NCBI RefSeq assembly: GCF_012396125.1
Contig: NZ_JAAXOX010000004.1
Location: 1 to 64,000 of the forward strand
From: Cellulomonas denverensis
GTDB taxonomy: Bacteria > Actinomycetota > Actinomycetes > Actinomycetales > Cellulomonadaceae
Direction of reading: 5' to 3'
DNA length: 64,000 nt
Numbering within the stretch: position 1 is the stretch's first letter; every line of letters starts with the position of its first letter. The notes beneath the pieces were generated by a model. It did not search any database. It saw only the letters and a program-made list of their open reading frames with translations, and was not told the DNA's origin. Of the stretch, positions 1-64,000 are shown in pieces. Position numbers and translations under genes: made by a program.

Positions 1-240
1 CGACCACACGCTGAGCGGGTGGAACCTGACCCAGGACGGCACCGGTGAGGCGGCGGACCGCTCGGCCACCCCGGAGCCGCGGTCGGCGCTCCGCCGGGCG
101 GCCAGTGGGTCGGCGCCGCGGTCGTCGCGCAGCGCCCCGGCAAGCACGGCGTCGAAGCCGGAGCCGGTGCCGCGCGTGGCGGTGCGGGCCTCGGCGACGA
201 TGCCGGTCCGGGTGGCCGCGGTGGTCTGGACGGTGGTCAT
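1..240 (-). CDS. FliK-like flagellar hook-length control protein, N-terminal part (runs off left edge)
   Basis: Eighty codons are visible from an ATG whose first bases overlap the TGA of the NlpC/P60 gene (ATGA), so the gene is translationally coupled to the flagellar operon. The visible part is Ala/Arg/Gly-rich, has no signal peptide, and contains GFDAVLAGAL near residue 28. That is the sort of N terminus found in FliK, which is exported to measure hook length. The diagnostic FliK C-terminal domain lies outside the window. The identity rests mainly on position, since fliK usually follows fliJ and precedes flgD and flgE. An unrelated flagellar accessory protein is possible. Confidence 0.5.
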   Translation of the reverse strand, partial: MTTVQTTAATRTGIVAEARTATRGTGSGFDAVLAGALRDDRGADPLAARRSADRGSGVAERSAASPVPSWVRFHPLSVWS

Positions 241-977
241 GCGGTCACTCCCAGCAGGGCGGTCAGGTCGGTCAGGTCGCTCGACCCGGTGGCCGAGGTC
301 CCGGTGAGCGCGGACAGCAGGCTCGCGGTGGCGGCGGAGGAGCCGGTGGCGGAGCCCGCGCCGCTGCCGGCCAGCACCGCGAGCGCGGTCTGCCCGGCCG
401 ATGCGGTGCTCGCGGCGGTGGCCGCACCCACCTCGGCTGCCGACGGCAGGATCCGGCGGATGGTGGTCGGCTCGGTGTAGACGTCCCGGATCCGCACCTG
501 GTCGCCGGGCTTGGGGGCGTCGATCATCTGCCCGTCGCCGACGTAGATGCCGATGTGGCTGCCGCCGCCGAACACGAGCAGGTCGCCGGGCCGCGCCTGG
601 TCCAGCGACGGCACCTCCTCGCCGAGGGTCATCTGCTCCCGGGCGGTGCGCGGGATGCCGGTGACGCCCAGGTCGGCGAGGGCGCGCTGCACCAGGCCGG
701 AGCAGTCCAGCCCGCCCTCGTCCAGCGACTCACCGCCCCAGACGTAGGGCGTGCCCTGGTAGGCCTTGGCGGCCTCGACCAGCGACTCCCCGGTCACCGA
801 GCCGGAGACGGTGGTGGTCGCGGTGGTGCCGGTGTCCGCGCTCGCGGTGGCGAGCGCCTGGGCGAAGGCGGTGGTGGCCTCGGTGCTGGTCGCGGTCGTG
901 GTCGTGGTGGTCGTCGTGGGTGCCACCAGGGCGCGGATCTCGGCCATCCGGGCCTGCACCGCGGCGATGCCGGTCAT
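237..977 (-). CDS. NlpC/P60 peptidoglycan hydrolase encoded within the flagellar operon
   Basis: This 246-residue protein has a Thr-rich linker (about residues 20-55) and then an NlpC/P60 domain (about 65-170), which cleaves peptide crosslinks of peptidoglycan. The nucleophile motif is GLDCSGLV and the catalytic His is in GSHIGIYVG. An Ala/Ser/Thr-rich C-terminal tail follows. There is no N-terminal signal peptide, so export through the flagellar type III apparatus is a reasonable inference. It overlaps fliJ by ATGA upstream and the fliK-like gene by ATGA downstream. The position suggests it opens the wall for the rod, the job of the FlgJ muramidase in proteobacteria. The family call is strong; the rod role is inferred. 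Confidence 0.88.
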   Translation of the reverse strand: MTGIAAVQARMAEIRALVAPTTTTTTTTATSTEATTAFAQALATASADTGTTATTTVSGSVTGESLVEAAKAYQGTPYVWGGESLDEGGLDCSGLVQRALADLGVTGIPRTAREQMTLGEEVPSLDQARPGDLLVFGGGSHIGIYVGDGQMIDAPKPGDQVRIRDVYTEPTTIRRILPSAAEVGAATAASTASAGQTALAVLAGSGAGSATGSSAATASLLSALTGTSATGSSDLTDLTALLGVTA

Positions 978-1414
978 GCGTCCTCCCCGGGCAGGGCCGG
1001 GCGGGTGCCACCGCGGCGGCCGGCGATCTCGTCCAGCACCAGCTGTTCGGCCCGCTGGTCCGCCTCGGCCTCGGCGGTGGCGTGCTTGTCCTCGAGCTTC
1101 TCCAGCGTGCGGGTCCGGGTCCGGGCGGCCGACCAGTCCTCGGCCCGGTCGTCCATCACCTGCTGGGCCGCGGCGGTCAACGCCCGCTGCTCCACCAGCA
1201 GGCCGCCGAGCGCGAGCCGGCTGGCGATCACGGCGCGCAGGGCGGTGGCATCGGTGCCGGCCGGCAGACCCGCGGCGCCCAACGCGTCCTCGGTGGCGGC
1301 CCGGCGGGCGGCGGCGGTGTCCCGGGCCCGGGTGGCACCGGCCAGCTCGACCGCGGCCTGCTCCTCGGCCAGGGCGCGCAGCCGCAGCAGGCCGGCCAGC
1401 CGGAAGGCGCTCAT
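974..1414 (-). CDS. fliJ: Flagellar export chaperone/stalk protein FliJ
   Basis: This 146-residue protein is almost entirely charged alpha-helix with heptad-like Ala/Leu spacing, as expected of FliJ. FliJ is the coiled-coil central stalk that inserts into the FliI hexamer and couples ATP hydrolysis to the export gate. Sequence conservation in FliJ is low, so the call uses length, the N terminus (FRLAGLLRLRALAEEQA resembles the family), coiled-coil composition and the position directly after fliI. It overlaps fliI by 4 nt and the NlpC/P60 gene by 4 nt. No cysteines, membrane segment or signal peptide are present. Confidence 0.82.
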   Translation of the reverse strand: MSAFRLAGLLRLRALAEEQAAVELAGATRARDTAAARRAATEDALGAAGLPAGTDATALRAVIASRLALGGLLVEQRALTAAAQQVMDDRAEDWSAARTRTRTLEKLEDKHATAEAEADQRAEQLVLDEIAGRRGGTRPALPGEDA

Positions 1415-2823
1415 CGGATCTCCCCCATCGCGTCCACCAGGGCGGCCAGCCGGGACCAGGACTGTGCGGCGGGGGCGGCCTCGTCCATGCCCTGGCGCAG
1501 GAAGTCGTCGATCGCCCCGGCATGGGCGACCGCGGCGTCCACCAGCGGGTTGGAGCCGGCGACATAGGCGCCGACGTCCAGCAGGTCCTGGGCCTGGCGC
1601 CGGGCGGCCATCACCCGGCGGAGCTGGGTGGCGAGCTGCTTCTGCCCGCCGTCCAGCACCCGGGAGGCCACTCGGCTGATCGAGCCCAGCGCGTCCACCG
1701 ACGGGAAGTGCCCGGCGACCGCCAGCTTGCGGTCCAGCACCACGTGCCCGTCCAGGATCGACCGGGCGGCGTCGGCGATCGGCTCGTTGTGGTCGTCGCC
1801 GTCCACCAGCACGGTGTACAGCCCGGTGACCGAACCGACCGGCCCGGTCCCCGCGCGCTCCAGCAACTGGGCCAGCAGGGCGAAGGTGCTCGGCGGGTAA
1901 CCGCGGGTGGCCGGGGGCTCACCGACCGACAGGCCGACCTCGCGCTGGGCCATCGCCACCCGGGTCAGCGAGTCCATCATCAGCACCACGTCGTCGCCGC
2001 GGTCGCGGAACCACTCCGCGATCCGGGTCGCCACGAACGCGCTGCGCAGCCGGACCGCGGGCGGCTCGTCGGAGGTGGCGACCACCACCACCGAGCGGGC
2101 CAGGCCCTCCGGTCCCAGGTCGTCCTCCAGGAACTCGCGGACCTCACGGCCACGCTCCCCCACCAGCGCGATCACCGACACCTGGGCCTCGGTACCCCGG
2201 GCGATCATCGACAGCAGGGACGACTTGCCGACCCCGGACCCGGCGAACAGGCCCAGGCGCTGACCCCGGCCGGCGGCGACCAGCGTGTCCAGCACCCGCA
2301 CCCCGAGTTCCAGCGGCTGGTCCACCCGGGCGCGCGCCAGCGGGTGCGGGGCATGGCCGGTGACCTCGACCTGGTCGATGCCGGTCAGCGGGCCCTTGCC
2401 GTCGATCGGGCGGCCCAGGCCGTCCAGCACCCGGCCGAGCAGACCCGGTCCGACCGGGGCACTCAGGGCGCGGCGGTGCGGGCGGACCCGCATCCCGGCC
2501 CGCAGACCGTGGGTGGGGCCCAGCGGCATGCAGTGTGCGGATCCGGCGCCGGTGGCGACCACCTCGGCCAGGGTCTCGGTGGCACCGGAGTCGATGCCGA
2601 CCAGCTCGCCGACCGCGGCGCCGGTGCCGGCCACCTCCACGGTGAGGCCGACCACGCCGCGCACGGTGCCGGTCCGCTCGGGGGCGGCGGCGGTCAGCGC
2701 ACGGTGCCAGCGCGGGGCGAGCTCGGCGGTCGGGTGGAAGGCGGGCGCGGGGCGGACCGCGGCGGCACGCGGCGATCCGGTGGTCGCGGCGTCGCGCTGG
2801 GCGGGGAGCACGGGCCCGGTCAT
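1411..2823 (-). CDS. fliI: Flagellum-specific export ATPase FliI
   Basis: This 470-residue F1-beta-type ATPase energises the flagellar type III secretion apparatus at the cytoplasmic face of the basal body. The Walker A motif is GLFAGSGVGKSSLL (about residue 190), followed by VGERGREVREF, the Walker B strand VVLMMDSLTRVA and the GYPPSTFALLAQLLERAG segment typical of FliI/SctN. Residues 1-100 form the expected N-terminal beta-barrel region. It is coupled to fliH upstream (4-nt overlap) and fliJ downstream (4-nt overlap), so ATPase, stator and stalk are made from adjacent cistrons. Length and all motifs are normal for the family. Confidence 0.97.
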   Translation of the reverse strand: MTGPVLPAQRDAATTGSPRAAAVRPAPAFHPTAELAPRWHRALTAAAPERTGTVRGVVGLTVEVAGTGAAVGELVGIDSGATETLAEVVATGAGSAHCMPLGPTHGLRAGMRVRPHRRALSAPVGPGLLGRVLDGLGRPIDGKGPLTGIDQVEVTGHAPHPLARARVDQPLELGVRVLDTLVAAGRGQRLGLFAGSGVGKSSLLSMIARGTEAQVSVIALVGERGREVREFLEDDLGPEGLARSVVVVATSDEPPAVRLRSAFVATRIAEWFRDRGDDVVLMMDSLTRVAMAQREVGLSVGEPPATRGYPPSTFALLAQLLERAGTGPVGSVTGLYTVLVDGDDHNEPIADAARSILDGHVVLDRKLAVAGHFPSVDALGSISRVASRVLDGGQKQLATQLRRVMAARRQAQDLLDVGAYVAGSNPLVDAAVAHAGAIDDFLRQGMDEAAPAAQSWSRLAALVDAMGEIR

Positions 2824-3431
2824 CGCGGGTCCACCCCCAGCTCGGCCCGGGCCCGGGCGAGTGCGGTGCCGATCCGGGCGTCCAGCACGCCGTCGGGGAA
2901 CTCCCCGACCGCGTCGCCGGGCGCCAGCGCCGGGTCGGCGACCAGCTCGACCCCGGCCGGCGCCGGGGCACCGGCACCCGCGGCGACCAGGGTGTCCAGA
3001 TCGGCGGGGTGCAGCCGGATGGTGTGCAGCCCGGCACCGGGCATCGCGGCCAGCACCCGGGCGAGTGCGGCGCGGGCGGAGGTCTCCCGGTCCGACAGCT
3101 CCCGGCCGAGCACGGCGGCGGCCAGCTCGGTGGCGGCGGCCACCAGCGTCTGCTCGGCCTCGGCCAGCACCGGCAGCGCACGGTCGGCGGCGGCCCGGGC
3201 GGCGGCGGCCAGCGTGTCCAGCGCCGCCCGGTGCTCCGCGGCGCGGCGCGACTCGGCGGCGGCCGACTCGGCCCGCACCCGCTCGGACTCCAGCTCCGCG
3301 GCACGGGCGGCCTCCCGGGCACCAGCGGCGTAGCCCGCGGCGTACCCGGCGGCATAGCCCGCGGCGCGGGAGTCCGCAGTGTGCTGCGCCGGGACGTTCC
3401 CGGCGAAGGCGGGCGTGAAGGTCTCAGGCAA
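2820..3431 (-). CDS. fliH: Flagellar assembly protein FliH (FliI regulator)
   Basis: This 203-residue FliH binds FliI as a dimer and tethers it to the export gate and C-ring. The N-terminal quarter contains the regular GYAAGYAAGYAAG run (about residues 25-40), the GxxxG repeat helix typical of FliH. A long Ala/Glu/Arg helix follows, then a C-terminal domain with the ATPase-stator pattern (IRLHPADLDTLVA and FPDGVLDARIGTAL). Its start lies 8 nt inside the end of fliG and its stop overlaps the fliI start. There is no membrane segment. The repeat, length and location together make the call firm despite low family conservation. Confidence 0.9.
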   Translation of the reverse strand: MPETFTPAFAGNVPAQHTADSRAAGYAAGYAAGYAAGAREAARAAELESERVRAESAAAESRRAAEHRAALDTLAAAARAAADRALPVLAEAEQTLVAAATELAAAVLGRELSDRETSARAALARVLAAMPGAGLHTIRLHPADLDTLVAAGAGAPAPAGVELVADPALAPGDAVGEFPDGVLDARIGTALARARAELGVDPR

Positions 3432-4443
3432 CGTACTCGTCCTCGCCCTCGCGCCGGATCACGATCTGGCCGGACTCCTCCAGCCGCCGGATCACCTGCA
3501 CGATGCCGGCGCGGGCCTCCTCGACCTGGGACAGCCGGACCGGGCCGAGCAGCTCGACCTCCTCCTCCAGGTTCTCCCGGGCACGCTCGGACAGGTTGCG
3601 CAGGATCTTCTCCCGCACCTCCGGCGCCGCACCCTTCAGGGCGACCGACAGCTCGTTGGTCTCCACCCCGCGCAGCACCAGCTGCATCGCCCGGTCCTCC
3701 AGCAGCACGATGTCGCCGAAGACGAACATCCGGCTGCGCACCTCGTCCGCCAGGGACTCGTCCCGGTTGGTCAGGCCCTCCAGGATCAGCTTCTCCGTGG
3801 TCGGGTCGGCCCGGTTGATGATCTCCACCAGCGGCTGCACGCCACCGATCGCGGCCATCTCGTTCGGGGTCAGCACGGTGGACGCCTTGCGCTGCAGGCT
3901 CTCCGCGATCACCTGGACCACATTCGGGGAGGCCCGCTCCATCAGCGCGATCCGGTGCGCCACCTCGGCCTGCCGCTCGGCGGGCAGCCCGGCCAGGATC
4001 GCCGAGGCGTGCTCCGGGCGCAGGTGGGCCAGCACCAGGGCGACCGCCTGCGGGTGCTCGCCGTTCAGCAGGGACAGCACCTGCCGGGCGTCGGCGTGCT
4101 GCAGGAACTCGAACGGCTGCCCGGCCATCGAGGTCTGCAGCCGCTCGATCATCCCGGCGGCCTCGTCCCGGCCCAGCGCGCCCTCCAGCAGCTGGGTGGC
4201 CGCGCCGATGCCGCCGCCCACCGCCGGACCGATCGCGGAGACCTGGTAGAACTCCTCGATCACCTCGTCGGCGACGCTCTGGTCCAGGCGCTCCAGCCGC
4301 ATGATCTCCGCGGTGAGCTCCTCGATCTCGGCGGTGTCCAGCTGGGACATCACCCGCGCGGCCCGCTCCCGGCCGAGCTGCAACAGCAGCATCGCGGCCT
4401 TCTGGGTGCCGGTCAGGCCCTGAGTCATGGTCGGCGTACTCAT
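3424..4443 (-). CDS. fliG: Flagellar motor switch protein FliG
   Basis: This 339-residue FliG forms the top of the C-ring, attaches to FliF by its N-terminal domain and provides the torque-generating C-terminal domain that meets MotA. Visible signatures are the N-terminal GTQKAAMLLLQLGRE, the middle-domain EHPQAVALVLAHLRPE (EHPQ motif) and the charged C-terminal helix with DEVRSRMFVFGDIVLLEDRA. Length is typical. It is coupled to fliF (start overlaps the fliF stop by 4 nt) and fliH (8 nt). Rotor stoichiometry genes are thus in the usual fliF-fliG-fliH order. Confidence 0.97.
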   Translation of the reverse strand: MSTPTMTQGLTGTQKAAMLLLQLGRERAARVMSQLDTAEIEELTAEIMRLERLDQSVADEVIEEFYQVSAIGPAVGGGIGAATQLLEGALGRDEAAGMIERLQTSMAGQPFEFLQHADARQVLSLLNGEHPQAVALVLAHLRPEHASAILAGLPAERQAEVAHRIALMERASPNVVQVIAESLQRKASTVLTPNEMAAIGGVQPLVEIINRADPTTEKLILEGLTNRDESLADEVRSRMFVFGDIVLLEDRAMQLVLRGVETNELSVALKGAAPEVREKILRNLSERARENLEEEVELLGPVRLSQVEEARAGIVQVIRRLEESGQIVIRREGEDEYVA

Positions 4444-6044
4444 CGCCGCCCCGCCGGGTTGCTCATCCAGCCGCGCAGCAGGTCGGCGACCTCACCCGGC
4501 TGCTCGTCGGCCAGCGCGGAGATCTCGGCCCGCTTGACCGCCAGCGACTCGGCGACCGGGTCCACCTCGGCGGGGCCGGGCAGGGCCGGCGGGATGTCCG
4601 CGGGCTCCTCCAGCTCCGGCAGGTCGGCCGGCGGCTCCATCACGGTGGTCAGCTCGCCGATGTCCAGCGCCTCGCGCTTGGCCCGGCGGGACCGGCGGGC
4701 CAACACCACCGCGACGATGATCACCAGCAGCAGCAGGCCACCGGCGATCGCGGCCTGCCGGATCAGCGACCCCCGGGCGGCGGCAGCGGCCTCGGCATCG
4801 GCGGCGGCCAGGGCGTCGGCGGCCGCGTCGGCCCCGGTGGTGTCGAAGGTCATCCGCTGCACCGAGATGGTGTCGCCGCGCTCGGCGTCGATCCCGGCGG
4901 CGGCGGACAGCATCTCGGTCAACTGGGCCATGTCGATCCCGGCGGCGGCGGTGGTGTCCACCGCGACCGCCAGCGACTGGCGGCGGACCGAGCCCGGCGC
5001 CTGCTGGGTCACCTCGGTCACCTTGTTCACCGCGTTGTTCACGTCCTCCGAGGTGCTGGTGTAGCTGCCGTCGCCGGTGCCGTCACCGCTGGGCACCGCG
5101 ATGTTGTCCGGCCCGAGCACCCCGGTCGCCGTGCCGGAGCCGGTGCCGGTGTACTCCTCGGTGGTGGTCGAGGAGGCCAGCGGCGGCACGTCCTGCGCGG
5201 CGGAGAACTCCTCGGTGGTGCGCTGGGTCTGGTCGTAGTCCAGGTCGGCGGCCATCGTCACCGCGGACTTCCCGGCGCCGAGCACCTGGTCCAGCAGCGC
5301 CTGCACCGCCGAGGTGACCCGGCTCTCGTAGTCGGTGGTGGTCTGGTTGCCGGACGCCCCCGCCACACCGGTGCCGACGGCGGACAGCACCTGGCCGCTG
5401 GCGTCGATCACCGCGACGTCGGTGGCCTTCATCCCCTCGATGCCGGCCGACACCAGGTGCACGATCGCCTCGACCTGATCGGTGGACAGCGAACTGCCCG
5501 CCGTGGTCCGGATGAACACCGAGGCGGTCGGGTCCTGCTGCTCGGAGACGAACACCGAGTCGGTGGGCAGCGCGAGCTTGACGCTGGCCGAGTCGACGCC
5601 CTGCATCGCACCGATCGTCTTGGCCAGCTCGCCCTCGATCGCGCGCTGGTAGGTGGTCTGCTGCTGGAACTCGCTCGACGTCATCGACATGCCGTCCAGC
5701 AGCGAGTAGCCGTCGCCGTCCTCGTTCGCGGGCAACCCGGCCGCAGCCAGCTTCAGCCGCATCGAGTACAGCTGGTCCGCGGGCACCAGCACCGTGCTGC
5801 CACCGTCGGTCAGCTCGTACTGCACCCCCTCGGAGCTGAGCTGGTCGACCACCGCGGACGCATCCGCCGCGGACAGGCCGGAGAACAGCGGGCTCATGGT
5901 CGGCTTCGTGGCCCAGCTGGCCAGCGCGATCCCGCCGAGCACCAGGGCGGCGACCGCGATCAGCGCGAAGGTGCGCTGCGGCAGGCTGAACTGCTTCACC
6001 GCCGCGGACAGCCGCCCGAACAGGGACTTCACCTGCGCGGGCAT
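4440..6044 (-). CDS. fliF: Flagellar MS-ring protein FliF
   Basis: This 534-residue FliF oligomerises in the cytoplasmic membrane as the MS-ring, the foundation of the basal body. The first membrane helix is near residues 25-45 (ALIAVAALVLGGIALASW). The ring-building motifs of the YscJ/FliF domain follow, including GLSAADASAVVDQL. The second membrane helix is near residue 430-455 (GGLLLLVIIVAVVLARRSRR), then a short acidic cytoplasmic tail that binds FliG. The ATG shares one base with the fliE stop. Ser/Thr-rich stretches between the ring motifs and the second helix match the usual periplasmic beta-collar region. Confidence 0.97.
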   Translation of the reverse strand: MPAQVKSLFGRLSAAVKQFSLPQRTFALIAVAALVLGGIALASWATKPTMSPLFSGLSAADASAVVDQLSSEGVQYELTDGGSTVLVPADQLYSMRLKLAAAGLPANEDGDGYSLLDGMSMTSSEFQQQTTYQRAIEGELAKTIGAMQGVDSASVKLALPTDSVFVSEQQDPTASVFIRTTAGSSLSTDQVEAIVHLVSAGIEGMKATDVAVIDASGQVLSAVGTGVAGASGNQTTTDYESRVTSAVQALLDQVLGAGKSAVTMAADLDYDQTQRTTEEFSAAQDVPPLASSTTTEEYTGTGSGTATGVLGPDNIAVPSGDGTGDGSYTSTSEDVNNAVNKVTEVTQQAPGSVRRQSLAVAVDTTAAAGIDMAQLTEMLSAAAGIDAERGDTISVQRMTFDTTGADAAADALAAADAEAAAAARGSLIRQAAIAGGLLLLVIIVAVVLARRSRRAKREALDIGELTTVMEPPADLPELEEPADIPPALPGPAEVDPVAESLAVKRAEISALADEQPGEVADLLRGWMSNPAGRR

Positions 6045-6349
6045 CAGGCCTGCATCCTCATGATCTCGGTGAAGGCGTCGACCGCCTTGTTCCGGACCGC
6101 GGCGGTCAGCTCCAGCTGGAGCTTCGCCTCGGCGGCGGCGACCGTGTAGTCGTGCACGTCGTCCAGGTCACCGGTGACGGCCTTGATCGCCAGCTCGTTG
6201 CTGGTCGACTGCGCCTGGGTCAGGGAGTTCACCGCGCCGCTGAGCACGTCGGAGAAGCCGCCGTCCCCGACCGAGGTCACGGCCGAGCTCGGGTTCAGGG
6301 CGGCGAGGTAGCCGGTGCTGGTCACACCGGACACGGGCTGGATGCTCAC
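6044..6349 (-). CDS. fliE: Flagellar hook-basal body protein FliE
   Basis: This 101-residue FliE links the MS-ring to the proximal rod and is among the first proteins secreted by the export gate. The C-terminal half carries the conserved helix (AEAKLQLELTAAVRNKAVDA then FTEIMRMQA), the family hallmark. The GTG start is chosen because it overlaps the flgC stop as GTGA and gives a normal length. Any start further upstream would lie within flgC. Confidence 0.94.
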   Translation of the reverse strand: MSIQPVSGVTSTGYLAALNPSSAVTSVGDGGFSDVLSGAVNSLTQAQSTSNELAIKAVTGDLDDVHDYTVAAAEAKLQLELTAAVRNKAVDAFTEIMRMQA

Positions 6350-6750
6350 TGGTTCCGTCCGATCTGCAGCGCGGCCTCGTAGGAGGCCTTGGCCCGGTCG
6401 ACCACCGCGGCATTCGCCTGGTAGCCGCGCTGGGCCATGATCAGCTGGCCCATCTGGCTGGCCATGTCGATGTCGGGGTACTTCACGTAGCCGTCCTCGT
6501 CCGCGAGCGGGTTGTCCGGTTCGTAGACCATCCGGCCCTCCGCCGACCCGAGTGCGATCCCGGCCACCTGTGCCCCGCCACCGTTCTGGCTGGAGATCTC
6601 CGAGGCGATCACGTACTTGGCCTGGTAGGCGTCCTCGTTGGTCGCCCGGACGGTGTTCAGGTTGGACAGGTTGTCCGAGACCGCGTCGATCCACTTGCGG
6701 TACACGGTCATTCCGGTGCTGGCGATGCCGATCGCCCCGAAGGTGGTCAT
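6346..6750 (-). CDS. flgC: Flagellar basal-body rod protein FlgC
   Basis: This 134-residue proximal rod subunit begins with FGAIGIASTGMTVYRKWIDA, which matches the rod-protein N-terminal helix, and contains the SDNLSNLNT segment equivalent to the ANNLANxNT rod signature. It ends with the D0-type helix (MAQRGYQANAAVVDRAKASY). The ATG at 6750 shares its last base with the flgB stop. Rod proteins are exported by the flagellar apparatus and need no signal peptide, and none is seen. Confidence 0.96.
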   Translation of the reverse strand: MTTFGAIGIASTGMTVYRKWIDAVSDNLSNLNTVRATNEDAYQAKYVIASEISSQNGGGAQVAGIALGSAEGRMVYEPDNPLADEDGYVKYPDIDMASQMGQLIMAQRGYQANAAVVDRAKASYEAALQIGRNQ

Positions 6751-7097
6751 CAGGAAGTCCTCATGGCGGTGCGGATGGCGGAGAAGGTGCCGTCGATCGC
6801 CTGCGTGGCCAGCTGGTAGCGCAGGTTCGTGTCGACGTTGAGCAGGGTCTCGGTGTCGAGGTTGACGTTGTTGCCGTCCTCGCGGGTGGGCTCCAGGGAG
6901 CGCGCCACCGTCGCCTCGGCCGCGCCGCTGCCGTTGCCCACCGCCCGGGACAGCGCATCCTCGAAGGACACCCGCTTGGCCTGGTAGCCCGGGGTCTGGA
7001 TGTTCGCGACGTTCTCGGCGATGGATCGCTGGCGCAGCGCCAGGCCGTCGAGCGCGCTGGACAGCGCGACGAAGCTCACGGAATCGAACATGCCCAT
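6750..7097 (-). CDS. flgB: Flagellar basal-body rod protein FlgB, first gene of the basal-body operon
   Basis: This 115-residue proximal rod protein has the signature QRSIAENVANIQTPGYQAKR near residue 25, followed by VSFEDAL, and ends with a short C-terminal helix. Two in-frame ATGs lie 6 nt apart (7097 and 7091). The first is preferred because an AGAGGA-type ribosome-binding site lies about 12 nt upstream of it. This is the promoter-proximal gene of a nine-gene, tightly overlapping unit. A FliA/WhiG-like promoter match lies 80 nt upstream. Confidence 0.94.
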   Translation of the reverse strand: MGMFDSVSFVALSSALDGLALRQRSIAENVANIQTPGYQAKRVSFEDALSRAVGNGSGAAEATVARSLEPTREDGNNVNLDTETLLNVDTNLRYQLATQAIDGTFSAIRTAMRTS

Positions 7098-7177
7098 CGG
7101 CCAGTGGTCCTCTTCGAGGGTGGTGCCTGGTCGGCCGATCCGTGGCCTGCTGCGCGAGCGATCCGTGCTCGACCTGC

Positions 7178-7205
7178 CCATCGGCCGAGGGGTCACCGGT
7201 GTGAG
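7178..7205 (-). promoter_or_regulatory. Candidate FliA/WhiG (sigma-28) promoter for the flgB operon
   Basis: Read on the minus strand, CTCA is followed after exactly 16 nt by GCCGATGG. Sigma-28/WhiG promoters are described as TAAA, 15-16 nt, GCCGATAA, so the -10 matches 6 of 8 and the -35 retains the terminal CA-type core. The same arrangement precedes fliC and flgN in this window. The predicted transcript would have a leader of about 70-80 nt before flgB. Confidence 0.7.
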
Positions 7206-7556
7206 GCAGAACGGCGAAAATCGTGGCGCTCGTCCCGGCATTCACAGCAAGGGGTCCGAATTGCCCCGGGATGCCGGATCGCGGGGTGGTTCCGCTAGGT
7301 GGTGAAGCCGCGCCACCACCCTGTCCGCTTCGACCTTTCCACGCAGCTTCGGCAGTGTGCCACCTAGCCACAGCACGATGGTGCATGTCGGGCGGCCGGT
7401 GGCGATCCGACCGTGCGATGACGTGCGGCTAGGTAGTTCCTGTGCGACCTACGCTGCCTGAGTTCGACCCGGGATAGCCCGTGTTCCGCGAGACCTGCCG
7501 ACGTCCCGCCCACCCGATGAGATTGCTCGGCCGTATCCGAACGAAAGCACCTCCAG
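7206..7556. promoter_or_regulatory. Divergent intergenic region with repeated GCTAGGTGG elements
   Basis: This gap between flgB (leftward) and the LPATG protein gene (rightward) has no convincing gene. It contains GCTAGGTGG at 7294-7302, its exact inverse complement at 7360-7368, and an eight-of-nine copy (GCTAGGTAG) at 7428-7436. The GC content is lower than in the flanking genes. The repeats could be operator half-sites for one or both divergent units. No clear housekeeping -10/-35 pair stands out. Confidence 0.35.
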
Positions 7557-8441
7557 ATGACCATCGACTGCCTTCCCGCCACCGGCAACAGCACGCTCCC
7601 GCTCGTCCTTGTCTCGCTCGCGCTGATCACCCTCGGCGTGGTGGCGGTCACAGCGGCCCGCCGCTCACGGCGCGGCCCACGGACGCCGATCGCGATGACG
7701 GCGCTGGTCGCCCTGGCCCTCGGCGCCGGTTCTTGCCTCGCGATCGCCGACAGCGCGCCCGCCCGGGCGGCAACGTCGACCGAGGACGACTGCGCGGGTG
7801 GGACACCGACATCGACACCTGCCCCGAGTGACACAGCACCGGCTCCCAGCCCCAGCCCCGCGAGCCCGGACCCCACCCCCACGCCTTCCGAGCCCAGCCC
7901 GCTCGTCGACTACGCGATCGCCTTCCCCGAGCAGACCATCCCCGAACCGCCGACCGGCATCCCGAACCGCGCCGTGATCAACCTCGAGGTGCGCCCCTAC
8001 GCCCAGAGCCACACGGTGGAGCTGTCGAACACGGGTGAGGTCGACGGCACCGAGCCGATCACCTTGTTCATCCCGGCCCAACCGGACGGCTACTGGACCG
8101 TGCTGGGGGTGTTCGGTCCCGGATCCCAGCCGCTGACGGACGTGACCACCATCGCGGTGGACGGCGGCACGCAGGTGGTCGTCCAGACGCCGCTCGCGAT
8201 CGGCGAGTCGCGCACGTTCGAGATCAGCGTGGTCTACGACCCCGACAACTGGGACCACGTCTTCACCAGCATCGGTTCTGGCCAGCTGGGCGCGCCCAAG
8301 CGGCCCGCGTCCACGCTGGAGATCAGCATCTCGGACGCCACCACCGACGACGTGACCTCGAACGACGTGGCGGTGCTGACCATCCCGGAGTTCCTGATCA
8401 CGATCCCGGATACCGTCGACCCCAATCAGCCCGAGGGCTAG
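7557..8441 (+). CDS. Exported protein with an N-terminal LPATG sorting-signal-like segment
   Basis: No family was recognised for this 294-residue protein. Residues 5-40 are unusual: CLPATGN, then a hydrophobic stretch (LPLVLVSLALITLGVVAVTA) and ARRSRR. That is the exact layout of a C-terminal sortase sorting signal placed at the N terminus. A second hydrophobic segment with AxA (about residues 47-72) looks like a signal peptide or anchor. A Pro/Thr/Ser-rich linker follows (about 78-115), then a roughly 180-residue beta-rich domain with no cysteines. The first ATG after an in-frame TGA at 7518 is the only plausible start, but it has no good ribosome-binding site. It is embedded between flagellar units and convergent with the fliS-linked gene. 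Confidence 0.7.
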   Translation: MTIDCLPATGNSTLPLVLVSLALITLGVVAVTAARRSRRGPRTPIAMTALVALALGAGSCLAIADSAPARAATSTEDDCAGGTPTSTPAPSDTAPAPSPSPASPDPTPTPSEPSPLVDYAIAFPEQTIPEPPTGIPNRAVINLEVRPYAQSHTVELSNTGEVDGTEPITLFIPAQPDGYWTVLGVFGPGSQPLTDVTTIAVDGGTQVVVQTPLAIGESRTFEISVVYDPDNWDHVFTSIGSGQLGAPKRPASTLEISISDATTDDVTSNDVAVLTIPEFLITIPDTVDPNQPEG

Positions 8442-8463
8442 CGCAGGCGCCGGATCAGCCCTC
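8433..8463. terminator. Possible convergent terminator hairpin
   Basis: GAGGGCT and AGCCCTC form a perfect 7-bp stem around a 17-nt loop. It spans the stop codons of the two convergent genes that end at 8441 and 8455. No T-tract is present on either side. Confidence 0.4.
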
Positions 8464-8787
8464 CGCGTCCAGGTACACCGGCAGCGCCGGCGCCCGGGCG
8501 GTGATCTGCTGCACCACCGAGGCCTCCCGGCGGCTCATCGCGGCGGCCGCGGCAGTGCGGCGGGCGAGGTCGAGGTGCCGGGCGAGCAGGGCCTCGGCGC
8601 GGGTCTTGAGTGCCAGCGGCAGCAGGCCCAACCCGGTGGGCGGGGTCCAGCGCGCGGCGGCGGCGACCTCGGCGGTGGACGGCAGGTGGGTGCTGGCCAG
8701 CAGGCGTTCGGCCTCGTCGGCGGCGAGTTCGAGGTCGTCCAGGGCAGTGAGCCAGGCGGCGTCCCAGTCCAGGACCTCAGCCGACAC
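8455..8787 (-). CDS. Small helical protein in the fliT position (possible flagellar chaperone)
   Basis: This 110-residue, Ala/Leu/Arg-rich, wholly helical protein is acidic and has no signal peptide or membrane segment. It overlaps the end of fliS by 11 nt and is the last gene of the fliC-fliD-fliS unit, the place where fliT (FliD chaperone and regulator) sits in enterobacteria. The sequence is too low in complexity to recognise FliT directly. The function is therefore inferred from position, length and helicity. Confidence 0.55.
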   Translation of the reverse strand: MSAEVLDWDAAWLTALDDLELAADEAERLLASTHLPSTAEVAAAARWTPPTGLGLLPLALKTRAEALLARHLDLARRTAAAAAMSRREASVVQQITARAPALPVYLDAEG

Positions 8788-9217
8788 CGAGCACCCCGGT
8801 GGGAGCGCCGAGCGCGGCCTCGCGCTGGGTGGGCAGCTCGGCGGACATGCTGGCGGCGGCCTCGTGCCAGGTGTCGCGCAGCGGGGCGAGCACCCCGCGG
8901 ACCCCGGCGACCCGATCGGCGTCGCCGGTCAGGCCGGCCTCGATCAGTTCGGACAGCGCGAAGGTGTACAGGGCGAGCAGCCCTTCGCCGCCGTCCCAGG
9001 CGTCGACGTCCAGGTCGGCGATCAGCTCGGCGACGATCTGCTGGGCGTGCGCGAGCTGCTGGGTGCCGTCCGGTCGCCGGCCCTCGCGGAGCGCCGACTC
9101 GGCCCGGTCCAGGTCGAGGACCAGCCGGTCGTAGAGCATGGTCAGCAGCTTCGCCGGGCCGGCGGTGGCGACCGCGTCGGCCAGGAAGCGAGAACGATAG
9201 GCGTCGATGCCGGCCAT
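8777..9217 (-). CDS. fliS: Flagellar secretion chaperone FliS
   Basis: This 146-residue FliS binds the C terminus of unpolymerised flagellin and prevents premature assembly. It starts AGIDAYRSRFLADAVATAGP, has the family helix KLLTMLYDRLVLDLDRAE, then LAHAQQIVAELIADLD and a C-terminal helical bundle. The start at 9217 follows the fliD stop by 14 nt. Position between fliD and a small helical gene is the standard order. Confidence 0.93.
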   Translation of the reverse strand: MAGIDAYRSRFLADAVATAGPAKLLTMLYDRLVLDLDRAESALREGRRPDGTQQLAHAQQIVAELIADLDVDAWDGGEGLLALYTFALSELIEAGLTGDADRVAGVRGVLAPLRDTWHEAAASMSAELPTQREAALGAPTGVLGVG

Positions 9218-9231
9218 CCTGGGATCCCCCG

Positions 9232-10587
9232 TCAGTTCGAGTTGTTCGCGTTGAGCTGGGAGATCTGGCTGGTCAGCCAGTCGGACTGCGACTGGAGCTT
9301 CTGCAGCGAGACCTCGAGGGCCGCGTAGGTCTTCACCAGGGCGGCGCGGCGGTCGGTCAGCCGGGTGTCCCAGCTGGCGATCCGGTCGGCCAGGTCGTCG
9401 ACCTCGCCCTGCCACGTGGTGATCTGGCTGGTCAGCGTGCCCTTGGTCTCGTCCGAGGCGGCGGTGGCGACCTTCTCCAGCCCGGCGGCGATCGAGGTGA
9501 TCACCTGCTGGACCTTCGCCGGGTCGGCGTTCATCGCGGCGGTGAACGTCTCCTGGTCGAAGGTGAAGGTGCCGTCCTTGTTCAGCACGATGCCGACCTG
9601 GGCCGCGGAGCTGTCGCCGACCGAGGCGGAGCCCGCCCTGGCCAGTTCCTGCTGCAGCAGCCGGATGGTGGTGTTGCCGGAGAACAGGCCGCCGGTGACC
9701 ACGGTGCCGCCGTCGTCGGCGGTGGAGGTGCTGGTGGCGGTGCGCGAGCTGATCTCGGACAGCACGGTGTTGAGGTTGTTCACCAGGCCGGAGGCGAGCG
9801 AGCTGAGCGCGGTGTCGTTCCGGGTGACGGTGATCGTGGTCGGTTCGGTGCCGGCCTTGACCGCGGTCACCGAGACCCCGGTGGCCAGCTTGTCGAAGGT
9901 GTTGGTCGAGGAGGTCACCACCGACTCGGCGTCGGTGCCGGGCCAGAGTGTGATCTTCGCGTCCGCGGCGGAGCGGATGGACTGGGTGGTCAGGCTCGAC
10001 CCGTCCAGCGGGTTGTCCGCGGTCAGCGTGAAGGCATGGGCGGCGCCGGTCTCGGTGCCGGTGAGCTGGAGCCGGTACTGCGGCTCGGCGGCGGTGCCGA
10101 CGTTCAGCGCGGAGGCCTTGACCCCGGTGCCGTCCGCGTTAAAGGCGGCCAGCACGTCGGTGATGTTGCTGCTGGCCGCGGCGATCGTCCGGGTGGTGCC
10201 GTCCGGGGCGGTCAGCGTGAAGCTGGGGGTGCCGTCGTAGTACTCGGGCAGGGTGTACATCGTGGACTGGGCGGCGGCCGTCGCGTCCACCCGGAAGGTC
10301 AGGGTGGAGGGGGTGGCGCCCTCGCCGACGGTGGCGGTGGCGGCCGCGGTGTCCGAGCTGGTGGCCTTGACCGCCTGCCAGCTGCTCGCGGCGGCGGCGC
10401 TGGTCGCGGCGGTGGCCAGCGAGGCGACCTTGGTGTTCAGCGTCTGCAGCGCGGTCACCAGGGAGGACGTCGAGGTCTTCTTGGACTTCAGCAGCGTCTG
10501 CTGGTTGGCCTCCACGGCCATCAGCTGGTCGATCAGCTCAGTGGTGTTCAGCCCACTGACGAGTCCGTCGATGCCGAGACCGGCCAT
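9232..10587 (-). CDS. fliD: Flagellar filament capping protein FliD (HAP2)
   Basis: This 451-residue cap protein begins AGLGIDGLVSGLNTTELIDQ, the conserved FliD N terminus, and ends with the C-terminal coiled-coil (QKLQSQSDWLTSQISQLNAN). The central region is Thr/Ser/Ala-rich with beta-strand character, as in domains D2/D3 of FliD. The start at 10587 is chosen for the conserved N terminus and an upstream GAGAGGAAA sequence. A strong hairpin separates it from fliC. Confidence 0.95.
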   Translation of the reverse strand: MAGLGIDGLVSGLNTTELIDQLMAVEANQQTLLKSKKTSTSSLVTALQTLNTKVASLATAATSAAAASSWQAVKATSSDTAAATATVGEGATPSTLTFRVDATAAAQSTMYTLPEYYDGTPSFTLTAPDGTTRTIAAASSNITDVLAAFNADGTGVKASALNVGTAAEPQYRLQLTGTETGAAHAFTLTADNPLDGSSLTTQSIRSAADAKITLWPGTDAESVVTSSTNTFDKLATGVSVTAVKAGTEPTTITVTRNDTALSSLASGLVNNLNTVLSEISSRTATSTSTADDGGTVVTGGLFSGNTTIRLLQQELARAGSASVGDSSAAQVGIVLNKDGTFTFDQETFTAAMNADPAKVQQVITSIAAGLEKVATAASDETKGTLTSQITTWQGEVDDLADRIASWDTRLTDRRAALVKTYAALEVSLQKLQSQSDWLTSQISQLNANNSN

Positions 10588-10618
10588 GGCGGTGCGTTTC
10601 CTCTCAGACGATGCGGCG

Positions 10619-10656
10619 CGGGCGGTGGACCGGATGTGGGTCCGGTCCACCGCCCG
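10619..10656 (-). terminator. Hairpin between fliC and fliD (terminator or attenuator)
   Basis: A perfect 16-bp stem (arms 10619-10634 and 10641-10656) with a 6-nt loop lies 16 nt past the fliC stop. No U-tract follows, as is common for strong GC-rich terminators in actinobacteria. It would make fliC transcripts abundant and stable at the 3' end, with limited read-through into fliD and fliS. Confidence 0.75.
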
Positions 10657-10672
10657 TCACGAGCAGGTCAGC

Positions 10673-11878
10673 TCACTGCAGGAGCTGCAGCACGCTCTGC
10701 GGGATCGACTTGGCCTGCGCGAGCATGGCCGTGCCGGCCTGGGACAGGATCTGGGCCCGGGTGAACGAGACCATCTCCGACGCCATGTCGGTGTCGCGGA
10801 TCCGGCTCTCCGAGGCGGTCAGGTTCTCGACCGCGACGTTGAGGTTGTTGATGGTGTGGTCGAAGCGGTTCTGGACCGCACCCAGCTGGGAACGGGTCTT
10901 CGACACGTCGGTGATCGCGGCGTCGATCAGGTCGATCGCCTCGGACGCCCCGGACTTCTGGGTGAAGGTCGGGGAGGCGGCGGCCACGGCGGAGGCGGAG
11001 GCGTCCGCCGCCGGCGCGGTGCCGGTGATGACCAGGTCGGTGCCGTCGAAGGCGGCGGTCACGTTGGCGGTGGTGCCGTCGGCCTGGGTGCCGAAGGCGG
11101 CCTTCAGCGCGTCGTTCAGCTTGCCCAGGTCGGAGGTGCCGGCCCCGGTGGCGTCAGCCTTGCTGAACTCGACCGAGGCCAGGTCCAGGGACTTCGAGCC
11201 CACCGAGACGGTGCCGTTGAGCACGCCCAGTGACACGTCGGCGCCGTAGGTGGCGTCGGCGAAGGTGACGGTGCCGGCGGTGCCCGCAACCGCGTTCACC
11301 ACGTCGCCCTTGGAGGCGTCGGAGGCGACGGCGGTCACGTTGATGCCGGAGACGCCCAGGCCCTCCGAGGACAGGCCCGCGGTCCGGGTCAGGTCCACGG
11401 AGATCTTGTCCTGCGCCGAGGTGTTGGCGCCGACCTGGAAGGTGCCGGAGTACTTGCCGTCCAGCAGCTTGGTGCCGTTGAACTGCGTGGTGTCGGAGAT
11501 CCGGGTCAGCTCGGTCTTGAGCTGGTCCAGCTCGTCCTGGATGTTGCCCTTGGCGGTGTCGGACAGACCACCGTCGTTGGCGGCCTGGACCGACAGGGTC
11601 CGCATCCGCTGCAGGATGGAGTGCGTCTCGGTGAGCGCGCCTTCGGCGGTCTGCACGACCGAGATGCCGTCCTGGGCGTTGCGCACGGCCTGCTGGGTGC
11701 CACCGATCTGGGCGCGCAGGCCCTCGGAGATCGCCAGACCGGCAGCGTCGTCCGCCGCGCGGTTGATGCGCAGGCCGGAGGACAGCTTCTCCAGCGAGCG
11801 GCTCAGGTCGTTCTGCGTGTTGGACAGGTTGCGGTACGAGTTGAGTGCCGCGAGGTTCTGGTTGATCGACAGACCCAT
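10673..11878 (-). CDS. fliC: Flagellin FliC
   Basis: This 401-residue flagellin is the filament subunit. The N-terminal D0/D1 segment is canonical (GLSINQNLAALNSYRNLSNT, LSSGLRINRAADDAAGLAIS) and so is the C terminus (ENLTASESRIRDTDMASEMV, ending SIPQSVLQLLQ). The middle third (about residues 165-310) is an Ala/Gly/Thr/Ser-rich variable domain, a possible glycosylation surface. A strong GGAGGA ribosome-binding site precedes the ATG by 7 nt. A FliA-like promoter match lies 57 nt upstream. It is a single copy in this window. Confidence 0.97.
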   Translation of the reverse strand: MGLSINQNLAALNSYRNLSNTQNDLSRSLEKLSSGLRINRAADDAAGLAISEGLRAQIGGTQQAVRNAQDGISVVQTAEGALTETHSILQRMRTLSVQAANDGGLSDTAKGNIQDELDQLKTELTRISDTTQFNGTKLLDGKYSGTFQVGANTSAQDKISVDLTRTAGLSSEGLGVSGINVTAVASDASKGDVVNAVAGTAGTVTFADATYGADVSLGVLNGTVSVGSKSLDLASVEFSKADATGAGTSDLGKLNDALKAAFGTQADGTTANVTAAFDGTDLVITGTAPAADASASAVAAASPTFTQKSGASEAIDLIDAAITDVSKTRSQLGAVQNRFDHTINNLNVAVENLTASESRIRDTDMASEMVSFTRAQILSQAGTAMLAQAKSIPQSVLQLLQ

Positions 11879-11934
11879 GATCGTGTCCTCCGTGAGTGGG
11901 GTCGTAGGTGGCCCATCCGTGGGCTCACCCGGTC

Positions 11935-11962
11935 ACATCGGCCGGGCGTGGACCCGGCTGAG
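11935..11962 (-). promoter_or_regulatory. Candidate FliA/WhiG (sigma-28) promoter for fliC
   Basis: On the minus strand CTCA is followed after 16 nt by GCCGATGT, giving a leader of about 50 nt before the fliC ATG. Both hexamer identity and spacing match the element before flgB. Flagellin is the classical late, FliA-dependent gene, which supports the reading of the motif. Confidence 0.75.
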
Positions 11963-11981
11963 GGATTGGGTGCGGGGAGTT

Positions 11982-12887
11982 TCAGACCGCGTAGGTCTGC
12001 TGCTCCGCCGGGGTGGTGGTGTGCTGGGTGGGCAGCACCGGGGCGGCGGCCGCGGACATCGCCGCGCGGCTGGCCACCGCGGCGAAGTAGGACCGGCGCC
12101 GGCGCTCGGCCACCCCGTCCGGGCGGGCGGCCACCGGCACCAGCTCCGGGTCGAGGCTGGCGTTCAGGCCGTCGCGCATCAGGCCCAGCCCCTCGGTGCG
12201 CAGCTGGCTGATCCGGGACTGGGTGACGCCCAGCTCCTCGGCGAGTTCGGCCACCGAGCGGTCCTGCAGGAACAGGCCCTCGATCACCAGCCGCAGCCGG
12301 TCGGGCAGGGTCTCGACCGCGGCACGCAGGTAGCGCAGCCGCTCGCCCATCAGGACGTTGTCCTCCGGGCCGGGCGCCTCGTCCCGGACCAGGTCGGCCA
12401 CCGGGTGCACCGCGGCGTCCATCGACAGCACCCGGCGCTCGGCGTCCTGGCGGGCCTGGTCGACGGCGGCCACGTCGGTGCCCAGCTCGCCGGCCAGCTC
12501 GTCCCGGGACGGGGTGCGGCCGAGGGTGGCGGTCAGCCGGTCGTGGGCGGCACCGAGCTCGCGGGCCCGGTGCCGGGCGCCGCGGCTCGCCCAGTCCATC
12601 GATCGCAGCTCGTCGATCAGGGCGCCCCGGATCCGCAGCGCCGCGTACCGGGCGAAGGGCACGCCGGTCTCGGCGTCGTAGGCCCGGGCGGCCAGCACCA
12701 GGGCGAGGTGCCCGGCGGAGACCAGATCCTCCCGGGCGACCGTGGCGGGCACCCGGGCGAGCACCTCGCTGACGTGGTAGCCCACCAGGGGCATGTGCGC
12801 CACGACCAGGTCGTCGTGGGCGGCGTTTCCGGCGGCTGCGTTGTTCACCCCCCGGTTCTCGGCCCCGGCATCAATGCGCTTGAGCAA
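11982..12887 (-). CDS. fliA: Flagellar/WhiG-type RNA polymerase sigma factor FliA (sigma-28)
   Basis: This sigma-70 family, group 3 factor (301 residues) directs late flagellar transcription. Region 2 includes LVSAGHLALVLAARAYDAET and FARYAALRIRGALIDELRSM. Region 3 includes GRTPSRDELAGELGTD. Region 4 has LPDRLRLVIEGLFLQDRSVA and a helix-turn-helix (ELAEELGVTQSRISQLRTEG). A 50-residue Ala/Arg/Thr-rich tail follows. The start is uncertain: TTG at 12887 or GTG at 12848, neither with a clear ribosome-binding site, and both upstream of the conserved domain. It is divergent from flgN. The shared gap holds a cAMP-receptor-type site and a large inverted repeat. Confidence 0.92.
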   Translation of the reverse strand: MLKRIDAGAENRGVNNAAAGNAAHDDLVVAHMPLVGYHVSEVLARVPATVAREDLVSAGHLALVLAARAYDAETGVPFARYAALRIRGALIDELRSMDWASRGARHRARELGAAHDRLTATLGRTPSRDELAGELGTDVAAVDQARQDAERRVLSMDAAVHPVADLVRDEAPGPEDNVLMGERLRYLRAAVETLPDRLRLVIEGLFLQDRSVAELAEELGVTQSRISQLRTEGLGLMRDGLNASLDPELVPVAARPDGVAERRRRSYFAAVASRAAMSAAAAPVLPTQHTTTPAEQQTYAV

Positions 12888-12908
12888 TTCACATGAACTT
12901 CATGGCGT

Positions 12909-12965
12909 GTCCGATTCCTCCGTCGCCGACCGGAATTTCGGACCTTTCCGGTCGGCGAATCGGAC
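12909..12965. repeat. Long inverted repeat in the fliA leader
   Basis: Perfect 13-bp arms at 12923-12935 and 12946-12958 enclose a 10-nt loop. An outer 7-bp stem (GTCCGAT at 12909, ATCGGAC at 12959) extends it with a one-sided bulge. It lies 21 nt upstream of the TTG candidate start of fliA. If transcribed it would fold into a very stable leader hairpin; as DNA it could be an operator. Confidence 0.6.
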
Positions 12966-12988
12966 AAGCTCCCCCATTCCACCGGGTG

Positions 12989-13004
12989 ACACTCGACCGA
13001 GTGT
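12989..13004. promoter_or_regulatory. Palindrome ACACTCG-AC-CGAGTGT
   Basis: Perfect 7-bp inverted arms with a 2-nt spacer lie in the fliA-flgN divergent region. The palindrome shares its last 3 bases with the adjacent TGTGA-N6-TCACA site, so two regulators could compete here. Confidence 0.4.
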
Positions 13005-13017
13005 GATGCAGCTCACA
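13002..13017. promoter_or_regulatory. CRP/GlxR-type cAMP-receptor binding site
   Basis: The sequence TGTGA-N6-TCACA is a perfect match to the consensus of Crp, mycobacterial CRP and corynebacterial GlxR. It sits between divergent fliA and flgN, centred about 65 nt upstream of the candidate flgN -35 element. It could activate or repress either direction. Confidence 0.6.
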
Positions 13018-13073
13018 ATCCGTCATGACCGAAGCGCCCGATCCGCCCGATTCGGACAGTCGGCCGGGAACCG

Positions 13074-13101
13074 TTCACATCCCGGCCCGGGTGACCGATG
13101 G
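13074..13101 (+). promoter_or_regulatory. Candidate FliA/WhiG (sigma-28) promoter for the flgN operon
   Basis: TTCA is followed after 16 nt by ACCGATGG, one base away in each hexamer from the flgB element. The predicted start would lie about 35-40 nt before the flgN ATG, whose AAGGAGAA ribosome-binding site falls inside the leader. Confidence 0.6.
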
Positions 13102-13145
13102 ACAGGGGGTACCCGCCCCACACCCCAGTGAAGGAGAACCGCGCG

Positions 13146-13628
13146 ATGGCGCTCAGCGAGCTGTCCGACGTCCTGTGGACCGAGCGACACCTGCTCGAAC
13201 TCCTGCTGTTCAAACTGGAGGAGGAGCAGCTGCTGCTGACCAGTGGGCGCACCCGCTGGCTGGCGCACGCCACCCGCGAGGTGGAGACGGTGCTGGAGCA
13301 GATCCGCGACGCCGAACTCGGGCGCTCCGCGGAGTCCGACGCGGTCGCGATCGAGCTCGGCCTGCCCGCCGGGTCGAGCCTGGCCGCGCTGGCCGAGCAC
13401 GCCCCGGCGCCGTGGGACGAACTGCTGCGCGCTCACCGCGACGCCTTCGTCACCCTCACCACCGAGATCGCGCAGCTGGCCGACGGCAACCGTGAGTTGC
13501 TGGCCATGAGCCACCGCGCCACCCAGGAGACCCTGCTGTCGCTGCAGGACTCCGTGCAGACCTACGACGGCCAGGGCAACTCCGCCGCCTCGGACCGCAC
13601 CGCCCAGCTGATCGACCGGTCGTTCTGA
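13146..13628 (+). CDS. flgN: FlgN-domain chaperone for hook-associated proteins
   Basis: This 160-residue, fully helical, Leu/Glu-rich protein begins ALSELSDVLWTERHLLELLL, matching the FlgN family N terminus. FlgN protects FlgK and FlgL before export. The start is set by AAGGAGAA 7-8 nt upstream; an earlier in-frame ATG at 13098 lacks such a site. It is directly followed, after 24 nt, by flgK, its expected client. It is the first gene of a plus-strand operon flgN-flgK-flgL-fliW-EAL/HDOD. Confidence 0.88.
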   Translation: MALSELSDVLWTERHLLELLLFKLEEEQLLLTSGRTRWLAHATREVETVLEQIRDAELGRSAESDAVAIELGLPAGSSLAALAEHAPAPWDELLRAHRDAFVTLTTEIAQLADGNRELLAMSHRATQETLLSLQDSVQTYDGQGNSAASDRTAQLIDRSF

Positions 13629-13652
13629 CCGCCGGAGAGGACCGACACGACG

Positions 13653-15089
13653 ATGAGCACCTTCTCCGGACTCGGCACCGCCCTCTCCTCGCTGATCGCC
13701 CAGCGGCAGGGGCTGGAGGTCTCCGGCCAGAACGTGGCCAATGCCAACACCGTGGGCTACACCCGCCAGCGCGCGACCCTGTCCTCGCTGCCGGCCAGCT
13801 CGGTGCCGTCCATGTTCGCCACCTCCAGCGGGGTCGGCCAGGGCGTGTTCACCAGCGGCTTCGAGCGGATGGGCGACATCTTCATCGACGCCCGGCTGCG
13901 GACCGAGACCTCCGGCGCGGCCTACCTCCAGCAGATCGCGACCTCCTACACCCAGCTGGAGGACGCGGTCGGCGAACCGGGTGACACCGGCCTGGCGGCG
14001 CAGCTGTCGAACATGTGGACCGCGTGGTCCGAGGCGTCCAAGTCCACCGAGGGCACCGCGTCCCGGTCGGTGCTGCTGGAGCGGTCGACCGCCGTGGTCC
14101 AGCAGATCGCCACCCTGTACAACGGCGCGCAGACCCAGTGGAACCAGACCCTGACCACCACCAACTCCCTGGTGACGCAGGTGAACACCACCGCGGCGAA
14201 CCTGGCCGACCTGAACACCCGGATCCTGGCGATCACCAACGCCGGCGGCTCCGCGAACGAGCTGATGGACGCCCGCGACCAGCTGATCACCCAGCTGTCC
14301 GGCCTGGTCGGCGCCTCGGCCCGGATCCAGGAGAACGGCACCGTCGACGTGATGGTCGGCGGCAACGCGCTGGTGAACGGCTCCAAGGTGAACACCCTGG
14401 AGGTCACGGGCGCCAAGACCTTCGACCAGGCGATGGCCGGGGGCACGGTCAACATCGTCTGGTCCAAGAACGGCGCCGGTGCCGGGCTGGACGGCGGCCG
14501 GGTCGCCGGGCTGCTGACCGTGCTGGCGCCGCCGAATGCCGAGGGCTCCGGCGGGATGCTGACCGAGGCCGCCGCCGGCTACAACGCCCTGGCCACCCAG
14601 ATCCACGACCAGGTGAACGCGCTGCACGGGGACGCCTACACCGAGGCGGGCTACGCCACTGGTACCCCCGCCGGTGACTTCTTCGCCCTGGACACGAGCA
14701 AGCCCGCCGCCCTCGGCCTGAGCGTGGCGATCACCGACCCGAAGGACATCGGCCTGGCCGCCGCCGGCGCCGGTGCGCTGGACGGGTCGGTCGGCGACCG
14801 GCTCGCCGCCCTGGCCACCGACCCCACCGGTCCGGACGCGAGCTGGTCCGCCAGCGTGGTCCAGCTCGGCGTGCGGGCCGCGAGCGCCGGGTCCCGGGCC
14901 TCGGTCGCCGAGGCCGCCCGGGCCACCTCCGAGGCGCAGCAGCTGGCCCAGACCTCGGTGGACACCGACGAGGAGAGCATCAACATGCTGGCCTACCAGC
15001 GCGCCTACGAGGGTGCGGCCCGGGTGCTCACCGCCATCGACGAGATGCTCGACACGCTGATCAACCGCACGGGGGTGGTGGGCCGATGA
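13653..15089 (+). CDS. flgK: Flagellar hook-associated protein FlgK (HAP1)
   Basis: This 478-residue junction protein connects hook and filament. It begins with FSGLGTALSSLIAQRQGLEV and the rod/hook signature SGQNVANANTVGYTRQRATL. It has TNSLVTQVNTTAANLADLNT in the D1 helix region and ends with ESINMLAYQRAYEGAARVLT, the FlgK C terminus. A GGAGAGGA ribosome-binding site lies about 10 nt upstream. The stop overlaps the flgL ATG as ATGA. Confidence 0.96.
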   Translation: MSTFSGLGTALSSLIAQRQGLEVSGQNVANANTVGYTRQRATLSSLPASSVPSMFATSSGVGQGVFTSGFERMGDIFIDARLRTETSGAAYLQQIATSYTQLEDAVGEPGDTGLAAQLSNMWTAWSEASKSTEGTASRSVLLERSTAVVQQIATLYNGAQTQWNQTLTTTNSLVTQVNTTAANLADLNTRILAITNAGGSANELMDARDQLITQLSGLVGASARIQENGTVDVMVGGNALVNGSKVNTLEVTGAKTFDQAMAGGTVNIVWSKNGAGAGLDGGRVAGLLTVLAPPNAEGSGGMLTEAAAGYNALATQIHDQVNALHGDAYTEAGYATGTPAGDFFALDTSKPAALGLSVAITDPKDIGLAAAGAGALDGSVGDRLAALATDPTGPDASWSASVVQLGVRAASAGSRASVAEAARATSEAQQLAQTSVDTDEESINMLAYQRAYEGAARVLTAIDEMLDTLINRTGVVGR

Positions 15090-15970
15090 CCGCGATCGGA
15101 CGGGTGACGCATCTGACGGTGCGCAACTCGACGCTGGCCAACCTGCAGACCAACCTGCAGAAGATGGCCGACCTGCAGGCGCAGGCGTCCTCGGGCAAGA
15201 CGATCAACCGTCCCTCGGACGACCCGGCCGGCGCCTCGGACATGCTCCGGCTGCGCGGCGAGCAGCGGATGCTGGACCAGTACTCCCGCAATGCCGCCGA
15301 CGGGAACTCCTGGCTGTCCACCGTGGACAACGCCCTGACCACCTCGCTGGCCGACATGCGCCGGGTGCGGGTGCTGACCCTGCAGGGCGGTGACGCCGCC
15401 CTCGGCGAGACCTCCCGGATCGCGCTCGCCGAGGAGATCGACGGTCTCAAGGCGGACCTGCTGCGGCAGGCGAACACCACGTACCTGGGCCGCAGCGTCT
15501 TCGCCGGGACCACCGCCGCCCCGGCCTTCGAGGACGACGGCACCTTCCGCGGGGTGACCGGCGGCCAGGTGACCCGCACGGTCGGCGACGGCACCACCGT
15601 CCGGGTGGACTCCACCGGCAGTGCGGTCTTCGGCGACGGGCCGGACTCGGTCTTCGCCCGGCTCGACGCCATCTCCGCCACGCTGCGCGCCGGGGGCGAC
15701 CCGACCGATCAGGTCGACGCCCTGGACGAGCACATCACCGCGATGCTCACCGAGGTCGCCTCGGTGGGTGCGCGCACCAACCAGATCGAGACGGCGCAGA
15801 GCCGGATCACCGACCAGACGCTGACCAGCAAGACGCGGCTGTCGGAGATCGAGGACATCGACCTGGCGCAGATCATCCTGGACCTGCAGACCCAGGAGGT
15901 CGCCTACAAGGGCGCCCTCGGGGCCGCCGCCAAGGTCCTCCAGCCGACTCTCCTGGACTACCTGCGATGA
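15086..15970 (+). CDS. flgL: Flagellar hook-associated protein FlgL (HAP3)
   Basis: This 294-residue protein is the second hook-filament junction protein and is flagellin-like at both ends. The N-terminal helix contains RNSTLANLQTNLQKMADLQA and SSGKTINRPSDDPAGASDML; the C-terminal helix ends IDLAQIILDLQTQEVAYKGA. It overlaps flgK (ATGA) and fliW (ATGA). Length and both termini are typical, and the short variable domain distinguishes it from a second flagellin. Confidence 0.96.
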   Translation: MTAIGRVTHLTVRNSTLANLQTNLQKMADLQAQASSGKTINRPSDDPAGASDMLRLRGEQRMLDQYSRNAADGNSWLSTVDNALTTSLADMRRVRVLTLQGGDAALGETSRIALAEEIDGLKADLLRQANTTYLGRSVFAGTTAAPAFEDDGTFRGVTGGQVTRTVGDGTTVRVDSTGSAVFGDGPDSVFARLDAISATLRAGGDPTDQVDALDEHITAMLTEVASVGARTNQIETAQSRITDQTLTSKTRLSEIEDIDLAQIILDLQTQEVAYKGALGAAAKVLQPTLLDYLR

Positions 15971-16377
15971 CCACGACGCTGATCACCACTCCCCTCGTCC
16001 TGCCGACCGCCGTGCACCTGCGCACCGCGATGCCCGGGCTGGACGGCCACACCGACTTCGAGGTGTCCGCGCTGGACGACGGCGGGTCGCTGTACGCGCT
16101 GCGCTCGGCGCCGGAGGGCCTGCGGCCGGTGCGGCTGTTCGTCGTCGACCCCGAGCCCTACTTCCCGGACTACCACCCGCGGATCGGCGCCGACCTGCAC
16201 GCACTGCTCGGCACCGACCGGCTGCGGGTGCTGGTGGTGGTGCGCCCGGCCCAGGGCACCCAGCCGCCGACCGCCAACCTGCTCGCCCCGCTGCTGGTGG
16301 ACCCCGCCACCGGCGCCGCCGCGCAGACCGTGCTGTCCGAGGACTGGCCGCTGCGCGCGCCCCTCGGCCGCCCCTGA
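15967..16377 (+). CDS. fliW: Flagellar assembly factor FliW
   Basis: This 136-residue FliW-family protein has the DPEPYFPDYHPRIGADLHAL block and the LRVLVVVRPAQGTQPPTANL block that mark the family. FliW binds flagellin and antagonises the translational repressor CsrA in other bacteria. The ATG overlaps the flgL stop. The usual partner csrA, often directly downstream, is absent here; the next gene 26 nt on encodes an EAL-HDOD protein instead. Confidence 0.9.
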   Translation: MTTTLITTPLVLPTAVHLRTAMPGLDGHTDFEVSALDDGGSLYALRSAPEGLRPVRLFVVDPEPYFPDYHPRIGADLHALLGTDRLRVLVVVRPAQGTQPPTANLLAPLLVDPATGAAAQTVLSEDWPLRAPLGRP

Positions 16378-16403
16378 CCCGCGTCCCAGGTCCTGGAGGA
16401 CAG

Positions 16404-17603
16404 ATGACCCTCGCCGGCACCGGCAACGTGACCGTGCTGCGCCAGCCGGTGGTGCAGCACGACCGGAGCGTCTACGGCTATGCGGTCCAGGTGCGGGTGA
16501 CCGGCCCGGACGGGCAGCCGCTGCCCGACCAGGCCGCCGAGTCGCACGCGGACGCCGAGTACGCCGCCCTGGACCTGTCCGGGTTGGCTTCCGACCGGCC
16601 GGTGCTGTTGCGCGCCACCGCCGGGGTGCTGGCCGGCACCACCTCGATCTGGGGTGACCCCGAGCGCCTGGTGCTGGAGATCACCCCCACCCTGGCCCGG
16701 CACCCGGAGATCGACGCGCTCGCCGACCTGGCCCGGTCCCGTGGCTCCCGGCTGGCCCTGGCCGACTACGACGGCTCCGCGCCCCAGGACCGGCTGCTGG
16801 ACCGGGTCGCCCTGGTCAAGATCGACCTGGCCCGGACCGACGACCAGCTCGCCCTGCTGGTCGACCGCGCGCACCACGCCGGCGCCACCGTGATCGCCGA
16901 GCGGGCCGACTCCACCGAGCGGGTCACCCGGGCCGGCGACCTGGGCGCGGACCTGGTGCAGGGACCGCTGTTCCAGCGCGACCAGACGCCGGTGCGGCGC
17001 AGCTTCAGCGCCGGCGAGCTGCAGTGCCTGGAGCTGCTGCGGATCCTGTCCGCGGACCAGGTCGACCAGACCGCGGTGGTCACCACGGTGGCCGCCGATC
17101 CGGAGCTGTCGATGCGGGTGCTGCACCTGGTGAACTCCTCCGCCTTCGGGCTGCGCACCGAGGTGGACTCGGTCCGGCAGGCGGTGGTCCTGGTCGGTCC
17201 CCGGCAGCTGCACGCGCTGGCGATCGCCTCGCTGATCGACGCCCGGCCGAACACCGTCGCCGCGCTGTGGACCGTGCTGACCCGGGCGCTGACCTGCCGG
17301 GCGCTGGCCGGGGACGATGCCGGGTACACCGTCGGGCTGCTGTCCGCGGTGGCCGCCCAGCAGGCGATCGCGCTCACCGATCTGGTCGAGCGCACCGGCG
17401 TCTCCGACCAGCTGTCCGCCGCGCTGCTGCGACACGAGGGGCACCACGGCCGGGCGCTGGCCGCGGTGCTCGCCCACGAGGAGAACGACCCCGAGGCGGT
17501 CGCCGCCACCGGGCTGGAGCCCTGGGACGTGGCGCACGCCTACCTGGCCGCGGTGCCGCAGGCGCTGGCCACGGCGACGTCGCTGGCGTTCGGCGGGAGC
17601 TGA
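16404..17603 (+). CDS. Degenerate EAL-HDOD signalling protein at the end of the flgN operon
   Basis: This 399-residue YuxH-type protein has an N-terminal EAL-like domain (about 1-195) and a C-terminal HDOD domain (about 200-390). The EAL domain is degraded: the EAL motif reads YAVQVR, the metal-binding DDFG motif reads ADYDG, and KID and AERAD remain. It is therefore unlikely to hydrolyse c-di-GMP, though it could bind it. The HDOD fingerprint DPELSMRVLHLVNSSAFG is intact. A GGAGGA site lies 5-6 nt upstream. It is co-directional with fliW and probably co-transcribed, implying a signalling or assembly-control role. A distant paralogue is at 31209-32510. Confidence 0.88.
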   Translation: MTLAGTGNVTVLRQPVVQHDRSVYGYAVQVRVTGPDGQPLPDQAAESHADAEYAALDLSGLASDRPVLLRATAGVLAGTTSIWGDPERLVLEITPTLARHPEIDALADLARSRGSRLALADYDGSAPQDRLLDRVALVKIDLARTDDQLALLVDRAHHAGATVIAERADSTERVTRAGDLGADLVQGPLFQRDQTPVRRSFSAGELQCLELLRILSADQVDQTAVVTTVAADPELSMRVLHLVNSSAFGLRTEVDSVRQAVVLVGPRQLHALAIASLIDARPNTVAALWTVLTRALTCRALAGDDAGYTVGLLSAVAAQQAIALTDLVERTGVSDQLSAALLRHEGHHGRALAAVLAHEENDPEAVAATGLEPWDVAHAYLAAVPQALATATSLAFGGS

Positions 17604-17643
17604 GCGCGGGAGCTGAGCGCGGGAACTGAGCGCGGGAACTGGG
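17593..17643 (+). repeat. 13-bp tandem repeat over the EAL-HDOD stop codon
   Basis: The unit CTGAGCGCGGGAR is repeated about four times, with one A/G difference between copies. The first copies include the last codons and TGA of the EAL-HDOD gene. Slippage here could alter the C terminus. No function is evident. Confidence 0.6.
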
Positions 17644-17707
17644 TGGACCTCCCCGCACCGCGCCACCTACGCACAGCCGGCACCGGAACTGGCCCTAGGC
17701 TGACCCC

Positions 17708-17947
17708 GTGCCGTCCTTCCTGCAGCTCGCGCTGCGCCCCGAACGCCGCCGCCCCAGCCCCGAACCGGTGCCGGTGAGCCTGCGTCCGGTGTTCCGGGTC
17801 GGCATCGCGGTCTGGCTGGTCGCGCTGGTGGTCGCCCTGGTGCTCTGGCTGACCGGCACCACCGGGCCGCACGGCGCCTGGACCTGCGGCGTCGGCGCGC
17901 TGCTCGGCGTGGCCGGACTGCTCTGGGCCCGCAAGCCCGGGCGCTGA
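17708..17947 (+). CDS. DUF2530 small membrane protein
   Basis: This 79-residue protein has two predicted membrane helices (about residues 32-50 and 56-73), preceded by a Pro/Arg-rich cytoplasmic start containing PVPVSLRPVF. Helix pair, size and the short basic tail WARKPGR fit the actinobacterial DUF2530 family, whose function is unknown. The start is GTG. It converges on the GT2 gene, ending 3 nt before that gene's stop. Confidence 0.75.
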   Translation: MPSFLQLALRPERRRPSPEPVPVSLRPVFRVGIAVWLVALVVALVLWLTGTTGPHGAWTCGVGALLGVAGLLWARKPGR

Positions 17948-17949
17948 GC

Positions 17950-19197
17950 TCAGCCCCAACCGCCCAGATACGCCTCCAGGTCGGGTTCGCCGTCCAGCGC
18001 CTCGACCTGATCGGTGACCCGATCCGCCCGGCCGAACAGGTCGTCGCGACCCCAGCGCCGAGCACGGGCGAGGGCCCGGCGGGCGCGGATCCGCAGCAGT
18101 CGCCGGCCCTGCGGGTCGTGCAGGGCGACCTGGCCGAGCTGTTCGGCGTCCAGCTGGGCCACGGCGTCCGCGACCGCGGTGCCGCGGGCACGCAGCGGGC
18201 GGTCGAGCCGGATCTCCACCCGCACCCGGTCGAAGGCGGGCCCGTCCAGGGCGTCGGTGGCGACCGCACCGGGCAGACCGGCGCACACCGAGTCCAGGGC
18301 GAGGAAGCGCTGCGCCGGACTCGCCCCCTCCGGTGGCAGCACCGCGAGGTCGGCATGGGCGGTGGGCAGTCCGTGGCCGCGGGAGCCCGGCACCGGGATC
18401 AGGTCGGCCAGCCGCAGCGCCTCGGCGTTCTTGGCGGCCAGGGTGGAGCCGTCGCCGCGGTCGGACCACTCCGGCCCGTCGTGCCAGGCGACCGCGGCGG
18501 GCACATGTGCCAGCACCGCCCCGGCCAGCCAGGCGCGGTAGGCCCACTCCCAGTCCTCGCCGCCGTAGGACGTGAAGGACTCGGCGAAGCCGCCGGTGGC
18601 GTCGAACAGCTCGCGACTGCAGGCGGTGACCGCGCCGATCACGTGCCGGTAGGACCGGTCGTCGGCGTCCAGCAGGTCACGGCTGCGCCGGTAGGCCGCC
18701 ACCAGCCACTCCGGTTCGGGCAGCTCCCGGGCCGGACCGAGTCGCTCCACCGGTGCGCCGGGCGGCGTGCCGGTGAGGTCGGCGTGCCGGCGGCGGCCGA
18801 CGGTCAGCACGTCCGGGGCCAGCGCCGGCAGCCGGGTGAGCGCGCGCAGGTAGCCCGGCTCGGGTGCGGTGTCGGCGTCCAGGAACACCAGCACATCACC
18901 GGTGGCGGCCCGGGCGCCGAGGTTCCGCGCGGCGGCCAACCGGAACCCGCGGTCCTCCTGGCGGAACAGTCGGACGCCGGCAGGCACCACCGGCGGGCGC
19001 GGGGAACCGTCGTCCACCACCAGGACCTCGGTCCGCTCGGCGGGATGGTCCTGGCGGGCCAGCGCCCGCAGGGTCCGGTCGAGCTGGGCGGGCTGGTCGT
19101 AGTGCGCCACGATCACCGACACCCGGGGCGGGCGGTCGGGCCATCGCCCGTCCAGCAGGTCCCAGCGGTTGCCGGGCAACGCGGTGCCCCGGCTCAT
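17950..19197 (-). CDS. GT2 family glycosyltransferase with galactosyltransferase-type C-terminal motif
   Basis: This 415-residue protein has a GT-A fold N terminus: VSVIVAHYDQPAQLDRTLRA, then VVDDGS and the metal-binding triad VFLDADT. A GGED motif (SYGGEDWEWAYRAW, about residue 210) marks the Glyco_transf_7C/GGED acceptor region. The last 130 residues are a charged, Arg-rich extension with no recognised domain. No membrane helix is present, so it acts in the cytoplasm. It overlaps the upstream GT gene by 4 nt (ATGA). Donor and acceptor are unknown. Confidence 0.88.
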   Translation of the reverse strand: MSRGTALPGNRWDLLDGRWPDRPPRVSVIVAHYDQPAQLDRTLRALARQDHPAERTEVLVVDDGSPRPPVVPAGVRLFRQEDRGFRLAAARNLGARAATGDVLVFLDADTAPEPGYLRALTRLPALAPDVLTVGRRRHADLTGTPPGAPVERLGPARELPEPEWLVAAYRRSRDLLDADDRSYRHVIGAVTACSRELFDATGGFAESFTSYGGEDWEWAYRAWLAGAVLAHVPAAVAWHDGPEWSDRGDGSTLAAKNAEALRLADLIPVPGSRGHGLPTAHADLAVLPPEGASPAQRFLALDSVCAGLPGAVATDALDGPAFDRVRVEIRLDRPLRARGTAVADAVAQLDAEQLGQVALHDPQGRRLLRIRARRALARARRWGRDDLFGRADRVTDQVEALDGEPDLEAYLGGWG

Positions 19198-20225
19198 CCC
19201 CGCCACCAGTCCAGGTACGCGGCGGCCACGTCGTCCAGGGTGGGGCCCAGCCCGGTGCCCGGCGGCAGTACGGTCAGCGCCGGATCCTGGTGTGCGGTGG
19301 CCAGGGCGCCGGCCAGCCCATTCTCCGGGCACAGCTGCAGGGTGCCGGGACGCAGGGCGGCCATCTCCCGGGCGTAGCGCGAATCGGCGACCAGCGGCCG
19401 CCGGCCCTGCTCCCCCCAGTCCAGCAGCGTGCGGGAGGCGGACAGGTGCCGGTGGGCGGCCACCGGGATGCCGGGGGCGCGCAGGGCGTCGGCGTACTCC
19501 CGGTCGGGGAGCCCGCCGGTGATCCGGAACCGGACCCCGAGCTCGTCGGCCAGGGCGGTCAGCCGGCCGACCTCGTCCTGGTGCCCGGGTGAGGGCGCCC
19601 CGGCGGCGACCACGGTGCCGGCCGGCGTCCCCAGCTGCTCGGTGGCGGCGGCCACCGCCCGGATCACCTCCTCGTGCCCCTTGCCCGGGTAGACCCAGCC
19701 CGCGACCAGCGCCGTCACCCCGGGAGTCGGGGCGGCCACCACCCGCGGCACCGGACCGGGGGTCGCGCCCAGGGGGATCACGCGGACCCGCGCGGCATCG
19801 GCCACCACCCGGTGCTCGGCCAGCAGCGCCGCCTCGTGCCCGCTGTTTACCGCGACCCCGGCCACCGCCTGGCACACCCGGGTGTAGGCGGCGCCGCGGC
19901 GGAGCAGATTGCGCGGGCCGTCGGACTCCTGCGGGACGTCGTGTAGGGTGACGGTCAGCCGGGTCACCCCGGCGATCCGCGCCACCAGCTCCGCCGCCTC
20001 GGCCGGGGAGGCGGCCAGCATCCGGTCCGTGACGTGCAGGTGGCAGCGCCGGTGGCCGGCCGCCGCCCGGACCAGGTCCGCCGGGTCGGGCTCGGTGACC
20101 AGCGGGATGCCGGGCTCCCGGCGGCGGAGCGCACCGGCCAGGTCGCGGGCGTAGCGGGCGACCCCGTGCCGTGGCTCACCGGTCAGCAGCAGGGCGGGAA
20201 GATCGGGGCTGGTCATCGCGGTCAT
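19194..20225 (-). CDS. GT4-like glycosyltransferase
   Basis: About 343 residues with a GT-B layout: an N-terminal GEPRHGVARYARDLAGAL segment, TVTLHDVP and the C-terminal phosphate-binding strand VAGWVYPGKGHEEVI. The E-x7-E motif of classical GT4 enzymes is not clear; the equivalent region reads HLSASRTLLDWGEQGRRPLV. The acceptor or donor preference may therefore differ. Starts at 20225 or 20216 are both possible and neither has a clear ribosome-binding site. It is translationally coupled to the following GT2 gene. Confidence 0.8.
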   Translation of the reverse strand: MTAMTSPDLPALLLTGEPRHGVARYARDLAGALRRREPGIPLVTEPDPADLVRAAAGHRRCHLHVTDRMLAASPAEAAELVARIAGVTRLTVTLHDVPQESDGPRNLLRRGAAYTRVCQAVAGVAVNSGHEAALLAEHRVVADAARVRVIPLGATPGPVPRVVAAPTPGVTALVAGWVYPGKGHEEVIRAVAAATEQLGTPAGTVVAAGAPSPGHQDEVGRLTALADELGVRFRITGGLPDREYADALRAPGIPVAAHRHLSASRTLLDWGEQGRRPLVADSRYAREMAALRPGTLQLCPENGLAGALATAHQDPALTVLPPGTGLGPTLDDVAAAYLDWWRG

Positions 20226-20338
20226 GGTCGTGGAGTCGCGGGGGGTCGGCAACCGCGCGACACTGCGAACACCGCTTGACGTGGCACGGCTCGTGACCAG
20301 GGCCGTCGATCACGCGCGGGCTCGAGTGAAGGACCTGG

Positions 20339-21478
20339 ATGACCCCCCTGTCCCCGGTCGCGACCGGCCCCGGCCGCGCCGTGACCCCCTCGGCGACCCG
20401 CCCGGTGCGGGTGGTGTCGGTTCCCGCGGGGCACCCCTACGTCGCCCGGGTGACCGATCACCCGGAGGTCGTGGTGCTGTCCGACCCGCCGCCGCCGGGC
20501 GCCGCGCCCGGACAGTGGTGGCCGCCGGTGGTGCTCGACCCGCGCTGGATCACCGAGCACGCCGCCGAGGCGGACCTGCTGCACGTGCACTTCGGCACCG
20601 AGTCGTTCAGCCCCGAGCACCTGGCCGCCACCCTGGATGCCGCGCACGCGGTCGGCTGGCCGGTGGTGCTGACCGTGCACGACCTGCAGCACCCGCAGCT
20701 GACCGACCAGCGGGGGTACGCCGCGCAGCTCGACGTGCTGGTGCCGCGGGCGGATGCCGTGCTCACCCTGACCCCGGGCGCGGCGGCGGAGATCGCCCGG
20801 CGCTGGGACCGGGACGCCGTGGTCCTCCCCCACCCGCGACTGCTCGCCGGTGCCCCGCCGCAGGTGCCGCCGGCCACCGGTGCCCGAGTGGTGGGCCTGT
20901 ACCTGAAGGACCTGCGGCCGAATGTCGACGGCCCCGCCGCCACCGCCGCCCTGCTCGCCGCGCTGAGCGACCCGGCCCTGCAGGGGTTGCCGGTCCGGGC
21001 GGAGGTCCGGCTGCACCACCAGGTGCGCGACCGCCGGGCCCGGGACGCGGTCCGGGCGCTGTGCGCGTGCTCCCCGCAGCTGGACCTGATCGAGCACGAC
21101 CGGCTGGACGACGACCAGCTGGCCCGCAGCCTGGCCGCCCTGGACGCCTGCATGCTGCCCTACCGCCACGGCACCCACTCCGGCTGGCTGGAACTGTGCT
21201 GGGACCTGGGCGTCCCGGTGGCCGCACCCGAGGTCGGCCACTACCGCGACCAGCACCGGGACGGATCGGTCGCCTCCTTCGCCCGGGACCGGTCCGGTGC
21301 CGGATTGGCCGGGGCGTTGCACGCCCTGCTCACCGGCCCCGGCGCCACCCGGCCCGGCAGCCCGGAACGCGCCGCCCTGGTCGAGCGCCGGCACGCCCAG
21401 CGGCTGGCCGGGGACCGGGACACCGCGCAGCGGCACCGCGACCTGTACCGCACCCTGCTCGCCGGGCGGATCCGATGA
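20339..21478 (+). CDS. GT-B glycosyltransferase (GT4-like)
   Basis: This 379-residue protein has Rossmann-type features: LLHVHFGTESF, VVLTVHDLQHP and a C-terminal domain starting near VVGLYLKDLRPNVDG. CMLPYRHGTHSGWLELCWDL stands in for the usual E-x7-E region. There is no signal or membrane segment. It is the first gene of a four-gene plus-strand run, overlapping the next GT gene by ATGA. It is divergent from the GT4-like gene that starts at 20225. Confidence 0.8.
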   Translation: MTPLSPVATGPGRAVTPSATRPVRVVSVPAGHPYVARVTDHPEVVVLSDPPPPGAAPGQWWPPVVLDPRWITEHAAEADLLHVHFGTESFSPEHLAATLDAAHAVGWPVVLTVHDLQHPQLTDQRGYAAQLDVLVPRADAVLTLTPGAAAEIARRWDRDAVVLPHPRLLAGAPPQVPPATGARVVGLYLKDLRPNVDGPAATAALLAALSDPALQGLPVRAEVRLHHQVRDRRARDAVRALCACSPQLDLIEHDRLDDDQLARSLAALDACMLPYRHGTHSGWLELCWDLGVPVAAPEVGHYRDQHRDGSVASFARDRSGAGLAGALHALLTGPGATRPGSPERAALVERRHAQRLAGDRDTAQRHRDLYRTLLAGRIR

Positions 21479-22587
21479 CCGCCCCGCTGCGCATCTGCGT
21501 GATCGCCCCGCTCCGGTTCCCGATCCGCCGCCCGCACGCCGGTGGGCTGGAGTCCGCGGTGTGGAACGAGGTCCGCGAGCTGCGCGCCCGCGGCCACCGG
21601 GTCTCGCTGATCGCGGTGGCCGGGTCGGACTTCCTGGACGACGGGCCGCCGGAGTTCGTGCTGCCCGCCCTGGCCTGGCCGGAGGGGATGCGGCCGACCG
21701 ACTCGACCTACCCGCCGGACTACCTGACCCGCTCGGTGCCCGCCCTGGACCGGGCGCTCGACCTGGTGCGCGAGCACGCCGACCGGTTCGACGTGATCGC
21801 CAACCACTGCCTGCACGGACTGCCGCTGCGCCGGTCCGCGGAGCTCGGGGTGCCGATGGTCTGCACCCTGCACACCCCGCTGGAGCCGGAACTGGTGGAC
21901 GCGGTGGCCCGGGCCGGTGCGGTGCGCTTCCTGGCGGTGAGCGAGCACACCCGCGACCAGTGGCGGGCCGCCGGGGTGGACGCCACCGTGCTGCCCAACG
22001 GGATCGCCGCGCAGGCCTGGCCGCTCGGCCCCGGCGGTGACGGCCTGGTGTGGTCCGGGCGGATCGTGCCGGAGAAGGCGCCGCACCTGGCGATCGCGGT
22101 GGCCCGGTCGCTCGGGATGCCGCTGACCCTGGCCGGCCGGATCGGTGACCGGGAGTACGCCGAGCAGGTGGTGCTGCCGCGGGTCGGCGGGCAGGTGCGC
22201 TACGCCGGGTTGCTGGATCAGCCCGCGCTGGCCGAACTGATCGGCGCCAGTGCCTGTTCCCTGAGCACCCCGGCGTGGGCGGAACCCTTCGGCCTGGTCG
22301 GCCCGGAGGCGCTGATGTGCGGCACCCCGGTCGCGGCCTTCGGCACCGGTGGGATCACCGAGATCGCCCGGCGCTCGGCCGGGATGATCGCGGTGCCCCC
22401 CGGGGACGTGGCCGCCCTGGCCGAGGCCGCCGGGCACCTGGTCGCGCACACCCGCCCGGCCGACCGGGCCCGGATCCGGTCCGCCGCGCTCGCCACCTGG
22501 TCGCTGGACGCCCGGACCGACGCCCTGGAACGGATCTTCACCGAGTTGATCACCGGCCCCCGCCCCACCGTGGAGCTGAGTGCATGA
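21475..22587 (+). CDS. GT4 glycosyltransferase
   Basis: This 370-residue canonical GT4 enzyme has the N-terminal PHAGGLESAVWNEVRELRAR, VVWSGR-type phosphate-binding loop (LVWSGRIVPEKAPHLAIAV) and the E-x7-E donor motif AEPFGLVGPEALMCGTPVAA. Retaining transfer from a nucleotide sugar in the cytoplasm is expected. It overlaps its neighbours by ATGA on both sides, so the four plus-strand GT genes form one translational unit. The acceptor is not predictable. Confidence 0.9.
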   Translation: MTAPLRICVIAPLRFPIRRPHAGGLESAVWNEVRELRARGHRVSLIAVAGSDFLDDGPPEFVLPALAWPEGMRPTDSTYPPDYLTRSVPALDRALDLVREHADRFDVIANHCLHGLPLRRSAELGVPMVCTLHTPLEPELVDAVARAGAVRFLAVSEHTRDQWRAAGVDATVLPNGIAAQAWPLGPGGDGLVWSGRIVPEKAPHLAIAVARSLGMPLTLAGRIGDREYAEQVVLPRVGGQVRYAGLLDQPALAELIGASACSLSTPAWAEPFGLVGPEALMCGTPVAAFGTGGITEIARRSAGMIAVPPGDVAALAEAAGHLVAHTRPADRARIRSAALATWSLDARTDALERIFTELITGPRPTVELSA

Positions 22588-23597
22588 CCCGGCCCGTGAT
22601 CGGCTGGTACGTGCACCACCACGGTTCCGGCCACCTCGGCCGCTGGCGGGCCGCCGCCCGGCACCTGGACGCCGACCTGGTCTGCTTCAGCTCGCTGCCC
22701 GCCCCGGCACACCTGCCCGCACACTGCACCTGGATCCGGCTCGACCGGGACGACGACCGGCTGCCGGGCGGCGGCGACCCCGCCGGGGCCGATCCGACCG
22801 CGGGCGGCCTGCTGCACTGGGCGCCGCTGGGCCACCCCGGGCACGCCGGACGGCTGGCCCGGATCGCCGCCGCGGTCACCGAGTACGGCATCCGCACCCT
22901 GGTGGTGGACGTCTCGGTCGAGGTCACCCTGTTCGCCCGGCTGCTCGGGGTGGCGCCGGTGCTGATCGCCCAGCCCGGCCGCCGGGACGACGCTCCGCAC
23001 GACCTCGGCCTACGGGCCGCCGCCCGGGTGATCGCGCCCTGGCCGGCCGGCCTGGTCCCCGCCCCGCACCTGGACCCGGTCCGGGAGAAGGTGGTGCACG
23101 TCGGCGGGATCAGCCGCTTCGAGGGCCGTCCGGTGCCGGAGACCGACCGGGACGGGGTGCTGCTGCTCGGCGGCCTGGGCGGCACCGAGGTCACCGGCGA
23201 GCAGATCGCGGCCGCCGGCGCCGCCACCCCGGACCGGGAGTGGACGGTGCTCGGCTCGCCGGCCTGGGTGGAGGATCCCTGGCCGGAGCTGGTCCGGGCC
23301 GAGACGGTGGTCGCCTTCGCCGGGCAGAACTCGGTGGCCGACCTGGCCGTCGCCGGTGCCCGGGCGGTGGTGGTCCCGCAGGACCGCCCGTTCGAGGAGC
23401 AGGTCACCACGGCCCGGGCGCTCGCGGTGGCCGGGCTGGCGGTGGTGACCCCGCACTGGCCGGAGCCGTCCCGGTGGCCCGCGCTACTGGACCGCGCCGC
23501 CGAGCTGGACCCGGACTGGTCCCAGTGGCGGACCGCGGGTGCGGCCGCCCGGGCCGCCGAGGTGATCGCCGACACCGCCCGGAGGCCGGGATGCTGA
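22584..23597 (+). CDS. MurG/UGT-like GT-B glycosyltransferase
   Basis: This 337-residue protein starts with VIGWYVHHHGSGHLGRWRAA, a GxGH loop like that of MurG and other GT28/GT1 enzymes. The C-terminal FAGQNSVADLAVAGARAVVV and PQDRPFEEQ match the donor-binding region of that fold. It may add a sugar to a lipid or protein acceptor. It overlaps the preceding GT4 gene by 4 nt and the following GT2 gene by 7 nt. Confidence 0.8.
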   Translation: MTRPVIGWYVHHHGSGHLGRWRAAARHLDADLVCFSSLPAPAHLPAHCTWIRLDRDDDRLPGGGDPAGADPTAGGLLHWAPLGHPGHAGRLARIAAAVTEYGIRTLVVDVSVEVTLFARLLGVAPVLIAQPGRRDDAPHDLGLRAAARVIAPWPAGLVPAPHLDPVREKVVHVGGISRFEGRPVPETDRDGVLLLGGLGGTEVTGEQIAAAGAATPDREWTVLGSPAWVEDPWPELVRAETVVAFAGQNSVADLAVAGARAVVVPQDRPFEEQVTTARALAVAGLAVVTPHWPEPSRWPALLDRAAELDPDWSQWRTAGAAARAAEVIADTARRPGC

Positions 23598-24385
23598 CCG
23601 CGGTGCTCTCGCTGTGCTCGGCACCGCGGCTGGACCATCTGCGGCACCAGCTCCGGGCGCTGCGGCCGGGTCCGTTGCGGGTGGTGGCGTGGGTCGGTGC
23701 GGAGGATCCGCCGGAGCTGCCGGTGGACGCCGTGCTGCACCTGCCGCCCGGACCGGACGGCCTCCGGCTGGCCGCGGCCCGGAACGCGGCGGCCGACCGG
23801 GCGGTCGAGCTCGGCGCGGAGCTGCTGGTGTTCCTGGACGCCGACTGCGTGCCCGGGCCCGAGCTGCCGGCCCGCTACCGGGCGGCCGCCGAGCAGCACC
23901 CGGATGCCGTGCTCTGCGGCCCGGTGACCTACCTGCCGCCGGACGCGACGGTGGACGACCCCGCCGCGCTCGCCGCCGCCACCGCCCCCCATCCGGCCCG
24001 CCCGGCGCCGGAGCCCGGCCGGGTCCAGCTCGCCGGTCCGGCGGAGTACCCGCTGTTCTGGTCGCTGTCCTTCGCGCTGACCGCCGGGCGGTGGGCCGCC
24101 GGACCGCGGTTCGAGGAGTCCTACCAGGGCTACGGCGGGGAGGACACCGACTTCGCCTGTGCGCTGCGGGCCGCCGGGGTGCCGCTGGCCTGGGTCGGCG
24201 GGGCGCACGCCTACCACCAGTACCACCCAGCCAGCAGCCCGCCGTGGCAGCACCTGGACGACATCCTGCGCAACGGCGCGCGGTTCGCCGCGCGCTGGGG
24301 CTGGTGGCCGATGACCGGCTGGCTGGACGAGTTCGCCGCCGCGGGCGCGGTGCGCTGGGACGGGACGACCTGGCGCCGGGCCTGA
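23591..24385 (+). CDS. GT2 glycosyltransferase with GGED motif
   Basis: This 264-residue GT-A enzyme has the catalytic-metal motif LLVFLDADCVPGP (about residue 80) and YQGYGGEDTDFACALRAAG (about residue 180). The latter is the GGED motif shared with the GT2 gene at the other end of the cluster. It ends WHH-like with HAYHQYHPAS and a Trp-rich C terminus. It is last in the plus-strand GT run and ends 3 nt from the convergent GT4 gene, with no room for a terminator. Confidence 0.87.
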   Translation: MLTAVLSLCSAPRLDHLRHQLRALRPGPLRVVAWVGAEDPPELPVDAVLHLPPGPDGLRLAAARNAAADRAVELGAELLVFLDADCVPGPELPARYRAAAEQHPDAVLCGPVTYLPPDATVDDPAALAAATAPHPARPAPEPGRVQLAGPAEYPLFWSLSFALTAGRWAAGPRFEESYQGYGGEDTDFACALRAAGVPLAWVGGAHAYHQYHPASSPPWQHLDDILRNGARFAARWGWWPMTGWLDEFAAAGAVRWDGTTWRRA

Positions 24386-24388
24386 GGC

Positions 24389-25567
24389 TCAGCCGCCGGC
24401 CGGCCCGAGCAGCTGGTCCGCGGCCGCCAGCAGGTCCACCGCCACCGGGTCCGGCATGAACCGGTCGGCACCGGCCCGGGCCCGGCGGCCCAGCTCCGCC
24501 GCCAGCACCGGGTCCGCCAGCAGCCGGAGCACCGCCGCGGCCAGCGCGTCCGGCCGGGCCGGTGGCACCAGCAGGCTGTCCACCCCGTCGGTGCAGAAGT
24601 CGTCGTAGCCGGAGCCGCTGGTCAACACCACCGGGCTGCCGACCGCCTTGGCCTCCAGCGCGGCATTGCCGAACCCCTCCCACCGGGACGGGCACAGGGT
24701 GACGGCCGCCGCCCGTACCCCACGGTGCAGCTCCGGCCCCGGCACGTGACCCAGCCAGGTCACCCGGTCGCGCGCCGCCACCGGCAGCATCCCCAGCAGC
24801 GCGGGGCGATCCGGCTCGAACCGGCGGTCGCCGCTCGCCCCGGCCAGCACCAGCCGGGCATCCGGCCGCCGGGCCGCCACCTCGGCGAAGGCCGCGAAGG
24901 CGTCGACCACCCCCTTGCGCCGTTCCAGCCGGCCCAGGAACAGCAGCACCGGCCCGTCGCCGCCCGGCCACCCGGCGGGCAGCTCCGCGGTCTGCGCCGC
25001 TGCCCGGACCCCGGCCACGTCCACGCAGTTGCGCACGATCCGGGCCGGCGGCAACCCACCCAGGGTCCGCTGGTTCCAATCCAGCATGGCCCGGGAGATC
25101 GCGATCAGCCCGGCCGAGCGGCGCACCTGCCGGTCCTCCCGGCGCTGCTGCAGCAGCACCCGGGCCCCGCCGCGCAGCCCGAAAGACCGCGGGGTGAAGC
25201 CGGCCACCTCGTGCGCCAGCCGGGTGCTGGTCGCCAGGTTGGTCAGCAACGGCGCGGACCGCGGCAACCGCGAGCCCAGCGCACTCCACTCCGGCAGGAA
25301 CACCCGGTCGTACTCCCCCGCCCGGAACACGTCCCGTACCGCCCGGGCCCGGCGCACGCCCCCGGTCACCGCCGGCGCGGGCAACACCCGCACCCCGTCC
25401 CGCCGGTGACCGGTCACCGGCTCACCGGACAGCACCAGCAGGTCGACCTCGGCACCCGACCGGACCAGCGCCGGGAGCAGCGCGGCGTAGTGGGTGCCGA
25501 TCCCGCCGGTGTAGGCGGTCAGCCCGGCGTACTCGGTGGTGGCGACCAGCCAGCGGGAGAGGGACAC
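24389..25567 (-). CDS. GT4 glycosyltransferase
   Basis: This 392-residue GT4 enzyme has an N-terminal GGIGTHYAALLPALVRSGAE, the donor loop LLFLGRLERRKGVVDAF and the E-x7-E motif WEGFGNAALEAKAVGSPVVL. A GTG start is used. It is a separate minus-strand unit of the GT cluster, with the MFS gene 35 nt upstream in the same direction, so the two may be co-transcribed. Confidence 0.9.
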   Translation of the reverse strand: MSLSRWLVATTEYAGLTAYTGGIGTHYAALLPALVRSGAEVDLLVLSGEPVTGHRRDGVRVLPAPAVTGGVRRARAVRDVFRAGEYDRVFLPEWSALGSRLPRSAPLLTNLATSTRLAHEVAGFTPRSFGLRGGARVLLQQRREDRQVRRSAGLIAISRAMLDWNQRTLGGLPPARIVRNCVDVAGVRAAAQTAELPAGWPGGDGPVLLFLGRLERRKGVVDAFAAFAEVAARRPDARLVLAGASGDRRFEPDRPALLGMLPVAARDRVTWLGHVPGPELHRGVRAAAVTLCPSRWEGFGNAALEAKAVGSPVVLTSGSGYDDFCTDGVDSLLVPPARPDALAAAVLRLLADPVLAAELGRRARAGADRFMPDPVAVDLLAAADQLLGPAGG

Positions 25568-25602
25568 GGTTCATCGTCGCCCAGATCGGGCCGAACCGCA
25601 GG

Positions 25603-26850
25603 TCAGCAGGGGTCCGGCCCGGCCAGCCGCCGTCGCGCCGCCTCGGCCCGGGTCCGGGCGTTCGCGTGCTCGGACCACCGCGGCACCCAGCGCGCCAGGG
25701 CCGCCGCCCCGACCACACCGGCCACCCCCATCGTGGTGATGCCCGCGGCCAGCCCGGCCAGCGCGCCCACCGCGGAGACCACCAGCGGCCCGGCGGCGGT
25801 ACCGGAGTCCTGGAACACCCGCCACACCCCGAGGAAGGTCGCCCGGGCCTCCGGTGGGGCGACGTCGGCGCCCAGGGTCATCAGCACCCCGGAGCTGATC
25901 CCGTTGCCGAAGCCCATCACCATCGCGGCGATCGCCAGGGTGCCGACCGATCCGGTCAGCGGCAGCAGCGCGATCGACCCGCCGAGGATCAGCATCGACG
26001 GCACCGCCACCCACAGCCGCCCGCGCCGGTCCATCAACCGGCCGCCGGGGTAGAACAGCAGCACGTCCACCGCACCGGAGAGCCCGAAGACCAGGCTGGT
26101 GGTGGCCGGGGCCAGCCCCAGGTGCTCGGACCAGAGCGGGAGCACCACCTGGCGGGTGGCCCGGACCGCACCGACCAGCACCACCGCCAGACCCAGGGTG
26201 GCGAACATCCGGCCGTGCCGGCGCAGCAGCGTCCAGGCGCCCGGCCCGGAGCCCGCCGGACGGCCGCGGGCACCCTCCCGGTCCACCTCCGGGGCGACCG
26301 CGACCACCAGCCCGGCCAGCAGCGAGAGCCCGGCGGCCAGCCAGAACACCGACCGCAGCGGCGCCAGGTGCAGCAGCCCGGCACCCAGGAACGGCCCGAG
26401 GAACGCGCCGATCCGGCTGACCCCGCCCAGGGTGGACAGCGCCCGCGCCCGCTGCCGCACCGGGATCACCTCGGTCAGGAAGGACTGCCGGGCCAGGTGG
26501 AACACCGCGGAGACCGCCCCGACCACCAGCACCCCGAGCGCGAGCAGCGGCAGCGACGGGGCCAGCGCGCACCCGGTGAGCGCCACCGCGGCCACCAGCG
26601 CGGCGATCAGCATCGCCCGGCGGTCGCCGACCCGGGCGGCCAGCGCACCGGCGGGCACGTCGCCGAGGATCAGGCCGATCCCGAGCAGCGCCACCACCAG
26701 CGCCCCCTGGCCGAGTCCGCCGCCGAGCTGCACCGCCAGCAATGGGATCACCGGGGTGATCGCGCCCAGTCCGGTCTCGAACAGCGCCGCCGGAGCATAG
26801 GCGGAGGCGATCAGCAGCCGGATCGGCGGGGTGGCGGGGACGGTGCTCAC
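25603..26850 (-). CDS. MFS transporter
   Basis: This 415-residue major facilitator has about twelve hydrophobic segments, motif A-like ALAARVGDRRAML between helices 2 and 3, and its counterpart GGRLMDRRGRLWVAV in the second half. The substrate is unknown; the general shape suits drug or sugar efflux. The GTG start overlaps the stop of the GHKL ATPase gene (GTGA), tying it to the csp-DUF3027-ATPase operon. It may also read through into the GT4 gene. Confidence 0.88.
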   Translation of the reverse strand: MSTVPATPPIRLLIASAYAPAALFETGLGAITPVIPLLAVQLGGGLGQGALVVALLGIGLILGDVPAGALAARVGDRRAMLIAALVAAVALTGCALAPSLPLLALGVLVVGAVSAVFHLARQSFLTEVIPVRQRARALSTLGGVSRIGAFLGPFLGAGLLHLAPLRSVFWLAAGLSLLAGLVVAVAPEVDREGARGRPAGSGPGAWTLLRRHGRMFATLGLAVVLVGAVRATRQVVLPLWSEHLGLAPATTSLVFGLSGAVDVLLFYPGGRLMDRRGRLWVAVPSMLILGGSIALLPLTGSVGTLAIAAMVMGFGNGISSGVLMTLGADVAPPEARATFLGVWRVFQDSGTAAGPLVVSAVGALAGLAAGITTMGVAGVVGAAALARWVPRWSEHANARTRAEAARRRLAGPDPC

Positions 26851-29800
26851 TCGGCGACCCGCTCCACCGCCAGTTCGTCCGCCCGGCCCGGCTCGGTGAG
26901 CAGCAGTTCGGCGGTGGTGCGCAGCTCCCACCGTCCGGCGGCCTGGGCCAGTCCGCGGGCCAGCCCGGCCAGGTGGGTGGCGTGCACCGTGGCGGTGGGG
27001 CCGGTGCCCTCGACCCACCAGTCCACCGGCACGCCGTCCACCCGGAGGTCCTCGTGCTCGATCCAGCTGATCGGCGCGCCGGGCAGCAGGTCGCGGACCG
27101 CCTCCGGGGTGACGGACAGGGCGCCGTCGTCCGGGTCGTCCACCAGGCCGTCGGCCAGCTCGGAGCTCAGCGGCAGGTCCAGCACGGTGGCGATCCGCTC
27201 CGGGTCGCCACCGCCGGTCACCGGGAGCTGGGCGGCCAGGTCGGTGCGCTGCCACCACATCGGCGCCGGGGCGACCGCCGCGTCCTCGGCGTGCACCAGC
27301 ACCACCCGGTCGGCGGCCACCAGGGCGGGCAGCAGTTCCACCGGCACCGGGTCGTCGGCCGCCGCCAGCGCGGACCAGACCGCGGCGGACCAGCTGACCG
27401 GCAGGGTCTCCCCCACCCGGGCCACGCCGCGCAGCACCCGCTCCCAGTCCGCGGCGGGCACCTGGTCGGCCCGGTCGACGGCGCCGAGCCCGCGGAGCAC
27501 CGCCGGGTCGAGTCCGGCCAGCAGGCCGGGGGCGGCGGGCAGCAACCGGCGCAACGCGGGGTCGGCCTCGGGTCCGGCGAACGGCCGGTCCAGCCCGAGC
27601 CCGGCCCGTTCGCGCAGCCACCACAGGGTGTAGCTCGGTGCGCTCCCCGGACCGTCGGCGGCCCGCACCGGGTCCAGCAGGGCGTCCCGGGTGGCACCGG
27701 GGCGGGCGAGGGCGGCGAGGGCCTCGGCCCAGCGGTCCGGGTGCACGGCATCCAGGTCGGCCACCGCCAGCAGCGGTTCCAACACCGCGCCGGTGCCCAG
27801 CGACCCGGCCAGCGCCTCCCGGTACTCCGCCCAGCCGTCCAGCTGCTCGGCCAGCAGGTCGTCCACCTCGTCCTCGGGGCCGTCCCCGGTCACCCGGTCC
27901 TCGGCCCGCAGCACGACCAGCCCGGCCCGCACCCCGGCGGCGGTCAGCACCCCGGCGCCCCAGCGGTCGAGCTGATCGCCGTCGACCTCGCCCAGCACCC
28001 GCGGGTCCAGCAGCTCGGCGGCCGGCGACCCGGGCAGCAGCAGGCCGTGCGCCGGTGCCGGTTCGCCGTCGGCGTCGCGCAGGGTCAGCACCCCGAACAC
28101 CGCGCGGTCCACCGGCACCGGGCGACCGTCCCGGCCGTCCGCCCCGGCGGCCCGCAGCAGGTCGAGCACCGCCTCCGACACCCGCTCGGCGGTGTCCGCG
28201 TCCTCCTCGGCGCTGTCCAGCACCGCCTGGCGGACCGCGGGGTGGTCCAGCAGCACCTCCGGGCCGGCGGGCAGCGCGCCGAGCCGTTCCAGCACCGGGT
28301 GCGCCGCCCGCGGGTGGACCAGGCGCAGCCCCAGGCCGTCCAGCCGGTCGGTGTCCACCCCGGGCCCGGGCAGCAGCAGGCCGCGCGCGCCCCGGACCAC
28401 CCGGCCGTCGGCCAGCGGCACCGGCAGGGCGGCCAGCAGCTCGCGGGTGCGCGGGTCGGTGACCGCCTCGGCCAGGGCGGCATACAGGTCGTGCCACCGG
28501 GCGGGGTCGTCGGCGGTGGCGGGCAGTTCCTCGATCAGATCGGCGGCGTCCCGCAGCTCGACGCCGAGCAGCCGGGCGGCGGCGGTACGGCCGGGTGGCA
28601 CCGCGACCAGCGCGTGGAACCAGGGCGACAGGGCCGCGGCCAGGGCGGGGGCGCCGTCGCCGGTCAGCCCGACCGCCCGGACCGGGGCGATCGGCTCGGG
28701 ATCCGGTCCGGCGGGCAGCAGCAGCGGGGTGTGCGCCAGCCGGTCGATCAGCAGCTCGCGCAGCTGCCGGTCCAGCTCGCTGCCGGCCAGGCCGGTGGGC
28801 GCCAGCAGCAACGGGTCCTCACCGGCGGCGGCCAGGTCGGCGGCCCACCGGGCGTACAGCTCCGCGGCCAGGGCGAGCAGGGCGTCGGTGGCCGCCCCCG
28901 GGGCGACATGTCGCCTGGTCGGGTCCAGGGGCAGGGTGGCCACCAGCAGCGCAGGCAGGTCCAACACGTCATCGGTCGGGGTCGGCGCGTGCACCACCCG
29001 GGGCCAGGACGGACCGGGCTCCGCCTCGCCGAACAGCGCGGCGACCGGGTCGTCCACCAGGGCCCGGCGGGGCACCGCCCAGGTGATCCGCCAGCCGCGG
29101 CGGCCGCGTTCCTCCACCGGTCGCCCGGCCATCGCCGCCGGGGGCAGCTCCCCGGTGGCGGTGGCCCGGTACCAGCGTTCGTCCAGCCCGGCGATCCGGC
29201 GCAGCCGCCCGGCCCGCTCGTCCTCCACCACGATCTCGGTCAGCGCGGGCAGCGCGAGCAGCAGCGGATCGCCGACCTCGGCCAGCATCGCCGACACCGC
29301 CTCGGCCGCCTGGTCGTCGCGCAGCTCCAGCACCACGGTGGTGTCGTAGCCGGGTTCCGGGCGGTCCTCGGCGGGGAACGGCAACCGCAGTGCGGGCACC
29401 GCACCCTCCCGGCGGTCCAGCTCGGCGGCCTGCTCCGGGCCCAGCGCCGCCACCGCCGCGCGGGTCCGGTCGGCGGAGAACTCCACCGCCCCGTCCGCGG
29501 AGGCGACCGTCACCCGGTCGGCCACCGCACGCACCGCCGCGAAGCCCACCCCGAACCGGCCGACCAGCGCGGCGCCGCTCGCGTCGTCCCGGGAGGTGGA
29601 CACCCGCATCGCGGCCATCGAGGCCACCCCGGCGGCGTCCAGCGGCGCACCGGTGTTCGCGGCCACCAGCCGGTCACCGGTCAGCCGGAGCAGCAACCGC
29701 CCGGGCCGGCCGGAGCGGGCGGCGGCGTCCGCGGCGTTCTGGGCGAGTTCGACCACCACCCGGTCGCGGTAGTACCCGCGGGCGTGGTCCTCCTCGGTGT

Positions 29801-29891
29801 TGGCGTCCTCGCGCAGCCGGGCGGGGTCGGTCCGCCACGTCCCCAGCACGCGCTCCCGGACGGCGCGCGTGTCGAAGACGTCGGTGCTCAC
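26847..29891 (-). CDS. Sacsin-like GHKL/HSP90-type ATPase protein
   Basis: This 1014-residue protein has an N-terminal HSP90-like ATP-binding fold. VVVELAQNAADAAARSG is the N-box (E-x3-N-x-A-D), LLRLTGDRLVAANTGAPLDA the G1-like region and GRFGVGFAAVRAVAD the lid glycines. The remaining 800 residues are Ala/Asp/Leu-rich with a conserved-looking but unnamed architecture; no HEPN or J domain is evident. Actinobacteria commonly carry such a gene beside DUF3027. The GTG start overlaps the DUF3027 stop, and the MFS GTG overlaps its own stop. A chaperone-like role is suggested by the fold only. Confidence 0.82.
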   Translation of the reverse strand: MSTDVFDTRAVRERVLGTWRTDPARLREDANTEEDHARGYYRDRVVVELAQNAADAAARSGRPGRLLLRLTGDRLVAANTGAPLDAAGVASMAAMRVSTSRDDASGAALVGRFGVGFAAVRAVADRVTVASADGAVEFSADRTRAAVAALGPEQAAELDRREGAVPALRLPFPAEDRPEPGYDTTVVLELRDDQAAEAVSAMLAEVGDPLLLALPALTEIVVEDERAGRLRRIAGLDERWYRATATGELPPAAMAGRPVEERGRRGWRITWAVPRRALVDDPVAALFGEAEPGPSWPRVVHAPTPTDDVLDLPALLVATLPLDPTRRHVAPGAATDALLALAAELYARWAADLAAAGEDPLLLAPTGLAGSELDRQLRELLIDRLAHTPLLLPAGPDPEPIAPVRAVGLTGDGAPALAAALSPWFHALVAVPPGRTAAARLLGVELRDAADLIEELPATADDPARWHDLYAALAEAVTDPRTRELLAALPVPLADGRVVRGARGLLLPGPGVDTDRLDGLGLRLVHPRAAHPVLERLGALPAGPEVLLDHPAVRQAVLDSAEEDADTAERVSEAVLDLLRAAGADGRDGRPVPVDRAVFGVLTLRDADGEPAPAHGLLLPGSPAAELLDPRVLGEVDGDQLDRWGAGVLTAAGVRAGLVVLRAEDRVTGDGPEDEVDDLLAEQLDGWAEYREALAGSLGTGAVLEPLLAVADLDAVHPDRWAEALAALARPGATRDALLDPVRAADGPGSAPSYTLWWLRERAGLGLDRPFAGPEADPALRRLLPAAPGLLAGLDPAVLRGLGAVDRADQVPAADWERVLRGVARVGETLPVSWSAAVWSALAAADDPVPVELLPALVAADRVVLVHAEDAAVAPAPMWWQRTDLAAQLPVTGGGDPERIATVLDLPLSSELADGLVDDPDDGALSVTPEAVRDLLPGAPISWIEHEDLRVDGVPVDWWVEGTGPTATVHATHLAGLARGLAQAAGRWELRTTAELLLTEPGRADELAVERVAE

Positions 29892-30763
29892 CGCGACGAC
29901 TCGGTGGACCCCTCGGCGGGATCGGTCGCCGCGGCGGGCTCCCCCGCGTCGTCGGCGGCCGGGCCCTCGGCGGGCGGGTCCACGTCCACCGCAGCGGCAC
30001 CGGTCCCGGCGGCGGTGACCTCCACCAGCAGCTCGTCCACCAGCGGCGCCGGGTCGGGCCACTCGGACGGCCGGTCCGGCACGTCGGTCTCGGAGTGCGC
30101 CCCGCAGCCGTGCTGCAGCGCCACCACCTTGCCGTCGTCCGGCGACCACTCGTTGGCGCACACCCCGAAGACCGCCCCGAGCGGGCCCTGCAACGGGATC
30201 AGGAAGCCGCAGGTCAGGCACGGTTCGGCGGAGGCGACCGACGCGGCGGTGGCCGGGCCCTGGCGGCCGCGGTACCAGCGGTCGGCGGCCTGGTTCAGCC
30301 CGACCGGGGACAGCACCCGCTGCCGGGCGAGCGCCAGCTCGTCGATCGCGACCTCGTCCAGTTCCGGGTCGCCGGTGGGCGTCCAGCCGGGCTCCAGCCG
30401 CGGGTCGTCCGGCTTGAACGGCAGCACGTCGCCCGGGCCGATGTCGCCGGGGCGCAGCCGCTCGTCCCAGGGCAGCCAGGCCGGGGCCAGCACCGCGTCG
30501 TCGCCGGGCAGCAGCACCGCCTCGCAGACGGTGGCCACCCGGCCGCGCGGCACCCGGGACAGCGTGACGGTCCACACCCAGCCCCGGTAGCCCTTCGCGG
30601 TGCAGGCGAAGCGGTGCGAGACCAGCCGGTCCTCGTCGATGGTGTACCCGAGGTGCTCGCCGACGTGCTCGGGCTGCTCGGCGATCTCCACCGCCGCGGC
30701 ACGGGCCAGCTCCACCGCACCGGTCAGCACCGGCTCCTTGCTGCGCGCCGCGGCGGCCATCAC
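29888..30763 (-). CDS. DUF3027 protein
   Basis: This 291-residue protein matches the actinobacterial DUF3027 family: VSHRFACTAKGYRGWVWTVT, then ARAPAWLPWDER-like APAWLPWDERLRPGD, and a Cys-rich centre (EPCLTCGFLIPL ... FGVCANEWSP ... HGCGAHSE) that could bind zinc. A Glu/Ala/Asp-rich disordered tail follows residue 240. Adjacent start codons GTG (30763) and ATG (30760) are both possible; the first overlaps the cold-shock gene stop as GTGA. The cold-shock-DUF3027 pairing is widespread in actinobacteria and suggests an RNA-linked role, but no activity is known. Confidence 0.88.
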   Translation of the reverse strand: MMAAAARSKEPVLTGAVELARAAAVEIAEQPEHVGEHLGYTIDEDRLVSHRFACTAKGYRGWVWTVTLSRVPRGRVATVCEAVLLPGDDAVLAPAWLPWDERLRPGDIGPGDVLPFKPDDPRLEPGWTPTGDPELDEVAIDELALARQRVLSPVGLNQAADRWYRGRQGPATAASVASAEPCLTCGFLIPLQGPLGAVFGVCANEWSPDDGKVVALQHGCGAHSETDVPDRPSEWPDPAPLVDELLVEVTAAGTGAAAVDVDPPAEGPAADDAGEPAAATDPAEGSTESSR

Positions 30764-31143
30764 GCCTCCAGGTCGTCGGCGACGGCCCGCAGCAGGGCGG
30801 CGACCTGGGTGGCGCGGCCCTTCTCCGGGTACCGGCCGCGGCGCAGCTCGTTGCCGACCCGGTCCAGCACCTTGATCAGGTCCTCGACGATGACGGCCAT
30901 GTCATCGGCGGGCTTGCGGGTGGCCCGGACCACGGACGGCACCGGGTCCAGGATCTTGACGGAGAGCGCCTGCGGACCGCGGCGGCCGTCGGCCACGCCG
31001 AAGTCGACCCGGGTGCCGGGCTTGGGCGTGCCGATCCCCGCGGGCAGCGCGGAGGCGTGCAGGAAGACCTCGCTACCGTCCTCGGCGGCGATGAAGCCGA
31101 ATCCGCGGTCGGCGTCGAACCACTTGACCTTGCCGGTGGGCAC
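30760..31143 (-). CDS. CspB-type cold-shock protein with C-terminal extension
   Basis: This 127-residue protein has a cold-shock domain in residues 1-65 with both RNP motifs: VKWFDADRGFGFI (RNP1, KGFGFI-like) and VFLHASAL (RNP2). A 60-residue helical, charged C-terminal extension follows, as in the long actinobacterial form. The GTG at 31143 is chosen because AGGGGAA lies 5 nt upstream and gives a conserved-looking N terminus. Single-stranded nucleic acid binding is expected. It is the first gene of the DUF3027/ATPase/MFS unit. Confidence 0.93.
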   Translation of the reverse strand: MPTGKVKWFDADRGFGFIAAEDGSEVFLHASALPAGIGTPKPGTRVDFGVADGRRGPQALSVKILDPVPSVVRATRKPADDMAVIVEDLIKVLDRVGNELRRGRYPEKGRATQVAALLRAVADDLEA

Positions 31144-31208
31144 TGAGTTCCCCTGGGTGTTCGTCGGGGCCGCGACCGGCATCGCCGGGCGGCACGTACC
31201 GTCCCAGG

Positions 31209-32510
31209 TTACCGGTCGGGGACCTCCGGAGGGACCCGAGTGTCCGGGCTGACCGGCGGCGCGGCACGACGGGCCGCCACCACGGGCTGATAGACGGTCG
31301 CCAGGAGGGCCCGGGCCTCGCGCAGGGCGGTCAGGTAGACCATCGAGATCTGCAGTCCGGTGTACGGCGCCGGGATCACCGGCGACCGCTGCGAGCCCAT
31401 CGCGTCCAGGTAGTCGTCCAGCACGTCGCAGGCCTCCACCACCGCCACACTGGGTGCCCGGCGGCGCAGCTGCGGGTCGAGTTCGGCCACCGGCACCGAC
31501 AGCAGATCGCTCATCAGCCGGACCAGGGCCTCGGTGGACGCCTCCAGCGCGTCGTGCGGGGCCAGGATCTCCGCCGCCCGGGTGCGCGCCAGCGCGGTGA
31601 GCGGGATCTCGTCGTCGTGGTGCCCGGCGGTGGCCAGCACCTCCAGCACCAGCATCGCCCGCAACCGTTCCCGGCCGAGCAGCACCAGCGCCTGGTGCAG
31701 GTGCCGGACGGTGCGCCCCGCCCCGGAGACCGAGTTGACGATCCGGAACACCTGCAGCGCGATCGCCGGATCGGCCGCGGTCAGCCGGGCCAGCCGCCGG
31801 TAGGACACCTGGGGGTCGCCGAGCTGGACCAGCAGCCGCCCGGCGACCACCGCGTGGTGGGCCAGCGCGGGCCGGGTGAACACCACCGGGCGGCGGAAGT
31901 AGTAGCCCTGGAACAGCGGGAAGCCGGCGTCCTGGGCGGTGCGCAGGTCCTCCTCGGTCTCCACCCGCTCCGCCACCAGCGCCGCCAGTGGTGCCGCCGC
32001 CCGCAGCTGTGCGGCGAAGTCGGCCAGCCCGTCGCCGAGCTGCGACATGTCGACCTTCACGTAGTCCGCCAGCGGCAGCAGCGGCCAGCGCGGATCGTCC
32101 GGCGCCATGTCGTCCAGCGCGATCCCGAAGCCCCGCGCGCGCAGCGCGACGATCCCGGCCCGCACCTCGTCGTCCGGCGGGACGTGCTCCAGCACCTCCA
32201 GCACCACCCGGTGCGGGTCGAGGGCCACCGGCAGCTCGTCCACCAGGAACGACCGCGGCACGTTGACGAACAGGTCACCGTGGCCGGCCAGGTCGTCCAC
32301 CCCGAACGACGTCAGGGTGGCCACGATCACCGAGGCGGTGGCCCGGTTGTCGTCGATGGTCTCCACCCCGCCCAGGCCGGAGGTCTCCGCGGTGGCCGAC
32401 GGCCGGAACAACAGTTCGTGCCCGATGGTCCGGCCGAGCACGTCGTAGATGCCCTGGCGCGCGACACACACCTGGTGCGCCGGCCCGGGCAGCTGACGGG
32501 GATGCGGCAT
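31209..32510 (-). CDS. EAL-HDOD signalling protein with intact EAL residues, behind a FliA-like promoter
   Basis: This YuxH-type protein of 433 residues (448 if the ATG at 32555 is used) has an EAL domain at about 15-220. It keeps the expected ligands: HELLFR, FVNVP, VLEVLE, LDDMA, VKVDMS, AERVE and FQGYYF. An HDOD domain follows (about 225-410) with DPAIALQVFRIVNS. It could bind or hydrolyse c-di-GMP, unlike the paralogue at 16404. The start at 32510 is preferred: it has GGAGGGA upstream, and the FliA-like promoter overlaps the alternative ATG. It lies outside the flagellar locus between unrelated genes. Confidence 0.87.
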   Translation of the reverse strand: MPHPRQLPGPAHQVCVARQGIYDVLGRTIGHELLFRPSATAETSGLGGVETIDDNRATASVIVATLTSFGVDDLAGHGDLFVNVPRSFLVDELPVALDPHRVVLEVLEHVPPDDEVRAGIVALRARGFGIALDDMAPDDPRWPLLPLADYVKVDMSQLGDGLADFAAQLRAAAPLAALVAERVETEEDLRTAQDAGFPLFQGYYFRRPVVFTRPALAHHAVVAGRLLVQLGDPQVSYRRLARLTAADPAIALQVFRIVNSVSGAGRTVRHLHQALVLLGRERLRAMLVLEVLATAGHHDDEIPLTALARTRAAEILAPHDALEASTEALVRLMSDLLSVPVAELDPQLRRRAPSVAVVEACDVLDDYLDAMGSQRSPVIPAPYTGLQISMVYLTALREARALLATVYQPVVAARRAAPPVSPDTRVPPEVPDR

Positions 32511-32551
32511 CGGTGTGGCGATCCCTCCGGACGACAGTGGTACGTCCGGTT

Positions 32552-32580
32552 CCATCGGCAGCCGACCGGCGTGACCTGAG
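32552..32580 (-). promoter_or_regulatory. Candidate FliA/WhiG promoter for the second EAL-HDOD gene
   Basis: On the minus strand CTCA is followed after 17 nt by GCCGATGG, the same hexamers as the flgB element with one extra spacer base. The transcript would begin near 32545, just inside the longer reading frame, which is why translation from 32510 is favoured. Confidence 0.55.
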
Positions 32581-32604
32581 GTGTCGCCCGGACCGGCCTT
32601 CAGT

Positions 32605-33822
32605 TCACCCCTGGGCCAGCCGGTCCAGGGCGAGCGCGGCCAGCACCGCCGGTCCGACCGCGAGCGCCTCGTCGGCGAACCGGGCCTGCGGGGAGTGGTT
32701 GTACGCCGCGGTCATCGGATCCGCCCCGGCGATCGTCGCGCCCAGCCCGAGGTAGACGCCCGGCACCTGCTCCAGCACGTAGGAGAAGTCCTCCGCCCCG
32801 GCGATCGGCTGCGGCGCCTCGTACCAGGACCGTTCGCCGAACAGCCCGGTGGTCAGCTCCCGGGCCCGGTCGGTCTCCTCCGGCCGGTTCACGGTCACCG
32901 GGTAGCCAGGCCGGTAGTCGACGGTCACGGTCAGCCCGTGCGCCGCGGCCACCCCCTCGCACACCCGGCGCAGCCGCTCCGGCACCCGGTGGTGCACCTC
33001 CTCGGAGAAGGTCCGCACCGTGGCCTCCAGCACCGCGCTGGACCCGATCACGTTGTCGGCGGTGCCCGCGGCGATCCGGCCGACCGTGACCACCACCGGG
33101 TCGAAGACGTCGAACTGCCGGGTCACCATCGCCTGCAACGCCAGCACGATCTCCGCGGCGACCGGCACCGGGTCCTGCGCCAGCTGCGGCATCGAGCCGT
33201 GACCGCCCTTGCCGTGCACCGTCACCCGCACCGAGTCGGCGGCGGCCAGCATCGTCCCGGACCGGCCGGCGACCAGCCCGGTGGGCAGCACCGCGGACAT
33301 CACGTGCAGCCCGTAGGCCCCGACCACCCGATCGCCGGCGGCGTCCAGCACCCCGTCCTCGATCATCGGCTCCGCCCCGCCCGGACCCTCTTCGCCGGGC
33401 TGGAACATGAACACCACCGACCCGGCGATCCGGTCCCGGCGCGCGGCCAACAGCCTGGCGGCACCGACCAGCCCGGCGGTGTGCAGGTCGTGCCCGCAGG
33501 CGTGCATCACCCCGGCGTGCTCGCTGGCGAAGGGCTCGTCGGAGTCCTCGGTCACCGGCAGGGCGTCCATGTCCCCGCGCAGCAGCACCGCCGGGCCCGG
33601 CCGGTCGCCACGCAGCACCGCAGTCACCGAGCTCATCGACTCCCCGGTGGTCACCTCCAGGCCGAGCGGGGCCAGCGCGTCCAGCACCAGCTGCTGGGTC
33701 CGGGGCAGGTCGAGCCCGAGTTCGGGCACCCGGTGCAGCGCATGCCGCAGGGCCGCCACCTCGGGCAGCTGGGCCTGGGCGTCGGAGCGCAGGGCGGACA
33801 GGTCATCGGGGTGCAGGTACAT
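32605..33822 (-). CDS. M20D family amidohydrolase/carboxypeptidase
   Basis: This 405-residue metalloenzyme belongs to the M20D (hippurate hydrolase/IAA-amino acid hydrolase) group. Metal-binding motifs are VLLRGDMDALPV, MHACGHDLHTAG and FQPGEEGPGGAEPM, with a late His in YNHSPQARF. It hydrolyses N-acyl amino acids in related enzymes. The start at 33822 is preferred as it leaves 1 nt after the MHS transporter stop; a longer reading frame begins inside that gene. The transporter probably imports the substrate. Confidence 0.92.
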   Translation of the reverse strand: MYLHPDDLSALRSDAQAQLPEVAALRHALHRVPELGLDLPRTQQLVLDALAPLGLEVTTGESMSSVTAVLRGDRPGPAVLLRGDMDALPVTEDSDEPFASEHAGVMHACGHDLHTAGLVGAARLLAARRDRIAGSVVFMFQPGEEGPGGAEPMIEDGVLDAAGDRVVGAYGLHVMSAVLPTGLVAGRSGTMLAAADSVRVTVHGKGGHGSMPQLAQDPVPVAAEIVLALQAMVTRQFDVFDPVVVTVGRIAAGTADNVIGSSAVLEATVRTFSEEVHHRVPERLRRVCEGVAAAHGLTVTVDYRPGYPVTVNRPEETDRARELTTGLFGERSWYEAPQPIAGAEDFSYVLEQVPGVYLGLGATIAGADPMTAAYNHSPQARFADEALAVGPAVLAALALDRLAQG

Positions 33823-33823
33823 C

Positions 33824-35110
33824 TCAGGGCTCCGATCCAGCAACGACGGCGGCACGGGTCCCGGCCACCGTATCGACGGGGTACAACAGCTTCTCGCCGA
33901 CCAGCCACGAGCCGACGGCGGAGACGGTCAGGCCGAGCGCGGCGTACACCGGCACCAGGCCGAGCCGGTCGTGGGAGATCAGCCACTCGGCGACGAACAG
34001 GAAGGTGCCGCCGAACACCGCGATCGCCGCCCCGGCCGGCACGCCGAGCCCCACCGCCCGGACCGGCACCGGGAACAGCCGCGCCCCGGCCACCGGCGTG
34101 ACGCCGAGCTGTAGGCCGACGCAGATCGTGAACAGCGGCGCGGCCACCAGGTACGGCACCACCCCGGCGGCCAGCCCGAGCATCAGCGGGATCACCAGCA
34201 CCGCGGCGGCGGTGAAGCCGAGCCGGATCATCCGCAGCGGCCCGACCCGGTCGGACAGGAAGCCGGAGCCGATCATCGCCACCAGCAGGCAGATCAGCGC
34301 GACGGTGTGCTGCCCGGTGGCCTGCTCCTCGGTGTAGTACCCGGTGTGCCCGGCGAACTCCGGCAGGTACACCGAGCCGAAGTACACCCCCATCGTCGAT
34401 CCGATCGTGAGCATGAACGCCAGCACCATCCGGCCCGCGTGCCGGCGCAGCAGCGCACCGGCGGGTTCGGCCCCGGCGGCCCGGGCCCGCTCGAAGATCT
34501 CCGACTCGGGCACCCCGCGCCGGATCCACAGCGCGAGCAGCCCGCACAGCCCGGCGATCAGGAACGCGATCCGCCAGCCACCGTCCCGGACCCCGTCCCC
34601 GCCCAGCACGGCCAGCAGCACCGCCAGCACCACCGTGCCGCCCAGGGTGCCGAGTGCGTCGCCGGAGTAGGCGAACGCCCCGTAGCGGTACCGGCGCCGC
34701 GGCGGGGCGACCTCCACCACATAGGTCGCGGCGGTGGCCACCTCGCCGCCCATCGCGATCCCCTGCAGCACCCGGGCGGCCACCACGATCACCGCCGCCC
34801 ACGGCCCGGCCACCGCCACCGTCGGCGCGGCCGCGATCACCAGCGAGCCGATCGCGATCAGCGTCACCGAGACCAGCAGCCCGGTGCGGCGCCCCCGGGT
34901 GTCGGTGATCCGGCCCATCACGAAGGAGCCGACCGGCCGGGCGACGAACCCGGCGGCGAACACCGCGTAGGCGCCCAGCACCTTGGCCACCGGGTCGTCG
35001 CCCGGGAAGATCTGTCCGGCGAAGTACGGCGCCAGCAGCCCGTACATGGTCCAGTCCAGCGATTCGACGAAGATCCCCGCCGTGCTGGCCACCACCACCC
35101 GTCGGCGCAT
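33824..35110 (-). CDS. MFS transporter of the metabolite:H+ symporter (MHS) family
   Basis: This 428-residue, 12-helix transporter starts with the MHS-like STAGIFVESLDWTMYGLLAP. It has the family motif GRITDTRGRRTGLLVS between helices 2 and 3 and the helix-4/5 block ARVLQGIAMGGEVATAATYV. Such proteins import organic acids, betaines or shikimate-like compounds by proton symport. It is directly upstream of, and coupled to, the M20D amidohydrolase. The 108-nt gap to the divergent helicase-accessory gene holds the promoters. Confidence 0.9.
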   Translation of the reverse strand: MRRRVVVASTAGIFVESLDWTMYGLLAPYFAGQIFPGDDPVAKVLGAYAVFAAGFVARPVGSFVMGRITDTRGRRTGLLVSVTLIAIGSLVIAAAPTVAVAGPWAAVIVVAARVLQGIAMGGEVATAATYVVEVAPPRRRYRYGAFAYSGDALGTLGGTVVLAVLLAVLGGDGVRDGGWRIAFLIAGLCGLLALWIRRGVPESEIFERARAAGAEPAGALLRRHAGRMVLAFMLTIGSTMGVYFGSVYLPEFAGHTGYYTEEQATGQHTVALICLLVAMIGSGFLSDRVGPLRMIRLGFTAAAVLVIPLMLGLAAGVVPYLVAAPLFTICVGLQLGVTPVAGARLFPVPVRAVGLGVPAGAAIAVFGGTFLFVAEWLISHDRLGLVPVYAALGLTVSAVGSWLVGEKLLYPVDTVAGTRAAVVAGSEP

Positions 35111-35218
35111 CGCGCGTCCCACCCCTCCGTCGGCTGACCGGTGCGCAGATGGTGCACCAGCACTCCGCCCACCGGCCCGCGGCACGCCGCAGCGGCCCGG
35201 CCACGTATCGTGGTGCGG

Positions 35219-37462
35219 ATGTCCACGTACAGCGAGCACCTGCGCGCACGGTCGGACGAGCAGCTCGTGGACCTGCTGCTGCGCCGGCCCGATCTGGCGC
35301 ACCCGTCCCCGGCCACCCTGTCCTCGCTGGCCGCCCGCGCCACCAGCCGCCCGAGCCTGGACCGCGCGCTGGCCGGCCTGGACGCCGGGGTGCTGCAGGC
35401 GATCGAGGCCGTGGTGGTGCTGGACCGGGACACCGGGTTGCGGGCCCGGGACGTGGTGGCCGCGATCGGGGGTGGCCGGGGCGACGGGGCGCTGGTCCGC
35501 GAGCGCCTGCGCACCGCCACCGAGCTGGCCCTGCTGTACCCGGTGTCCGGTGGTGCGGGCGATCCCGCGCTGCGGCCGGCGCCGGGCCTGGCGGAGGCGC
35601 TGGGCCCGGTGGTGGCGGGGCTGTCCCCCGTGCTGACCGGAGCGGTGCTGCCCGACCCGCTGCCGGAGGTCTCCCCCGCCGCCCGGGCCGTGCTGGACGC
35701 GCTGACCTGGGGACCGCCGGTGGGCCGGCGACCGACCGAGGGCCCGGGTGCGGCGGCGGCGGACGAGCTGATCGCGGCCGGACTGCTGCAGGCCGCCGAC
35801 CGCGACCGGGTGGTGCTGCCCCGGGACGTCGCCCTGCGGCTGCGCGGTGGCCGGGTGCACGCCGAACCGAGCCGGCCGCCGGTGCCCGCCGCCGCACCGG
35901 TTCGCCGGGCGGACCTGGTGGCGGCCGAGTCGGTGGCCGCGGCCGAGCGGGCGGTGCGCCTGGTGGCCGGGCTGGTGGAGCTGTGGGCGACCACCCCGCC
36001 GCCGGTGCTGCGGGCCGGGGGCGCCGGGGTGCGCGACCTGCGCCGCACTGCGCAGCAGCTGGGCGTGCCGGAGCCCGAGGCGGCGCTGTGGATCGAGCTG
36101 GCCGCGATCGGTGGCCTGATCCGGGACGACGGCGAGGAGCGCCCGCACTACCGGCCGACCGCCACCGCCGACGAGTGGGCCGCCCGCGACCTGCCGGAGC
36201 GCTGGTCCGCCCTGGCCGGCTGGTGGGCGCAGACCACCCGGTGGCCGGCGTTGGTCGGCACCCGTGACGACCGGGCCCTGGTCCGGCCGCCGCTCGGCCC
36301 CGAACTGGCCCGCCCGTGGGCGCCCCGGCTGCGCCGCCAGGTGCTGGCCGCACTGGCCGACCTACCGCCGGGCAGCGCCCCGGCCGCCGACGACGTGCGC
36401 GACCTGCTCGCCTGGCAGGCGCCGCGGGCGGTGCCGCCGGCCGAGGCGATCGGTGCGGTGCTGACCGAGGCCGGGCTGCTCGGGCTGCTCGGCGCCGGGG
36501 CGCTGGCCGGCGCCGGGCGTGCGCTGCTGGCCGAGCAGGACCCGGCCGCCGCCCTGGCCACGGATCTGCCCCCGGCGGTGGACGACCTGCTGTTGCAGGG
36601 CGACCTGACCGGCGTGGTGCCCGGCCGTCCCTCCGCGGAGCTGGACCGGCTGATCGAGGCCACCGCCGTGGTGGAGTCCCGGGGCGGGGCGGTGACGATC
36701 CGGTTCACCCCGGAGTCGGTGCGCCGGGCCCTGGACGCCGGCCGCGGCGCCGACGAGCTGCTGGCCGAGCTGGCCGCGCACACCCGGGGCGGGGTGCCGC
36801 AGCCGCTGGAGTACCTGGTCCGGGATGCCGCGCGTCGGCACGGGCTGCTGCGCGGCGGGTCGGCCACCTCCTACCTGCGCACCGAGGACCCCACCCTGCT
36901 GGCCGGGCTGGCCGAGGACCCCAAGCTGGCCGGGCTGGGCCTGATCCGGCTGGCCCCGACCGTGCTGGCCGCCCAGGCGCCGCTGGCCGACCTGCTCGCC
37001 GCGCTGCGCGCCCGGGGCCTGGCGCCGGTGGCCGAGACCCCGGACGGCCGGGTGCTGCACGCCGCACCGGTGCAGCAGCGGATCCCGCCCGCCCGCCGCC
37101 GCCCGGCCGAGCGGGTGGACACCATCGACCCGGCCGAGCGCGCCGCCACCCTGGTGCAGGTGCTGCGGCGCGGGGAGTCCCCGGCGGGCGGACTGCGCAC
37201 CGGTCCGCGCACCGGGGGAACAGACGACCCCGGCACGGCGTTGGCCACCCTGCGTGAGGCGGCCGCCGACCATGCCGAGGTCTGGCTGGAGCTGGTGGGC
37301 CCCCGCGGCGCCCTGGAACGGCGCCGGGTGCGGCCGCTGCGCGTCGACGGCGGGCGGGTCCGGGTCACCGACACCGCCCGGGATGCCGAGATCGTCGTCG
37401 CCGCCCACCGTGTCGCCGGGGTGACCCGGATCGAGAACCAGGCTGAAGGAGTCGCCCCGTGA
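35219..37462 (+). CDS. XPB/Ssl2-like helicase-associated protein
   Basis: This 747-residue Ala/Leu/Arg-rich protein lacks Walker motifs. It starts STYSEHLRARSDEQLVDLLL and has winged-helix-like repeats through residues 50-400. Its C-terminal half contains IRFTPESVRRALDAG and EYLVRDAARRHG, typical of the helicase C-terminal-domain-3 family found beside actinobacterial XPB. In mycobacteria the homologue also adjoins ercc3. The 3' end overlaps the XPB GTG by 4 nt (GTGA), implying a stoichiometric partner. The exact function is unproven. Confidence 0.85.
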   Translation: MSTYSEHLRARSDEQLVDLLLRRPDLAHPSPATLSSLAARATSRPSLDRALAGLDAGVLQAIEAVVVLDRDTGLRARDVVAAIGGGRGDGALVRERLRTATELALLYPVSGGAGDPALRPAPGLAEALGPVVAGLSPVLTGAVLPDPLPEVSPAARAVLDALTWGPPVGRRPTEGPGAAAADELIAAGLLQAADRDRVVLPRDVALRLRGGRVHAEPSRPPVPAAAPVRRADLVAAESVAAAERAVRLVAGLVELWATTPPPVLRAGGAGVRDLRRTAQQLGVPEPEAALWIELAAIGGLIRDDGEERPHYRPTATADEWAARDLPERWSALAGWWAQTTRWPALVGTRDDRALVRPPLGPELARPWAPRLRRQVLAALADLPPGSAPAADDVRDLLAWQAPRAVPPAEAIGAVLTEAGLLGLLGAGALAGAGRALLAEQDPAAALATDLPPAVDDLLLQGDLTGVVPGRPSAELDRLIEATAVVESRGGAVTIRFTPESVRRALDAGRGADELLAELAAHTRGGVPQPLEYLVRDAARRHGLLRGGSATSYLRTEDPTLLAGLAEDPKLAGLGLIRLAPTVLAAQAPLADLLAALRARGLAPVAETPDGRVLHAAPVQQRIPPARRRPAERVDTIDPAERAATLVQVLRRGESPAGGLRTGPRTGGTDDPGTALATLREAAADHAEVWLELVGPRGALERRRVRPLRVDGGRVRVTDTARDAEIVVAAHRVAGVTRIENQAEGVAP

Positions 37463-39147
37463 CCGACGGACCCCTGATCGTCCAGAGCGACAAGACCCTG
37501 CTGCTGGAGGTCGACCACGAGCGGGCGGAGGCCTGCCGCCGGGCCATCGCGCCGTTCGCCGAGCTGGAGCGCGCGCCCGAGCACGTGCACACCTACCGGC
37601 TGACCCCGCTCGGCCTGTGGAACGCCCGGGCCGCGGGCCACGACGCCGAGCAGGTGGTGGACGTGCTGCTCGAGTACTCCCGCTACCCGGTGCCGCACGC
37701 CCTCCTGGTCGACGTGGCCGAGACGATGTCCCGCTACGGGCGGCTGCAACTGGTGCAGGACCCGGCCCGCGGCCTGGTGCTGCACGCGCTGGACCCGGCG
37801 GTGCTGGCCGAGGTGCTGCGCTCCAAGCGGACCGCCGGCTTGGTCGGGCAGCGGATCGACGACACCGACGTGGTGGTGCACCCCTCCGAGCGCGGCACCC
37901 TGAAGCAGGCGCTGCTCAAGCTGGGCTGGCCCGCCGAGGATCTGGCCGGGTACGTCGACGGCGAGGCGCACGCGATCGACCTGGACGAGTCCGGCGAGTC
38001 CAACCCCGGCCCGGACGGCGCGCCCCGGCCCTGGCAGCTGCGGCCGTACCAGGCCGAGGCCGCCGACGGGTTCTGGCACGGCGGCTCCGGGGTGGTGGTG
38101 CTGCCCTGTGGCGCCGGCAAGACGCTGGTCGGCGCCGCGGCCATGGCCCGGTCCAAGACCACCACGCTGATCCTGGTGACCAACACCGTCTCCGCCCGGC
38201 AGTGGCGGGACGAGCTGATCCGCCGCACCACGCTGACCGAGGACGAGATCGGCGAGTACTCCGGTGCCCGCAAGGAGATCCGCCCGGTGACCATCGCGAC
38301 CTACCAGGTGCTGACCATGCGCCGCAAGGGCGTCTACCCGCACCTGGAGCTGCTGGACGCCCGGGACTGGGGCCTGATCCTCTACGACGAGGTGCACCTG
38401 CTGCCGGCCCCGATCTTCCGGATGACCGCCGACCTGCAGGCCCGGCGCCGGCTCGGCCTGACCGCCACCCTGGTCCGGGAGGACGGCCGCGAGGACGAGG
38501 TGTTCAGCCTGATCGGGCCCAAGCGGTACGACGCGCCCTGGAAGGACATCGAGGCGCAGGGCTACATCGCCCCCGCCGACTGTGTCGAGGTGCGCCTGAC
38601 CCTGCCCGACCGGGACCGGATGACCTACGCCACCGCCGAGCCGGAGGACAAGTACCGGCTGGCCGCCAGCGCCCCGGGCAAGATCCGGGTGGTCGAGCAG
38701 CTGGTCCGCCGGCACGCCGGGGAACCGACCCTGGTGATCGGGCAGTACCTGGACCAGCTGGAGGAGCTGGCCGAGGACATCGGCGCCCCGGTGATCACGG
38801 GCGCCACCACCGTCACCGAGCGGCAGCGGCTGTTCGACGCCTTCCGCGCCGGGGAGCTGACCACCCTGGTGGTGTCCAAGGTCGCCAACTTCTCGATCGA
38901 CCTGCCCGAGGCGTCGGTGGCGATCCAGGTCTCCGGCTCCTTCGGCTCCCGGCAGGAGGAGGCGCAGCGGCTCGGCCGGTTGCTGCGACCGAAGGGCGAC
39001 GGCCGCACCGCGCACTTCTACGCCGTGGTCGCCCGGGACACCGTGGACCAGGAGTTCGCCGCCCACCGGCAGCGCTTCCTGGCCGAGCAGGGGTACGCCT
39101 ACCGGATCGTGGACGCGGAGGACCTGGATCAGGCCACTGCCGGGTGA
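37459..39147 (+). CDS. DNA repair helicase XPB (Ercc3 type)
   Basis: This 562-residue superfamily 2, 3'-5' helicase has an N-terminal damage-recognition-like domain (1-190), Walker A LPCGAGKTLVGA (about 215), DEVH box ILYDEVHLLP (about 306) and the XPB-specific RED motif LVREDGREDE (about 338). Motif VI is SRQEEAQRLGRLLRPKG. Bacterial XPB unwinds DNA and is linked to repair or transcription-coupled processes. The start is GTG, overlapping the accessory gene. Confidence 0.96.
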   Translation: MTDGPLIVQSDKTLLLEVDHERAEACRRAIAPFAELERAPEHVHTYRLTPLGLWNARAAGHDAEQVVDVLLEYSRYPVPHALLVDVAETMSRYGRLQLVQDPARGLVLHALDPAVLAEVLRSKRTAGLVGQRIDDTDVVVHPSERGTLKQALLKLGWPAEDLAGYVDGEAHAIDLDESGESNPGPDGAPRPWQLRPYQAEAADGFWHGGSGVVVLPCGAGKTLVGAAAMARSKTTTLILVTNTVSARQWRDELIRRTTLTEDEIGEYSGARKEIRPVTIATYQVLTMRRKGVYPHLELLDARDWGLILYDEVHLLPAPIFRMTADLQARRRLGLTATLVREDGREDEVFSLIGPKRYDAPWKDIEAQGYIAPADCVEVRLTLPDRDRMTYATAEPEDKYRLAASAPGKIRVVEQLVRRHAGEPTLVIGQYLDQLEELAEDIGAPVITGATTVTERQRLFDAFRAGELTTLVVSKVANFSIDLPEASVAIQVSGSFGSRQEEAQRLGRLLRPKGDGRTAHFYAVVARDTVDQEFAAHRQRFLAEQGYAYRIVDAEDLDQATAG

Positions 39148-39311
39148 CGGCGACCCCTAGACCGGGGGTGCACGACCACCCATCACGGCGCGCCGCCCGC
39201 TAGGTTGCTGCCCGGCGGGTCCTCGGCAGCGGACGTCCCCTCGGCGCCGCGGGAACCCGCCCGGCGCCCGCCTCGTTGGGGTGGGCACCGCCGCACGAAG
39301 GGATTGCCCGC

Positions 39312-41339
39312 TTGCCGGTCCTGTCGCCCGTCCTCAGCCTGGCCGTCGCCGCCGGCGCCGCGCTCGGCCCCGCCGCCGCGCCCGCCGCCCTGCCGATGAC
39401 CGACCCGGTCGCCCTCAGCTCGGAGATCACCGACACCTCGGGGGTGCTGAGCGGATCGCAGACCTCGCAGGTGCAGTCCGCCCTGGACCAGCTCGCCGAG
39501 GACACCGACTACCAGCTCTACGTGGTGTACGTGCCGGACTTCGGTGGGAGCACGCCCGCCGACTGGGCCGACCAGGCCGCGAGCCTGACCGGACTCGGCT
39601 CGCAGGACCTGGTGCTGGCGGTCGCCACCGACGCGCGGGTCTACACCCTGGCGCCGCTGAACGTGCCCGGCCTGTCCTCCGGGGACCTGGACTCGGTGGC
39701 CGTGGACGTCGAGGACCAACTGCGCGACAACAACTGGGCCGGTGCCGCGATCACCGCGGCGGACGGCATCCGGTCGGCGGCCACCGGTGGTGGCGGGTCC
39801 GCGCTGGGCTGGGTGTTCATCGGCGGACTGGTGCTGATCGTCGCGATCACGCTGATCGCCTGGGTCGCGTCCCGCCGGCGGGCCCGCAGCGGTGCACCGG
39901 CCGGGGTCGGTGGCCGCGGCGGGGCGGCGGCGCAGATCCCCACCGCGGAGCTGGACCGGCGTTCGGCCTCCGCGCTGGTCGGGATCGACGACGACCTGCG
40001 CACCGCCGAACAGGAGCTCGGCTTCGCCCAGGCCCAGTTCGGCCCGGAGGCGACCGGTGAGTTCGAGCGGGTGCTGGCCCAGGCCAAGGCGCAGGTGACC
40101 GAGGCGTTCCGGCTGCGCCAGACCCTGGACGACGACATCCCGGACACCGAGCCCCAGGTCCGGGAGACCGCCACCCGGATCCTGCAGATCGTCGAGCAGG
40201 TGTCGGCCGCGCTGGAGGCGCAGAACCAGGCGTTCAGCAAGCTGCGCGAGGTGGAGGAGCGTGCCGGGGCCGCCCTGCAGGAGCACGCGCGCTCCGCCGC
40301 GGACCAGCGCGCCCGGATCCCCGCCGCCCGCACCACCCTGGACACCCTGGCCGCCCGGTACCCCGCCGACGCGCTGGCCTCGGTGCGGCAGAACCCGGAC
40401 CAGGCCACCGCCCTGCTGGACGAGGTGCAGACCGCGCTGGCCCAGGGCGAGCAGGCGGTGCAGGCCGGTGACCGGCGCACCGCCGCGCGCTACGCCCGGG
40501 CCGCCCAGGAGGCGCTGGGCCAGGTGCGCACCCTGCTGGACGCGGTGGACCAGGCCGGCGCCGAGCTGGCCACCATCGGCGCCCGGCTGGACGCCGGGAT
40601 CGCCTCGATCTCCGCGGATCTGGACGACGCGGCCCGGATGGCCCCCCGGGACGCCACGGTGCAGACCCGGGCGGCCGAGGCGCGGGCCGCGATCGAGTCC
40701 GCCCGGACCGCCCGCACCGGCAGCGGCGACCCGCTGGCCGCGCTGCGCGGGCTCACCGCCGCGGAGGCCGCGATCGACAACGCGCTGGCCCCGATGCGGG
40801 AGGCCGCGGACCGGGCCCGGCGCGCCCAGGGCCTGCTGGACCAGGTGCTCGGCCGGGTCGCCGCCGGACTGCGCGGCACCGGCGACTTCATCGACACCCG
40901 TCGCGGCGTGGTCGGCCCGCAGGCCCGCACCCGGCTGGCGGAGGCCGACCGGCTGTACCGGACCGCGGCCGACCAGCGCGACAGCGACCCCGAGCGCGCC
41001 CTGGTGGCCGCCCAGCAGGCCGAACAGCGGGTCGCGGAGGCCCAGCGGCTGGCGCAGCAGGACGTGGAGGAGCACGACCGGCGCAACCGGCCGGGCAGTG
41101 GCGGCGGCGGCCTGGACGGGATCGGCGGCATGGTGCTCGGCGGGATCCTGATCGACTCGATCCTGCGCGGCAGCGGCGGCGGCTTCGGCGGCGGCGGGCA
41201 CCGGGGCGGCGGGCACCGCGGGGGTGGCTTCGGCGGTGGCGGCTTCGGCGGCGGTGGCCGCGGGGGTGGCTTCGGCGGCGGCGGCCGTGGAGGTGGCTTC
41301 GGCGGCGGTGGCGGCGGTGGCCGCGGCGGCGGGTTCTGA
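39312..41339 (+). CDS. TPM-domain (YgcG-like) membrane protein with Gly-rich tail
   Basis: This 675-residue protein has a signal-like hydrophobic start and an extracytoplasmic TPM domain (about residues 40-160, with SEITDTSGVLSGSQTSQVQS and ALDQLAEDTDYQLYVVYVPD). A membrane helix follows (FIGGLVLIVAITLIAWVA, about 170-187), then a 430-residue Ala/Glu/Arg helical, coiled-coil-rich cytoplasmic region. It ends in a GGGFGGGG-type tail of 60 residues. The TTG at 39312 has AAGGGA 8 nt upstream; TTG at 39276 would add 12 residues. It is followed by pspA after 72 nt, so both may act in membrane stress. Confidence 0.85.
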   Translation: MPVLSPVLSLAVAAGAALGPAAAPAALPMTDPVALSSEITDTSGVLSGSQTSQVQSALDQLAEDTDYQLYVVYVPDFGGSTPADWADQAASLTGLGSQDLVLAVATDARVYTLAPLNVPGLSSGDLDSVAVDVEDQLRDNNWAGAAITAADGIRSAATGGGGSALGWVFIGGLVLIVAITLIAWVASRRRARSGAPAGVGGRGGAAAQIPTAELDRRSASALVGIDDDLRTAEQELGFAQAQFGPEATGEFERVLAQAKAQVTEAFRLRQTLDDDIPDTEPQVRETATRILQIVEQVSAALEAQNQAFSKLREVEERAGAALQEHARSAADQRARIPAARTTLDTLAARYPADALASVRQNPDQATALLDEVQTALAQGEQAVQAGDRRTAARYARAAQEALGQVRTLLDAVDQAGAELATIGARLDAGIASISADLDDAARMAPRDATVQTRAAEARAAIESARTARTGSGDPLAALRGLTAAEAAIDNALAPMREAADRARRAQGLLDQVLGRVAAGLRGTGDFIDTRRGVVGPQARTRLAEADRLYRTAADQRDSDPERALVAAQQAEQRVAEAQRLAQQDVEEHDRRNRPGSGGGGLDGIGGMVLGGILIDSILRGSGGGFGGGGHRGGGHRGGGFGGGGFGGGGRGGGFGGGGRGGGFGGGGGGGRGGGF

Positions 41340-41411
41340 GCCCGCCGATCTGGACAGTGACGACGACGGCCCGTCCCCGGGCCGGATGTTCCCCGAGAAG
41401 GAAGGCATGAC

Positions 41412-42149
41412 ATGACGGAGAAGCAGAGCATCTTCGGCCGGATCACCCAGCTGGCGCGGGCGAACATCAACGCGCTGCTGGACCAGGCCGAGGACCCGCA
41501 GAAGATGCTGGACCAGCTGGTGCGCGACTACACCGGCTCGATCCAGGACGCCGAGAAGGCCATCGCCCAGACCATCGGCAATCTCCGCCTGGCCGAGCAG
41601 GACTACGCCGAGGACGTCGCCGCGGCCCGGGAGTGGGGCAGCAAGGCGCTGGCCGCCTCCGCCCGCGCGGACCAGTACCGCAGCGCCGGCGACACCGTGA
41701 ACGCGGACAAGTTCGACAACCTGGCCAAGGTCGCGATCAGCAAGCAGATCGCCGCCGAGCAGGAGGTCAAGACCGCCGAGCCGATGATCGCTTCCCAGCG
41801 GGACACCGCGGAGCGGCTGAAGTCGGGCCTGGCCCAGATGAAGGACAAGCTCACCGAGCTGAAGTCCCGCCGCGACAGCCTGGTCGCCCGGCAGAAGTCC
41901 GCCCAGGCCCAGCAGCAGGTGCAGCAGGCGATCGGCACGATCAACGTGCTGGACCCGACCAGCGAGATCTCCCGGTTCGAGGAGAAGGTCCGCCGCGAGG
42001 AGGCGCTGGCGATGGGCCAGGCCGAGATCGCCGCGTCCTCGCTGGACGCCCAGTTCGCCGAGCTGGAGTCCGCCGGCACCGAGATCGAGGTCGAGGCCCG
42101 GCTGGCCCAGCTCAAGGCCGGCCGCCCCACCCCGCAGATCGAGGGCTGA
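41412..42149 (+). CDS. PspA/IM30 family membrane-stress protein
   Basis: This 245-residue protein is almost all coiled-coil helix. It has IFGRITQLARANINALLDQA and EDPQKMLDQLVRDYTGSIQD, the PspA/IM30 hallmarks of the amphipathic N-terminal helices, and a long central hairpin of Lys/Glu/Gln/Ala. It is an ESCRT-III-like peripheral membrane protein that stabilises damaged membranes. A GAGAAGGAAGG ribosome-binding region lies upstream. Read-through from the TPM gene is likely. Confidence 0.93.
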   Translation: MTEKQSIFGRITQLARANINALLDQAEDPQKMLDQLVRDYTGSIQDAEKAIAQTIGNLRLAEQDYAEDVAAAREWGSKALAASARADQYRSAGDTVNADKFDNLAKVAISKQIAAEQEVKTAEPMIASQRDTAERLKSGLAQMKDKLTELKSRRDSLVARQKSAQAQQQVQQAIGTINVLDPTSEISRFEEKVRREEALAMGQAEIAASSLDAQFAELESAGTEIEVEARLAQLKAGRPTPQIEG

Positions 42150-42162
42150 GTCCCCCGGCGCG

Positions 42163-42193
42163 CGGCCCGTCACCCCGGTGGGGTGGCGGGCCG
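42163..42193. terminator. Bidirectional terminator hairpin between pspA and the amidotransferase gene
   Basis: A 14-bp stem (CGGCCCGTCACCCC pairing with GGGGTGGCGGGCCG, one wobble) with a 3-nt loop lies between two convergent genes. No U-tract is present. Confidence 0.75.
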
Positions 42194-42200
42194 TCGTGCG

Positions 42201-42911
42201 TCAGGCCGCCGCGCGCACCTGGGCGGCGAACGCCCGGGCCAGGGTCCGGCCGTCCCGGGCGACCCGGTCGTCCGCGGCGGTGGCCTGCTCGACCATCGCC
42301 TCCGCCTCGTCCGCGGGCAGCTGGTCCAGCTCGGCCCAGCGGCGCATCAGCTCCGGGGAGGCCTCCGGGTGGAACTGAACCCCCCAGGCGCTGCCGATCC
42401 GGAACGCCTGGTACGGGTACATCGGCGAGGCGGCCAGCCACACCCCGGCGCGCGGCAGGTCCACCACCGCGTCGGAGTGCATGGTCGGCATCAGCACGCC
42501 GCGGTCGCCGGCCAGCTCGCCGAGCACCGGGTCACCGGTCGCCTCGGGCCGCCAGTGCAGGGCCACGGCGCCGGCCTCGCGTCCGGGCGGGGCATCCACG
42601 TGCACCCGGCCACCGGTGGCCACCGCCAGCAGCTGGGCGCCCAGGCAGATGCCGAGGGTGGGCACCCCGGCGGCGACCGCGTCGGCCAGCAGGGCGCGGG
42701 CGGCGGGCACCTGGGGCAGCTGGTCGTCGTGGGCGGACATCCGGCCGCCGAGCACGATCAGCCCGTCCAGCTCGCTCGCCGGGCCGGGGTCCTCGCCCAG
42801 GTCGGCGCGCACCAGGCGCACGCGCACGCCGTCCAGCCAGTCGGCGAACCGGTCGAGGGGGACCTCGTCATCCATCCGGACGACGGTCACAACAGGGGTG
42901 GAGGGTGCCAC
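42201..42911 (-). CDS. Class I glutamine amidotransferase (GATase1)
   Basis: This roughly 236-residue GATase1-fold protein has the nucleophile elbow GICLGAQLLAVATGG (Cys about residue 90), LIVLGGRMSAHDD and the catalytic His/Glu in VQFHPEASPE. It resembles the GMP-synthase-like amidotransferases that act alone on small molecules. The start is uncertain; GTG codons at 42911 and 42917 are candidates and none has a good ribosome-binding site. It is divergent from the OmpR-type regulator gene. Confidence 0.88.
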   Translation of the reverse strand: MAPSTPVVTVVRMDDEVPLDRFADWLDGVRVRLVRADLGEDPGPASELDGLIVLGGRMSAHDDQLPQVPAARALLADAVAAGVPTLGICLGAQLLAVATGGRVHVDAPPGREAGAVALHWRPEATGDPVLGELAGDRGVLMPTMHSDAVVDLPRAGVWLAASPMYPYQAFRIGSAWGVQFHPEASPELMRRWAELDQLPADEAEAMVEQATAADDRVARDGRTLARAFAAQVRAAA

Positions 42912-43007
42912 GGTCACGAGGCAGCACGGTAGCGCCTGCCCCGCCGATCCCATGAATCCGCAGCACTCTCCCAGGAAACCCTCAGCGATCCGCGGCAGAC
43001 TGGCAGC

Positions 43008-43736
43008 GTGAGCGCCACATCCGGACCCGAAGCCACCCTGCTGGTCGTCGACGACGAGCCGAACATCCGCGAGCTGCTCGCCACCTCGCTGCGGTTCGCC
43101 GGCTTCGACGTGCACTCCGCCGCCGACGGGGGCAGCGCCCTGCGCCTGGCCAAGCAGTTCCAGCCCGACCTGCTGGTGCTGGACGTGATGCTGCCCGACA
43201 TGGACGGGTTCACCGTGACCCGGCGGCTGCGGGAGAAGGGCCAGCACGTGCCGGTGCTGTTCCTGACCGCCCGGGACGACACCCAGGACAAGATCACCGG
43301 CCTGACGGTCGGCGGCGACGACTACGTCACCAAGCCGTTCAGCCTGGAGGAGGTGGTCGCCCGGATCCGCGCGATCCTGCGCCGGACCACCGGTGCGGAG
43401 GCCGAGTCCAGCTCGGTGCTGCACTACGAGGACCTGGAGCTGGACGAGGATTCGCACGAGGTGCGCCGGGCCGGCCAGGTGGTCGACCTGTCGCCCACCG
43501 AGTTCAAGCTGCTGCGCTACCTGATGCTCAACCCCGGCCGGGTGCTGTCCAAGGCGCAGATCCTGGACCACGTCTGGCAGTACGACTGGGGCGGCGACGC
43601 GAACATCGTCGAGTCCTACATCTCCTACCTGCGCCGCAAGGTCGACCAGCTCAAGGGGCCGGACGGACCGGTGGTGCCGCTGATCCAGACCAAGCGCGGG
43701 GTCGGCTACATGCTCCGCAAGCCGAGCGGATCGTGA
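43008..43736 (+). CDS. OmpR/PhoP-family response regulator
   Basis: This 242-residue regulator has a receiver domain with acidic pair VVDDEPN (residues 15-16), phosphoacceptor Asp59 (LLVLDVMLPDMDG), FLTARDD and VTKPFS. A winged-helix DNA-binding domain follows from about residue 140 (VDLSPTEFKLLRYLMLNPGR, and SYISYLRRKVD). The start is GTG. It is coupled to the histidine kinase: the 4-nt overlap GTGA places kinase and regulator in one operon. Confidence 0.95.
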   Translation: MSATSGPEATLLVVDDEPNIRELLATSLRFAGFDVHSAADGGSALRLAKQFQPDLLVLDVMLPDMDGFTVTRRLREKGQHVPVLFLTARDDTQDKITGLTVGGDDYVTKPFSLEEVVARIRAILRRTTGAEAESSSVLHYEDLELDEDSHEVRRAGQVVDLSPTEFKLLRYLMLNPGRVLSKAQILDHVWQYDWGGDANIVESYISYLRRKVDQLKGPDGPVVPLIQTKRGVGYMLRKPSGS

Positions 43737-45349
43737 CCGAGCCCTCCGCCACCGAGCCGGTCGATCTCAGCTCCGCGGAGGCACGGGCCCAGGGCGCCGA
43801 ACCACTCCCCGAGCCGAGCCCGCCGCACCCGCTGCGCCGCGGGCTGGAGCGGGTGCGCGGGGTGTGGCGCCGGACCCCGCTCAGCGTCCGGCTGGTCGGG
43901 ATCAGCACCGTGCTGCTCGCGGTCGGCCTGGCGATCGCCGGCACCGCCACCACCACCCTGTTGCAGCGCTACCTGATCGGGCAGGTGGACGAGGAGCTGG
44001 TGTCCTCCGCCAAGTCCTACGCCAGCCAGACCGCGGCGGCGTACACCCGGGACGGCAACCTGGACGGCGTCGCGGTCGGCGAGTGGGTCCAGGTGGACTT
44101 CGCCCTGGAGGCACACATCCTCACCTCCGAGGGCGCCATCGACCCGTCCCCCGCCACCACCGAGACCTTCGGCGACCCGGTGATGCCCGACCTCACCTTC
44201 GACAACGTCGAGCGCTACCTCGGCCAGCCGTTCACCATCCACTCCTCGCGCGCCGGGTCGGCCTGGCGGGCGGTGGTGGTGCCGGTCACCAGCAGCCACA
44301 GCGGCGAGCTGATCGGCTGGGTCACGGTGGCCCGGCCGATGGGCGAGGTGCAGGGCATCGTGCGCTCCGCGGCGGTGGCGCTGTGGACGTCGGCCGCCGC
44401 GATCATGATCATCGGCGCGGTGGCGGGCACCTGGGCGGTGCGCCGCTCGCTGCGCCCGCTGCGCGAGATCGAGGACACCGCGGCCACCATCGCCGCCGGC
44501 GACCTGTCCCGCCGGGTGCCCTCCGGCCCGGAGAGCACCGAGGTGGGCCGGCTGGCGGCCTCGCTGAACGGCATGCTCACCCAGATCGAGGCCGCCTTCG
44601 ACGCCCGCACCGCCTCGGAGGAGCGGATGCGCCGGTTCGTCGCCGACGCCTCGCACGAGCTGCGCACGCCGCTGGCCGCGATCCGGGGCTACGGCGAGCT
44701 GTACCGGATGGGCGCGCTGACCGAGAAGGAGCAGGTCGACGACACCATGCGCCGGATCGAGCAGTCCGCCACCCGGATGGGCGGCCTGGTCGAGGACCTG
44801 CTGGCGCTGGCCCGGCTGGACGCGGACCGGCCCGGGCGGACCGATCCGGTCGACCTCGCGGTGCTGGCCACCGACGCCGCCCACGACCTGCGCGCGCTGG
44901 ACCCGACCCGGGAGGTGCGGGTCGGCCCGCTGGTGCCCGGGGCGGACGACGCGCTGCCGGCCACCGTGGTGCGCGGCGACGAGTCCCGGCTGCGCCAGGT
45001 GCTGGCCAATCTGGTCGGCAACGTCGCCCGGCACACCCCCACCGGGTCCCCGGCCGAACTGCTGGTCGGCCGGGTCGGCGACCGGGTGGTGCTGGAGGTG
45101 CGCGACCACGGGCCGGGCATCCCGCCCGAGCACGCCGCCCGGGTGTTCGAGCGGTTCTACCGGATCGACGCCAGCCGGACCCGCGAGGCCACCGGCACCG
45201 GCGGCGGCGCCGGCCTGGGGATGGCGATCGTGGCGGCCATCGTCGACACCCACCTGGGCTCGGTCCGGATCGAGCCCACCCCCGGTGGCGGCACCACGGT
45301 GCGGGTGGAACTGCCGGCCCTGGACGACACCGAGCAGCAGGTGGACTGA
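43733..45349 (+). CDS. Membrane sensor histidine kinase
   Basis: This 538-residue kinase has two membrane helices (about 42-65 and 215-235) around an extracytoplasmic sensor region. A HAMP domain follows (RRSLRPLREIEDTAATIAAG), then the HisKA phosphoacceptor VADASHELRTPLAAIRGYGE, N-box RQVLANLVGNVARHTP and G-box VRDHGPGIPPEHAARVFERF. It resembles the MtrB/TrcS-type kinases of actinobacteria. The cognate response regulator is directly upstream. The signal is unknown. Confidence 0.95.
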   Translation: MTEPSATEPVDLSSAEARAQGAEPLPEPSPPHPLRRGLERVRGVWRRTPLSVRLVGISTVLLAVGLAIAGTATTTLLQRYLIGQVDEELVSSAKSYASQTAAAYTRDGNLDGVAVGEWVQVDFALEAHILTSEGAIDPSPATTETFGDPVMPDLTFDNVERYLGQPFTIHSSRAGSAWRAVVVPVTSSHSGELIGWVTVARPMGEVQGIVRSAAVALWTSAAAIMIIGAVAGTWAVRRSLRPLREIEDTAATIAAGDLSRRVPSGPESTEVGRLAASLNGMLTQIEAAFDARTASEERMRRFVADASHELRTPLAAIRGYGELYRMGALTEKEQVDDTMRRIEQSATRMGGLVEDLLALARLDADRPGRTDPVDLAVLATDAAHDLRALDPTREVRVGPLVPGADDALPATVVRGDESRLRQVLANLVGNVARHTPTGSPAELLVGRVGDRVVLEVRDHGPGIPPEHAARVFERFYRIDASRTREATGTGGGAGLGMAIVAAIVDTHLGSVRIEPTPGGGTTVRVELPALDDTEQQVD

Positions 45350-45427
45350 GCCCGGGTCTCCGGTGTCGCCGCAGCGGGCTACGATGGCGCGTCCGTCAGG
45401 GTTTCCGTCTTGCGTGAGGCTTGTTCC

Positions 45428-46210
45428 ATGGGCGTCTACGACGCACCGCAGTGGTTGTTGTCCGCATTCGTCCGCAGTGCCGTCGGCGCCGGGGCGACCG
45501 CACCGGAGGAGGAGATCCGCCGGGTCGGCAGCGACCTGGTGGACCGCTGGACCGGCACCGGCCGGACCTACCACAACCTCCGGCACCTGACCGACGTGCT
45601 GGCCCGGGTGGACGAGCTGGCCGAGGAGACCCACGAGCCCGACCTGGTCCGGCTGGCCGCCTGGTACCACGGTGCGATCTTCGACGCCGACCAGGTCGCC
45701 GCCTACGCCAACCGCGGCGGGGAGAACGAGGTCGCCTCCGCCGCCCTGGCCCGCGAGCAGCTCACCGCGCTGGGCCTGCCGGAGTCCGCGGTGGCCCGGG
45801 TGCACCAGATGGTGATCGCGCTGGTCCGGCACGCCGCCGACCCGAGCGACTTCGACTGTGCGGTGCTCTGCGACGCCGACCTGGCGATGCTGGCCGCCGA
45901 GCCGCAGCGGTACAAGGCCTACCTGCACGACGTCCGCGAGGAGTACGCCGGCATCCCGATGCCGGACTACCTGCGCGCCCGGCTGAAGATCGTGCGCAAG
46001 CTGCTGAACCGGCCGAGCCTGTTCGTCAGCCCGCTCGGCGCGGCGTGGGAGGAACCGGCCCGGCAGAACCTGGGCGCGGAGCTGCACAAGCTGGAGAAGG
46101 TGCTGGCCGAGATCGAGTCCCGGGAGGCCGGCGACGGCACCGACCGGCCGCTGGAGCAGATCCACCCCGGCGCCGAGCTCCCCGACCACCACACCCTGCC
46201 CCGCGCCTGA
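45428..46210 (+). CDS. HD-superfamily predicted metal-dependent phosphohydrolase
   Basis: This 260-residue protein has the metal-site motifs RTYHNLRHL (H), WYHGAIFD (H/D) and CDADLAMLA (D), in the order of bacterial HD hydrolases. It lacks a membrane segment. The N terminus starts at ATG 45428 with TGAGGC about 8 nt upstream. The substrate is unknown. It is a short unit after the two-component operon and convergent with groEL. Confidence 0.8.
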   Translation: MGVYDAPQWLLSAFVRSAVGAGATAPEEEIRRVGSDLVDRWTGTGRTYHNLRHLTDVLARVDELAEETHEPDLVRLAAWYHGAIFDADQVAAYANRGGENEVASAALAREQLTALGLPESAVARVHQMVIALVRHAADPSDFDCAVLCDADLAMLAAEPQRYKAYLHDVREEYAGIPMPDYLRARLKIVRKLLNRPSLFVSPLGAAWEEPARQNLGAELHKLEKVLAEIESREAGDGTDRPLEQIHPGAELPDHHTLPRA

Positions 46211-46225
46211 ACCGGCGGGCACACG

Positions 46226-46265
46226 CCACGGGCCGGCCACCCCGCGAGGGGTGACCGGCCCGTGG
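46226..46265. terminator. Bidirectional terminator between the HD gene and groEL
   Basis: CCACGGGCCGG...CCGGCCCGTGG forms a long stem with an inner CACCCC/GGGGTG extension, one mismatch and a 4-nt loop. It lies between two convergent stop codons (46210 and 46288). Confidence 0.8.
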
Positions 46266-46287
46266 TCGGGTCAGGCTGCGGCGGGAC

Positions 46288-47928
<1,641 letters not shown>

Positions 47929-48041
47929 TCACTGATGGCTACTGGGTCGGCCGAGCGGTGCCCGCGACGGACGGCCTGCCACCCGCCGGTCATGTCCCGG
48001 CGTGCGGCGGACCTCACCGGGTCGGCCAGATGTTCTCGATT

Positions 48042-48068
48042 CTGTCACTCTCCACCGGAGAGTGCTAA
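48042..48068 (-). promoter_or_regulatory. CIRCE-like HrcA operator, copy 1
   Basis: The arm at 48060-48068 is a perfect GAGTGCTAA; its partner at 48042-48050 matches 6 of 9 (CTGTCACTC against TTAGCACTC). The spacer is exactly 9 nt, as in CIRCE. It lies about 130-155 nt upstream of the groEL start. Confidence 0.75.
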
Positions 48069-48076
48069 GTCAATGG

Positions 48077-48103
48077 TTAGCACTCGACCCCTCTGAGTGC
48101 AAG
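48077..48103 (-). promoter_or_regulatory. CIRCE-like HrcA operator, copy 2
   Basis: TTAGCACTC is perfect at 48077-48085. It is followed after 9 nt by GAGTGCAAG, 7 of 9 to GAGTGCTAA. The inner perfect arms of the two copies also face each other across 8 nt, giving an additional GAGTGCTAA/TTAGCACTC palindrome. Confidence 0.75.
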
Positions 48104-48160
48104 ACACCGCGGGACGTTCCGCGCCGATCCGGCGGTCTTGGTGGATTACGGTGTCTGCCC

Positions 48161-49456
48161 ATGTCAGCCCCCTCGGTCCGGCACGGGCGCCGCGCCCTCC
48201 CGGTCGTCGTGCTCGCCGCGCTGGCCGCGGTCCTGGTCGCCTGGGGTGCGACCGGCCCGCGCAGCGCCCGGATCGCGCTGTACTCCGAGGCCGTGGTGAT
48301 CGACGCCGACGGCGGGCGCAGCCTGGTCCCGGAGGGCGCCGAACCGCTGCTGCACCAGGGCACCCGGGTGGTGGACGACCCGGCGAGCACCGGCGACGAC
48401 GAGCAGGCCGCCGCACAGCTGGCCTGGCTGGAGGCCGGTGAGATCCCGGGGGCGGACGGGCCCTACGCGGACCTGGTCACCGACGCCCTGCTCGACCTGC
48501 ACACCCTGGTGCTGGACGACGGCGCCGCGGTCGCCGCCTGGTCGCCCTACTGGCGCTACGTGTGGCCCCGGGACGCATCCTTCGTCGCGGTGGCGCTGGC
48601 CCAGACCGGCCACCTGTCCGACGCGCTGGAGATCCTGGACTTCCTGGCCCGGGTCCAGGAGCCGGACGGCTCGTTCCAGGCCCGCTACCTGCCGGACGGT
48701 TCCGGCGACACCCCGGACGACCGCGGCGAGCAGACCGACGGTGTCGGCTGGGTGCTGTGGGCGAGCGCGCAGGTGGTCGCCGCTGCACCGGATCCGGTGG
48801 CCACCGCCACCGAGCTGCGTCCGCTGGTCGACCGGACCGCGGCGCACGCCGAACGGCTGGTCGCCGGGGACGGGCTGCCCGCAGCGTCGCCGGACTACTG
48901 GGAGGTGCCCGAGGACGAGTTGACCCTGGGCACGGTCGCACCGGTGCTGGCCGGGCTGGAGGGCGCGGTGGAGATCTACGCCGTGCTGGGCGACGAGGGG
49001 CGCGCCGACAGTGCCCGGGAGGCGGCGGCGCTCACCCGGGACGCGGTGCAGGAGGAGTTCGCGGACTACGGCCGCTACGCCGGCGGCGACCAGGCGGACG
49101 CGGCCAGCGCGTTCACCCTGCCGCCGTTCCAGCCGGTCGCCCTCGACGGCGCGCTGGAGGCGTGGCAGGACTCCGCCGGCCTGATGGCGCGACCGGCCGG
49201 CGGACTGGCCCCGGGCGCGGGCTGGCGGCAGGACGGCATCTCCTGGACGCCACAGACGTCGCTGTACGCCCTGACCGCCGCGAGCAACGGTCAGACGGAC
49301 CAGGCGATCACCTGGCTGAACTGGCTCGACGACCACCGCACCGACCTCGGCGCACTGCCGGAGAAGGTGCTGGACGACGGGTCACCCGCCGCGGTCGCAC
49401 CCCTGGCCTGGACCGCCGCCTGTGTCGTGCTGGCGGTGGCCGCCCTGGAGTCCTGA
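48161..49456 (+). CDS. Exported GH15-like (alpha/alpha)6 glycoside hydrolase
   Basis: This 431-residue protein has a hydrophobic N-terminal signal/anchor (residues 12-30), with no lipobox Cys. It then carries the GH15-type motif PYWRYVWPRDASFVAVALAQ and helical repeats with DFLARVQEPDGSFQARYLPD. The C-terminal half has YALTAASNGQTDQAITWLNW. GH15 includes glucoamylase and trehalase-like enzymes; the catalytic glutamates could not be assigned with certainty. It is divergent from groEL. Substrate is not predictable. Confidence 0.75.
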   Translation: MSAPSVRHGRRALPVVVLAALAAVLVAWGATGPRSARIALYSEAVVIDADGGRSLVPEGAEPLLHQGTRVVDDPASTGDDEQAAAQLAWLEAGEIPGADGPYADLVTDALLDLHTLVLDDGAAVAAWSPYWRYVWPRDASFVAVALAQTGHLSDALEILDFLARVQEPDGSFQARYLPDGSGDTPDDRGEQTDGVGWVLWASAQVVAAAPDPVATATELRPLVDRTAAHAERLVAGDGLPAASPDYWEVPEDELTLGTVAPVLAGLEGAVEIYAVLGDEGRADSAREAAALTRDAVQEEFADYGRYAGGDQADAASAFTLPPFQPVALDGALEAWQDSAGLMARPAGGLAPGAGWRQDGISWTPQTSLYALTAASNGQTDQAITWLNWLDDHRTDLGALPEKVLDDGSPAAVAPLAWTAACVVLAVAALES

Positions 49457-49487
49457 GCCCGCGAGAGCCCTGACCGGGACGACGACG

Positions 49488-49524
49488 CGGCGGGGCCGGA
49501 CACCGGAGGGTGCCGGCCCCGCCG
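49488..49524. terminator. Bidirectional terminator hairpin
   Basis: CGGCGGGGCCGG and CCGGCCCCGCCG form a 12-bp perfect stem with a 13-nt loop. It lies between the convergent GH15-like and cold-shock genes. Confidence 0.8.
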
Positions 49525-49530
49525 TCGACG

Positions 49531-49734
49531 TCAGAGCGGCCGGACCTGCTCGGCCTGCGGGCCCTTGGTGCCCTGCCCCACCTCGAACTCCACGTTCTGG
49601 CCCTCATCCAGGCTGCGGTAGCCATCGGTCTGGATCGCGCTGAAGTGCACGAACAGATCCTGAGTGCCGTCGGCCGGGGTGATGAACCCGTAGCCCTTCT
49701 CGGCGTTGAACCACTTGACGGTGCCCTGCGGCAT
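49531..49734 (-). CDS. Cold-shock protein CspA family
   Basis: This 67-residue single cold-shock domain protein has [14 protein letters not shown] (RNP1) and LFVHFSAI (RNP2). It is an RNA/ssDNA-binding chaperone. It differs from the longer csp at 30760 by lacking the C-terminal extension. The leader of about 120 nt upstream is longer than needed for translation, as is usual for csp genes. Confidence 0.96.
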
Positions 49735-49855
49735 GCGGTGCTCCTGCGACTGTGTGTTTCGGCTGACACCGCCACAGGTGCCCCGGGGGACCGACTGCGG
49801 CGTGGCGCCGAGCGTAGCCCCGCCCGGGGTGGGGCGAAAGGGGTGAATCGCCGAA

Positions 49856-50494
49856 TCAGCCCACGAAGTCGGTCCGCAGCAACACGGCGATCCCGCTGCC
49901 CGCGTCCGCCGCGGACTCCTGCACCGTCGCGATGCCCAGGGCGTCCGCCACGGCCTGGGCGGTGGTCGCCAGCTCCGGCGAGGCGTAGAACACCGTGGTC
50001 ACGTCGGCGGCGGTGGCATCGCCGTTGCCCGCGGTGACCGTGGTGAAGCCCGCCTCCTCCAGCTGGCCGGCCACGTCCGCGGCCAGCCCGTTGCGCCGGG
50101 CGGCGTTCAGCACGTCGATCGACTGGGCATAGTCCACCGCCGGGGGCTCCTCGGTGACCGGCGGGTCCTCGGCGGTCGCGTCCTCGCCGCCCTCCTGCGT
50201 CCCGTCACCGGTGTCCTCGGCCGCCGGGTCGGTCGCGGCGTCATCGCCCTCGGTGCTGGCTGGGTCGTCGGTCAGCTCCACCCCGGCCTGGTCGTCGTTG
50301 GTGCCGAGACCGTCCCAGGACGAGGTCCACAGCACGGCGCCGACGGTGAGCACCGGCACCACCACGATCACGACGACGAAGGGCCACCAGCGCGACCACC
50401 AGCTCCGGGGCGCGCGATGGACTCCGATCGGCGTGTCCGAGCCGGGTGCGGCGTCGAACTCGTCCTCGGGATAGGGGTAGTTGCCCTTCGTCAC
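49856..50494 (-). CDS. LytR_C-domain membrane-anchored protein
   Basis: This 212-residue protein has a short cytoplasmic start, one membrane helix ([19 protein letters not shown], about 38-57), an acidic Asp/Glu/Thr-rich linker and a C-terminal LytR_C-type domain (about 118-212: [20 protein letters not shown], then [14 protein letters not shown]). It lacks the LytR-CpsA-Psr transferase domain. Start is GTG. The domain is thought to bind cell-wall components. Confidence 0.85.
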
Positions 50495-50578
50495 GCCGGA
50501 CAGGCTAACGGCTCGGGTTGTGCGACCGCGACGAGCGGGCGGGCGACTGTGGTGGAGAAGGTGTGCAGGTGGGGCGCG

Positions 50579-50863
50579 TCAGTCGTCGGTGCCGAGCCGG
50601 CGGGCGGTGCGCTGGCGCTGGCGGGTGGAGCGCATCCGGCGCAGCCGCTTGACCAGCATCGGGTCGTGCGCGAGGGCCGCGGGGTTGTCGATCAGGGCGT
50701 TGAGCACCTGGTAGTACCGGGTCGCGGACATGTCGAACAGCTCGCGGATCGCCTGCTCCTTGGCCCCGGCGTACTTCCACCACTGCCGCTCGAAGGCCAG
50801 CACCTGCTCGTCCCGCTCGGACAGGCCGTCGCCGGCCCGGACCGCCTCGGTCATCGCGCTCAT
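50579..50863 (-). CDS. DUF3263 protein
   Basis: This 94-residue helical protein has [20 protein letters not shown] and [20 protein letters not shown], the marks of the actinobacterial DUF3263 family. A helix-turn-helix-like segment makes a DNA-binding role possible. A good GGAGG ribosome-binding site lies upstream of ATG 50863. It is next to, and co-directional with, the LytR_C gene, a common pairing. Confidence 0.88.
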
Positions 50864-50984
50864 CGGTGCCCTCCTCGCCCGTTCGCCCAACCGCACCAGG
50901 ATACGACCCGAATCACACCCATGTCATTCAGGCCGGCCACCGGTCCGGCCCCACGATCGCCACCCGCCTCGCTACCCTCGCCGG

Positions 50985-51686
50985 GTGACCGCGACACCGC
51001 CCGCACCGTTGTCCGACCTGATCGCCGCCGACTGGGCCGAGGCGCTCGCCCCGGTCGAGGGCCGCATCCATGAGATGGGCGCCTTCCTGCGGGCGGAGCT
51101 GGCCGCCGGCCGGCAGTACCTGCCCGCCGGGGACGCGATCCTGAACGCCTTCCGCCGCCCGCTGGCCGAGGTCCGGGTGCTGATCGTCGGCCAGGACCCC
51201 TACCCCACCCCCGGGCACCCGATGGGCCTGTCGTTCTCGGTGCAGCCCACCGTCCGGCCGCTGCCCCGGTCGCTGGCGAACATCTACCAGGAACTGGAGA
51301 ACGACCTGGGCGTCCCGCGGCACGAGGACGGCGACCTATCGGTGTGGGCGGACCGGGGCGTGATGCTGCTCAACCGGGTGCTGACCGTCGAGCCCGGCGC
51401 ACCGGCCTCGCACCGCGGCAAGGGCTGGGAGACCGTCACCGACCGGGCGATCGAGGCCCTGGTCGAGCGGGGCGGCCCGCTGGTGGCGATCCTGTGGGGC
51501 CGCGACGCCCAGTCGCTGCGGCCCCGGCTGGGCCAGGTGCCCGCCGTGATGAGCGCCCACCCCAGCCCGCTGTCCGCCAGCCGCGGGTTCTTCGGCTCCC
51601 GGCCGTTCTCCCGGGTGAACCAGCTGCTGGCCGAGCAGGGCGCCACACCGATCGACTGGGACCTGAGCACGGCCACCCGGGCCTGA
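50985..51686 (+). CDS. ung: Uracil-DNA glycosylase
   Basis: This 233-residue family 1 UDG removes uracil from DNA to start base-excision repair. The water-activating motif is [20 protein letters not shown] and the DNA-intercalating loop is [20 protein letters not shown]. Start is GTG. It is divergent from the DUF3263 gene and 6 nt upstream of the SGNH hydrolase gene, so the two may share a transcript. Confidence 0.97.
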
Positions 51687-51692
51687 GGCAGG

Positions 51693-52514
51693 ATGGCTGG
51701 CATGACCACGGATCTGTCGGGCGGTGGGCAGGCGCCCCGCTGGGCCCGCTACGTCGCCGTCGGCGACTCCTTCACCGAGGGACTCTGGGACGCCCCGCAC
51801 GGCCCGGACGCCCCGATGCGCGGCTGGGCCGACGTGCTGGCCGGGCACCTGTCCGACCGGCGCCGGGCCGCCGGGCTCCCCGGTCTGCAGTACGCCAACC
51901 TGGCGGTGCGCGGGAAGTTGCTGCGGCCGATCGTCACCGCACAGGTCCCCGCGGCACTGCGCCTGGAGCCCGATCTGGTCAGCCTGGTCGGCGGCGGGAA
52001 CGACATCCTGCGCCCGGCCGCCGACGTGGACCGGCTGGCGCGCAACCTGGAGGCCGCGGTGGAGCGGATCCGGGCCACCGGCGCCGACGTGCTGCTGGCC
52101 ACCGGGATGGACGTCAGCGGATCCGGGCTGCTGCAGGCCACCCGGCCGCGGGTGGCGATCTTCAACGCCCACCTGTGGTCGATCGCGCGGCGGCACGGCG
52201 CCTACGTGGTGGACCTGTGGGGGATGCGGCACCTGAAGGACCTGCGGATGTGGGCGCCCGACCGGATCCACCTCACCACCGAGTCGCACGCCCGGGTGGC
52301 GCAGGGTGCCCTGGCCGCCCTCGGCCTGACCCCGGACGACCCGGCGTGGGACGAGCCGCTGGCCCCGGCGCCGCCGATCTCCCGCGCCGCGCAGGCCCGG
52401 CTGGACGCCGAATGGCTGCGGCTGCATGTCTACCCCTGGGCCACCCACCGGCTGCACGGCACCAGCTCCGGCGACGGGCGCACCGCCAAACTGCCGCAGC
52501 TCACCGAGGTCTGA
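51693..52514 (+). CDS. SGNH/GDSL hydrolase
   Basis: This 273-residue cytoplasmic-looking esterase-fold protein has block I VAVGDSFTEGLWD (Ser), block II YANLAVRGK, block III VGGGNDILR and block V DRIHLTTESH (Asp/His). All four catalytic blocks are intact. There is no signal peptide. The true start may be ATG at 51702. Substrate is unknown. Confidence 0.9.
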   Translation: MAGMTTDLSGGGQAPRWARYVAVGDSFTEGLWDAPHGPDAPMRGWADVLAGHLSDRRRAAGLPGLQYANLAVRGKLLRPIVTAQVPAALRLEPDLVSLVGGGNDILRPAADVDRLARNLEAAVERIRATGADVLLATGMDVSGSGLLQATRPRVAIFNAHLWSIARRHGAYVVDLWGMRHLKDLRMWAPDRIHLTTESHARVAQGALAALGLTPDDPAWDEPLAPAPPISRAAQARLDAEWLRLHVYPWATHRLHGTSSGDGRTAKLPQLTEV

Positions 52515-52546
52515 CTCCTCAGCCCTGCCTGGCCCTGATCTGGCCC

Positions 52547-52942
52547 TCAGCCCTGGTCGGAGACCAGCGCCACCGACACCCCGGCCACGTCCTGGGCGGG
52601 CACCGGACCGGTCAGCGCCACCGTGGTGAGCGGCGAGCTGACCGCCGTGCGGGACTCGGCCAGCGCACGGTCCGCGGTGTCCCGCAGGGTCAGGGCGAGC
52701 TCCCGGCCGGTGCAGCCCTCCGGCACCCCGGACAGCTGGGCCGTGGTGACCGCGTAGCCGCCGAGCGCCGGGTCGTAGTCCACGTCGTAGCCGATCCGGA
52801 TCGCGTCCACCACGCACTCCCCGGCGGAGACCGGGCCGAGCTGTTCCCAGCTCATCGCGCGCGCGGCGGAGACCGCCAGACCCGCGCCGCCGAGCAGCGC
52901 CAGCGTGACACCCGCGGTGCGGCGGGCACGTGTCAGCCCCAT
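52547..52942 (-). CDS. Exported single-domain protein of the SipW-linked family
   Basis: This 131-residue protein has a signal-like start (GVTLALLGGAGLAVSAARA) and then one domain with two Cys, in GECVVDA and GVPEGCTGREL. GGYAVTTAQLSGV matches the GYAVTGITLSGV segment of the protein at 54735-55169, so the two are paralogues. It is co-directional with the signal peptidase operon, separated by a 103-nt gap. A cell-surface or secreted role is likely; activity is unknown. Confidence 0.7.
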   Translation of the reverse strand: MGLTRARRTAGVTLALLGGAGLAVSAARAMSWEQLGPVSAGECVVDAIRIGYDVDYDPALGGYAVTTAQLSGVPEGCTGRELALTLRDTADRALAESRTAVSSPLTTVALTGPVPAQDVAGVSVALVSDQG

Positions 52943-53045
52943 CGCCTGTCCCCTCCGTGGACTCCTCGGGGCCGATCCATCGGTCCCGATCGGCTGATCG
53001 TCCGCCCGGCGGGCCCGCTGAGCATCCGGAGCGCGGATTCACTCG

Positions 53046-54146
53046 TCAGGGTTGCACGCAGACCTGCACGCTCTGCGGGCTGTCGTCCCGGACGCCCCAG
53101 GTGTCCCAGGCGGTGGGGGTCACCCGGTAGACCGTGCCGCTGAGCTGCGCCAGCGTGTAGTTGCCGGGCGCGCTGAACCGCGCGCCGGCGGTGCTCATGC
53201 CCCGGTCGCGCAGGTAGTCCAGCAGCGGGCGCAGGTCGATGTCGGCCCGCCAGCCCGCGTAGAACTGCGTGGTGCCGGACACCCGGACCGTCGTGGTCAT
53301 GCAGGCGTAGTTCGCGCTGCCGGTGACCGCCCCGGTGCTCTGGCTGTAGCTCAGCGCCGGGTCGTACTGCGGGGCCGGCAGGTTGTAGTGGCAGACCGTG
53401 ACCGTGATCGACTGCCCGGCCGCCAGGGTGGTGTACCCGGCCCTGCCCCCGATCGACAGCACGCCGCCGGACGGCTCGCCCAGCACCTGGCCGAACCACG
53501 GGCTGTGCACCTGGAAGCCGTCGGCCGAGGTCACGCCGTTGAACGGGCGCTGGTCCAGGTGCAGATCGACCCGCCAGGTGGTGCCGGCCGCGCCGGAGAC
53601 CTGCACGCTGAAGCAGGCCTGGGTGCCGGAGTTCGCCAGCTGGGACCAGGTCAGGCCGGTGAAGGTGGTGCCCGGGCCCGGGGTGACCGGCCCGGCCGGG
53701 GTGCCGGTCGGCGCGGCCCAGGTGACCGGCACCGCCCAGCCGTTCAGGGTGAGCGCGGTCCCGGCGATCCGGTCGGTGGCGTAGCTCGGCACGGTGAGGG
53801 TCAGGCTGCCGGCGACCGCGGTGCCCGTGCTGTCGGCGGTGCCGGTGGGGGTGCCGTCGGCCGCGTACATCCGCACGGCCACGGCGGCACCGGCGCAGGC
53901 GGCCGGGATGCCGCCGAGCACCAGGGTGGTCGCCTGTCCGGAGACGGTGCTGCCGGGTGCGGCGGTCAGGGTCGCGGTGGTGCACGGGGCCGCGGAGCTG
54001 AGCAGGTGACTGCCGCCGCGCAGGTCGAGCCGGGCGGCGCTGGCGGGGCGCAGGCCGCAGACCGCCAGGGCGGCGAGCAGCACGGCCAGCACGGCGAGGG
54101 CAGCTCGGCGGGTGGTGGGACGGGTGGCGGGGCGGGTCGCGGTCAC
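53046..54146 (-). CDS. Multi-domain exported protein linked to the SipW-type signal peptidase
   Basis: This 366-residue secreted protein has a signal segment (ALAVLAVLLAALAVCGL, PASAARLDLRGG). A first domain of about 110 residues carries the two-cysteine pattern (APCTTATLTA and IPAACAGAAVAV). The remainder is Thr/Gly/Ser-rich beta sheet with Cys in TQACFSVQVSG, VTVCHYN, YACMTTT and VQVCVQP, probably disulfide-linked. The GTG start overlaps the signal peptidase stop as GTGA. It is probably an outer-surface adhesin-like or fibre component. Confidence 0.75.
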   Translation of the reverse strand: MTATRPATRPTTRRAALAVLAVLLAALAVCGLRPASAARLDLRGGSHLLSSAAPCTTATLTAAPGSTVSGQATTLVLGGIPAACAGAAVAVRMYAADGTPTGTADSTGTAVAGSLTLTVPSYATDRIAGTALTLNGWAVPVTWAAPTGTPAGPVTPGPGTTFTGLTWSQLANSGTQACFSVQVSGAAGTTWRVDLHLDQRPFNGVTSADGFQVHSPWFGQVLGEPSGGVLSIGGRAGYTTLAAGQSITVTVCHYNLPAPQYDPALSYSQSTGAVTGSANYACMTTTVRVSGTTQFYAGWRADIDLRPLLDYLRDRGMSTAGARFSAPGNYTLAQLSGTVYRVTPTAWDTWGVRDDSPQSVQVCVQP

Positions 54147-54727
54147 CGGACCGGCTCCGGCTCCGGTGCGGACTCCGGCTCGGGCGCGGGGTCTGCCTCG
54201 GAGTCCGCCGCCGGCCGGCCGGGCCACAGCAGCACGCCGGCGGCGATCACCAGCAGCGACGCCCAGGCCCACGGGTCCAGCAGGATCGCCGCGACCCGGC
54301 CCAGCCCGGGCACGTGCAGCACCGCGATGCCGAGCACGTCCTCCTGGTGCGGCCGCCAGGGGTCGTAGAAGTCGTTGTTGTCGCCCCGGATCGCCCAGCC
54401 GTCCCGGGCGTCGCCGCCGACCACCCGGTGGATCACCCGGCCCTGGTCGACGCCGGGCGGCGTGTAGACCACCACGTCGCCGACCTCGGGCCGCCCACAG
54501 CGGGAGACCACCAGGTCGCCGGTGTAGTACGTCGGCTCCATCGAGTGACCGGAGACGATGGTCAGCGTGGTGCAGCCGCCCAGCGTGGTCGGCCAGCCGA
54601 ACCAGACCAGCACGGCCACCACGGCGGCGGTGAGCAGCCACCCGGCGGCCGACCGCAGGCGCGCCGGACGGGGGTGACGCCGCTGCGCCACCCCCGTCCT
54701 GACGGCCGGCCGGCCGAACCGGGTCAC
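54143..54727 (-). CDS. ER/SipW-type signal peptidase I (family S26B)
   Basis: This 194-residue membrane protease has an N-terminal helix (about 27-45), the catalytic serine motif IVSGHSMEPTYYTGDLVV (Ser62) and VIHRVV (His100) in place of the Lys of ordinary bacterial signal peptidase I. It also has IRGDNNDFYDP and a second helix near the C terminus (ASLLVIAAGVLLW). A Ser-His dyad is the mark of the archaeal/ER/SipW group. It lies between exported proteins that are its likely substrates. GTG start, 7 nt after the gene at 54735. Confidence 0.9.
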   Translation of the reverse strand: MTRFGRPAVRTGVAQRRHPRPARLRSAAGWLLTAAVVAVLVWFGWPTTLGGCTTLTIVSGHSMEPTYYTGDLVVSRCGRPEVGDVVVYTPPGVDQGRVIHRVVGGDARDGWAIRGDNNDFYDPWRPHQEDVLGIAVLHVPGLGRVAAILLDPWAWASLLVIAAGVLLWPGRPAADSEADPAPEPESAPEPEPVR

Positions 54728-54734
54728 CGCTGGG

Positions 54735-55169
54735 TCAGCCGGCGATGACGACCGCGACGCCCTTGACGTCGGAGGCCTTGACCGACGCGGTGACCGGGAT
54801 GGTCACGGTGCCGCCCCCGGCCGGGACGGTGGCGGTGACGGTGCCGATCGAGGTGGCGGCGGCGGCCGGGTCGTTGTCCAGCAGGTCGACGGTGACGCCC
54901 TGGCCGGCGCAGGCGGTGGACACCCCGGACAGGGTGATCCCGGTGACCGCGTACCCCTTGGCGGTGGTGGAGAAGGTGTCGGCGAACTTCACCGCGACGC
55001 CGTCGGTGTCGCAGGAGGCCACCACCGTGGTGCCCGCGCCGAGCGCGCCGGAGGTCAGGTTGAGCTGGGCCGCGGAGGCCAGGCCCAGGCCGGTGATGCC
55101 CAGGGCGGCGATGGTGAGGGCGACCACCTTGCGGCGGGTGGTGCGACGGGGAGCGACGGCTGCGGACAT
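54735..55169 (-). CDS. Exported two-cysteine protein, likely substrate of the adjacent signal peptidase
   Basis: This 144-residue protein has a basic start and the hydrophobic run VVALTIAALGITGLGLASA, then AQLNLTSGALGAGTTVVASC. That region resembles SipW-dependent signal segments. A domain follows with Cys in VASCDTD and STACAGQGVTV, ending in beta-rich GTVTIPVTASVKASDVKGVA. It is the first gene of the operon with the signal peptidase; a GAAGG site lies upstream. Paralogues are at 52547 and, as the first domain, at 53046. Confidence 0.8.
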   Translation of the reverse strand: MSAAVAPRRTTRRKVVALTIAALGITGLGLASAAQLNLTSGALGAGTTVVASCDTDGVAVKFADTFSTTAKGYAVTGITLSGVSTACAGQGVTVDLLDNDPAAAATSIGTVTATVPAGGGTVTIPVTASVKASDVKGVAVVIAG

Positions 55170-55415
55170 GAGCGGTGACCTTCCGGGTCTACAGGGGGCG
55201 TCACCAGGGGAAATGACGCCGCCCCGGGTCTCGGCGGATCGCGCGGTCCGGGGCGCCGGAAATGTAGGGCGAGCGGTGACCTGCGCCGATGCGCCGCCTG
55301 GGTGCTGGCACCCACCCGCCGGTCCGGGTGAGCCGCTTTCACCCGCTCGGACCGGGACAATTCCGACATCCGACCCGGTACCACCAGGTTTCGGGTCACC
55401 CGTTTGCCGTGGGAC
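55170..55415 (-). promoter_or_regulatory. Leader and terminator region between histidine kinase and signal-peptidase operon
   Basis: No gene is evident. A strong hairpin at 55319-55355 (CCGGTCCG/CGGACCGG outer stem, GGTGA/TCACC inner stem) probably ends the kinase transcript. Another short hairpin follows it, and a TACATT -10-like element is at about 55260-55265 (read on the minus strand). Just past the kinase stop the sequence CACGGCAAACGGGTGACCC occurs; see the rejected riboswitch reading. Confidence 0.4.
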
Positions 55416-56564
55416 CTACGACCCAGTGCGCAGCGACTCCACCGGCACCGTAGCCTCCAGCCGGGTCCCGTCGCCGGGCTCCGAGGTCAGCCGCAGTTCA
55501 CCCCCGGCCAGCCGGAGCCGGTCGGACAGCCGGGCGGTGCCCGAGGCCGGCCCGGGGTTGTCCCCCAGGCCGGTGCCGTCGTCCCAGATCGACACCCGGA
55601 CCGCGTCGTCCTCCCGGGACAGCCGCACGTCGATCACCCCCGCCCGGCCGTGCCGCAGCGCGTTGCTGACCGCCTCCTCGACCACCCGGACCGCCAGCAG
55701 CCGCTCGCCCTGGCTCAGCCGCGAGGCAGCCGGGTCGTCCAGCGCACGCACCTCGGCGGCCACCCCCAGCCGGGTGTTCACCGAGGTGGGGATCCGGCCC
55801 AGCAGCGCCCGGATCGCCGGCACCATGCCGACCTCGAGTTGATCGGGGTAGAGCATCCGGCTGGTGGCCCGGACATCGGCCTCGCGCACCGTCTCGACCT
55901 CGGTACGGGCCTCGGCCAGCAGCGCCAGGTCGGCGGGCTCCACCGTGCCGCGGCGCAGCCGGTCGGCGAGCCGGTCCAGCCGGGCGACCACCAGCACCAG
56001 CCGCTGCTGGACGGTGCCGTGCAGCCCCTCGGCCACCTCGCGCCGGACCCGGACCTCCTCGTGCTGCAGGGCCGCCAGCGCCAGCTCGATCTGCACCTGC
56101 CCCCGGGACGCGCTCGCCATCTCGGCGCGCAGCCGCTGCCGGGACCGCATCGTGGTGAACCCGAAGACGCTGGCGATCCAGGCCACCGCCACCGCGCTGA
56201 TCAGGTCGGTGCCCAGCGCCCCCAGGTTCGACGGCCGGTACACCCCGAGCAGCACCTGCAGCCCGGAGCGGCACAGCCCGGCCAGCACACCGGTCGCGCC
56301 GGCGCCCAGGATCAGCCACCCGGTCCCCCGGGCCGACAGGGCGGCACCCCGCCAGCCGTACAGCAGCAGCACGGTCAGCACCGCGCCCAGGTTGGCCAGG
56401 ATCCGGGCCCACACCGGCACCCCGGAGCCGTCCGCGACCTGGTTCTGGTAGACGTACGCGCTCTGCACCGCCGCGCCCACGGCGAACACCGCCATCACCG
56501 ATCCGGTCGCGAGCAGCAGTGCGCCGCGGTCCGCCCGATCGGCGTCCTGGGGTCCGAGCCTCAT
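55416..56564 (-). CDS. NarL-type sensor histidine kinase
   Basis: This 382-residue kinase has several hydrophobic segments in residues 15-150, followed by a HisKA_3-like domain with EVAEGLHGTVQQRLVLVVAR (His), then EEAVSNALRHGRAG (N-box) and VSIWDDGTGLGDN (G-box). It is divergent from the LuxR-type regulator gene, so the two form a divergent pair with a 76-nt gap. ATG 56564 is chosen; GTG 56570 is an alternative. It is upstream of the signal-peptidase operon and may control it. Confidence 0.88.
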   Translation of the reverse strand: MRLGPQDADRADRGALLLATGSVMAVFAVGAAVQSAYVYQNQVADGSGVPVWARILANLGAVLTVLLLYGWRGAALSARGTGWLILGAGATGVLAGLCRSGLQVLLGVYRPSNLGALGTDLISAVAVAWIASVFGFTTMRSRQRLRAEMASASRGQVQIELALAALQHEEVRVRREVAEGLHGTVQQRLVLVVARLDRLADRLRRGTVEPADLALLAEARTEVETVREADVRATSRMLYPDQLEVGMVPAIRALLGRIPTSVNTRLGVAAEVRALDDPAASRLSQGERLLAVRVVEEAVSNALRHGRAGVIDVRLSREDDAVRVSIWDDGTGLGDNPGPASGTARLSDRLRLAGGELRLTSEPGDGTRLEATVPVESLRTGS

Positions 56565-56640
56565 CCTCACCGTCCGTGGTCGCAGTGCGTCCCGCGCGTC
56601 GTCGCACGTGAAGCGCCGGAGCCCGACGATACTGGGAGCA

Positions 56641-57315
56641 ATGACCGAAACCGCCCCCCGTGCCATCCGCGTGGCCATCGTCGAGGACCAGCCGCTGTTC
56701 CGCTCCATGCTGGAACTCACCCTGGGTTCCGCCCCGGGCGTGCGGGTGGTCGCCTCCGTCGGCACCGTCCGCGAGGCGACCGCCGCGCTGCGACCCGGCG
56801 CCGTCGACGTGGCCGTGCTCGACATCGACCTGCCGGACGGCAACGGCATCGCGCTCGGCGTCACGGTCCGCCGTGGCCAACCGGGTCTGGGCATCCTGCT
56901 GCTGTCCGCGCACGACGCGATGGACCTGCTGCTCGACCTGCCGCCGGATGTGGCGAGCGGGTGGAGCTACCTGTCCAAGACCACCTCGACCAGCGCGGAC
57001 ACCCTGGTCCAGGCGATCCGGGCCGCCGCCGCCGGCCGCACCACCCTGGACCCGGTGCTGCTGGAACGGATGTCGCCGCGGGCAGGATCGGCGGTCGCCC
57101 GGCTCACCGACCGGCAGTACGCGGTGTTGCGGCTGCTCGCCCAGGGCCTGTCCAACGCCGGGATCGGCGAGGTGCTGCACATCACCGAGAAGTCGGTGCA
57201 GAACCACATCAACGGGATCTACGGCACCCTCGGCATCGACGCCGACCCGGCGCGCAACCCCCGGGTCACCGCCGCCCTGCGCCTGCTGGAGGAGACCGGC
57301 CGCAGCGGGAGCTGA
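56641..57315 (+). CDS. NarL/LuxR-family response regulator
   Basis: This 224-residue regulator has acidic residues in IVEDQPLF, phosphoacceptor Asp61 (VAVLDIDLPDGNG), a conserved Lys in SYLSKTTS and a C-terminal LuxR helix-turn-helix (LTDRQYAVLRLLAQGLSNAG, then HITEKSVQNHINGIYGTLGI). A GGGAGC site precedes ATG 56641. It partners the divergent kinase. A true intrinsic terminator follows about 85 nt downstream. Confidence 0.93.
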   Translation: MTETAPRAIRVAIVEDQPLFRSMLELTLGSAPGVRVVASVGTVREATAALRPGAVDVAVLDIDLPDGNGIALGVTVRRGQPGLGILLLSAHDAMDLLLDLPPDVASGWSYLSKTTSTSADTLVQAIRAAAAGRTTLDPVLLERMSPRAGSAVARLTDRQYAVLRLLAQGLSNAGIGEVLHITEKSVQNHINGIYGTLGIDADPARNPRVTAALRLLEETGRSGS

Positions 57316-57399
57316 CCGGCCGGGGCCGTGGCCGGACTCACACCGGCTTCACCCATCTGCTCGTGACGCGGCGGCCCTCGATCGGGTAAAGTGGGCTTT

Positions 57400-57438
57400 G
57401 CCCTTGGTCGCCTGCCCCCTGCGCGGCCAAGGGCTTTT
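57400..57438 (+). terminator. Intrinsic terminator of the LuxR-type regulator gene
   Basis: GCCCTTGGTCGC and GCGGCCAAGGGC form a 12-bp stem (one wobble) with an 11-nt loop, directly followed by TTTT. It is the only classical U-tract terminator clearly seen in the window. Confidence 0.85.
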
Positions 57439-57453
57439 CCATGTCCGGAGCCC

Positions 57454-57993
57454 CTACCCGGCGCTGATCAGCCGGTCCAGCAGCTCGAAGCTGTCGAACG
57501 GCTGATCGACATCACCGAAGTGCCCCTCGTCCCGCACGACCAGGGTGCCGCCGGCCCGGTCCCGGATCGCCATCCCCTGCCGCCAGTCGCAGCCGTAGGG
57601 ATCGGTCACCGAGTTCACCAGCACCAGATCGTCGACATGCGCCGCGATCCGCTCCCAGTCGTAGGACGCCCGCAGCACCGGCTCCGCACTGTCGTTCGGC
57701 TGCGTGCTGTACCCGGCGACCAGCACCGCCTGCGGCACGGTCACCTCGATCGCCTCCAGCACCGCCAGCAGCAGCGCCGCCCCGCCGGAGTGCCCGATCA
57801 GCACCGTGTCCTCGTCCACCGCCAACCGCTCCAGCGCGCCGGGCAGGAAGTCGTCCACGGTGGTCACGTTCAGGTCCGGGAAGTGCGGCCGGTCCACCGT
57901 CCAGCCGCGGGCGGCCAGCCGGTCGGCGAGCCAGGGGTACCAGATCACGTCCGGGTGGCCGCCGGTGCCGTGCACGATGACGGCCCGGGTCAC
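57454..57993 (-). CDS. RBBP9/YdeN-family alpha/beta hydrolase
   Basis: This 179-residue small serine hydrolase has the nucleophile elbow VLIGHSGGAALLL (Ser about 68), an oxyanion HGTGG at the N terminus and the C-terminal catalytic His in EGHFGD with Asp in VTDPYG. Size and order fit RBBP9/YdeN. GTG start. No signal peptide is present. It converges with the LuxR-type regulator across the terminator. Confidence 0.85.
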   Translation of the reverse strand: MTRAVIVHGTGGHPDVIWYPWLADRLAARGWTVDRPHFPDLNVTTVDDFLPGALERLAVDEDTVLIGHSGGAALLLAVLEAIEVTVPQAVLVAGYSTQPNDSAEPVLRASYDWERIAAHVDDLVLVNSVTDPYGCDWRQGMAIRDRAGGTLVVRDEGHFGDVDQPFDSFELLDRLISAG

Positions 57994-58120
57994 CGGAGGT
58001 GCCTCGCTGCGCTACGGATGTCCATGGCGGACAGTGTGCGGTCGGCGGGCCGGACGCGCTCGACGGGAGCGGCAACGGAGTCCTCCGGCCCGCGTACGAA
58101 GCACTGGACCGGCGTGCTCG

Positions 58121-58936
58121 CTAGAGCCCTGTCGTGCTGACTCCGTACTCCGCCTGCTCCGGAGTGAACTGCTCGCCATACTCGCTCGTGAGCTGATCGA
58201 GCAGCCCCTGACGCGAGAACGCGGAGTACTCAAGGTAAGACGCGGCCGCCTCAGCCGCTTCGGCATTCCAGTCGACTCCACCCTCAGCTTCCAGCCGCGC
58301 TACTGCGAACTCGGCGTCTTCCGGCGGGTAACCCTCCCCGTACTCGCTCGTCAGCTGGCGGATAAGTCCGGCACGAGAGAACGCCGAGAAGTCGAGATAG
58401 GAGACGGCGGACCGGTAGGCGTTCTGTTGCGAGACGTTGCCGATCCGGGCGGCCTCGGCCGCGGCTGCCGCGTCCGCAGCGGCCTGCTCTTCAGCCTGGC
58501 GGGCTTCCTCGGCGGCCTGCTCTTCAGCCTGGCGGGCTTCCTCGGCGGCCTTCTCTGCCTCACGATCCACCACAGTGAGCAACACCTGGGTCCCGGGAAG
58601 CACGTCCGTTCCGCCGGACGGCGCCTGCGTCTCAACCTCGCCGGAGTCGCCAATGGTGTTGTAGGTGAGACCAGCCTTAGTGAGTGCAGCCACCGCGTCG
58701 TCGAGGCTCATTCCTACAACGTCGGGGACTTCGATGGCATCATCTCTCACCGCCAGCCCGGAGGCGGTCGAGGCAGCCTGCGGGTCATCCCCGCTATCGG
58801 AGTTTCCAGCCACGGCTCCGATCGCACCGATGAGGATCAGCACACCGACCGTCACCAGCACCCATACCCGACGGTAGAACGGTTCCTTCGGGACCGGAGT
58901 CGAGTGCGCAGGTTCAGGAGCGGAGGGAGCAGACAT
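58121..58936 (-). CDS. PASTA and Ltp-repeat membrane protein
   Basis: This 271-residue protein has a cytoplasmic N terminus and one membrane helix (VWVLVTVGVLILIGAIGAVA, about 24-44). A PASTA domain follows (about 68-125, with VPDVVGMSLDDAVAAL), then a Glu/Ala helix and two tandem Ltp-type repeats (YLDFSAFSRAGLIRQLTSEY and YLEYSAFSRQGLLDQLTSEY). Ltp domains occur in host cell-surface lipoproteins, including a phage superinfection-exclusion protein. A perfect 33-nt duplication at 58482-58547 encodes the helix. Base composition is less GC-rich than neighbours. Confidence 0.85.
   Translation of the reverse strand: MSAPSAPEPAHSTPVPKEPFYRRVWVLVTVGVLILIGAIGAVAGNSDSGDDPQAASTASGLAVRDDAIEVPDVVGMSLDDAVAALTKAGLTYNTIGDSGEVETQAPSGGTDVLPGTQVLLTVVDREAEKAAEEARQAEEQAAEEARQAEEQAAADAAAAAEAARIGNVSQQNAYRSAVSYLDFSAFSRAGLIRQLTSEYGEGYPPEDAEFAVARLEAEGGVDWNAEAAEAAASYLEYSAFSRQGLLDQLTSEYGEQFTPEQAEYGVSTTGL
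58482..58547 (-). repeat. Perfect 33-bp tandem duplication in the PASTA-Ltp gene
   Basis: Two identical, adjacent 33-nt units encode two copies of EEARQAEEQAA. Since exact copies at DNA level are usually recent, the helix length may vary between strains. Confidence 0.9.
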
Positions 58937-59141
58937 GGCCGCAAATTAGCGGAGCGAGGCGCACTCGCATGGGGACTTTCGTCATATCGGATATCTGGCG
59001 ATGCCATTGAGGCCTCCGCCCGCGCTTTCCTGAACTCAGCCAGCTCGCGCGAGTGCGGCACACATTCCCACCTGCGCGCTCACAGCATGGCCAGTCGGCG
59101 TGCGGCGCGCGAAGATGCCGACGAGCAGCGCACGCGGTCGG

Positions 59142-59215
59142 AGCCCCCTGCCGGATTCGAACCGGCGACCTACTGTTTACAAGACAGTTGCTCTGGCCAG
59201 CTGAGCTAAGGAGGC
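59142..59215 (-). tRNA. tRNA-Thr (anticodon UGU)
   Basis: A cloverleaf can be drawn on the minus strand. The acceptor GCCTCCT pairs with AGGGGGC (one G-U), the D-arm has TAGCTCAGCTGG, the anticodon stem ACTGT/ACAGT encloses loop CTTGTAA with anticodon TGT, and the T-arm is CCGGTTCGAATCCGG. The discriminator base is U; the CCA is not encoded. Confidence 0.96.
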
Positions 59216-59243
59216 GCGCACCCCGCGGGGTGCAGCGGACAGC

Positions 59244-60020
59244 TTACCGAGCCGCCGCCCCGGCGCCGTCGACCCCGTCCAGTCCGTTGATCTGGGCTCG
59301 CAGCTGCGCCATCCGGTCGTCCAGCTCGGCGGACAGCCGGGCGGTCTCGGTGAGCTCGGCCAGCAGGTGGGCGGGCACCTCGCGACCGTACTTGTAGTAC
59401 AGCTTGTGCTCGGTGCTGGCCCAGAAGTCCATCGCGATGGTGCGCAGCTGGATCTCGACGTCGACGTGTTCGGTGCGGTCGGACAGGAACACCGGCACCC
59501 GGACGATCATGTGCAGCGACCGGTAGCCGTTCGGCTTGGGGTGGGCGATGTAGTCCTTGGTGTTCACCACCTCCAGGTCGGGCTGCTGGGCCACCATGTC
59601 GCGCACCCAGTAGGCGTCCGACACGAAGGAGCAGGTGATCCGGATGCCGGCGATGTCGTGGATCGACTCCCGGATCGCCGGGATGGACAGGTGGGTGCCG
59701 GTGCGGATCACCTTCTGCATCAGCGATTCCATCGACTTCAGCCGGTGCCGCACGTGCTCGATCGGGCTGTAGTCGTGCGCCTGCTCGAACTCCTCGCGCA
59801 GGATGGTGATCTTGGTCAGCACCTCGTCGATGCCGAATTTGTAGTACAGCCGGAACCGGACGAACTCCTGTTGCAGGGCCCGCAGCGCGCCGAGCATGTC
59901 GTCGGTCTCCAGCACGGTCCCGTCCGGGAGCATCTGGACCGCGCTCTGCCGGAGCAGGTCGACCAGGCCGCGCTCGTCGTCGGTGAGGTCGTCGGGGTGG
60001 GGCAGGTCGAGGCCGGTCAT
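59244..60020 (-). CDS. Small alarmone synthetase (GTP pyrophosphokinase family)
   Basis: This 258-residue protein has a stand-alone RelA/SpoT synthetase domain: SIHDIAGIRITCSFVSDAYW, DYIAHPKPNGYRSLHMIVRV and VEIQLRTIAMDFWASTEHKL. No HD hydrolase, TGS or ACT domain is present, so it only makes (p)ppGpp-type alarmones, as RelQ/RelP do. The start at 60020 has a GGGGGA site upstream; 60029 is an alternative. Downstream is tRNA-Thr on the same strand. Confidence 0.95.
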   Translation of the reverse strand: MTGLDLPHPDDLTDDERGLVDLLRQSAVQMLPDGTVLETDDMLGALRALQQEFVRFRLYYKFGIDEVLTKITILREEFEQAHDYSPIEHVRHRLKSMESLMQKVIRTGTHLSIPAIRESIHDIAGIRITCSFVSDAYWVRDMVAQQPDLEVVNTKDYIAHPKPNGYRSLHMIVRVPVFLSDRTEHVDVEIQLRTIAMDFWASTEHKLYYKYGREVPAHLLAELTETARLSAELDDRMAQLRAQINGLDGVDGAGAAAR

Positions 60021-60073
60021 GCCGACCATTGTCCCCCGGGCCGACCGGGACCCGCGTCGGCCTCAGGTCGCAC

Positions 60074-61363
60074 TCAGGGCTGCGGATCGCGGGCGTCGTA
60101 GTCCCAGAACGAGCGCTGGCACCACAGCGCCACCCCGAGCAGCAACACGCAGGCCAGCCCGCCGGCCAGCGCCGCCCCGCCCTCACCGAGCCGGGTGGAG
60201 ACCGCGCCGAGCAGCAGTTCGCCCAGCCGGGGGCCGCCGGCCACCACCACGGTGAACACCCCCTGCAACCGGCCGCGCATCGCATCCGGGGTGGCGGTCT
60301 GCAGGATGGTCTGCCGGAACACCGCGCTGACCGCGTCCGAGGCGCCGGCCACCGCCAGGGTGACCACGGCCAGCACCAGCGCGATCCAGACCACGTGGTC
60401 CGGGCTGCCCCGGCCGACGACCACCAGCAGGGCGCCGAAGGCGGCGATCGACAACCCCCAGGAGGCGATCGCACCGATGATGATCCGGCCCTGCCAGCGC
60501 ACCCGGGCCAGTCCGCCGGAGAACAGGCCGGCCACGATCCCGCCCAGGGCGATCGCCGCGGTGAGCACGCCGGTGGTGGTCTCCCCGCCACCCAGGTAGA
60601 GCAGGGCCACCGCGGGGAACAGCACCCGGGGCATCGAGGTGATCATCGCGATCAGGTCGACGATGAAGGTCATCCGCACATTGGGCCGGGTGCCCAGGTA
60701 GCGCAGCCCGTCCAGCACCGACCCGAGTCCGGCCCGGGCCCGGCGGGGCGCCGATGCGTCGGTCTCCGGGGGCATCGACGGCAGCCGGAACAGCGCGACG
60801 ATGGCGAAGGTGAACAGCACCGCGTCGATCGTGTAGACCGGGCCGTAGTCGGCGACCGCGACCAGGGCGGCCCCGAGCAGCGGACCGCCGGTGAGCGCGA
60901 CGTTCCAGCCGATGGTCTGCAACGCGTTGGCGGCGGGCATCAGCCGGGGTTCCAGCAGCCGCGGGATGATCGCGGATCGCGCGGGGCTGTTCACGGCGTT
61001 GGCGCCGGACTGGACCGCGGTGAGCAGGTAGAGCAGCCCGACGTGGTCGCTGCCGGCCCAGCCCTGGATCGCCAGCACCCCGGTGGCCGCCCAGCTCACC
61101 GCGGAGGCGACCAGGGCGACGGTGCGGCGGTCGGCGTGGTCGACGATCGCGCCGCCGTACAGCCCGAAGATCACCAGCGGGAACAGCGCGCACAGCCCGA
61201 CCAGGCCGACCGAGAAGGTGGAGCGGGTCAGCTCGTACACCTGGAGCCCCACGGCGACCACGGTGAACTGGGTGCCGAGGTTGGCGATCGACAGTCCGAG
61301 CCAGAGCCGCCGGAATGCCGGACTCACCCGCAGCGGGGTCAGGTCGACGAGGACGGAGGGCAC
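60074..61363 (-). CDS. MFS exporter (EntS-like MFS_3)
   Basis: This 429-residue, 12-helix transporter has VSPAFRRLWLGLSIANLGTQ at the N terminus and YGGAIVDHADRRTVALVASA (motif A-like). The 80-residue central loop is typical of the EntS-like group, whose members export siderophores or drugs. A 54-nt gap separates it from the downstream alarmone synthetase. No substrate-specific gene lies nearby. Confidence 0.9.
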   Translation of the reverse strand: MPSVLVDLTPLRVSPAFRRLWLGLSIANLGTQFTVVAVGLQVYELTRSTFSVGLVGLCALFPLVIFGLYGGAIVDHADRRTVALVASAVSWAATGVLAIQGWAGSDHVGLLYLLTAVQSGANAVNSPARSAIIPRLLEPRLMPAANALQTIGWNVALTGGPLLGAALVAVADYGPVYTIDAVLFTFAIVALFRLPSMPPETDASAPRRARAGLGSVLDGLRYLGTRPNVRMTFIVDLIAMITSMPRVLFPAVALLYLGGGETTTGVLTAAIALGGIVAGLFSGGLARVRWQGRIIIGAIASWGLSIAAFGALLVVVGRGSPDHVVWIALVLAVVTLAVAGASDAVSAVFRQTILQTATPDAMRGRLQGVFTVVVAGGPRLGELLLGAVSTRLGEGGAALAGGLACVLLLGVALWCQRSFWDYDARDPQP

Positions 61364-61382
61364 CGACGGAGTCTACGCAGCA

Positions 61383-61423
61383 CGCAGGCCGCGACCCCGG
61401 GTCGTCCGGGGCCGCGGCCTGCG
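61383..61423 (-). terminator. Terminator hairpin after the DsbA-like gene
   Basis: CGCAGGCCGCG and CGCGGCCTGCG form an 11-bp stem, extended by CCCCGG/CCGGGG with one mismatch and a 5-nt loop. It lies 8 nt past the stop of the DsbA-like gene and before the MFS gene. Confidence 0.8.
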
Positions 61424-61431
61424 GGAACGGG

Positions 61432-62280
61432 TCAGCCCTTGGCGGCCTCGACCGCCTGGGTCAGCGCCCCGGCGGTGTACAGGTCGCCCTGGAACTGCTC
61501 GCCGTCGATCATCACGTACGGCGTGCCGACCTGGCCCATGTCCTCGCGCATCTGGTTGACGTTCGCCTGCAGCCACGGGGCGAAGGTCCGCCAGTCCTGG
61601 CCGTCGGCGGTGGCGGTGAACTGGTCGACCACGTCGTCCGGCACCCCGGCGTCCCGGGCCAGCTGGGCGATCTCCGCGTCGGACAGGCCCTTGGAACCCT
61701 CGTCCGGCTGGTCCGCGAACAGCGCGGCGAAGAAGTCGGCGAACTGCTCCGGCGCCTGGTCGGCGACCACCGCGGCCGCGTTCCCGGCCCGGGTGGAGTA
61801 CTCGGCGCCGCGGGACTGCGAGTCCAGGAAGGACAGCAGGTGGTACTCGACGGTCACGCCGCCCTCCTCGCGGAGTGCCTCCAGCTCGGGGCCGTTGACC
61901 TGCTCGAACTGGCCGCAGTAGGGGCACATGAAGTCGGTGTAGACCGACACGACGACGTTGCCGTCCTCGGCCTCGCCGGCCACGCCGTCCTGGCCGACCG
62001 GGATGCCGCCGTTCTCCCCGGCGGAGGCGGGGGCGGTGGTGTCGGCCAGGGTGATGGTGTCGGCGTCGTCGGCGGTGTAGGCGATGCCGGGCTGGTTGGA
62101 CTGCATCCACAGCCAGCCGCCGACACCGACCAGGGCCAGGACGGCGACCACGACGGCGCCGATGGCGATGAACTTGTTGCGCTGCTCGCGCTTGCGCTGC
62201 GCCTCGCGCATCTGGCGGGCCTGCTCACGGGCCTGATCGCGACGCTCGGCCTTGGACGGCCGGGGGGAGTTGCTGGACAT
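61432..62280 (-). CDS. Membrane-anchored DsbA-like thiol-disulfide protein
   Basis: This 282-residue protein has a 35-residue highly charged cytoplasmic start and one membrane helix (KFIAIGAVVVAVLALVGVGG, about 36-56). An extracytoplasmic thioredoxin fold of the DsbA type follows, with active site MCPYCGQFEQ (about residue 118) and cis-Pro in VGTPYVMIDG. It probably forms or isomerises disulfides in exported proteins. Upstream genes encode membrane proteins; the next gene is 47 nt away. Confidence 0.92.
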   Translation of the reverse strand: MSSNSPRPSKAERRDQAREQARQMREAQRKREQRNKFIAIGAVVVAVLALVGVGGWLWMQSNQPGIAYTADDADTITLADTTAPASAGENGGIPVGQDGVAGEAEDGNVVVSVYTDFMCPYCGQFEQVNGPELEALREEGGVTVEYHLLSFLDSQSRGAEYSTRAGNAAAVVADQAPEQFADFFAALFADQPDEGSKGLSDAEIAQLARDAGVPDDVVDQFTATADGQDWRTFAPWLQANVNQMREDMGQVGTPYVMIDGEQFQGDLYTAGALTQAVEAAKG

Positions 62281-62327
62281 GATCTGCTTCCTGCTCTGCT
62301 GACGGGACGGGTCGGGGGTGGCGGGCC

Positions 62328-62858
62328 TCAGGCCACGGCCACCGGCGGCCCCCGCAGCGGGTGGCGGTCCCCCGGCACACCGGAGGGCAGGGTGGGAGCA
62401 CGGTGCTCGACCAGGATGCCGATCCGCTCGCGCACCTGCACCCGGAACCGGCTCAGCGCACCCAGGTCGGGCAGCACCGCCGCCAGCACGCCCAGGGCGG
62501 CGCCGGCCGCGCGGGTCAGCAGGGCGATCAGCCCGACGCCCAGCGCCCCGACCGCCGCGTGCGCCGCCAGCACCGGCAACGCCAGGGCGACCAGCAGCAC
62601 CGCGGTCTGCGGCACGCCCGGCACCACCGCCAGGGTCCCCGCCGGGCAGTCCGGCACGTCGCGCAGCAGGGTCAGCCGCTGCCCGAGCTCGGCCAAGGGC
62701 CCCTCGATCGCGGCGCACTGGTGCACCAGCACCCGGGCCAGCCCGAGCCAGCCACCGGCGACGAGCGCGAGCGCCGACACCAGGCCCACCACCCCGGGCA
62801 CGCCGAACCGCGCGCGCAGGACGCGCCACGGTCGCGTGGGGGCACGGTGGGCAGACAT
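62328..62858 (-). CDS. Predicted membrane protein of unknown function
   Basis: This 176-residue protein has a hydrophobic N-terminal helix (about 20-40), an extracytoplasmic loop with two Cys (HQCAAIEG and VPDCPAG) that could form a disulfide, two more hydrophobic stretches (about 85-130) and a basic tail. No family was recognised. Its location just upstream of the DsbA-like gene and the paired cysteines suggest a link with disulfide formation, perhaps as a partner. Confidence 0.65.
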   Translation of the reverse strand: MSAHRAPTRPWRVLRARFGVPGVVGLVSALALVAGGWLGLARVLVHQCAAIEGPLAELGQRLTLLRDVPDCPAGTLAVVPGVPQTAVLLVALALPVLAAHAAVGALGVGLIALLTRAAGAALGVLAAVLPDLGALSRFRVQVRERIGILVEHRAPTLPSGVPGDRHPLRGPPVAVA

Positions 62859-62902
62859 GGCCTTCAGGGTACGGGCCGAACCCGGGAAAACCCTGGGACG
62901 GC

Positions 62903-64000
62903 TCACGAACTCGGCACCGGCGGCGACCCGAACGGGCTGAAGTCGACCGGATCGCCGCCGAGCAGCGTCCACACCGCGAGACCGGCCACCGCGAGCGCCA
63001 GCAGGACCAGCACCGCGGCACCCCAGCGCCCCGGTGCGACCGCGCCCAGCGCCCAGCTCGCGCCCTCCCGGGTGGTGCGCGATCCCGGCCCCCACCACAG
63101 GGCGATCGACCCGATCACCGCGGTCACGGCCAGCAGCCCGGCCTCCAGCAGCGGATCGGGTTGCTCGCCACCCGCGTGCAGCAGCCACCACCCCACCCCA
63201 CCGACGATCAGCACCAGCGCCACCGCCACCAGCAGCGAGGGCAGCACCCCGACCAGGGCGCGCAGCAGGTGCCAGGGCGAGGCGACCACCGCGCGCAGGC
63301 CGTCCGACCGGCGCGGCCCCACCCGGTCGCGGCGGCGCAGGGTCGCGTCGACCACCGAACCCACCGTCCGGGCGACCAGCAGCAGCGGCAGCAGCACCAG
63401 GAGCGTGACCCCGGGCCGGACCGCCGCCCCGGCCACGGTGAGCAGGCCGAGCGCCAGCAGCGAGCCCGCGCGGCGGGGCGGGGCCGGGCGGACCGGCGGT
63501 TCGGCGTAGCCGGGCCAGGCGGGGGCGGGCTCCTGGCTGGGCGGTGCCCACGGGCCGGGTCGGTCGCCGGGGCGGGCCGGGGGGTAGACCTCGGTGGACG
63601 GGCCTGCCGCGGGGTAGGTCGCGGGGTAGGCCTCGGTCGGCGGGCCCTGGGTGGCGTAGGCCTGGGTCGGCGCGCCGGTGGGATACGCCTGGGTCGCGGG
63701 TCCGCCGGTGGGATACGCCTGGGTCGGCGGGGCCCCGGCGGGATACGCCTGGGTCGGCGGGGCCCCGGCCGGGTACGCCTGGGTCGGTGGGCCGCCGGCG
63801 GGGTACGCCCGGGTCGCCGGGTCGGACGGCGCGGCGACCGTCCCGAGCCGCTCGGTGGCCGGGTAGGCCGGTGGCAGCGCCTCGGTCGCCGCCCCGGTGG
63901 CCACCTCCCGGGTGCGGGCGGGCGCGATCGCCCCGGGCAGCACGGTGGTGGCGCCGGTGGCAGGCGTGGTGACGTCCGGGTCGAAGCTCTCCCCCCGGCG
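62903..64000 (-). CDS. Repeat-rich proline/tyrosine membrane protein, C-terminal part (runs off right edge)
   Basis: The reading frame is open to the window end, so this is at least 365 codons of a longer gene. The visible N-terminal half is disordered: about seven copies of a 10-residue TQAYPAGAPP-like unit, then PAYPATYPAAGPSTEVYPPA. The C-terminal half has four to five membrane helices (LLALGLLTVAGAA, TLLVLLPLLLVARTV, LLVAVALVLIVGGVGWWLL and others). It could be the rear of a PspC- or FtsX-type protein, but no domain is visible. GTG at 63943 is a possible internal start. Confidence 0.6.
   Translation of the reverse strand, partial: RRGESFDPDVTTPATGATTVLPGAIAPARTREVATGAATEALPPAYPATERLGTVAAPSDPATRAYPAGGPPTQAYPAGAPPTQAYPAGAPPTQAYPTGGPATQAYPTGAPTQAYATQGPPTEAYPATYPAAGPSTEVYPPARPGDRPGPWAPPSQEPAPAWPGYAEPPVRPAPPRRAGSLLALGLLTVAGAAVRPGVTLLVLLPLLLVARTVGSVVDATLRRRDRVGPRRSDGLRAVVASPWHLLRALVGVLPSLLVAVALVLIVGGVGWWLLHAGGEQPDPLLEAGLLAVTAVIGSIALWWGPGSRTTREGASWALGAVAPGRWGAAVLVLLALAVAGLAVWTLLGGDPVDFSPFGSPPVPSS
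63661..63810 (-). repeat. 30-bp imperfect tandem repeat
   Basis: About five copies of a GGGTCGGCGGGGCCCCGGCG-type unit of 30 nt encode the TQAYPAGAPP protein repeat. Copies at 63721 and 63751 are nearly identical, so copy number may change by slippage. Confidence 0.8.

Follow-up and report, generated by a model that had tools for sequence, protein, structure and literature searches.

In Cellulomonas denverensis, sigma-28 (FliA/WhiG) promoters occur in two sub-forms that, judging from the sequence, would each be read chiefly by one of two paralogous sigma factors, with a cascade from WhiG to fliA and a CsrA brake (probability about 0.65). Form A, CTCA-N16-GCCGAT, stands before flagellar units and its probable reader is FliA; form B, usually CTCAAG with a spacing of 17 counted from CTCA, stands before type IV pilus units and fliA, and its probable reader is a WhiG ortholog. 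WhiG would act on the pili and on fliA, and FliA on the flagella. The motif class itself was already known; new are the spacing split, the fliA promoter and the CsrA-type hairpins carried by the leaders of flgB, fliC and flbD-mot. Among the matches listed, the titles and abstract openings of the literature on Actinoplanes and Cellulomonas flagellar control, FliA/WhiG, WhiG loci, CsrA-FliW and EAL-HDOD do not describe the split.

The window (the whole 64,000-nt stretch that was analyzed) contains all four motif copies that the original prediction had placed before flgB, fliC, flgN and an EAL-HDOD gene, at the same positions and spacings. The flgB operon promoter, CTCA-N16-GCCGATGG (7178-7205, minus strand), precedes flgB (6750-7097, minus), which is followed by flgC, fliE, fliF, fliG, fliH and fliI, as identified by Pfam and gene calls. 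The trimmed flgB protein of 115 aa gave no Pfam match and its long ORF gave a weak Flg_bb_rod match (19.5 bits against a cut-off of 20.7); flgB was therefore named from this match together with its place before flgC and fliE. The fliC promoter, CTCA-N16-GCCGATGT (11935-11962, minus), precedes the flagellin gene fliC (10673-11878, minus; Pfam Flagellin_N and Flagellin_C), then fliD and fliS, and a flgN-flgK-flgL-fliW-EAL/HDOD unit lies behind TTCA-N16-ACCGATGG (13074-13101, plus), for which relatives carry comparable upstream sites, some with GTCA. In the same unit, a second EAL-HDOD gene (16404-17603, plus; Pfam), which the original prediction had overlooked, lies 3' of fliW (15967-16377, plus; Pfam). 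The fourth copy, CTCA-N17-GCCGATGG (32552-32580, minus), precedes the EAL-HDOD gene at 31209-32510 (minus, ATG at 32510; Pfam EAL and HDOD), and is the only one of the four with the spacing of 17 that is typical of pilus sites. The fliC, flgN and EAL-HDOD products all exceed their Pfam cut-offs. The tally of four units proved too low, as a fifth site, CTCAAG-N15-GCCGAGAA (12856-12884, minus), lies 7 nt 5' of the GTG start of fliA itself (11982-12848, minus, start at 12848), sharing one divergent region with the flgN promoter. Two further sites were seen in the window, one at 7664-7690 (plus) whose next called gene is 284 nt away, which keeps it out of the 16 gene-proximal genome matches described below, and one at 22240-22265 (minus) that lies antisense within a gene.

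The shared sites are promoters of the sigma-28 class, common to flagellar units and to genes elsewhere. They have a GCCGATAA-like -10 element about 15 nt from a TAAA-like -35 element, since by counting CTCA-N16 equals TCAN-N15, the canonical register, and the GCCGAT core is conserved; the departures from the class consensus are a C for the second A of the -35 element and final -10 bases that are mostly not AA. The sites also stand upstream of flagellar and chemotaxis operons (flgB, fliC, flgN, flbD-motA-motB, fliM and cheA). Over the whole genome the strict GCCGAT form matches 37 times, and 16 of these matches are intergenic and at most 150 nt upstream of a gene on the same strand. Their flagellar and chemotaxis-type targets are flgB, fliC, flbD-motA-motB, fliM, cheA, a chemoreceptor-like gene, a Cache-HAMP gene and a NIT-HAMP gene; the others are pilB, pilA, pilM, pilT, the EAL-HDOD gene and three more. 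Since the targets span all these functions, the earlier count, with a single unit outside the flagellar locus, was too low: many lie outside it, four pilus genes included. The 16 also count a match before a copper-ATPase-like gene (L009) that is probably a chance hit; the palindrome in its spacer resembles a metal-regulator operator. We considered GCCGAA as the main -10 element here and rejected it, as it gave 16 genome matches against 37 for GCCGAT, with three of the 16 upstream of a gene. By eye, one of these three precedes a receptor-like gene.

The spacing classes were largely kept across same-genus genomes. The best site had a spacing of 16 before flgB in 24 of 27 regions (another spacing in three) and before fliC in 15 of 19 (four not 16, of which three were 15), and wherever the flgB site had no more than one mismatch (24 regions) it lay 75-86 nt from the start codon. 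The spacing from CTCA was 17 before fliA in 23 of 27 regions (other in four), before pilT in 24 of 25, and in 24 of the 29 sites found in the pilus cluster of ten genomes; pilus sites usually read CTCAAG with a spacing of 17, the form also found at fliA's own promoter. The split is imperfect in this genome, where pilM has a spacing of 16 and the NIT-HAMP gene and a LuxR-type gene have 17. The EAL-HDOD site has a spacing of 17 here, whereas six orthologs (77-79% identity) have it at 16, and for this reason we assign it to neither sigma factor alone; the gene would be a regulon member under either one, probably adjusting c-di-GMP at the same time. The original prediction had also suggested a genus-specific form, which is not supported, as named genomes of Sanguibacter, Flavimobilis and Demequina also have flgB and fliC sites of this form, with 0 or 1 mismatch.

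Two sigma factors of the class are encoded. FliA contains sigma-70 regions 2, 3 and 4 by Pfam and has TIGR02479 (FliA_WhiG) as its best NCBIfam model, scoring 167.5 bits against the curated cut-off of 189.6, as a divergent member; the name rests on these domains, the best match, the place in the flagellar cluster, and its absence together with FliF from nine genomes of the genus. The WhiG ortholog lies on another contig (C15, L196:3723-4793) and exceeds the NCBIfam WhiG equivalog cut-off of 343 with 356.9 bits; among proteins of known structure it matches 6pfj best (7.6e-90), which we take to be Streptomyces WhiG. The family model was run on three genomes, this one and two fliA-less ones, which scored 326.6 and 342.1 bits, both below 343. 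The RsiG profile PF22802 gave no match in this genome, nor in any control genome. Nine of the 36 same-genus genomes had neither a FliF match nor a close FliA; a pilT class site with at most one mismatch was kept in all eight examined of these nine, and the pilus cluster had at least one class site in each of the seven fliA-less genomes examined. A WhiG-like sigma match was absent for two genomes (G007 and G013) among the matches listed. The proposal that fliA in the window is the reader thus stands for the flagellar sites, for which FliA is probable, and is not supported for FliA as sole reader, since pilus sites persist in same-genus genomes that have no close FliA, and this genome itself encodes a true WhiG on a different contig. 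The genomes with fliA had a mean of 9.4 spacing-16 matches and those lacking it 5.1 (p=0.0004), against 10.1 and 11.2 spacing-17 matches obtained by subtraction (p=0.46), a comparison among genomes that are not independent; part of the drop in spacing-16 matches simply follows from the missing flagellar genes, which bear such sites.

The main alternative is that FliA alone reads every class site here, including that of its own gene by positive autoregulation, and that WhiG matters only in the fliA-less relatives. This would fit the CTCA and GCCGAT elements common to both forms, the single divergent region in which the fliA and flgN promoters both lie, the EAL-HDOD spacing that differs between close relatives, and the CTCAAG with a spacing of 16 that precedes fliC at L214 (C. 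endophytica), L224, L225 and L235. CTCAAG with a spacing of 17 was also seen before flgB (L101, L105; two rows from other families). However, among the 46 same-genus flgB and fliC regions taken together only one has a spacing of 17 and none has AG following CTCA, against the predominance of 17 before fliA and pilT, and the fliA-less genomes of the genus retain the sites at pilT and in the pilus cluster along with a WhiG-like sigma match. We consider FliA as the only reader unlikely, at somewhat under one chance in four. There may nevertheless be overlap between the specificities of FliA and WhiG, and where flagella are present FliA may recognize the two forms alike, its own gene included. In the preferred division between two sigma factors, the fliA and pilT transcripts would be leaderless, probably starting at their own GTG codons.

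The brake in this reading comes from the flagellar leaders. An A-N-GGA motif in a hairpin loop, which defines a candidate CsrA site, was found twice in the flgB leader and once each in the fliC and flbD-mot leaders, and in none of five other scanned leaders. Both flgB hairpins have an ACGGA loop; in the first (7155-7171, minus) GGA, and in the second (7133-7147, minus) A-N-GGA, is invariant in 32 of 32 aligned leaders. In the fliC hairpin, GCCC-ACGGAT-GGGC (11911-11924, minus), A-N-GGA is invariant in 21 of 21 leaders and the stem is paired in 20 of 20 distinct rows. The stems are nearly invariant, with one compensatory cell in fliC and none in flgB, and the case for CsrA sites therefore depends on the invariant GGA loops, stem covariation being nearly absent. 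Both csrA and fliW are found in this genome. Through the predicted hairpins on the flgB, fliC and flbD-mot messages, CsrA would add a translational brake, probably antagonized by FliW. A hairpin apparently overlapping the EAL-HDOD Shine-Dalgarno sequence was dropped, as it was not seen by eye in the orthologs.

The motif could instead be no promoter at all. If CCGATGG were a start-codon context, its ATG would begin translation, as flgN and the EAL-HDOD gene do in the mechanical ORF list; this was ruled out, leaving it very improbable, as the flgN, flgB, fliC and EAL-HDOD elements of relatives can read GATAG, GATCG or GATCA, with no ATG, while keeping CTCA and the CCGA core, and the later starts lie, by eye, 3' of Shine-Dalgarno-like stretches. 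The four window copies exceed chance: CTCA-N14-18-GCCGATG has three matches against 0.30 expected (at least three in 0 of 100 shuffles), and TTCA-N14-18-ACCGATG one against 0.02 expected (at least one in 2 of 100 shuffles). In the genome, enrichment was judged by the position of matches and not by their number, because the control pattern with both boxes reversed in place contains TAG, which is depleted in coding sequence, making its total an unfair background; none of its 16 matches lay within 150 nt upstream of a gene on the same strand. The random scatter over coding sequence that would have contradicted the original prediction was not seen. Chance matches in a GC-rich genome, although suggested by the shortened CTCA-N14-18-GCCGA, which does not reach significance within the window by itself (nine against 5.4 expected; 11 of 100 shuffles equal or exceed it), and by 17 of the 37 genome matches falling within called genes, are ruled out as the origin, and have a negligible probability, by the conservation of position and spacing upstream of orthologs in as many as 27 genomes and by the 16 of 37 matches just upstream of genes, where about one is expected (2.9% of sampled positions).

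The arrangement can be compared with several known systems. In E. coli and Bacillus, FliA (SigD) regulons have a sigma factor of this class, a GCCGATAA-like -10 element and joint control of flagella and chemotaxis, all as here; unlike there, a FlgM family search of this genome gave no match, the same search being positive in E. coli and B. subtilis, and the flgB operon is also under a class promoter. The flagellar promoters of Actinoplanes missouriensis reportedly read CTCA(N15-17)GCCGAA, said to have been described by Jang in 2016. The CTCA -35 element is shared and the spacing is similar, whereas the -10 element here ends in GAT; loci around Actinoplanes FliA relatives contained too few matches for a comparison with that consensus. 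Passages of PMC10733313, PMC13293333 and PMC11064477 give no promoter consensus. WhiG-like sigma factors of Actinoplanes serve both flagella and type IV pili (PMC8325347), and in the unicellular actinobacterium Rubrobacter, WhiG-class promoters (TAAA and GCCGATAA) with mapped starts precede type IV pilus operons and DGC/PDE genes (PMC8325347). As in Rubrobacter, WhiG-class promoters precede type IV pilus genes here; in contrast to its WhiG with the c-di-GMP anti-sigma factor RsiG, there is here WhiG plus a separate FliA, with a CTCA -35 element and flagellar targets (PMC8325347). The csrA and fliW genes and the A-N-GGA hairpin in the flagellin leader resemble the CsrA-FliW-flagellin control of B. 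subtilis and Campylobacter, whereas hairpins occur here also in the flgB (two) and flbD-mot leaders.

Taken to its full extent, and tentatively, at somewhat less than even odds, two sigma-28 paralogs may divide one promoter alphabet by a single spacer base, with CTCAAG helping: WhiG would run type IV pili and a leaderless fliA in a non-sporulating swimmer, and FliA would run the flagella under a CsrA brake on the basal-body, motor and filament messages. WhiG is the sporulation sigma factor of Streptomyces and, if this is true, would also have a function in an actinobacterium that is motile and not known to form spores. The fliA-less state requires at least four changes on the pilT tree, so that the genus offers natural experiments on the cascade. 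If true, the reading would also point to a means by which two related sigma factors are kept from cross-talk, and would offer a candidate top tier of flagellar control in actinobacteria that have no recognizable FlgM.

The four motif copies of the original prediction, upstream of flgB, fliC, flgN and an EAL-HDOD gene, are present where it had placed them and exceed chance within the window, whose G+C content is 74.5% and whose base 1 is base 1 of its contig. Their assignment to the FliA/WhiG (sigma-28) class was correct: the motif is placed before motility genes genome-wide, and CTCA-N16, when its letters are read from the canonical TAAA, is TCAN-N15, which would make it an ordinary sigma-28 architecture having a C in the -35 element (published consensus TAAA / GCCGATAA, PMC8325347). 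We scanned the 4.02-Mb assembly with the strict pattern CTCA-N15-17-GCCGAT and sorted all 37 matches by gene calls from a simple codon-usage model, for which the window genes served as training set. Sixteen were intergenic, with a same-strand gene starting no more than 150 nt downstream (12/30 and 4/7 loci), 17 fell within called genes, and four were intergenic but more distant or had no next gene in view. Since 2.9% of 29,372 sampled position-strands (the window and 40 kb of contig C19) are so placed upstream of a gene, about one such match is expected among 37; none of the 16 matches to a control pattern with both boxes reversed in place was so located. The matches to the strict pattern thus do not show the random scatter over coding sequence that the original prediction had named as a refuting outcome.

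The upstream matches with a spacing of 16 between CTCA and GCCGAT precede flgB, fliC, flbD-motA-motB, fliM, cheA, pilM and chemoreceptor-like, Cache-HAMP and VanY-type carboxypeptidase genes, and those with a spacing of 17 precede pilB, pilA, pilT and EAL-HDOD, NIT-HAMP, LuxR-type regulator and copper-ATPase-like genes (spacings from match lengths; the Cache-HAMP and NIT-HAMP targets are known from partial genes). Thirteen of these 16 targets suit motility, pili, sensing or c-di-GMP and three do not obviously; because they include chemotaxis, pilus and sensing genes, a single unit outside the flagellar locus was too narrow a scope. The flgN and fliA sites differ from the strict pattern by one or two letters and are therefore not in this set. 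Contig C19 carries further flagellar genes (fliK, flgD, flbD, motA, motB, fliM, csrA and cheA by Pfam). The LuxR-type regulator (L030:937-1467, minus strand) and the VanY-type carboxypeptidase (L029:865-1470, minus strand) also bear the promoter. In locus L152, a BldC/excisionase-like gene (identified by eye) has CTCA-N17-GCCGAA 37 nt before it, a match that may be due to chance. The long stretch at window 7098-7973, which separates flgB from the gene at 7974, has no confident gene and holds a class-like match (7664-7690, plus strand) oriented away from flgB.

The EAL-HDOD gene (window 31209-32510, minus strand; site 32552-32580) belongs to the regulon. In six orthologs (77-79% identity) both CTCA and GCCGAT are retained, at spacing 16 versus 17 in this genome; a seventh (61%) has GTCGAT, and two of nine more distant rows (L099-L107) have the full site, both with spacing 17. 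The EAL domain of the protein aligns in its second half with BlrP1, an EAL protein of known structure. A direct precedent for a class promoter before a putative c-di-GMP gene is the Rubrobacter WhiG regulon: of the 12 WhiG-class promoters mapped there, PMC8325347 places five before DGC/PDE genes and three within the pilus cluster. The window has a second EAL-HDOD gene (16404-17603, plus strand), downstream of flgN-flgK-flgL-fliW, and class promoters may therefore serve both genes. A cold-shock-domain gene (30760-31182, minus strand) closely follows the first one and may share its unit.

Across the genus, the sites fall largely into two forms. The best flgB site has spacing 16 in 24 of 27 regions, 15 in two and 17 in one (three are poor, with two mismatches), and the best fliC site has spacing 16 in 15 of 19, 15 in three and 14 in one, which is poor. 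For fliA, 23 of 27 regions have spacing 17 and 24 have AG or AC after CTCA (three poor); for pilT, spacing is 17 in 24 of 25 and AG is found in 23. Scanning the pilus clusters of ten genomes, limited by the pattern used and with genes named by eye via the orthologs of this genome, gave 29 sites, 24 with spacing 17 and five with 16. The split is not clean: CTCAAG with spacing 16 precedes fliC in four loci, one of them from Cellulomonas, and CTCAAG with spacing 17 precedes flgB in two rows of other families. These mixed sites, outside the tallied set, slightly lower our confidence in the split. The nearest named relatives of FliA are from C. triticagri (89%, best segment), Cellulomonas sp. ACRRI (86%) and then other Cellulomonas, which assigns the window to Cellulomonas or a very close relative; the flgB/fliC promoter form, in contrast to the suggestion that it is genus-specific, also occurs with zero or one mismatch in named Sanguibacter, Flavimobilis and Demequina genomes.

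Nine of the 36 same-genus genomes, this one included in the 36, have neither a FliF match nor a close FliA (G002, G003, G010, G018, G019, G022, G023, G024 and G033; the assemblies of G003 and G033 each consist of one contig). Mapped onto a tree of 30 pilT loci, this state needs five changes, at least four of them forced by supported branches. The pilT site is kept with at most one mismatch in all eight of the nine that are among the pilT loci, with GTG a few nt downstream, and at least one class site precedes a pilus gene in all seven fetched for the pilus cluster. In these genomes the pilus sites are therefore read by something other than FliA, and the proposal that the fliA product reads the motif is only partly right. 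In all nine genomes the best match to the FliA query is a sigma gene (7.8e-27 to 1.3e-30), and a match of that kind is found in at least 34 of the 36 genomes; among the matches listed, none is from G007 or G013. The corresponding sigma of this genome (L196:3723-4793, contig C15) exceeds the WhiG equivalog cut-off, has as best structure matches 6pfj and 6pfv, which we take to be Streptomyces WhiG, and sits between an xerC-like gene and rpsB-tsf-like genes, presumably the same flanking order as in Streptomyces. Spacing-16 matches average 9.4 per genome with fliA (n=27) versus 5.1 without (n=9), and spacing-17 matches, by subtraction, 10.1 versus 11.2; the lower spacing-16 count, partly due to the loss of flagellar operons, links this spacing to flagella and by itself does not prove the reader. 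Second close FliA copies are present at G006:C1:2403213-2404076 and G011:C1:1463244-1464122 (59 and 58% identity).

A second control layer is suggested by csrA, by fliW within the window, and by predicted CsrA sites, putative hairpins presenting ACGGA (A-N-GGA) in the leaders of flgB (two, window 7133-7171, minus strand), fliC (11911-11924, minus strand) and flbD-mot (L122 2478-2493, plus strand). A scan of five further leaders, those of flgN, EAL-HDOD, a chemoreceptor, pilA and pilM, gave no such hairpin. The GGA of loop 1 and the A-N-GGA of loop 2 are invariant in 32/32 flgB leaders, as is the A-N-GGA in 21/21 fliC leaders, and the flgB and fliC hairpins extend beyond the genus; their stems are almost invariant, with a single compensatory cell in fliC and none in flgB; in the literature searched we found no description of them in actinobacterial flgB leaders. 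The FlgM family had no hit in this genome in a search that was positive in E. coli and B. subtilis, in agreement with its absence from later actinobacterial classes as reported in PMC10746217.

The fliA promoter, CTCAAG-N15-GCCGAGAA, ends 7 nt upstream of a GTG. In the upstream alignment the two boxes are conserved and the GTG mostly so while the spacer varies, which makes the more distal TTG start given in the ORF list unlikely. pilT (L022 / L166) has the same layout, its -10 element being followed within a few nt by GTG; judged from this arrangement, the fliA (start 12848, minus strand) and pilT messages are probably leaderless. Since the pilus-type form is the one found at fliA, a WhiG-type sigma would stand upstream of FliA and activate its gene; the main rival is that FliA autoregulates its own gene. 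The kind of promoter is already known, and what is new, and testable, is the split into two forms with fliA itself in the pilus-type form.
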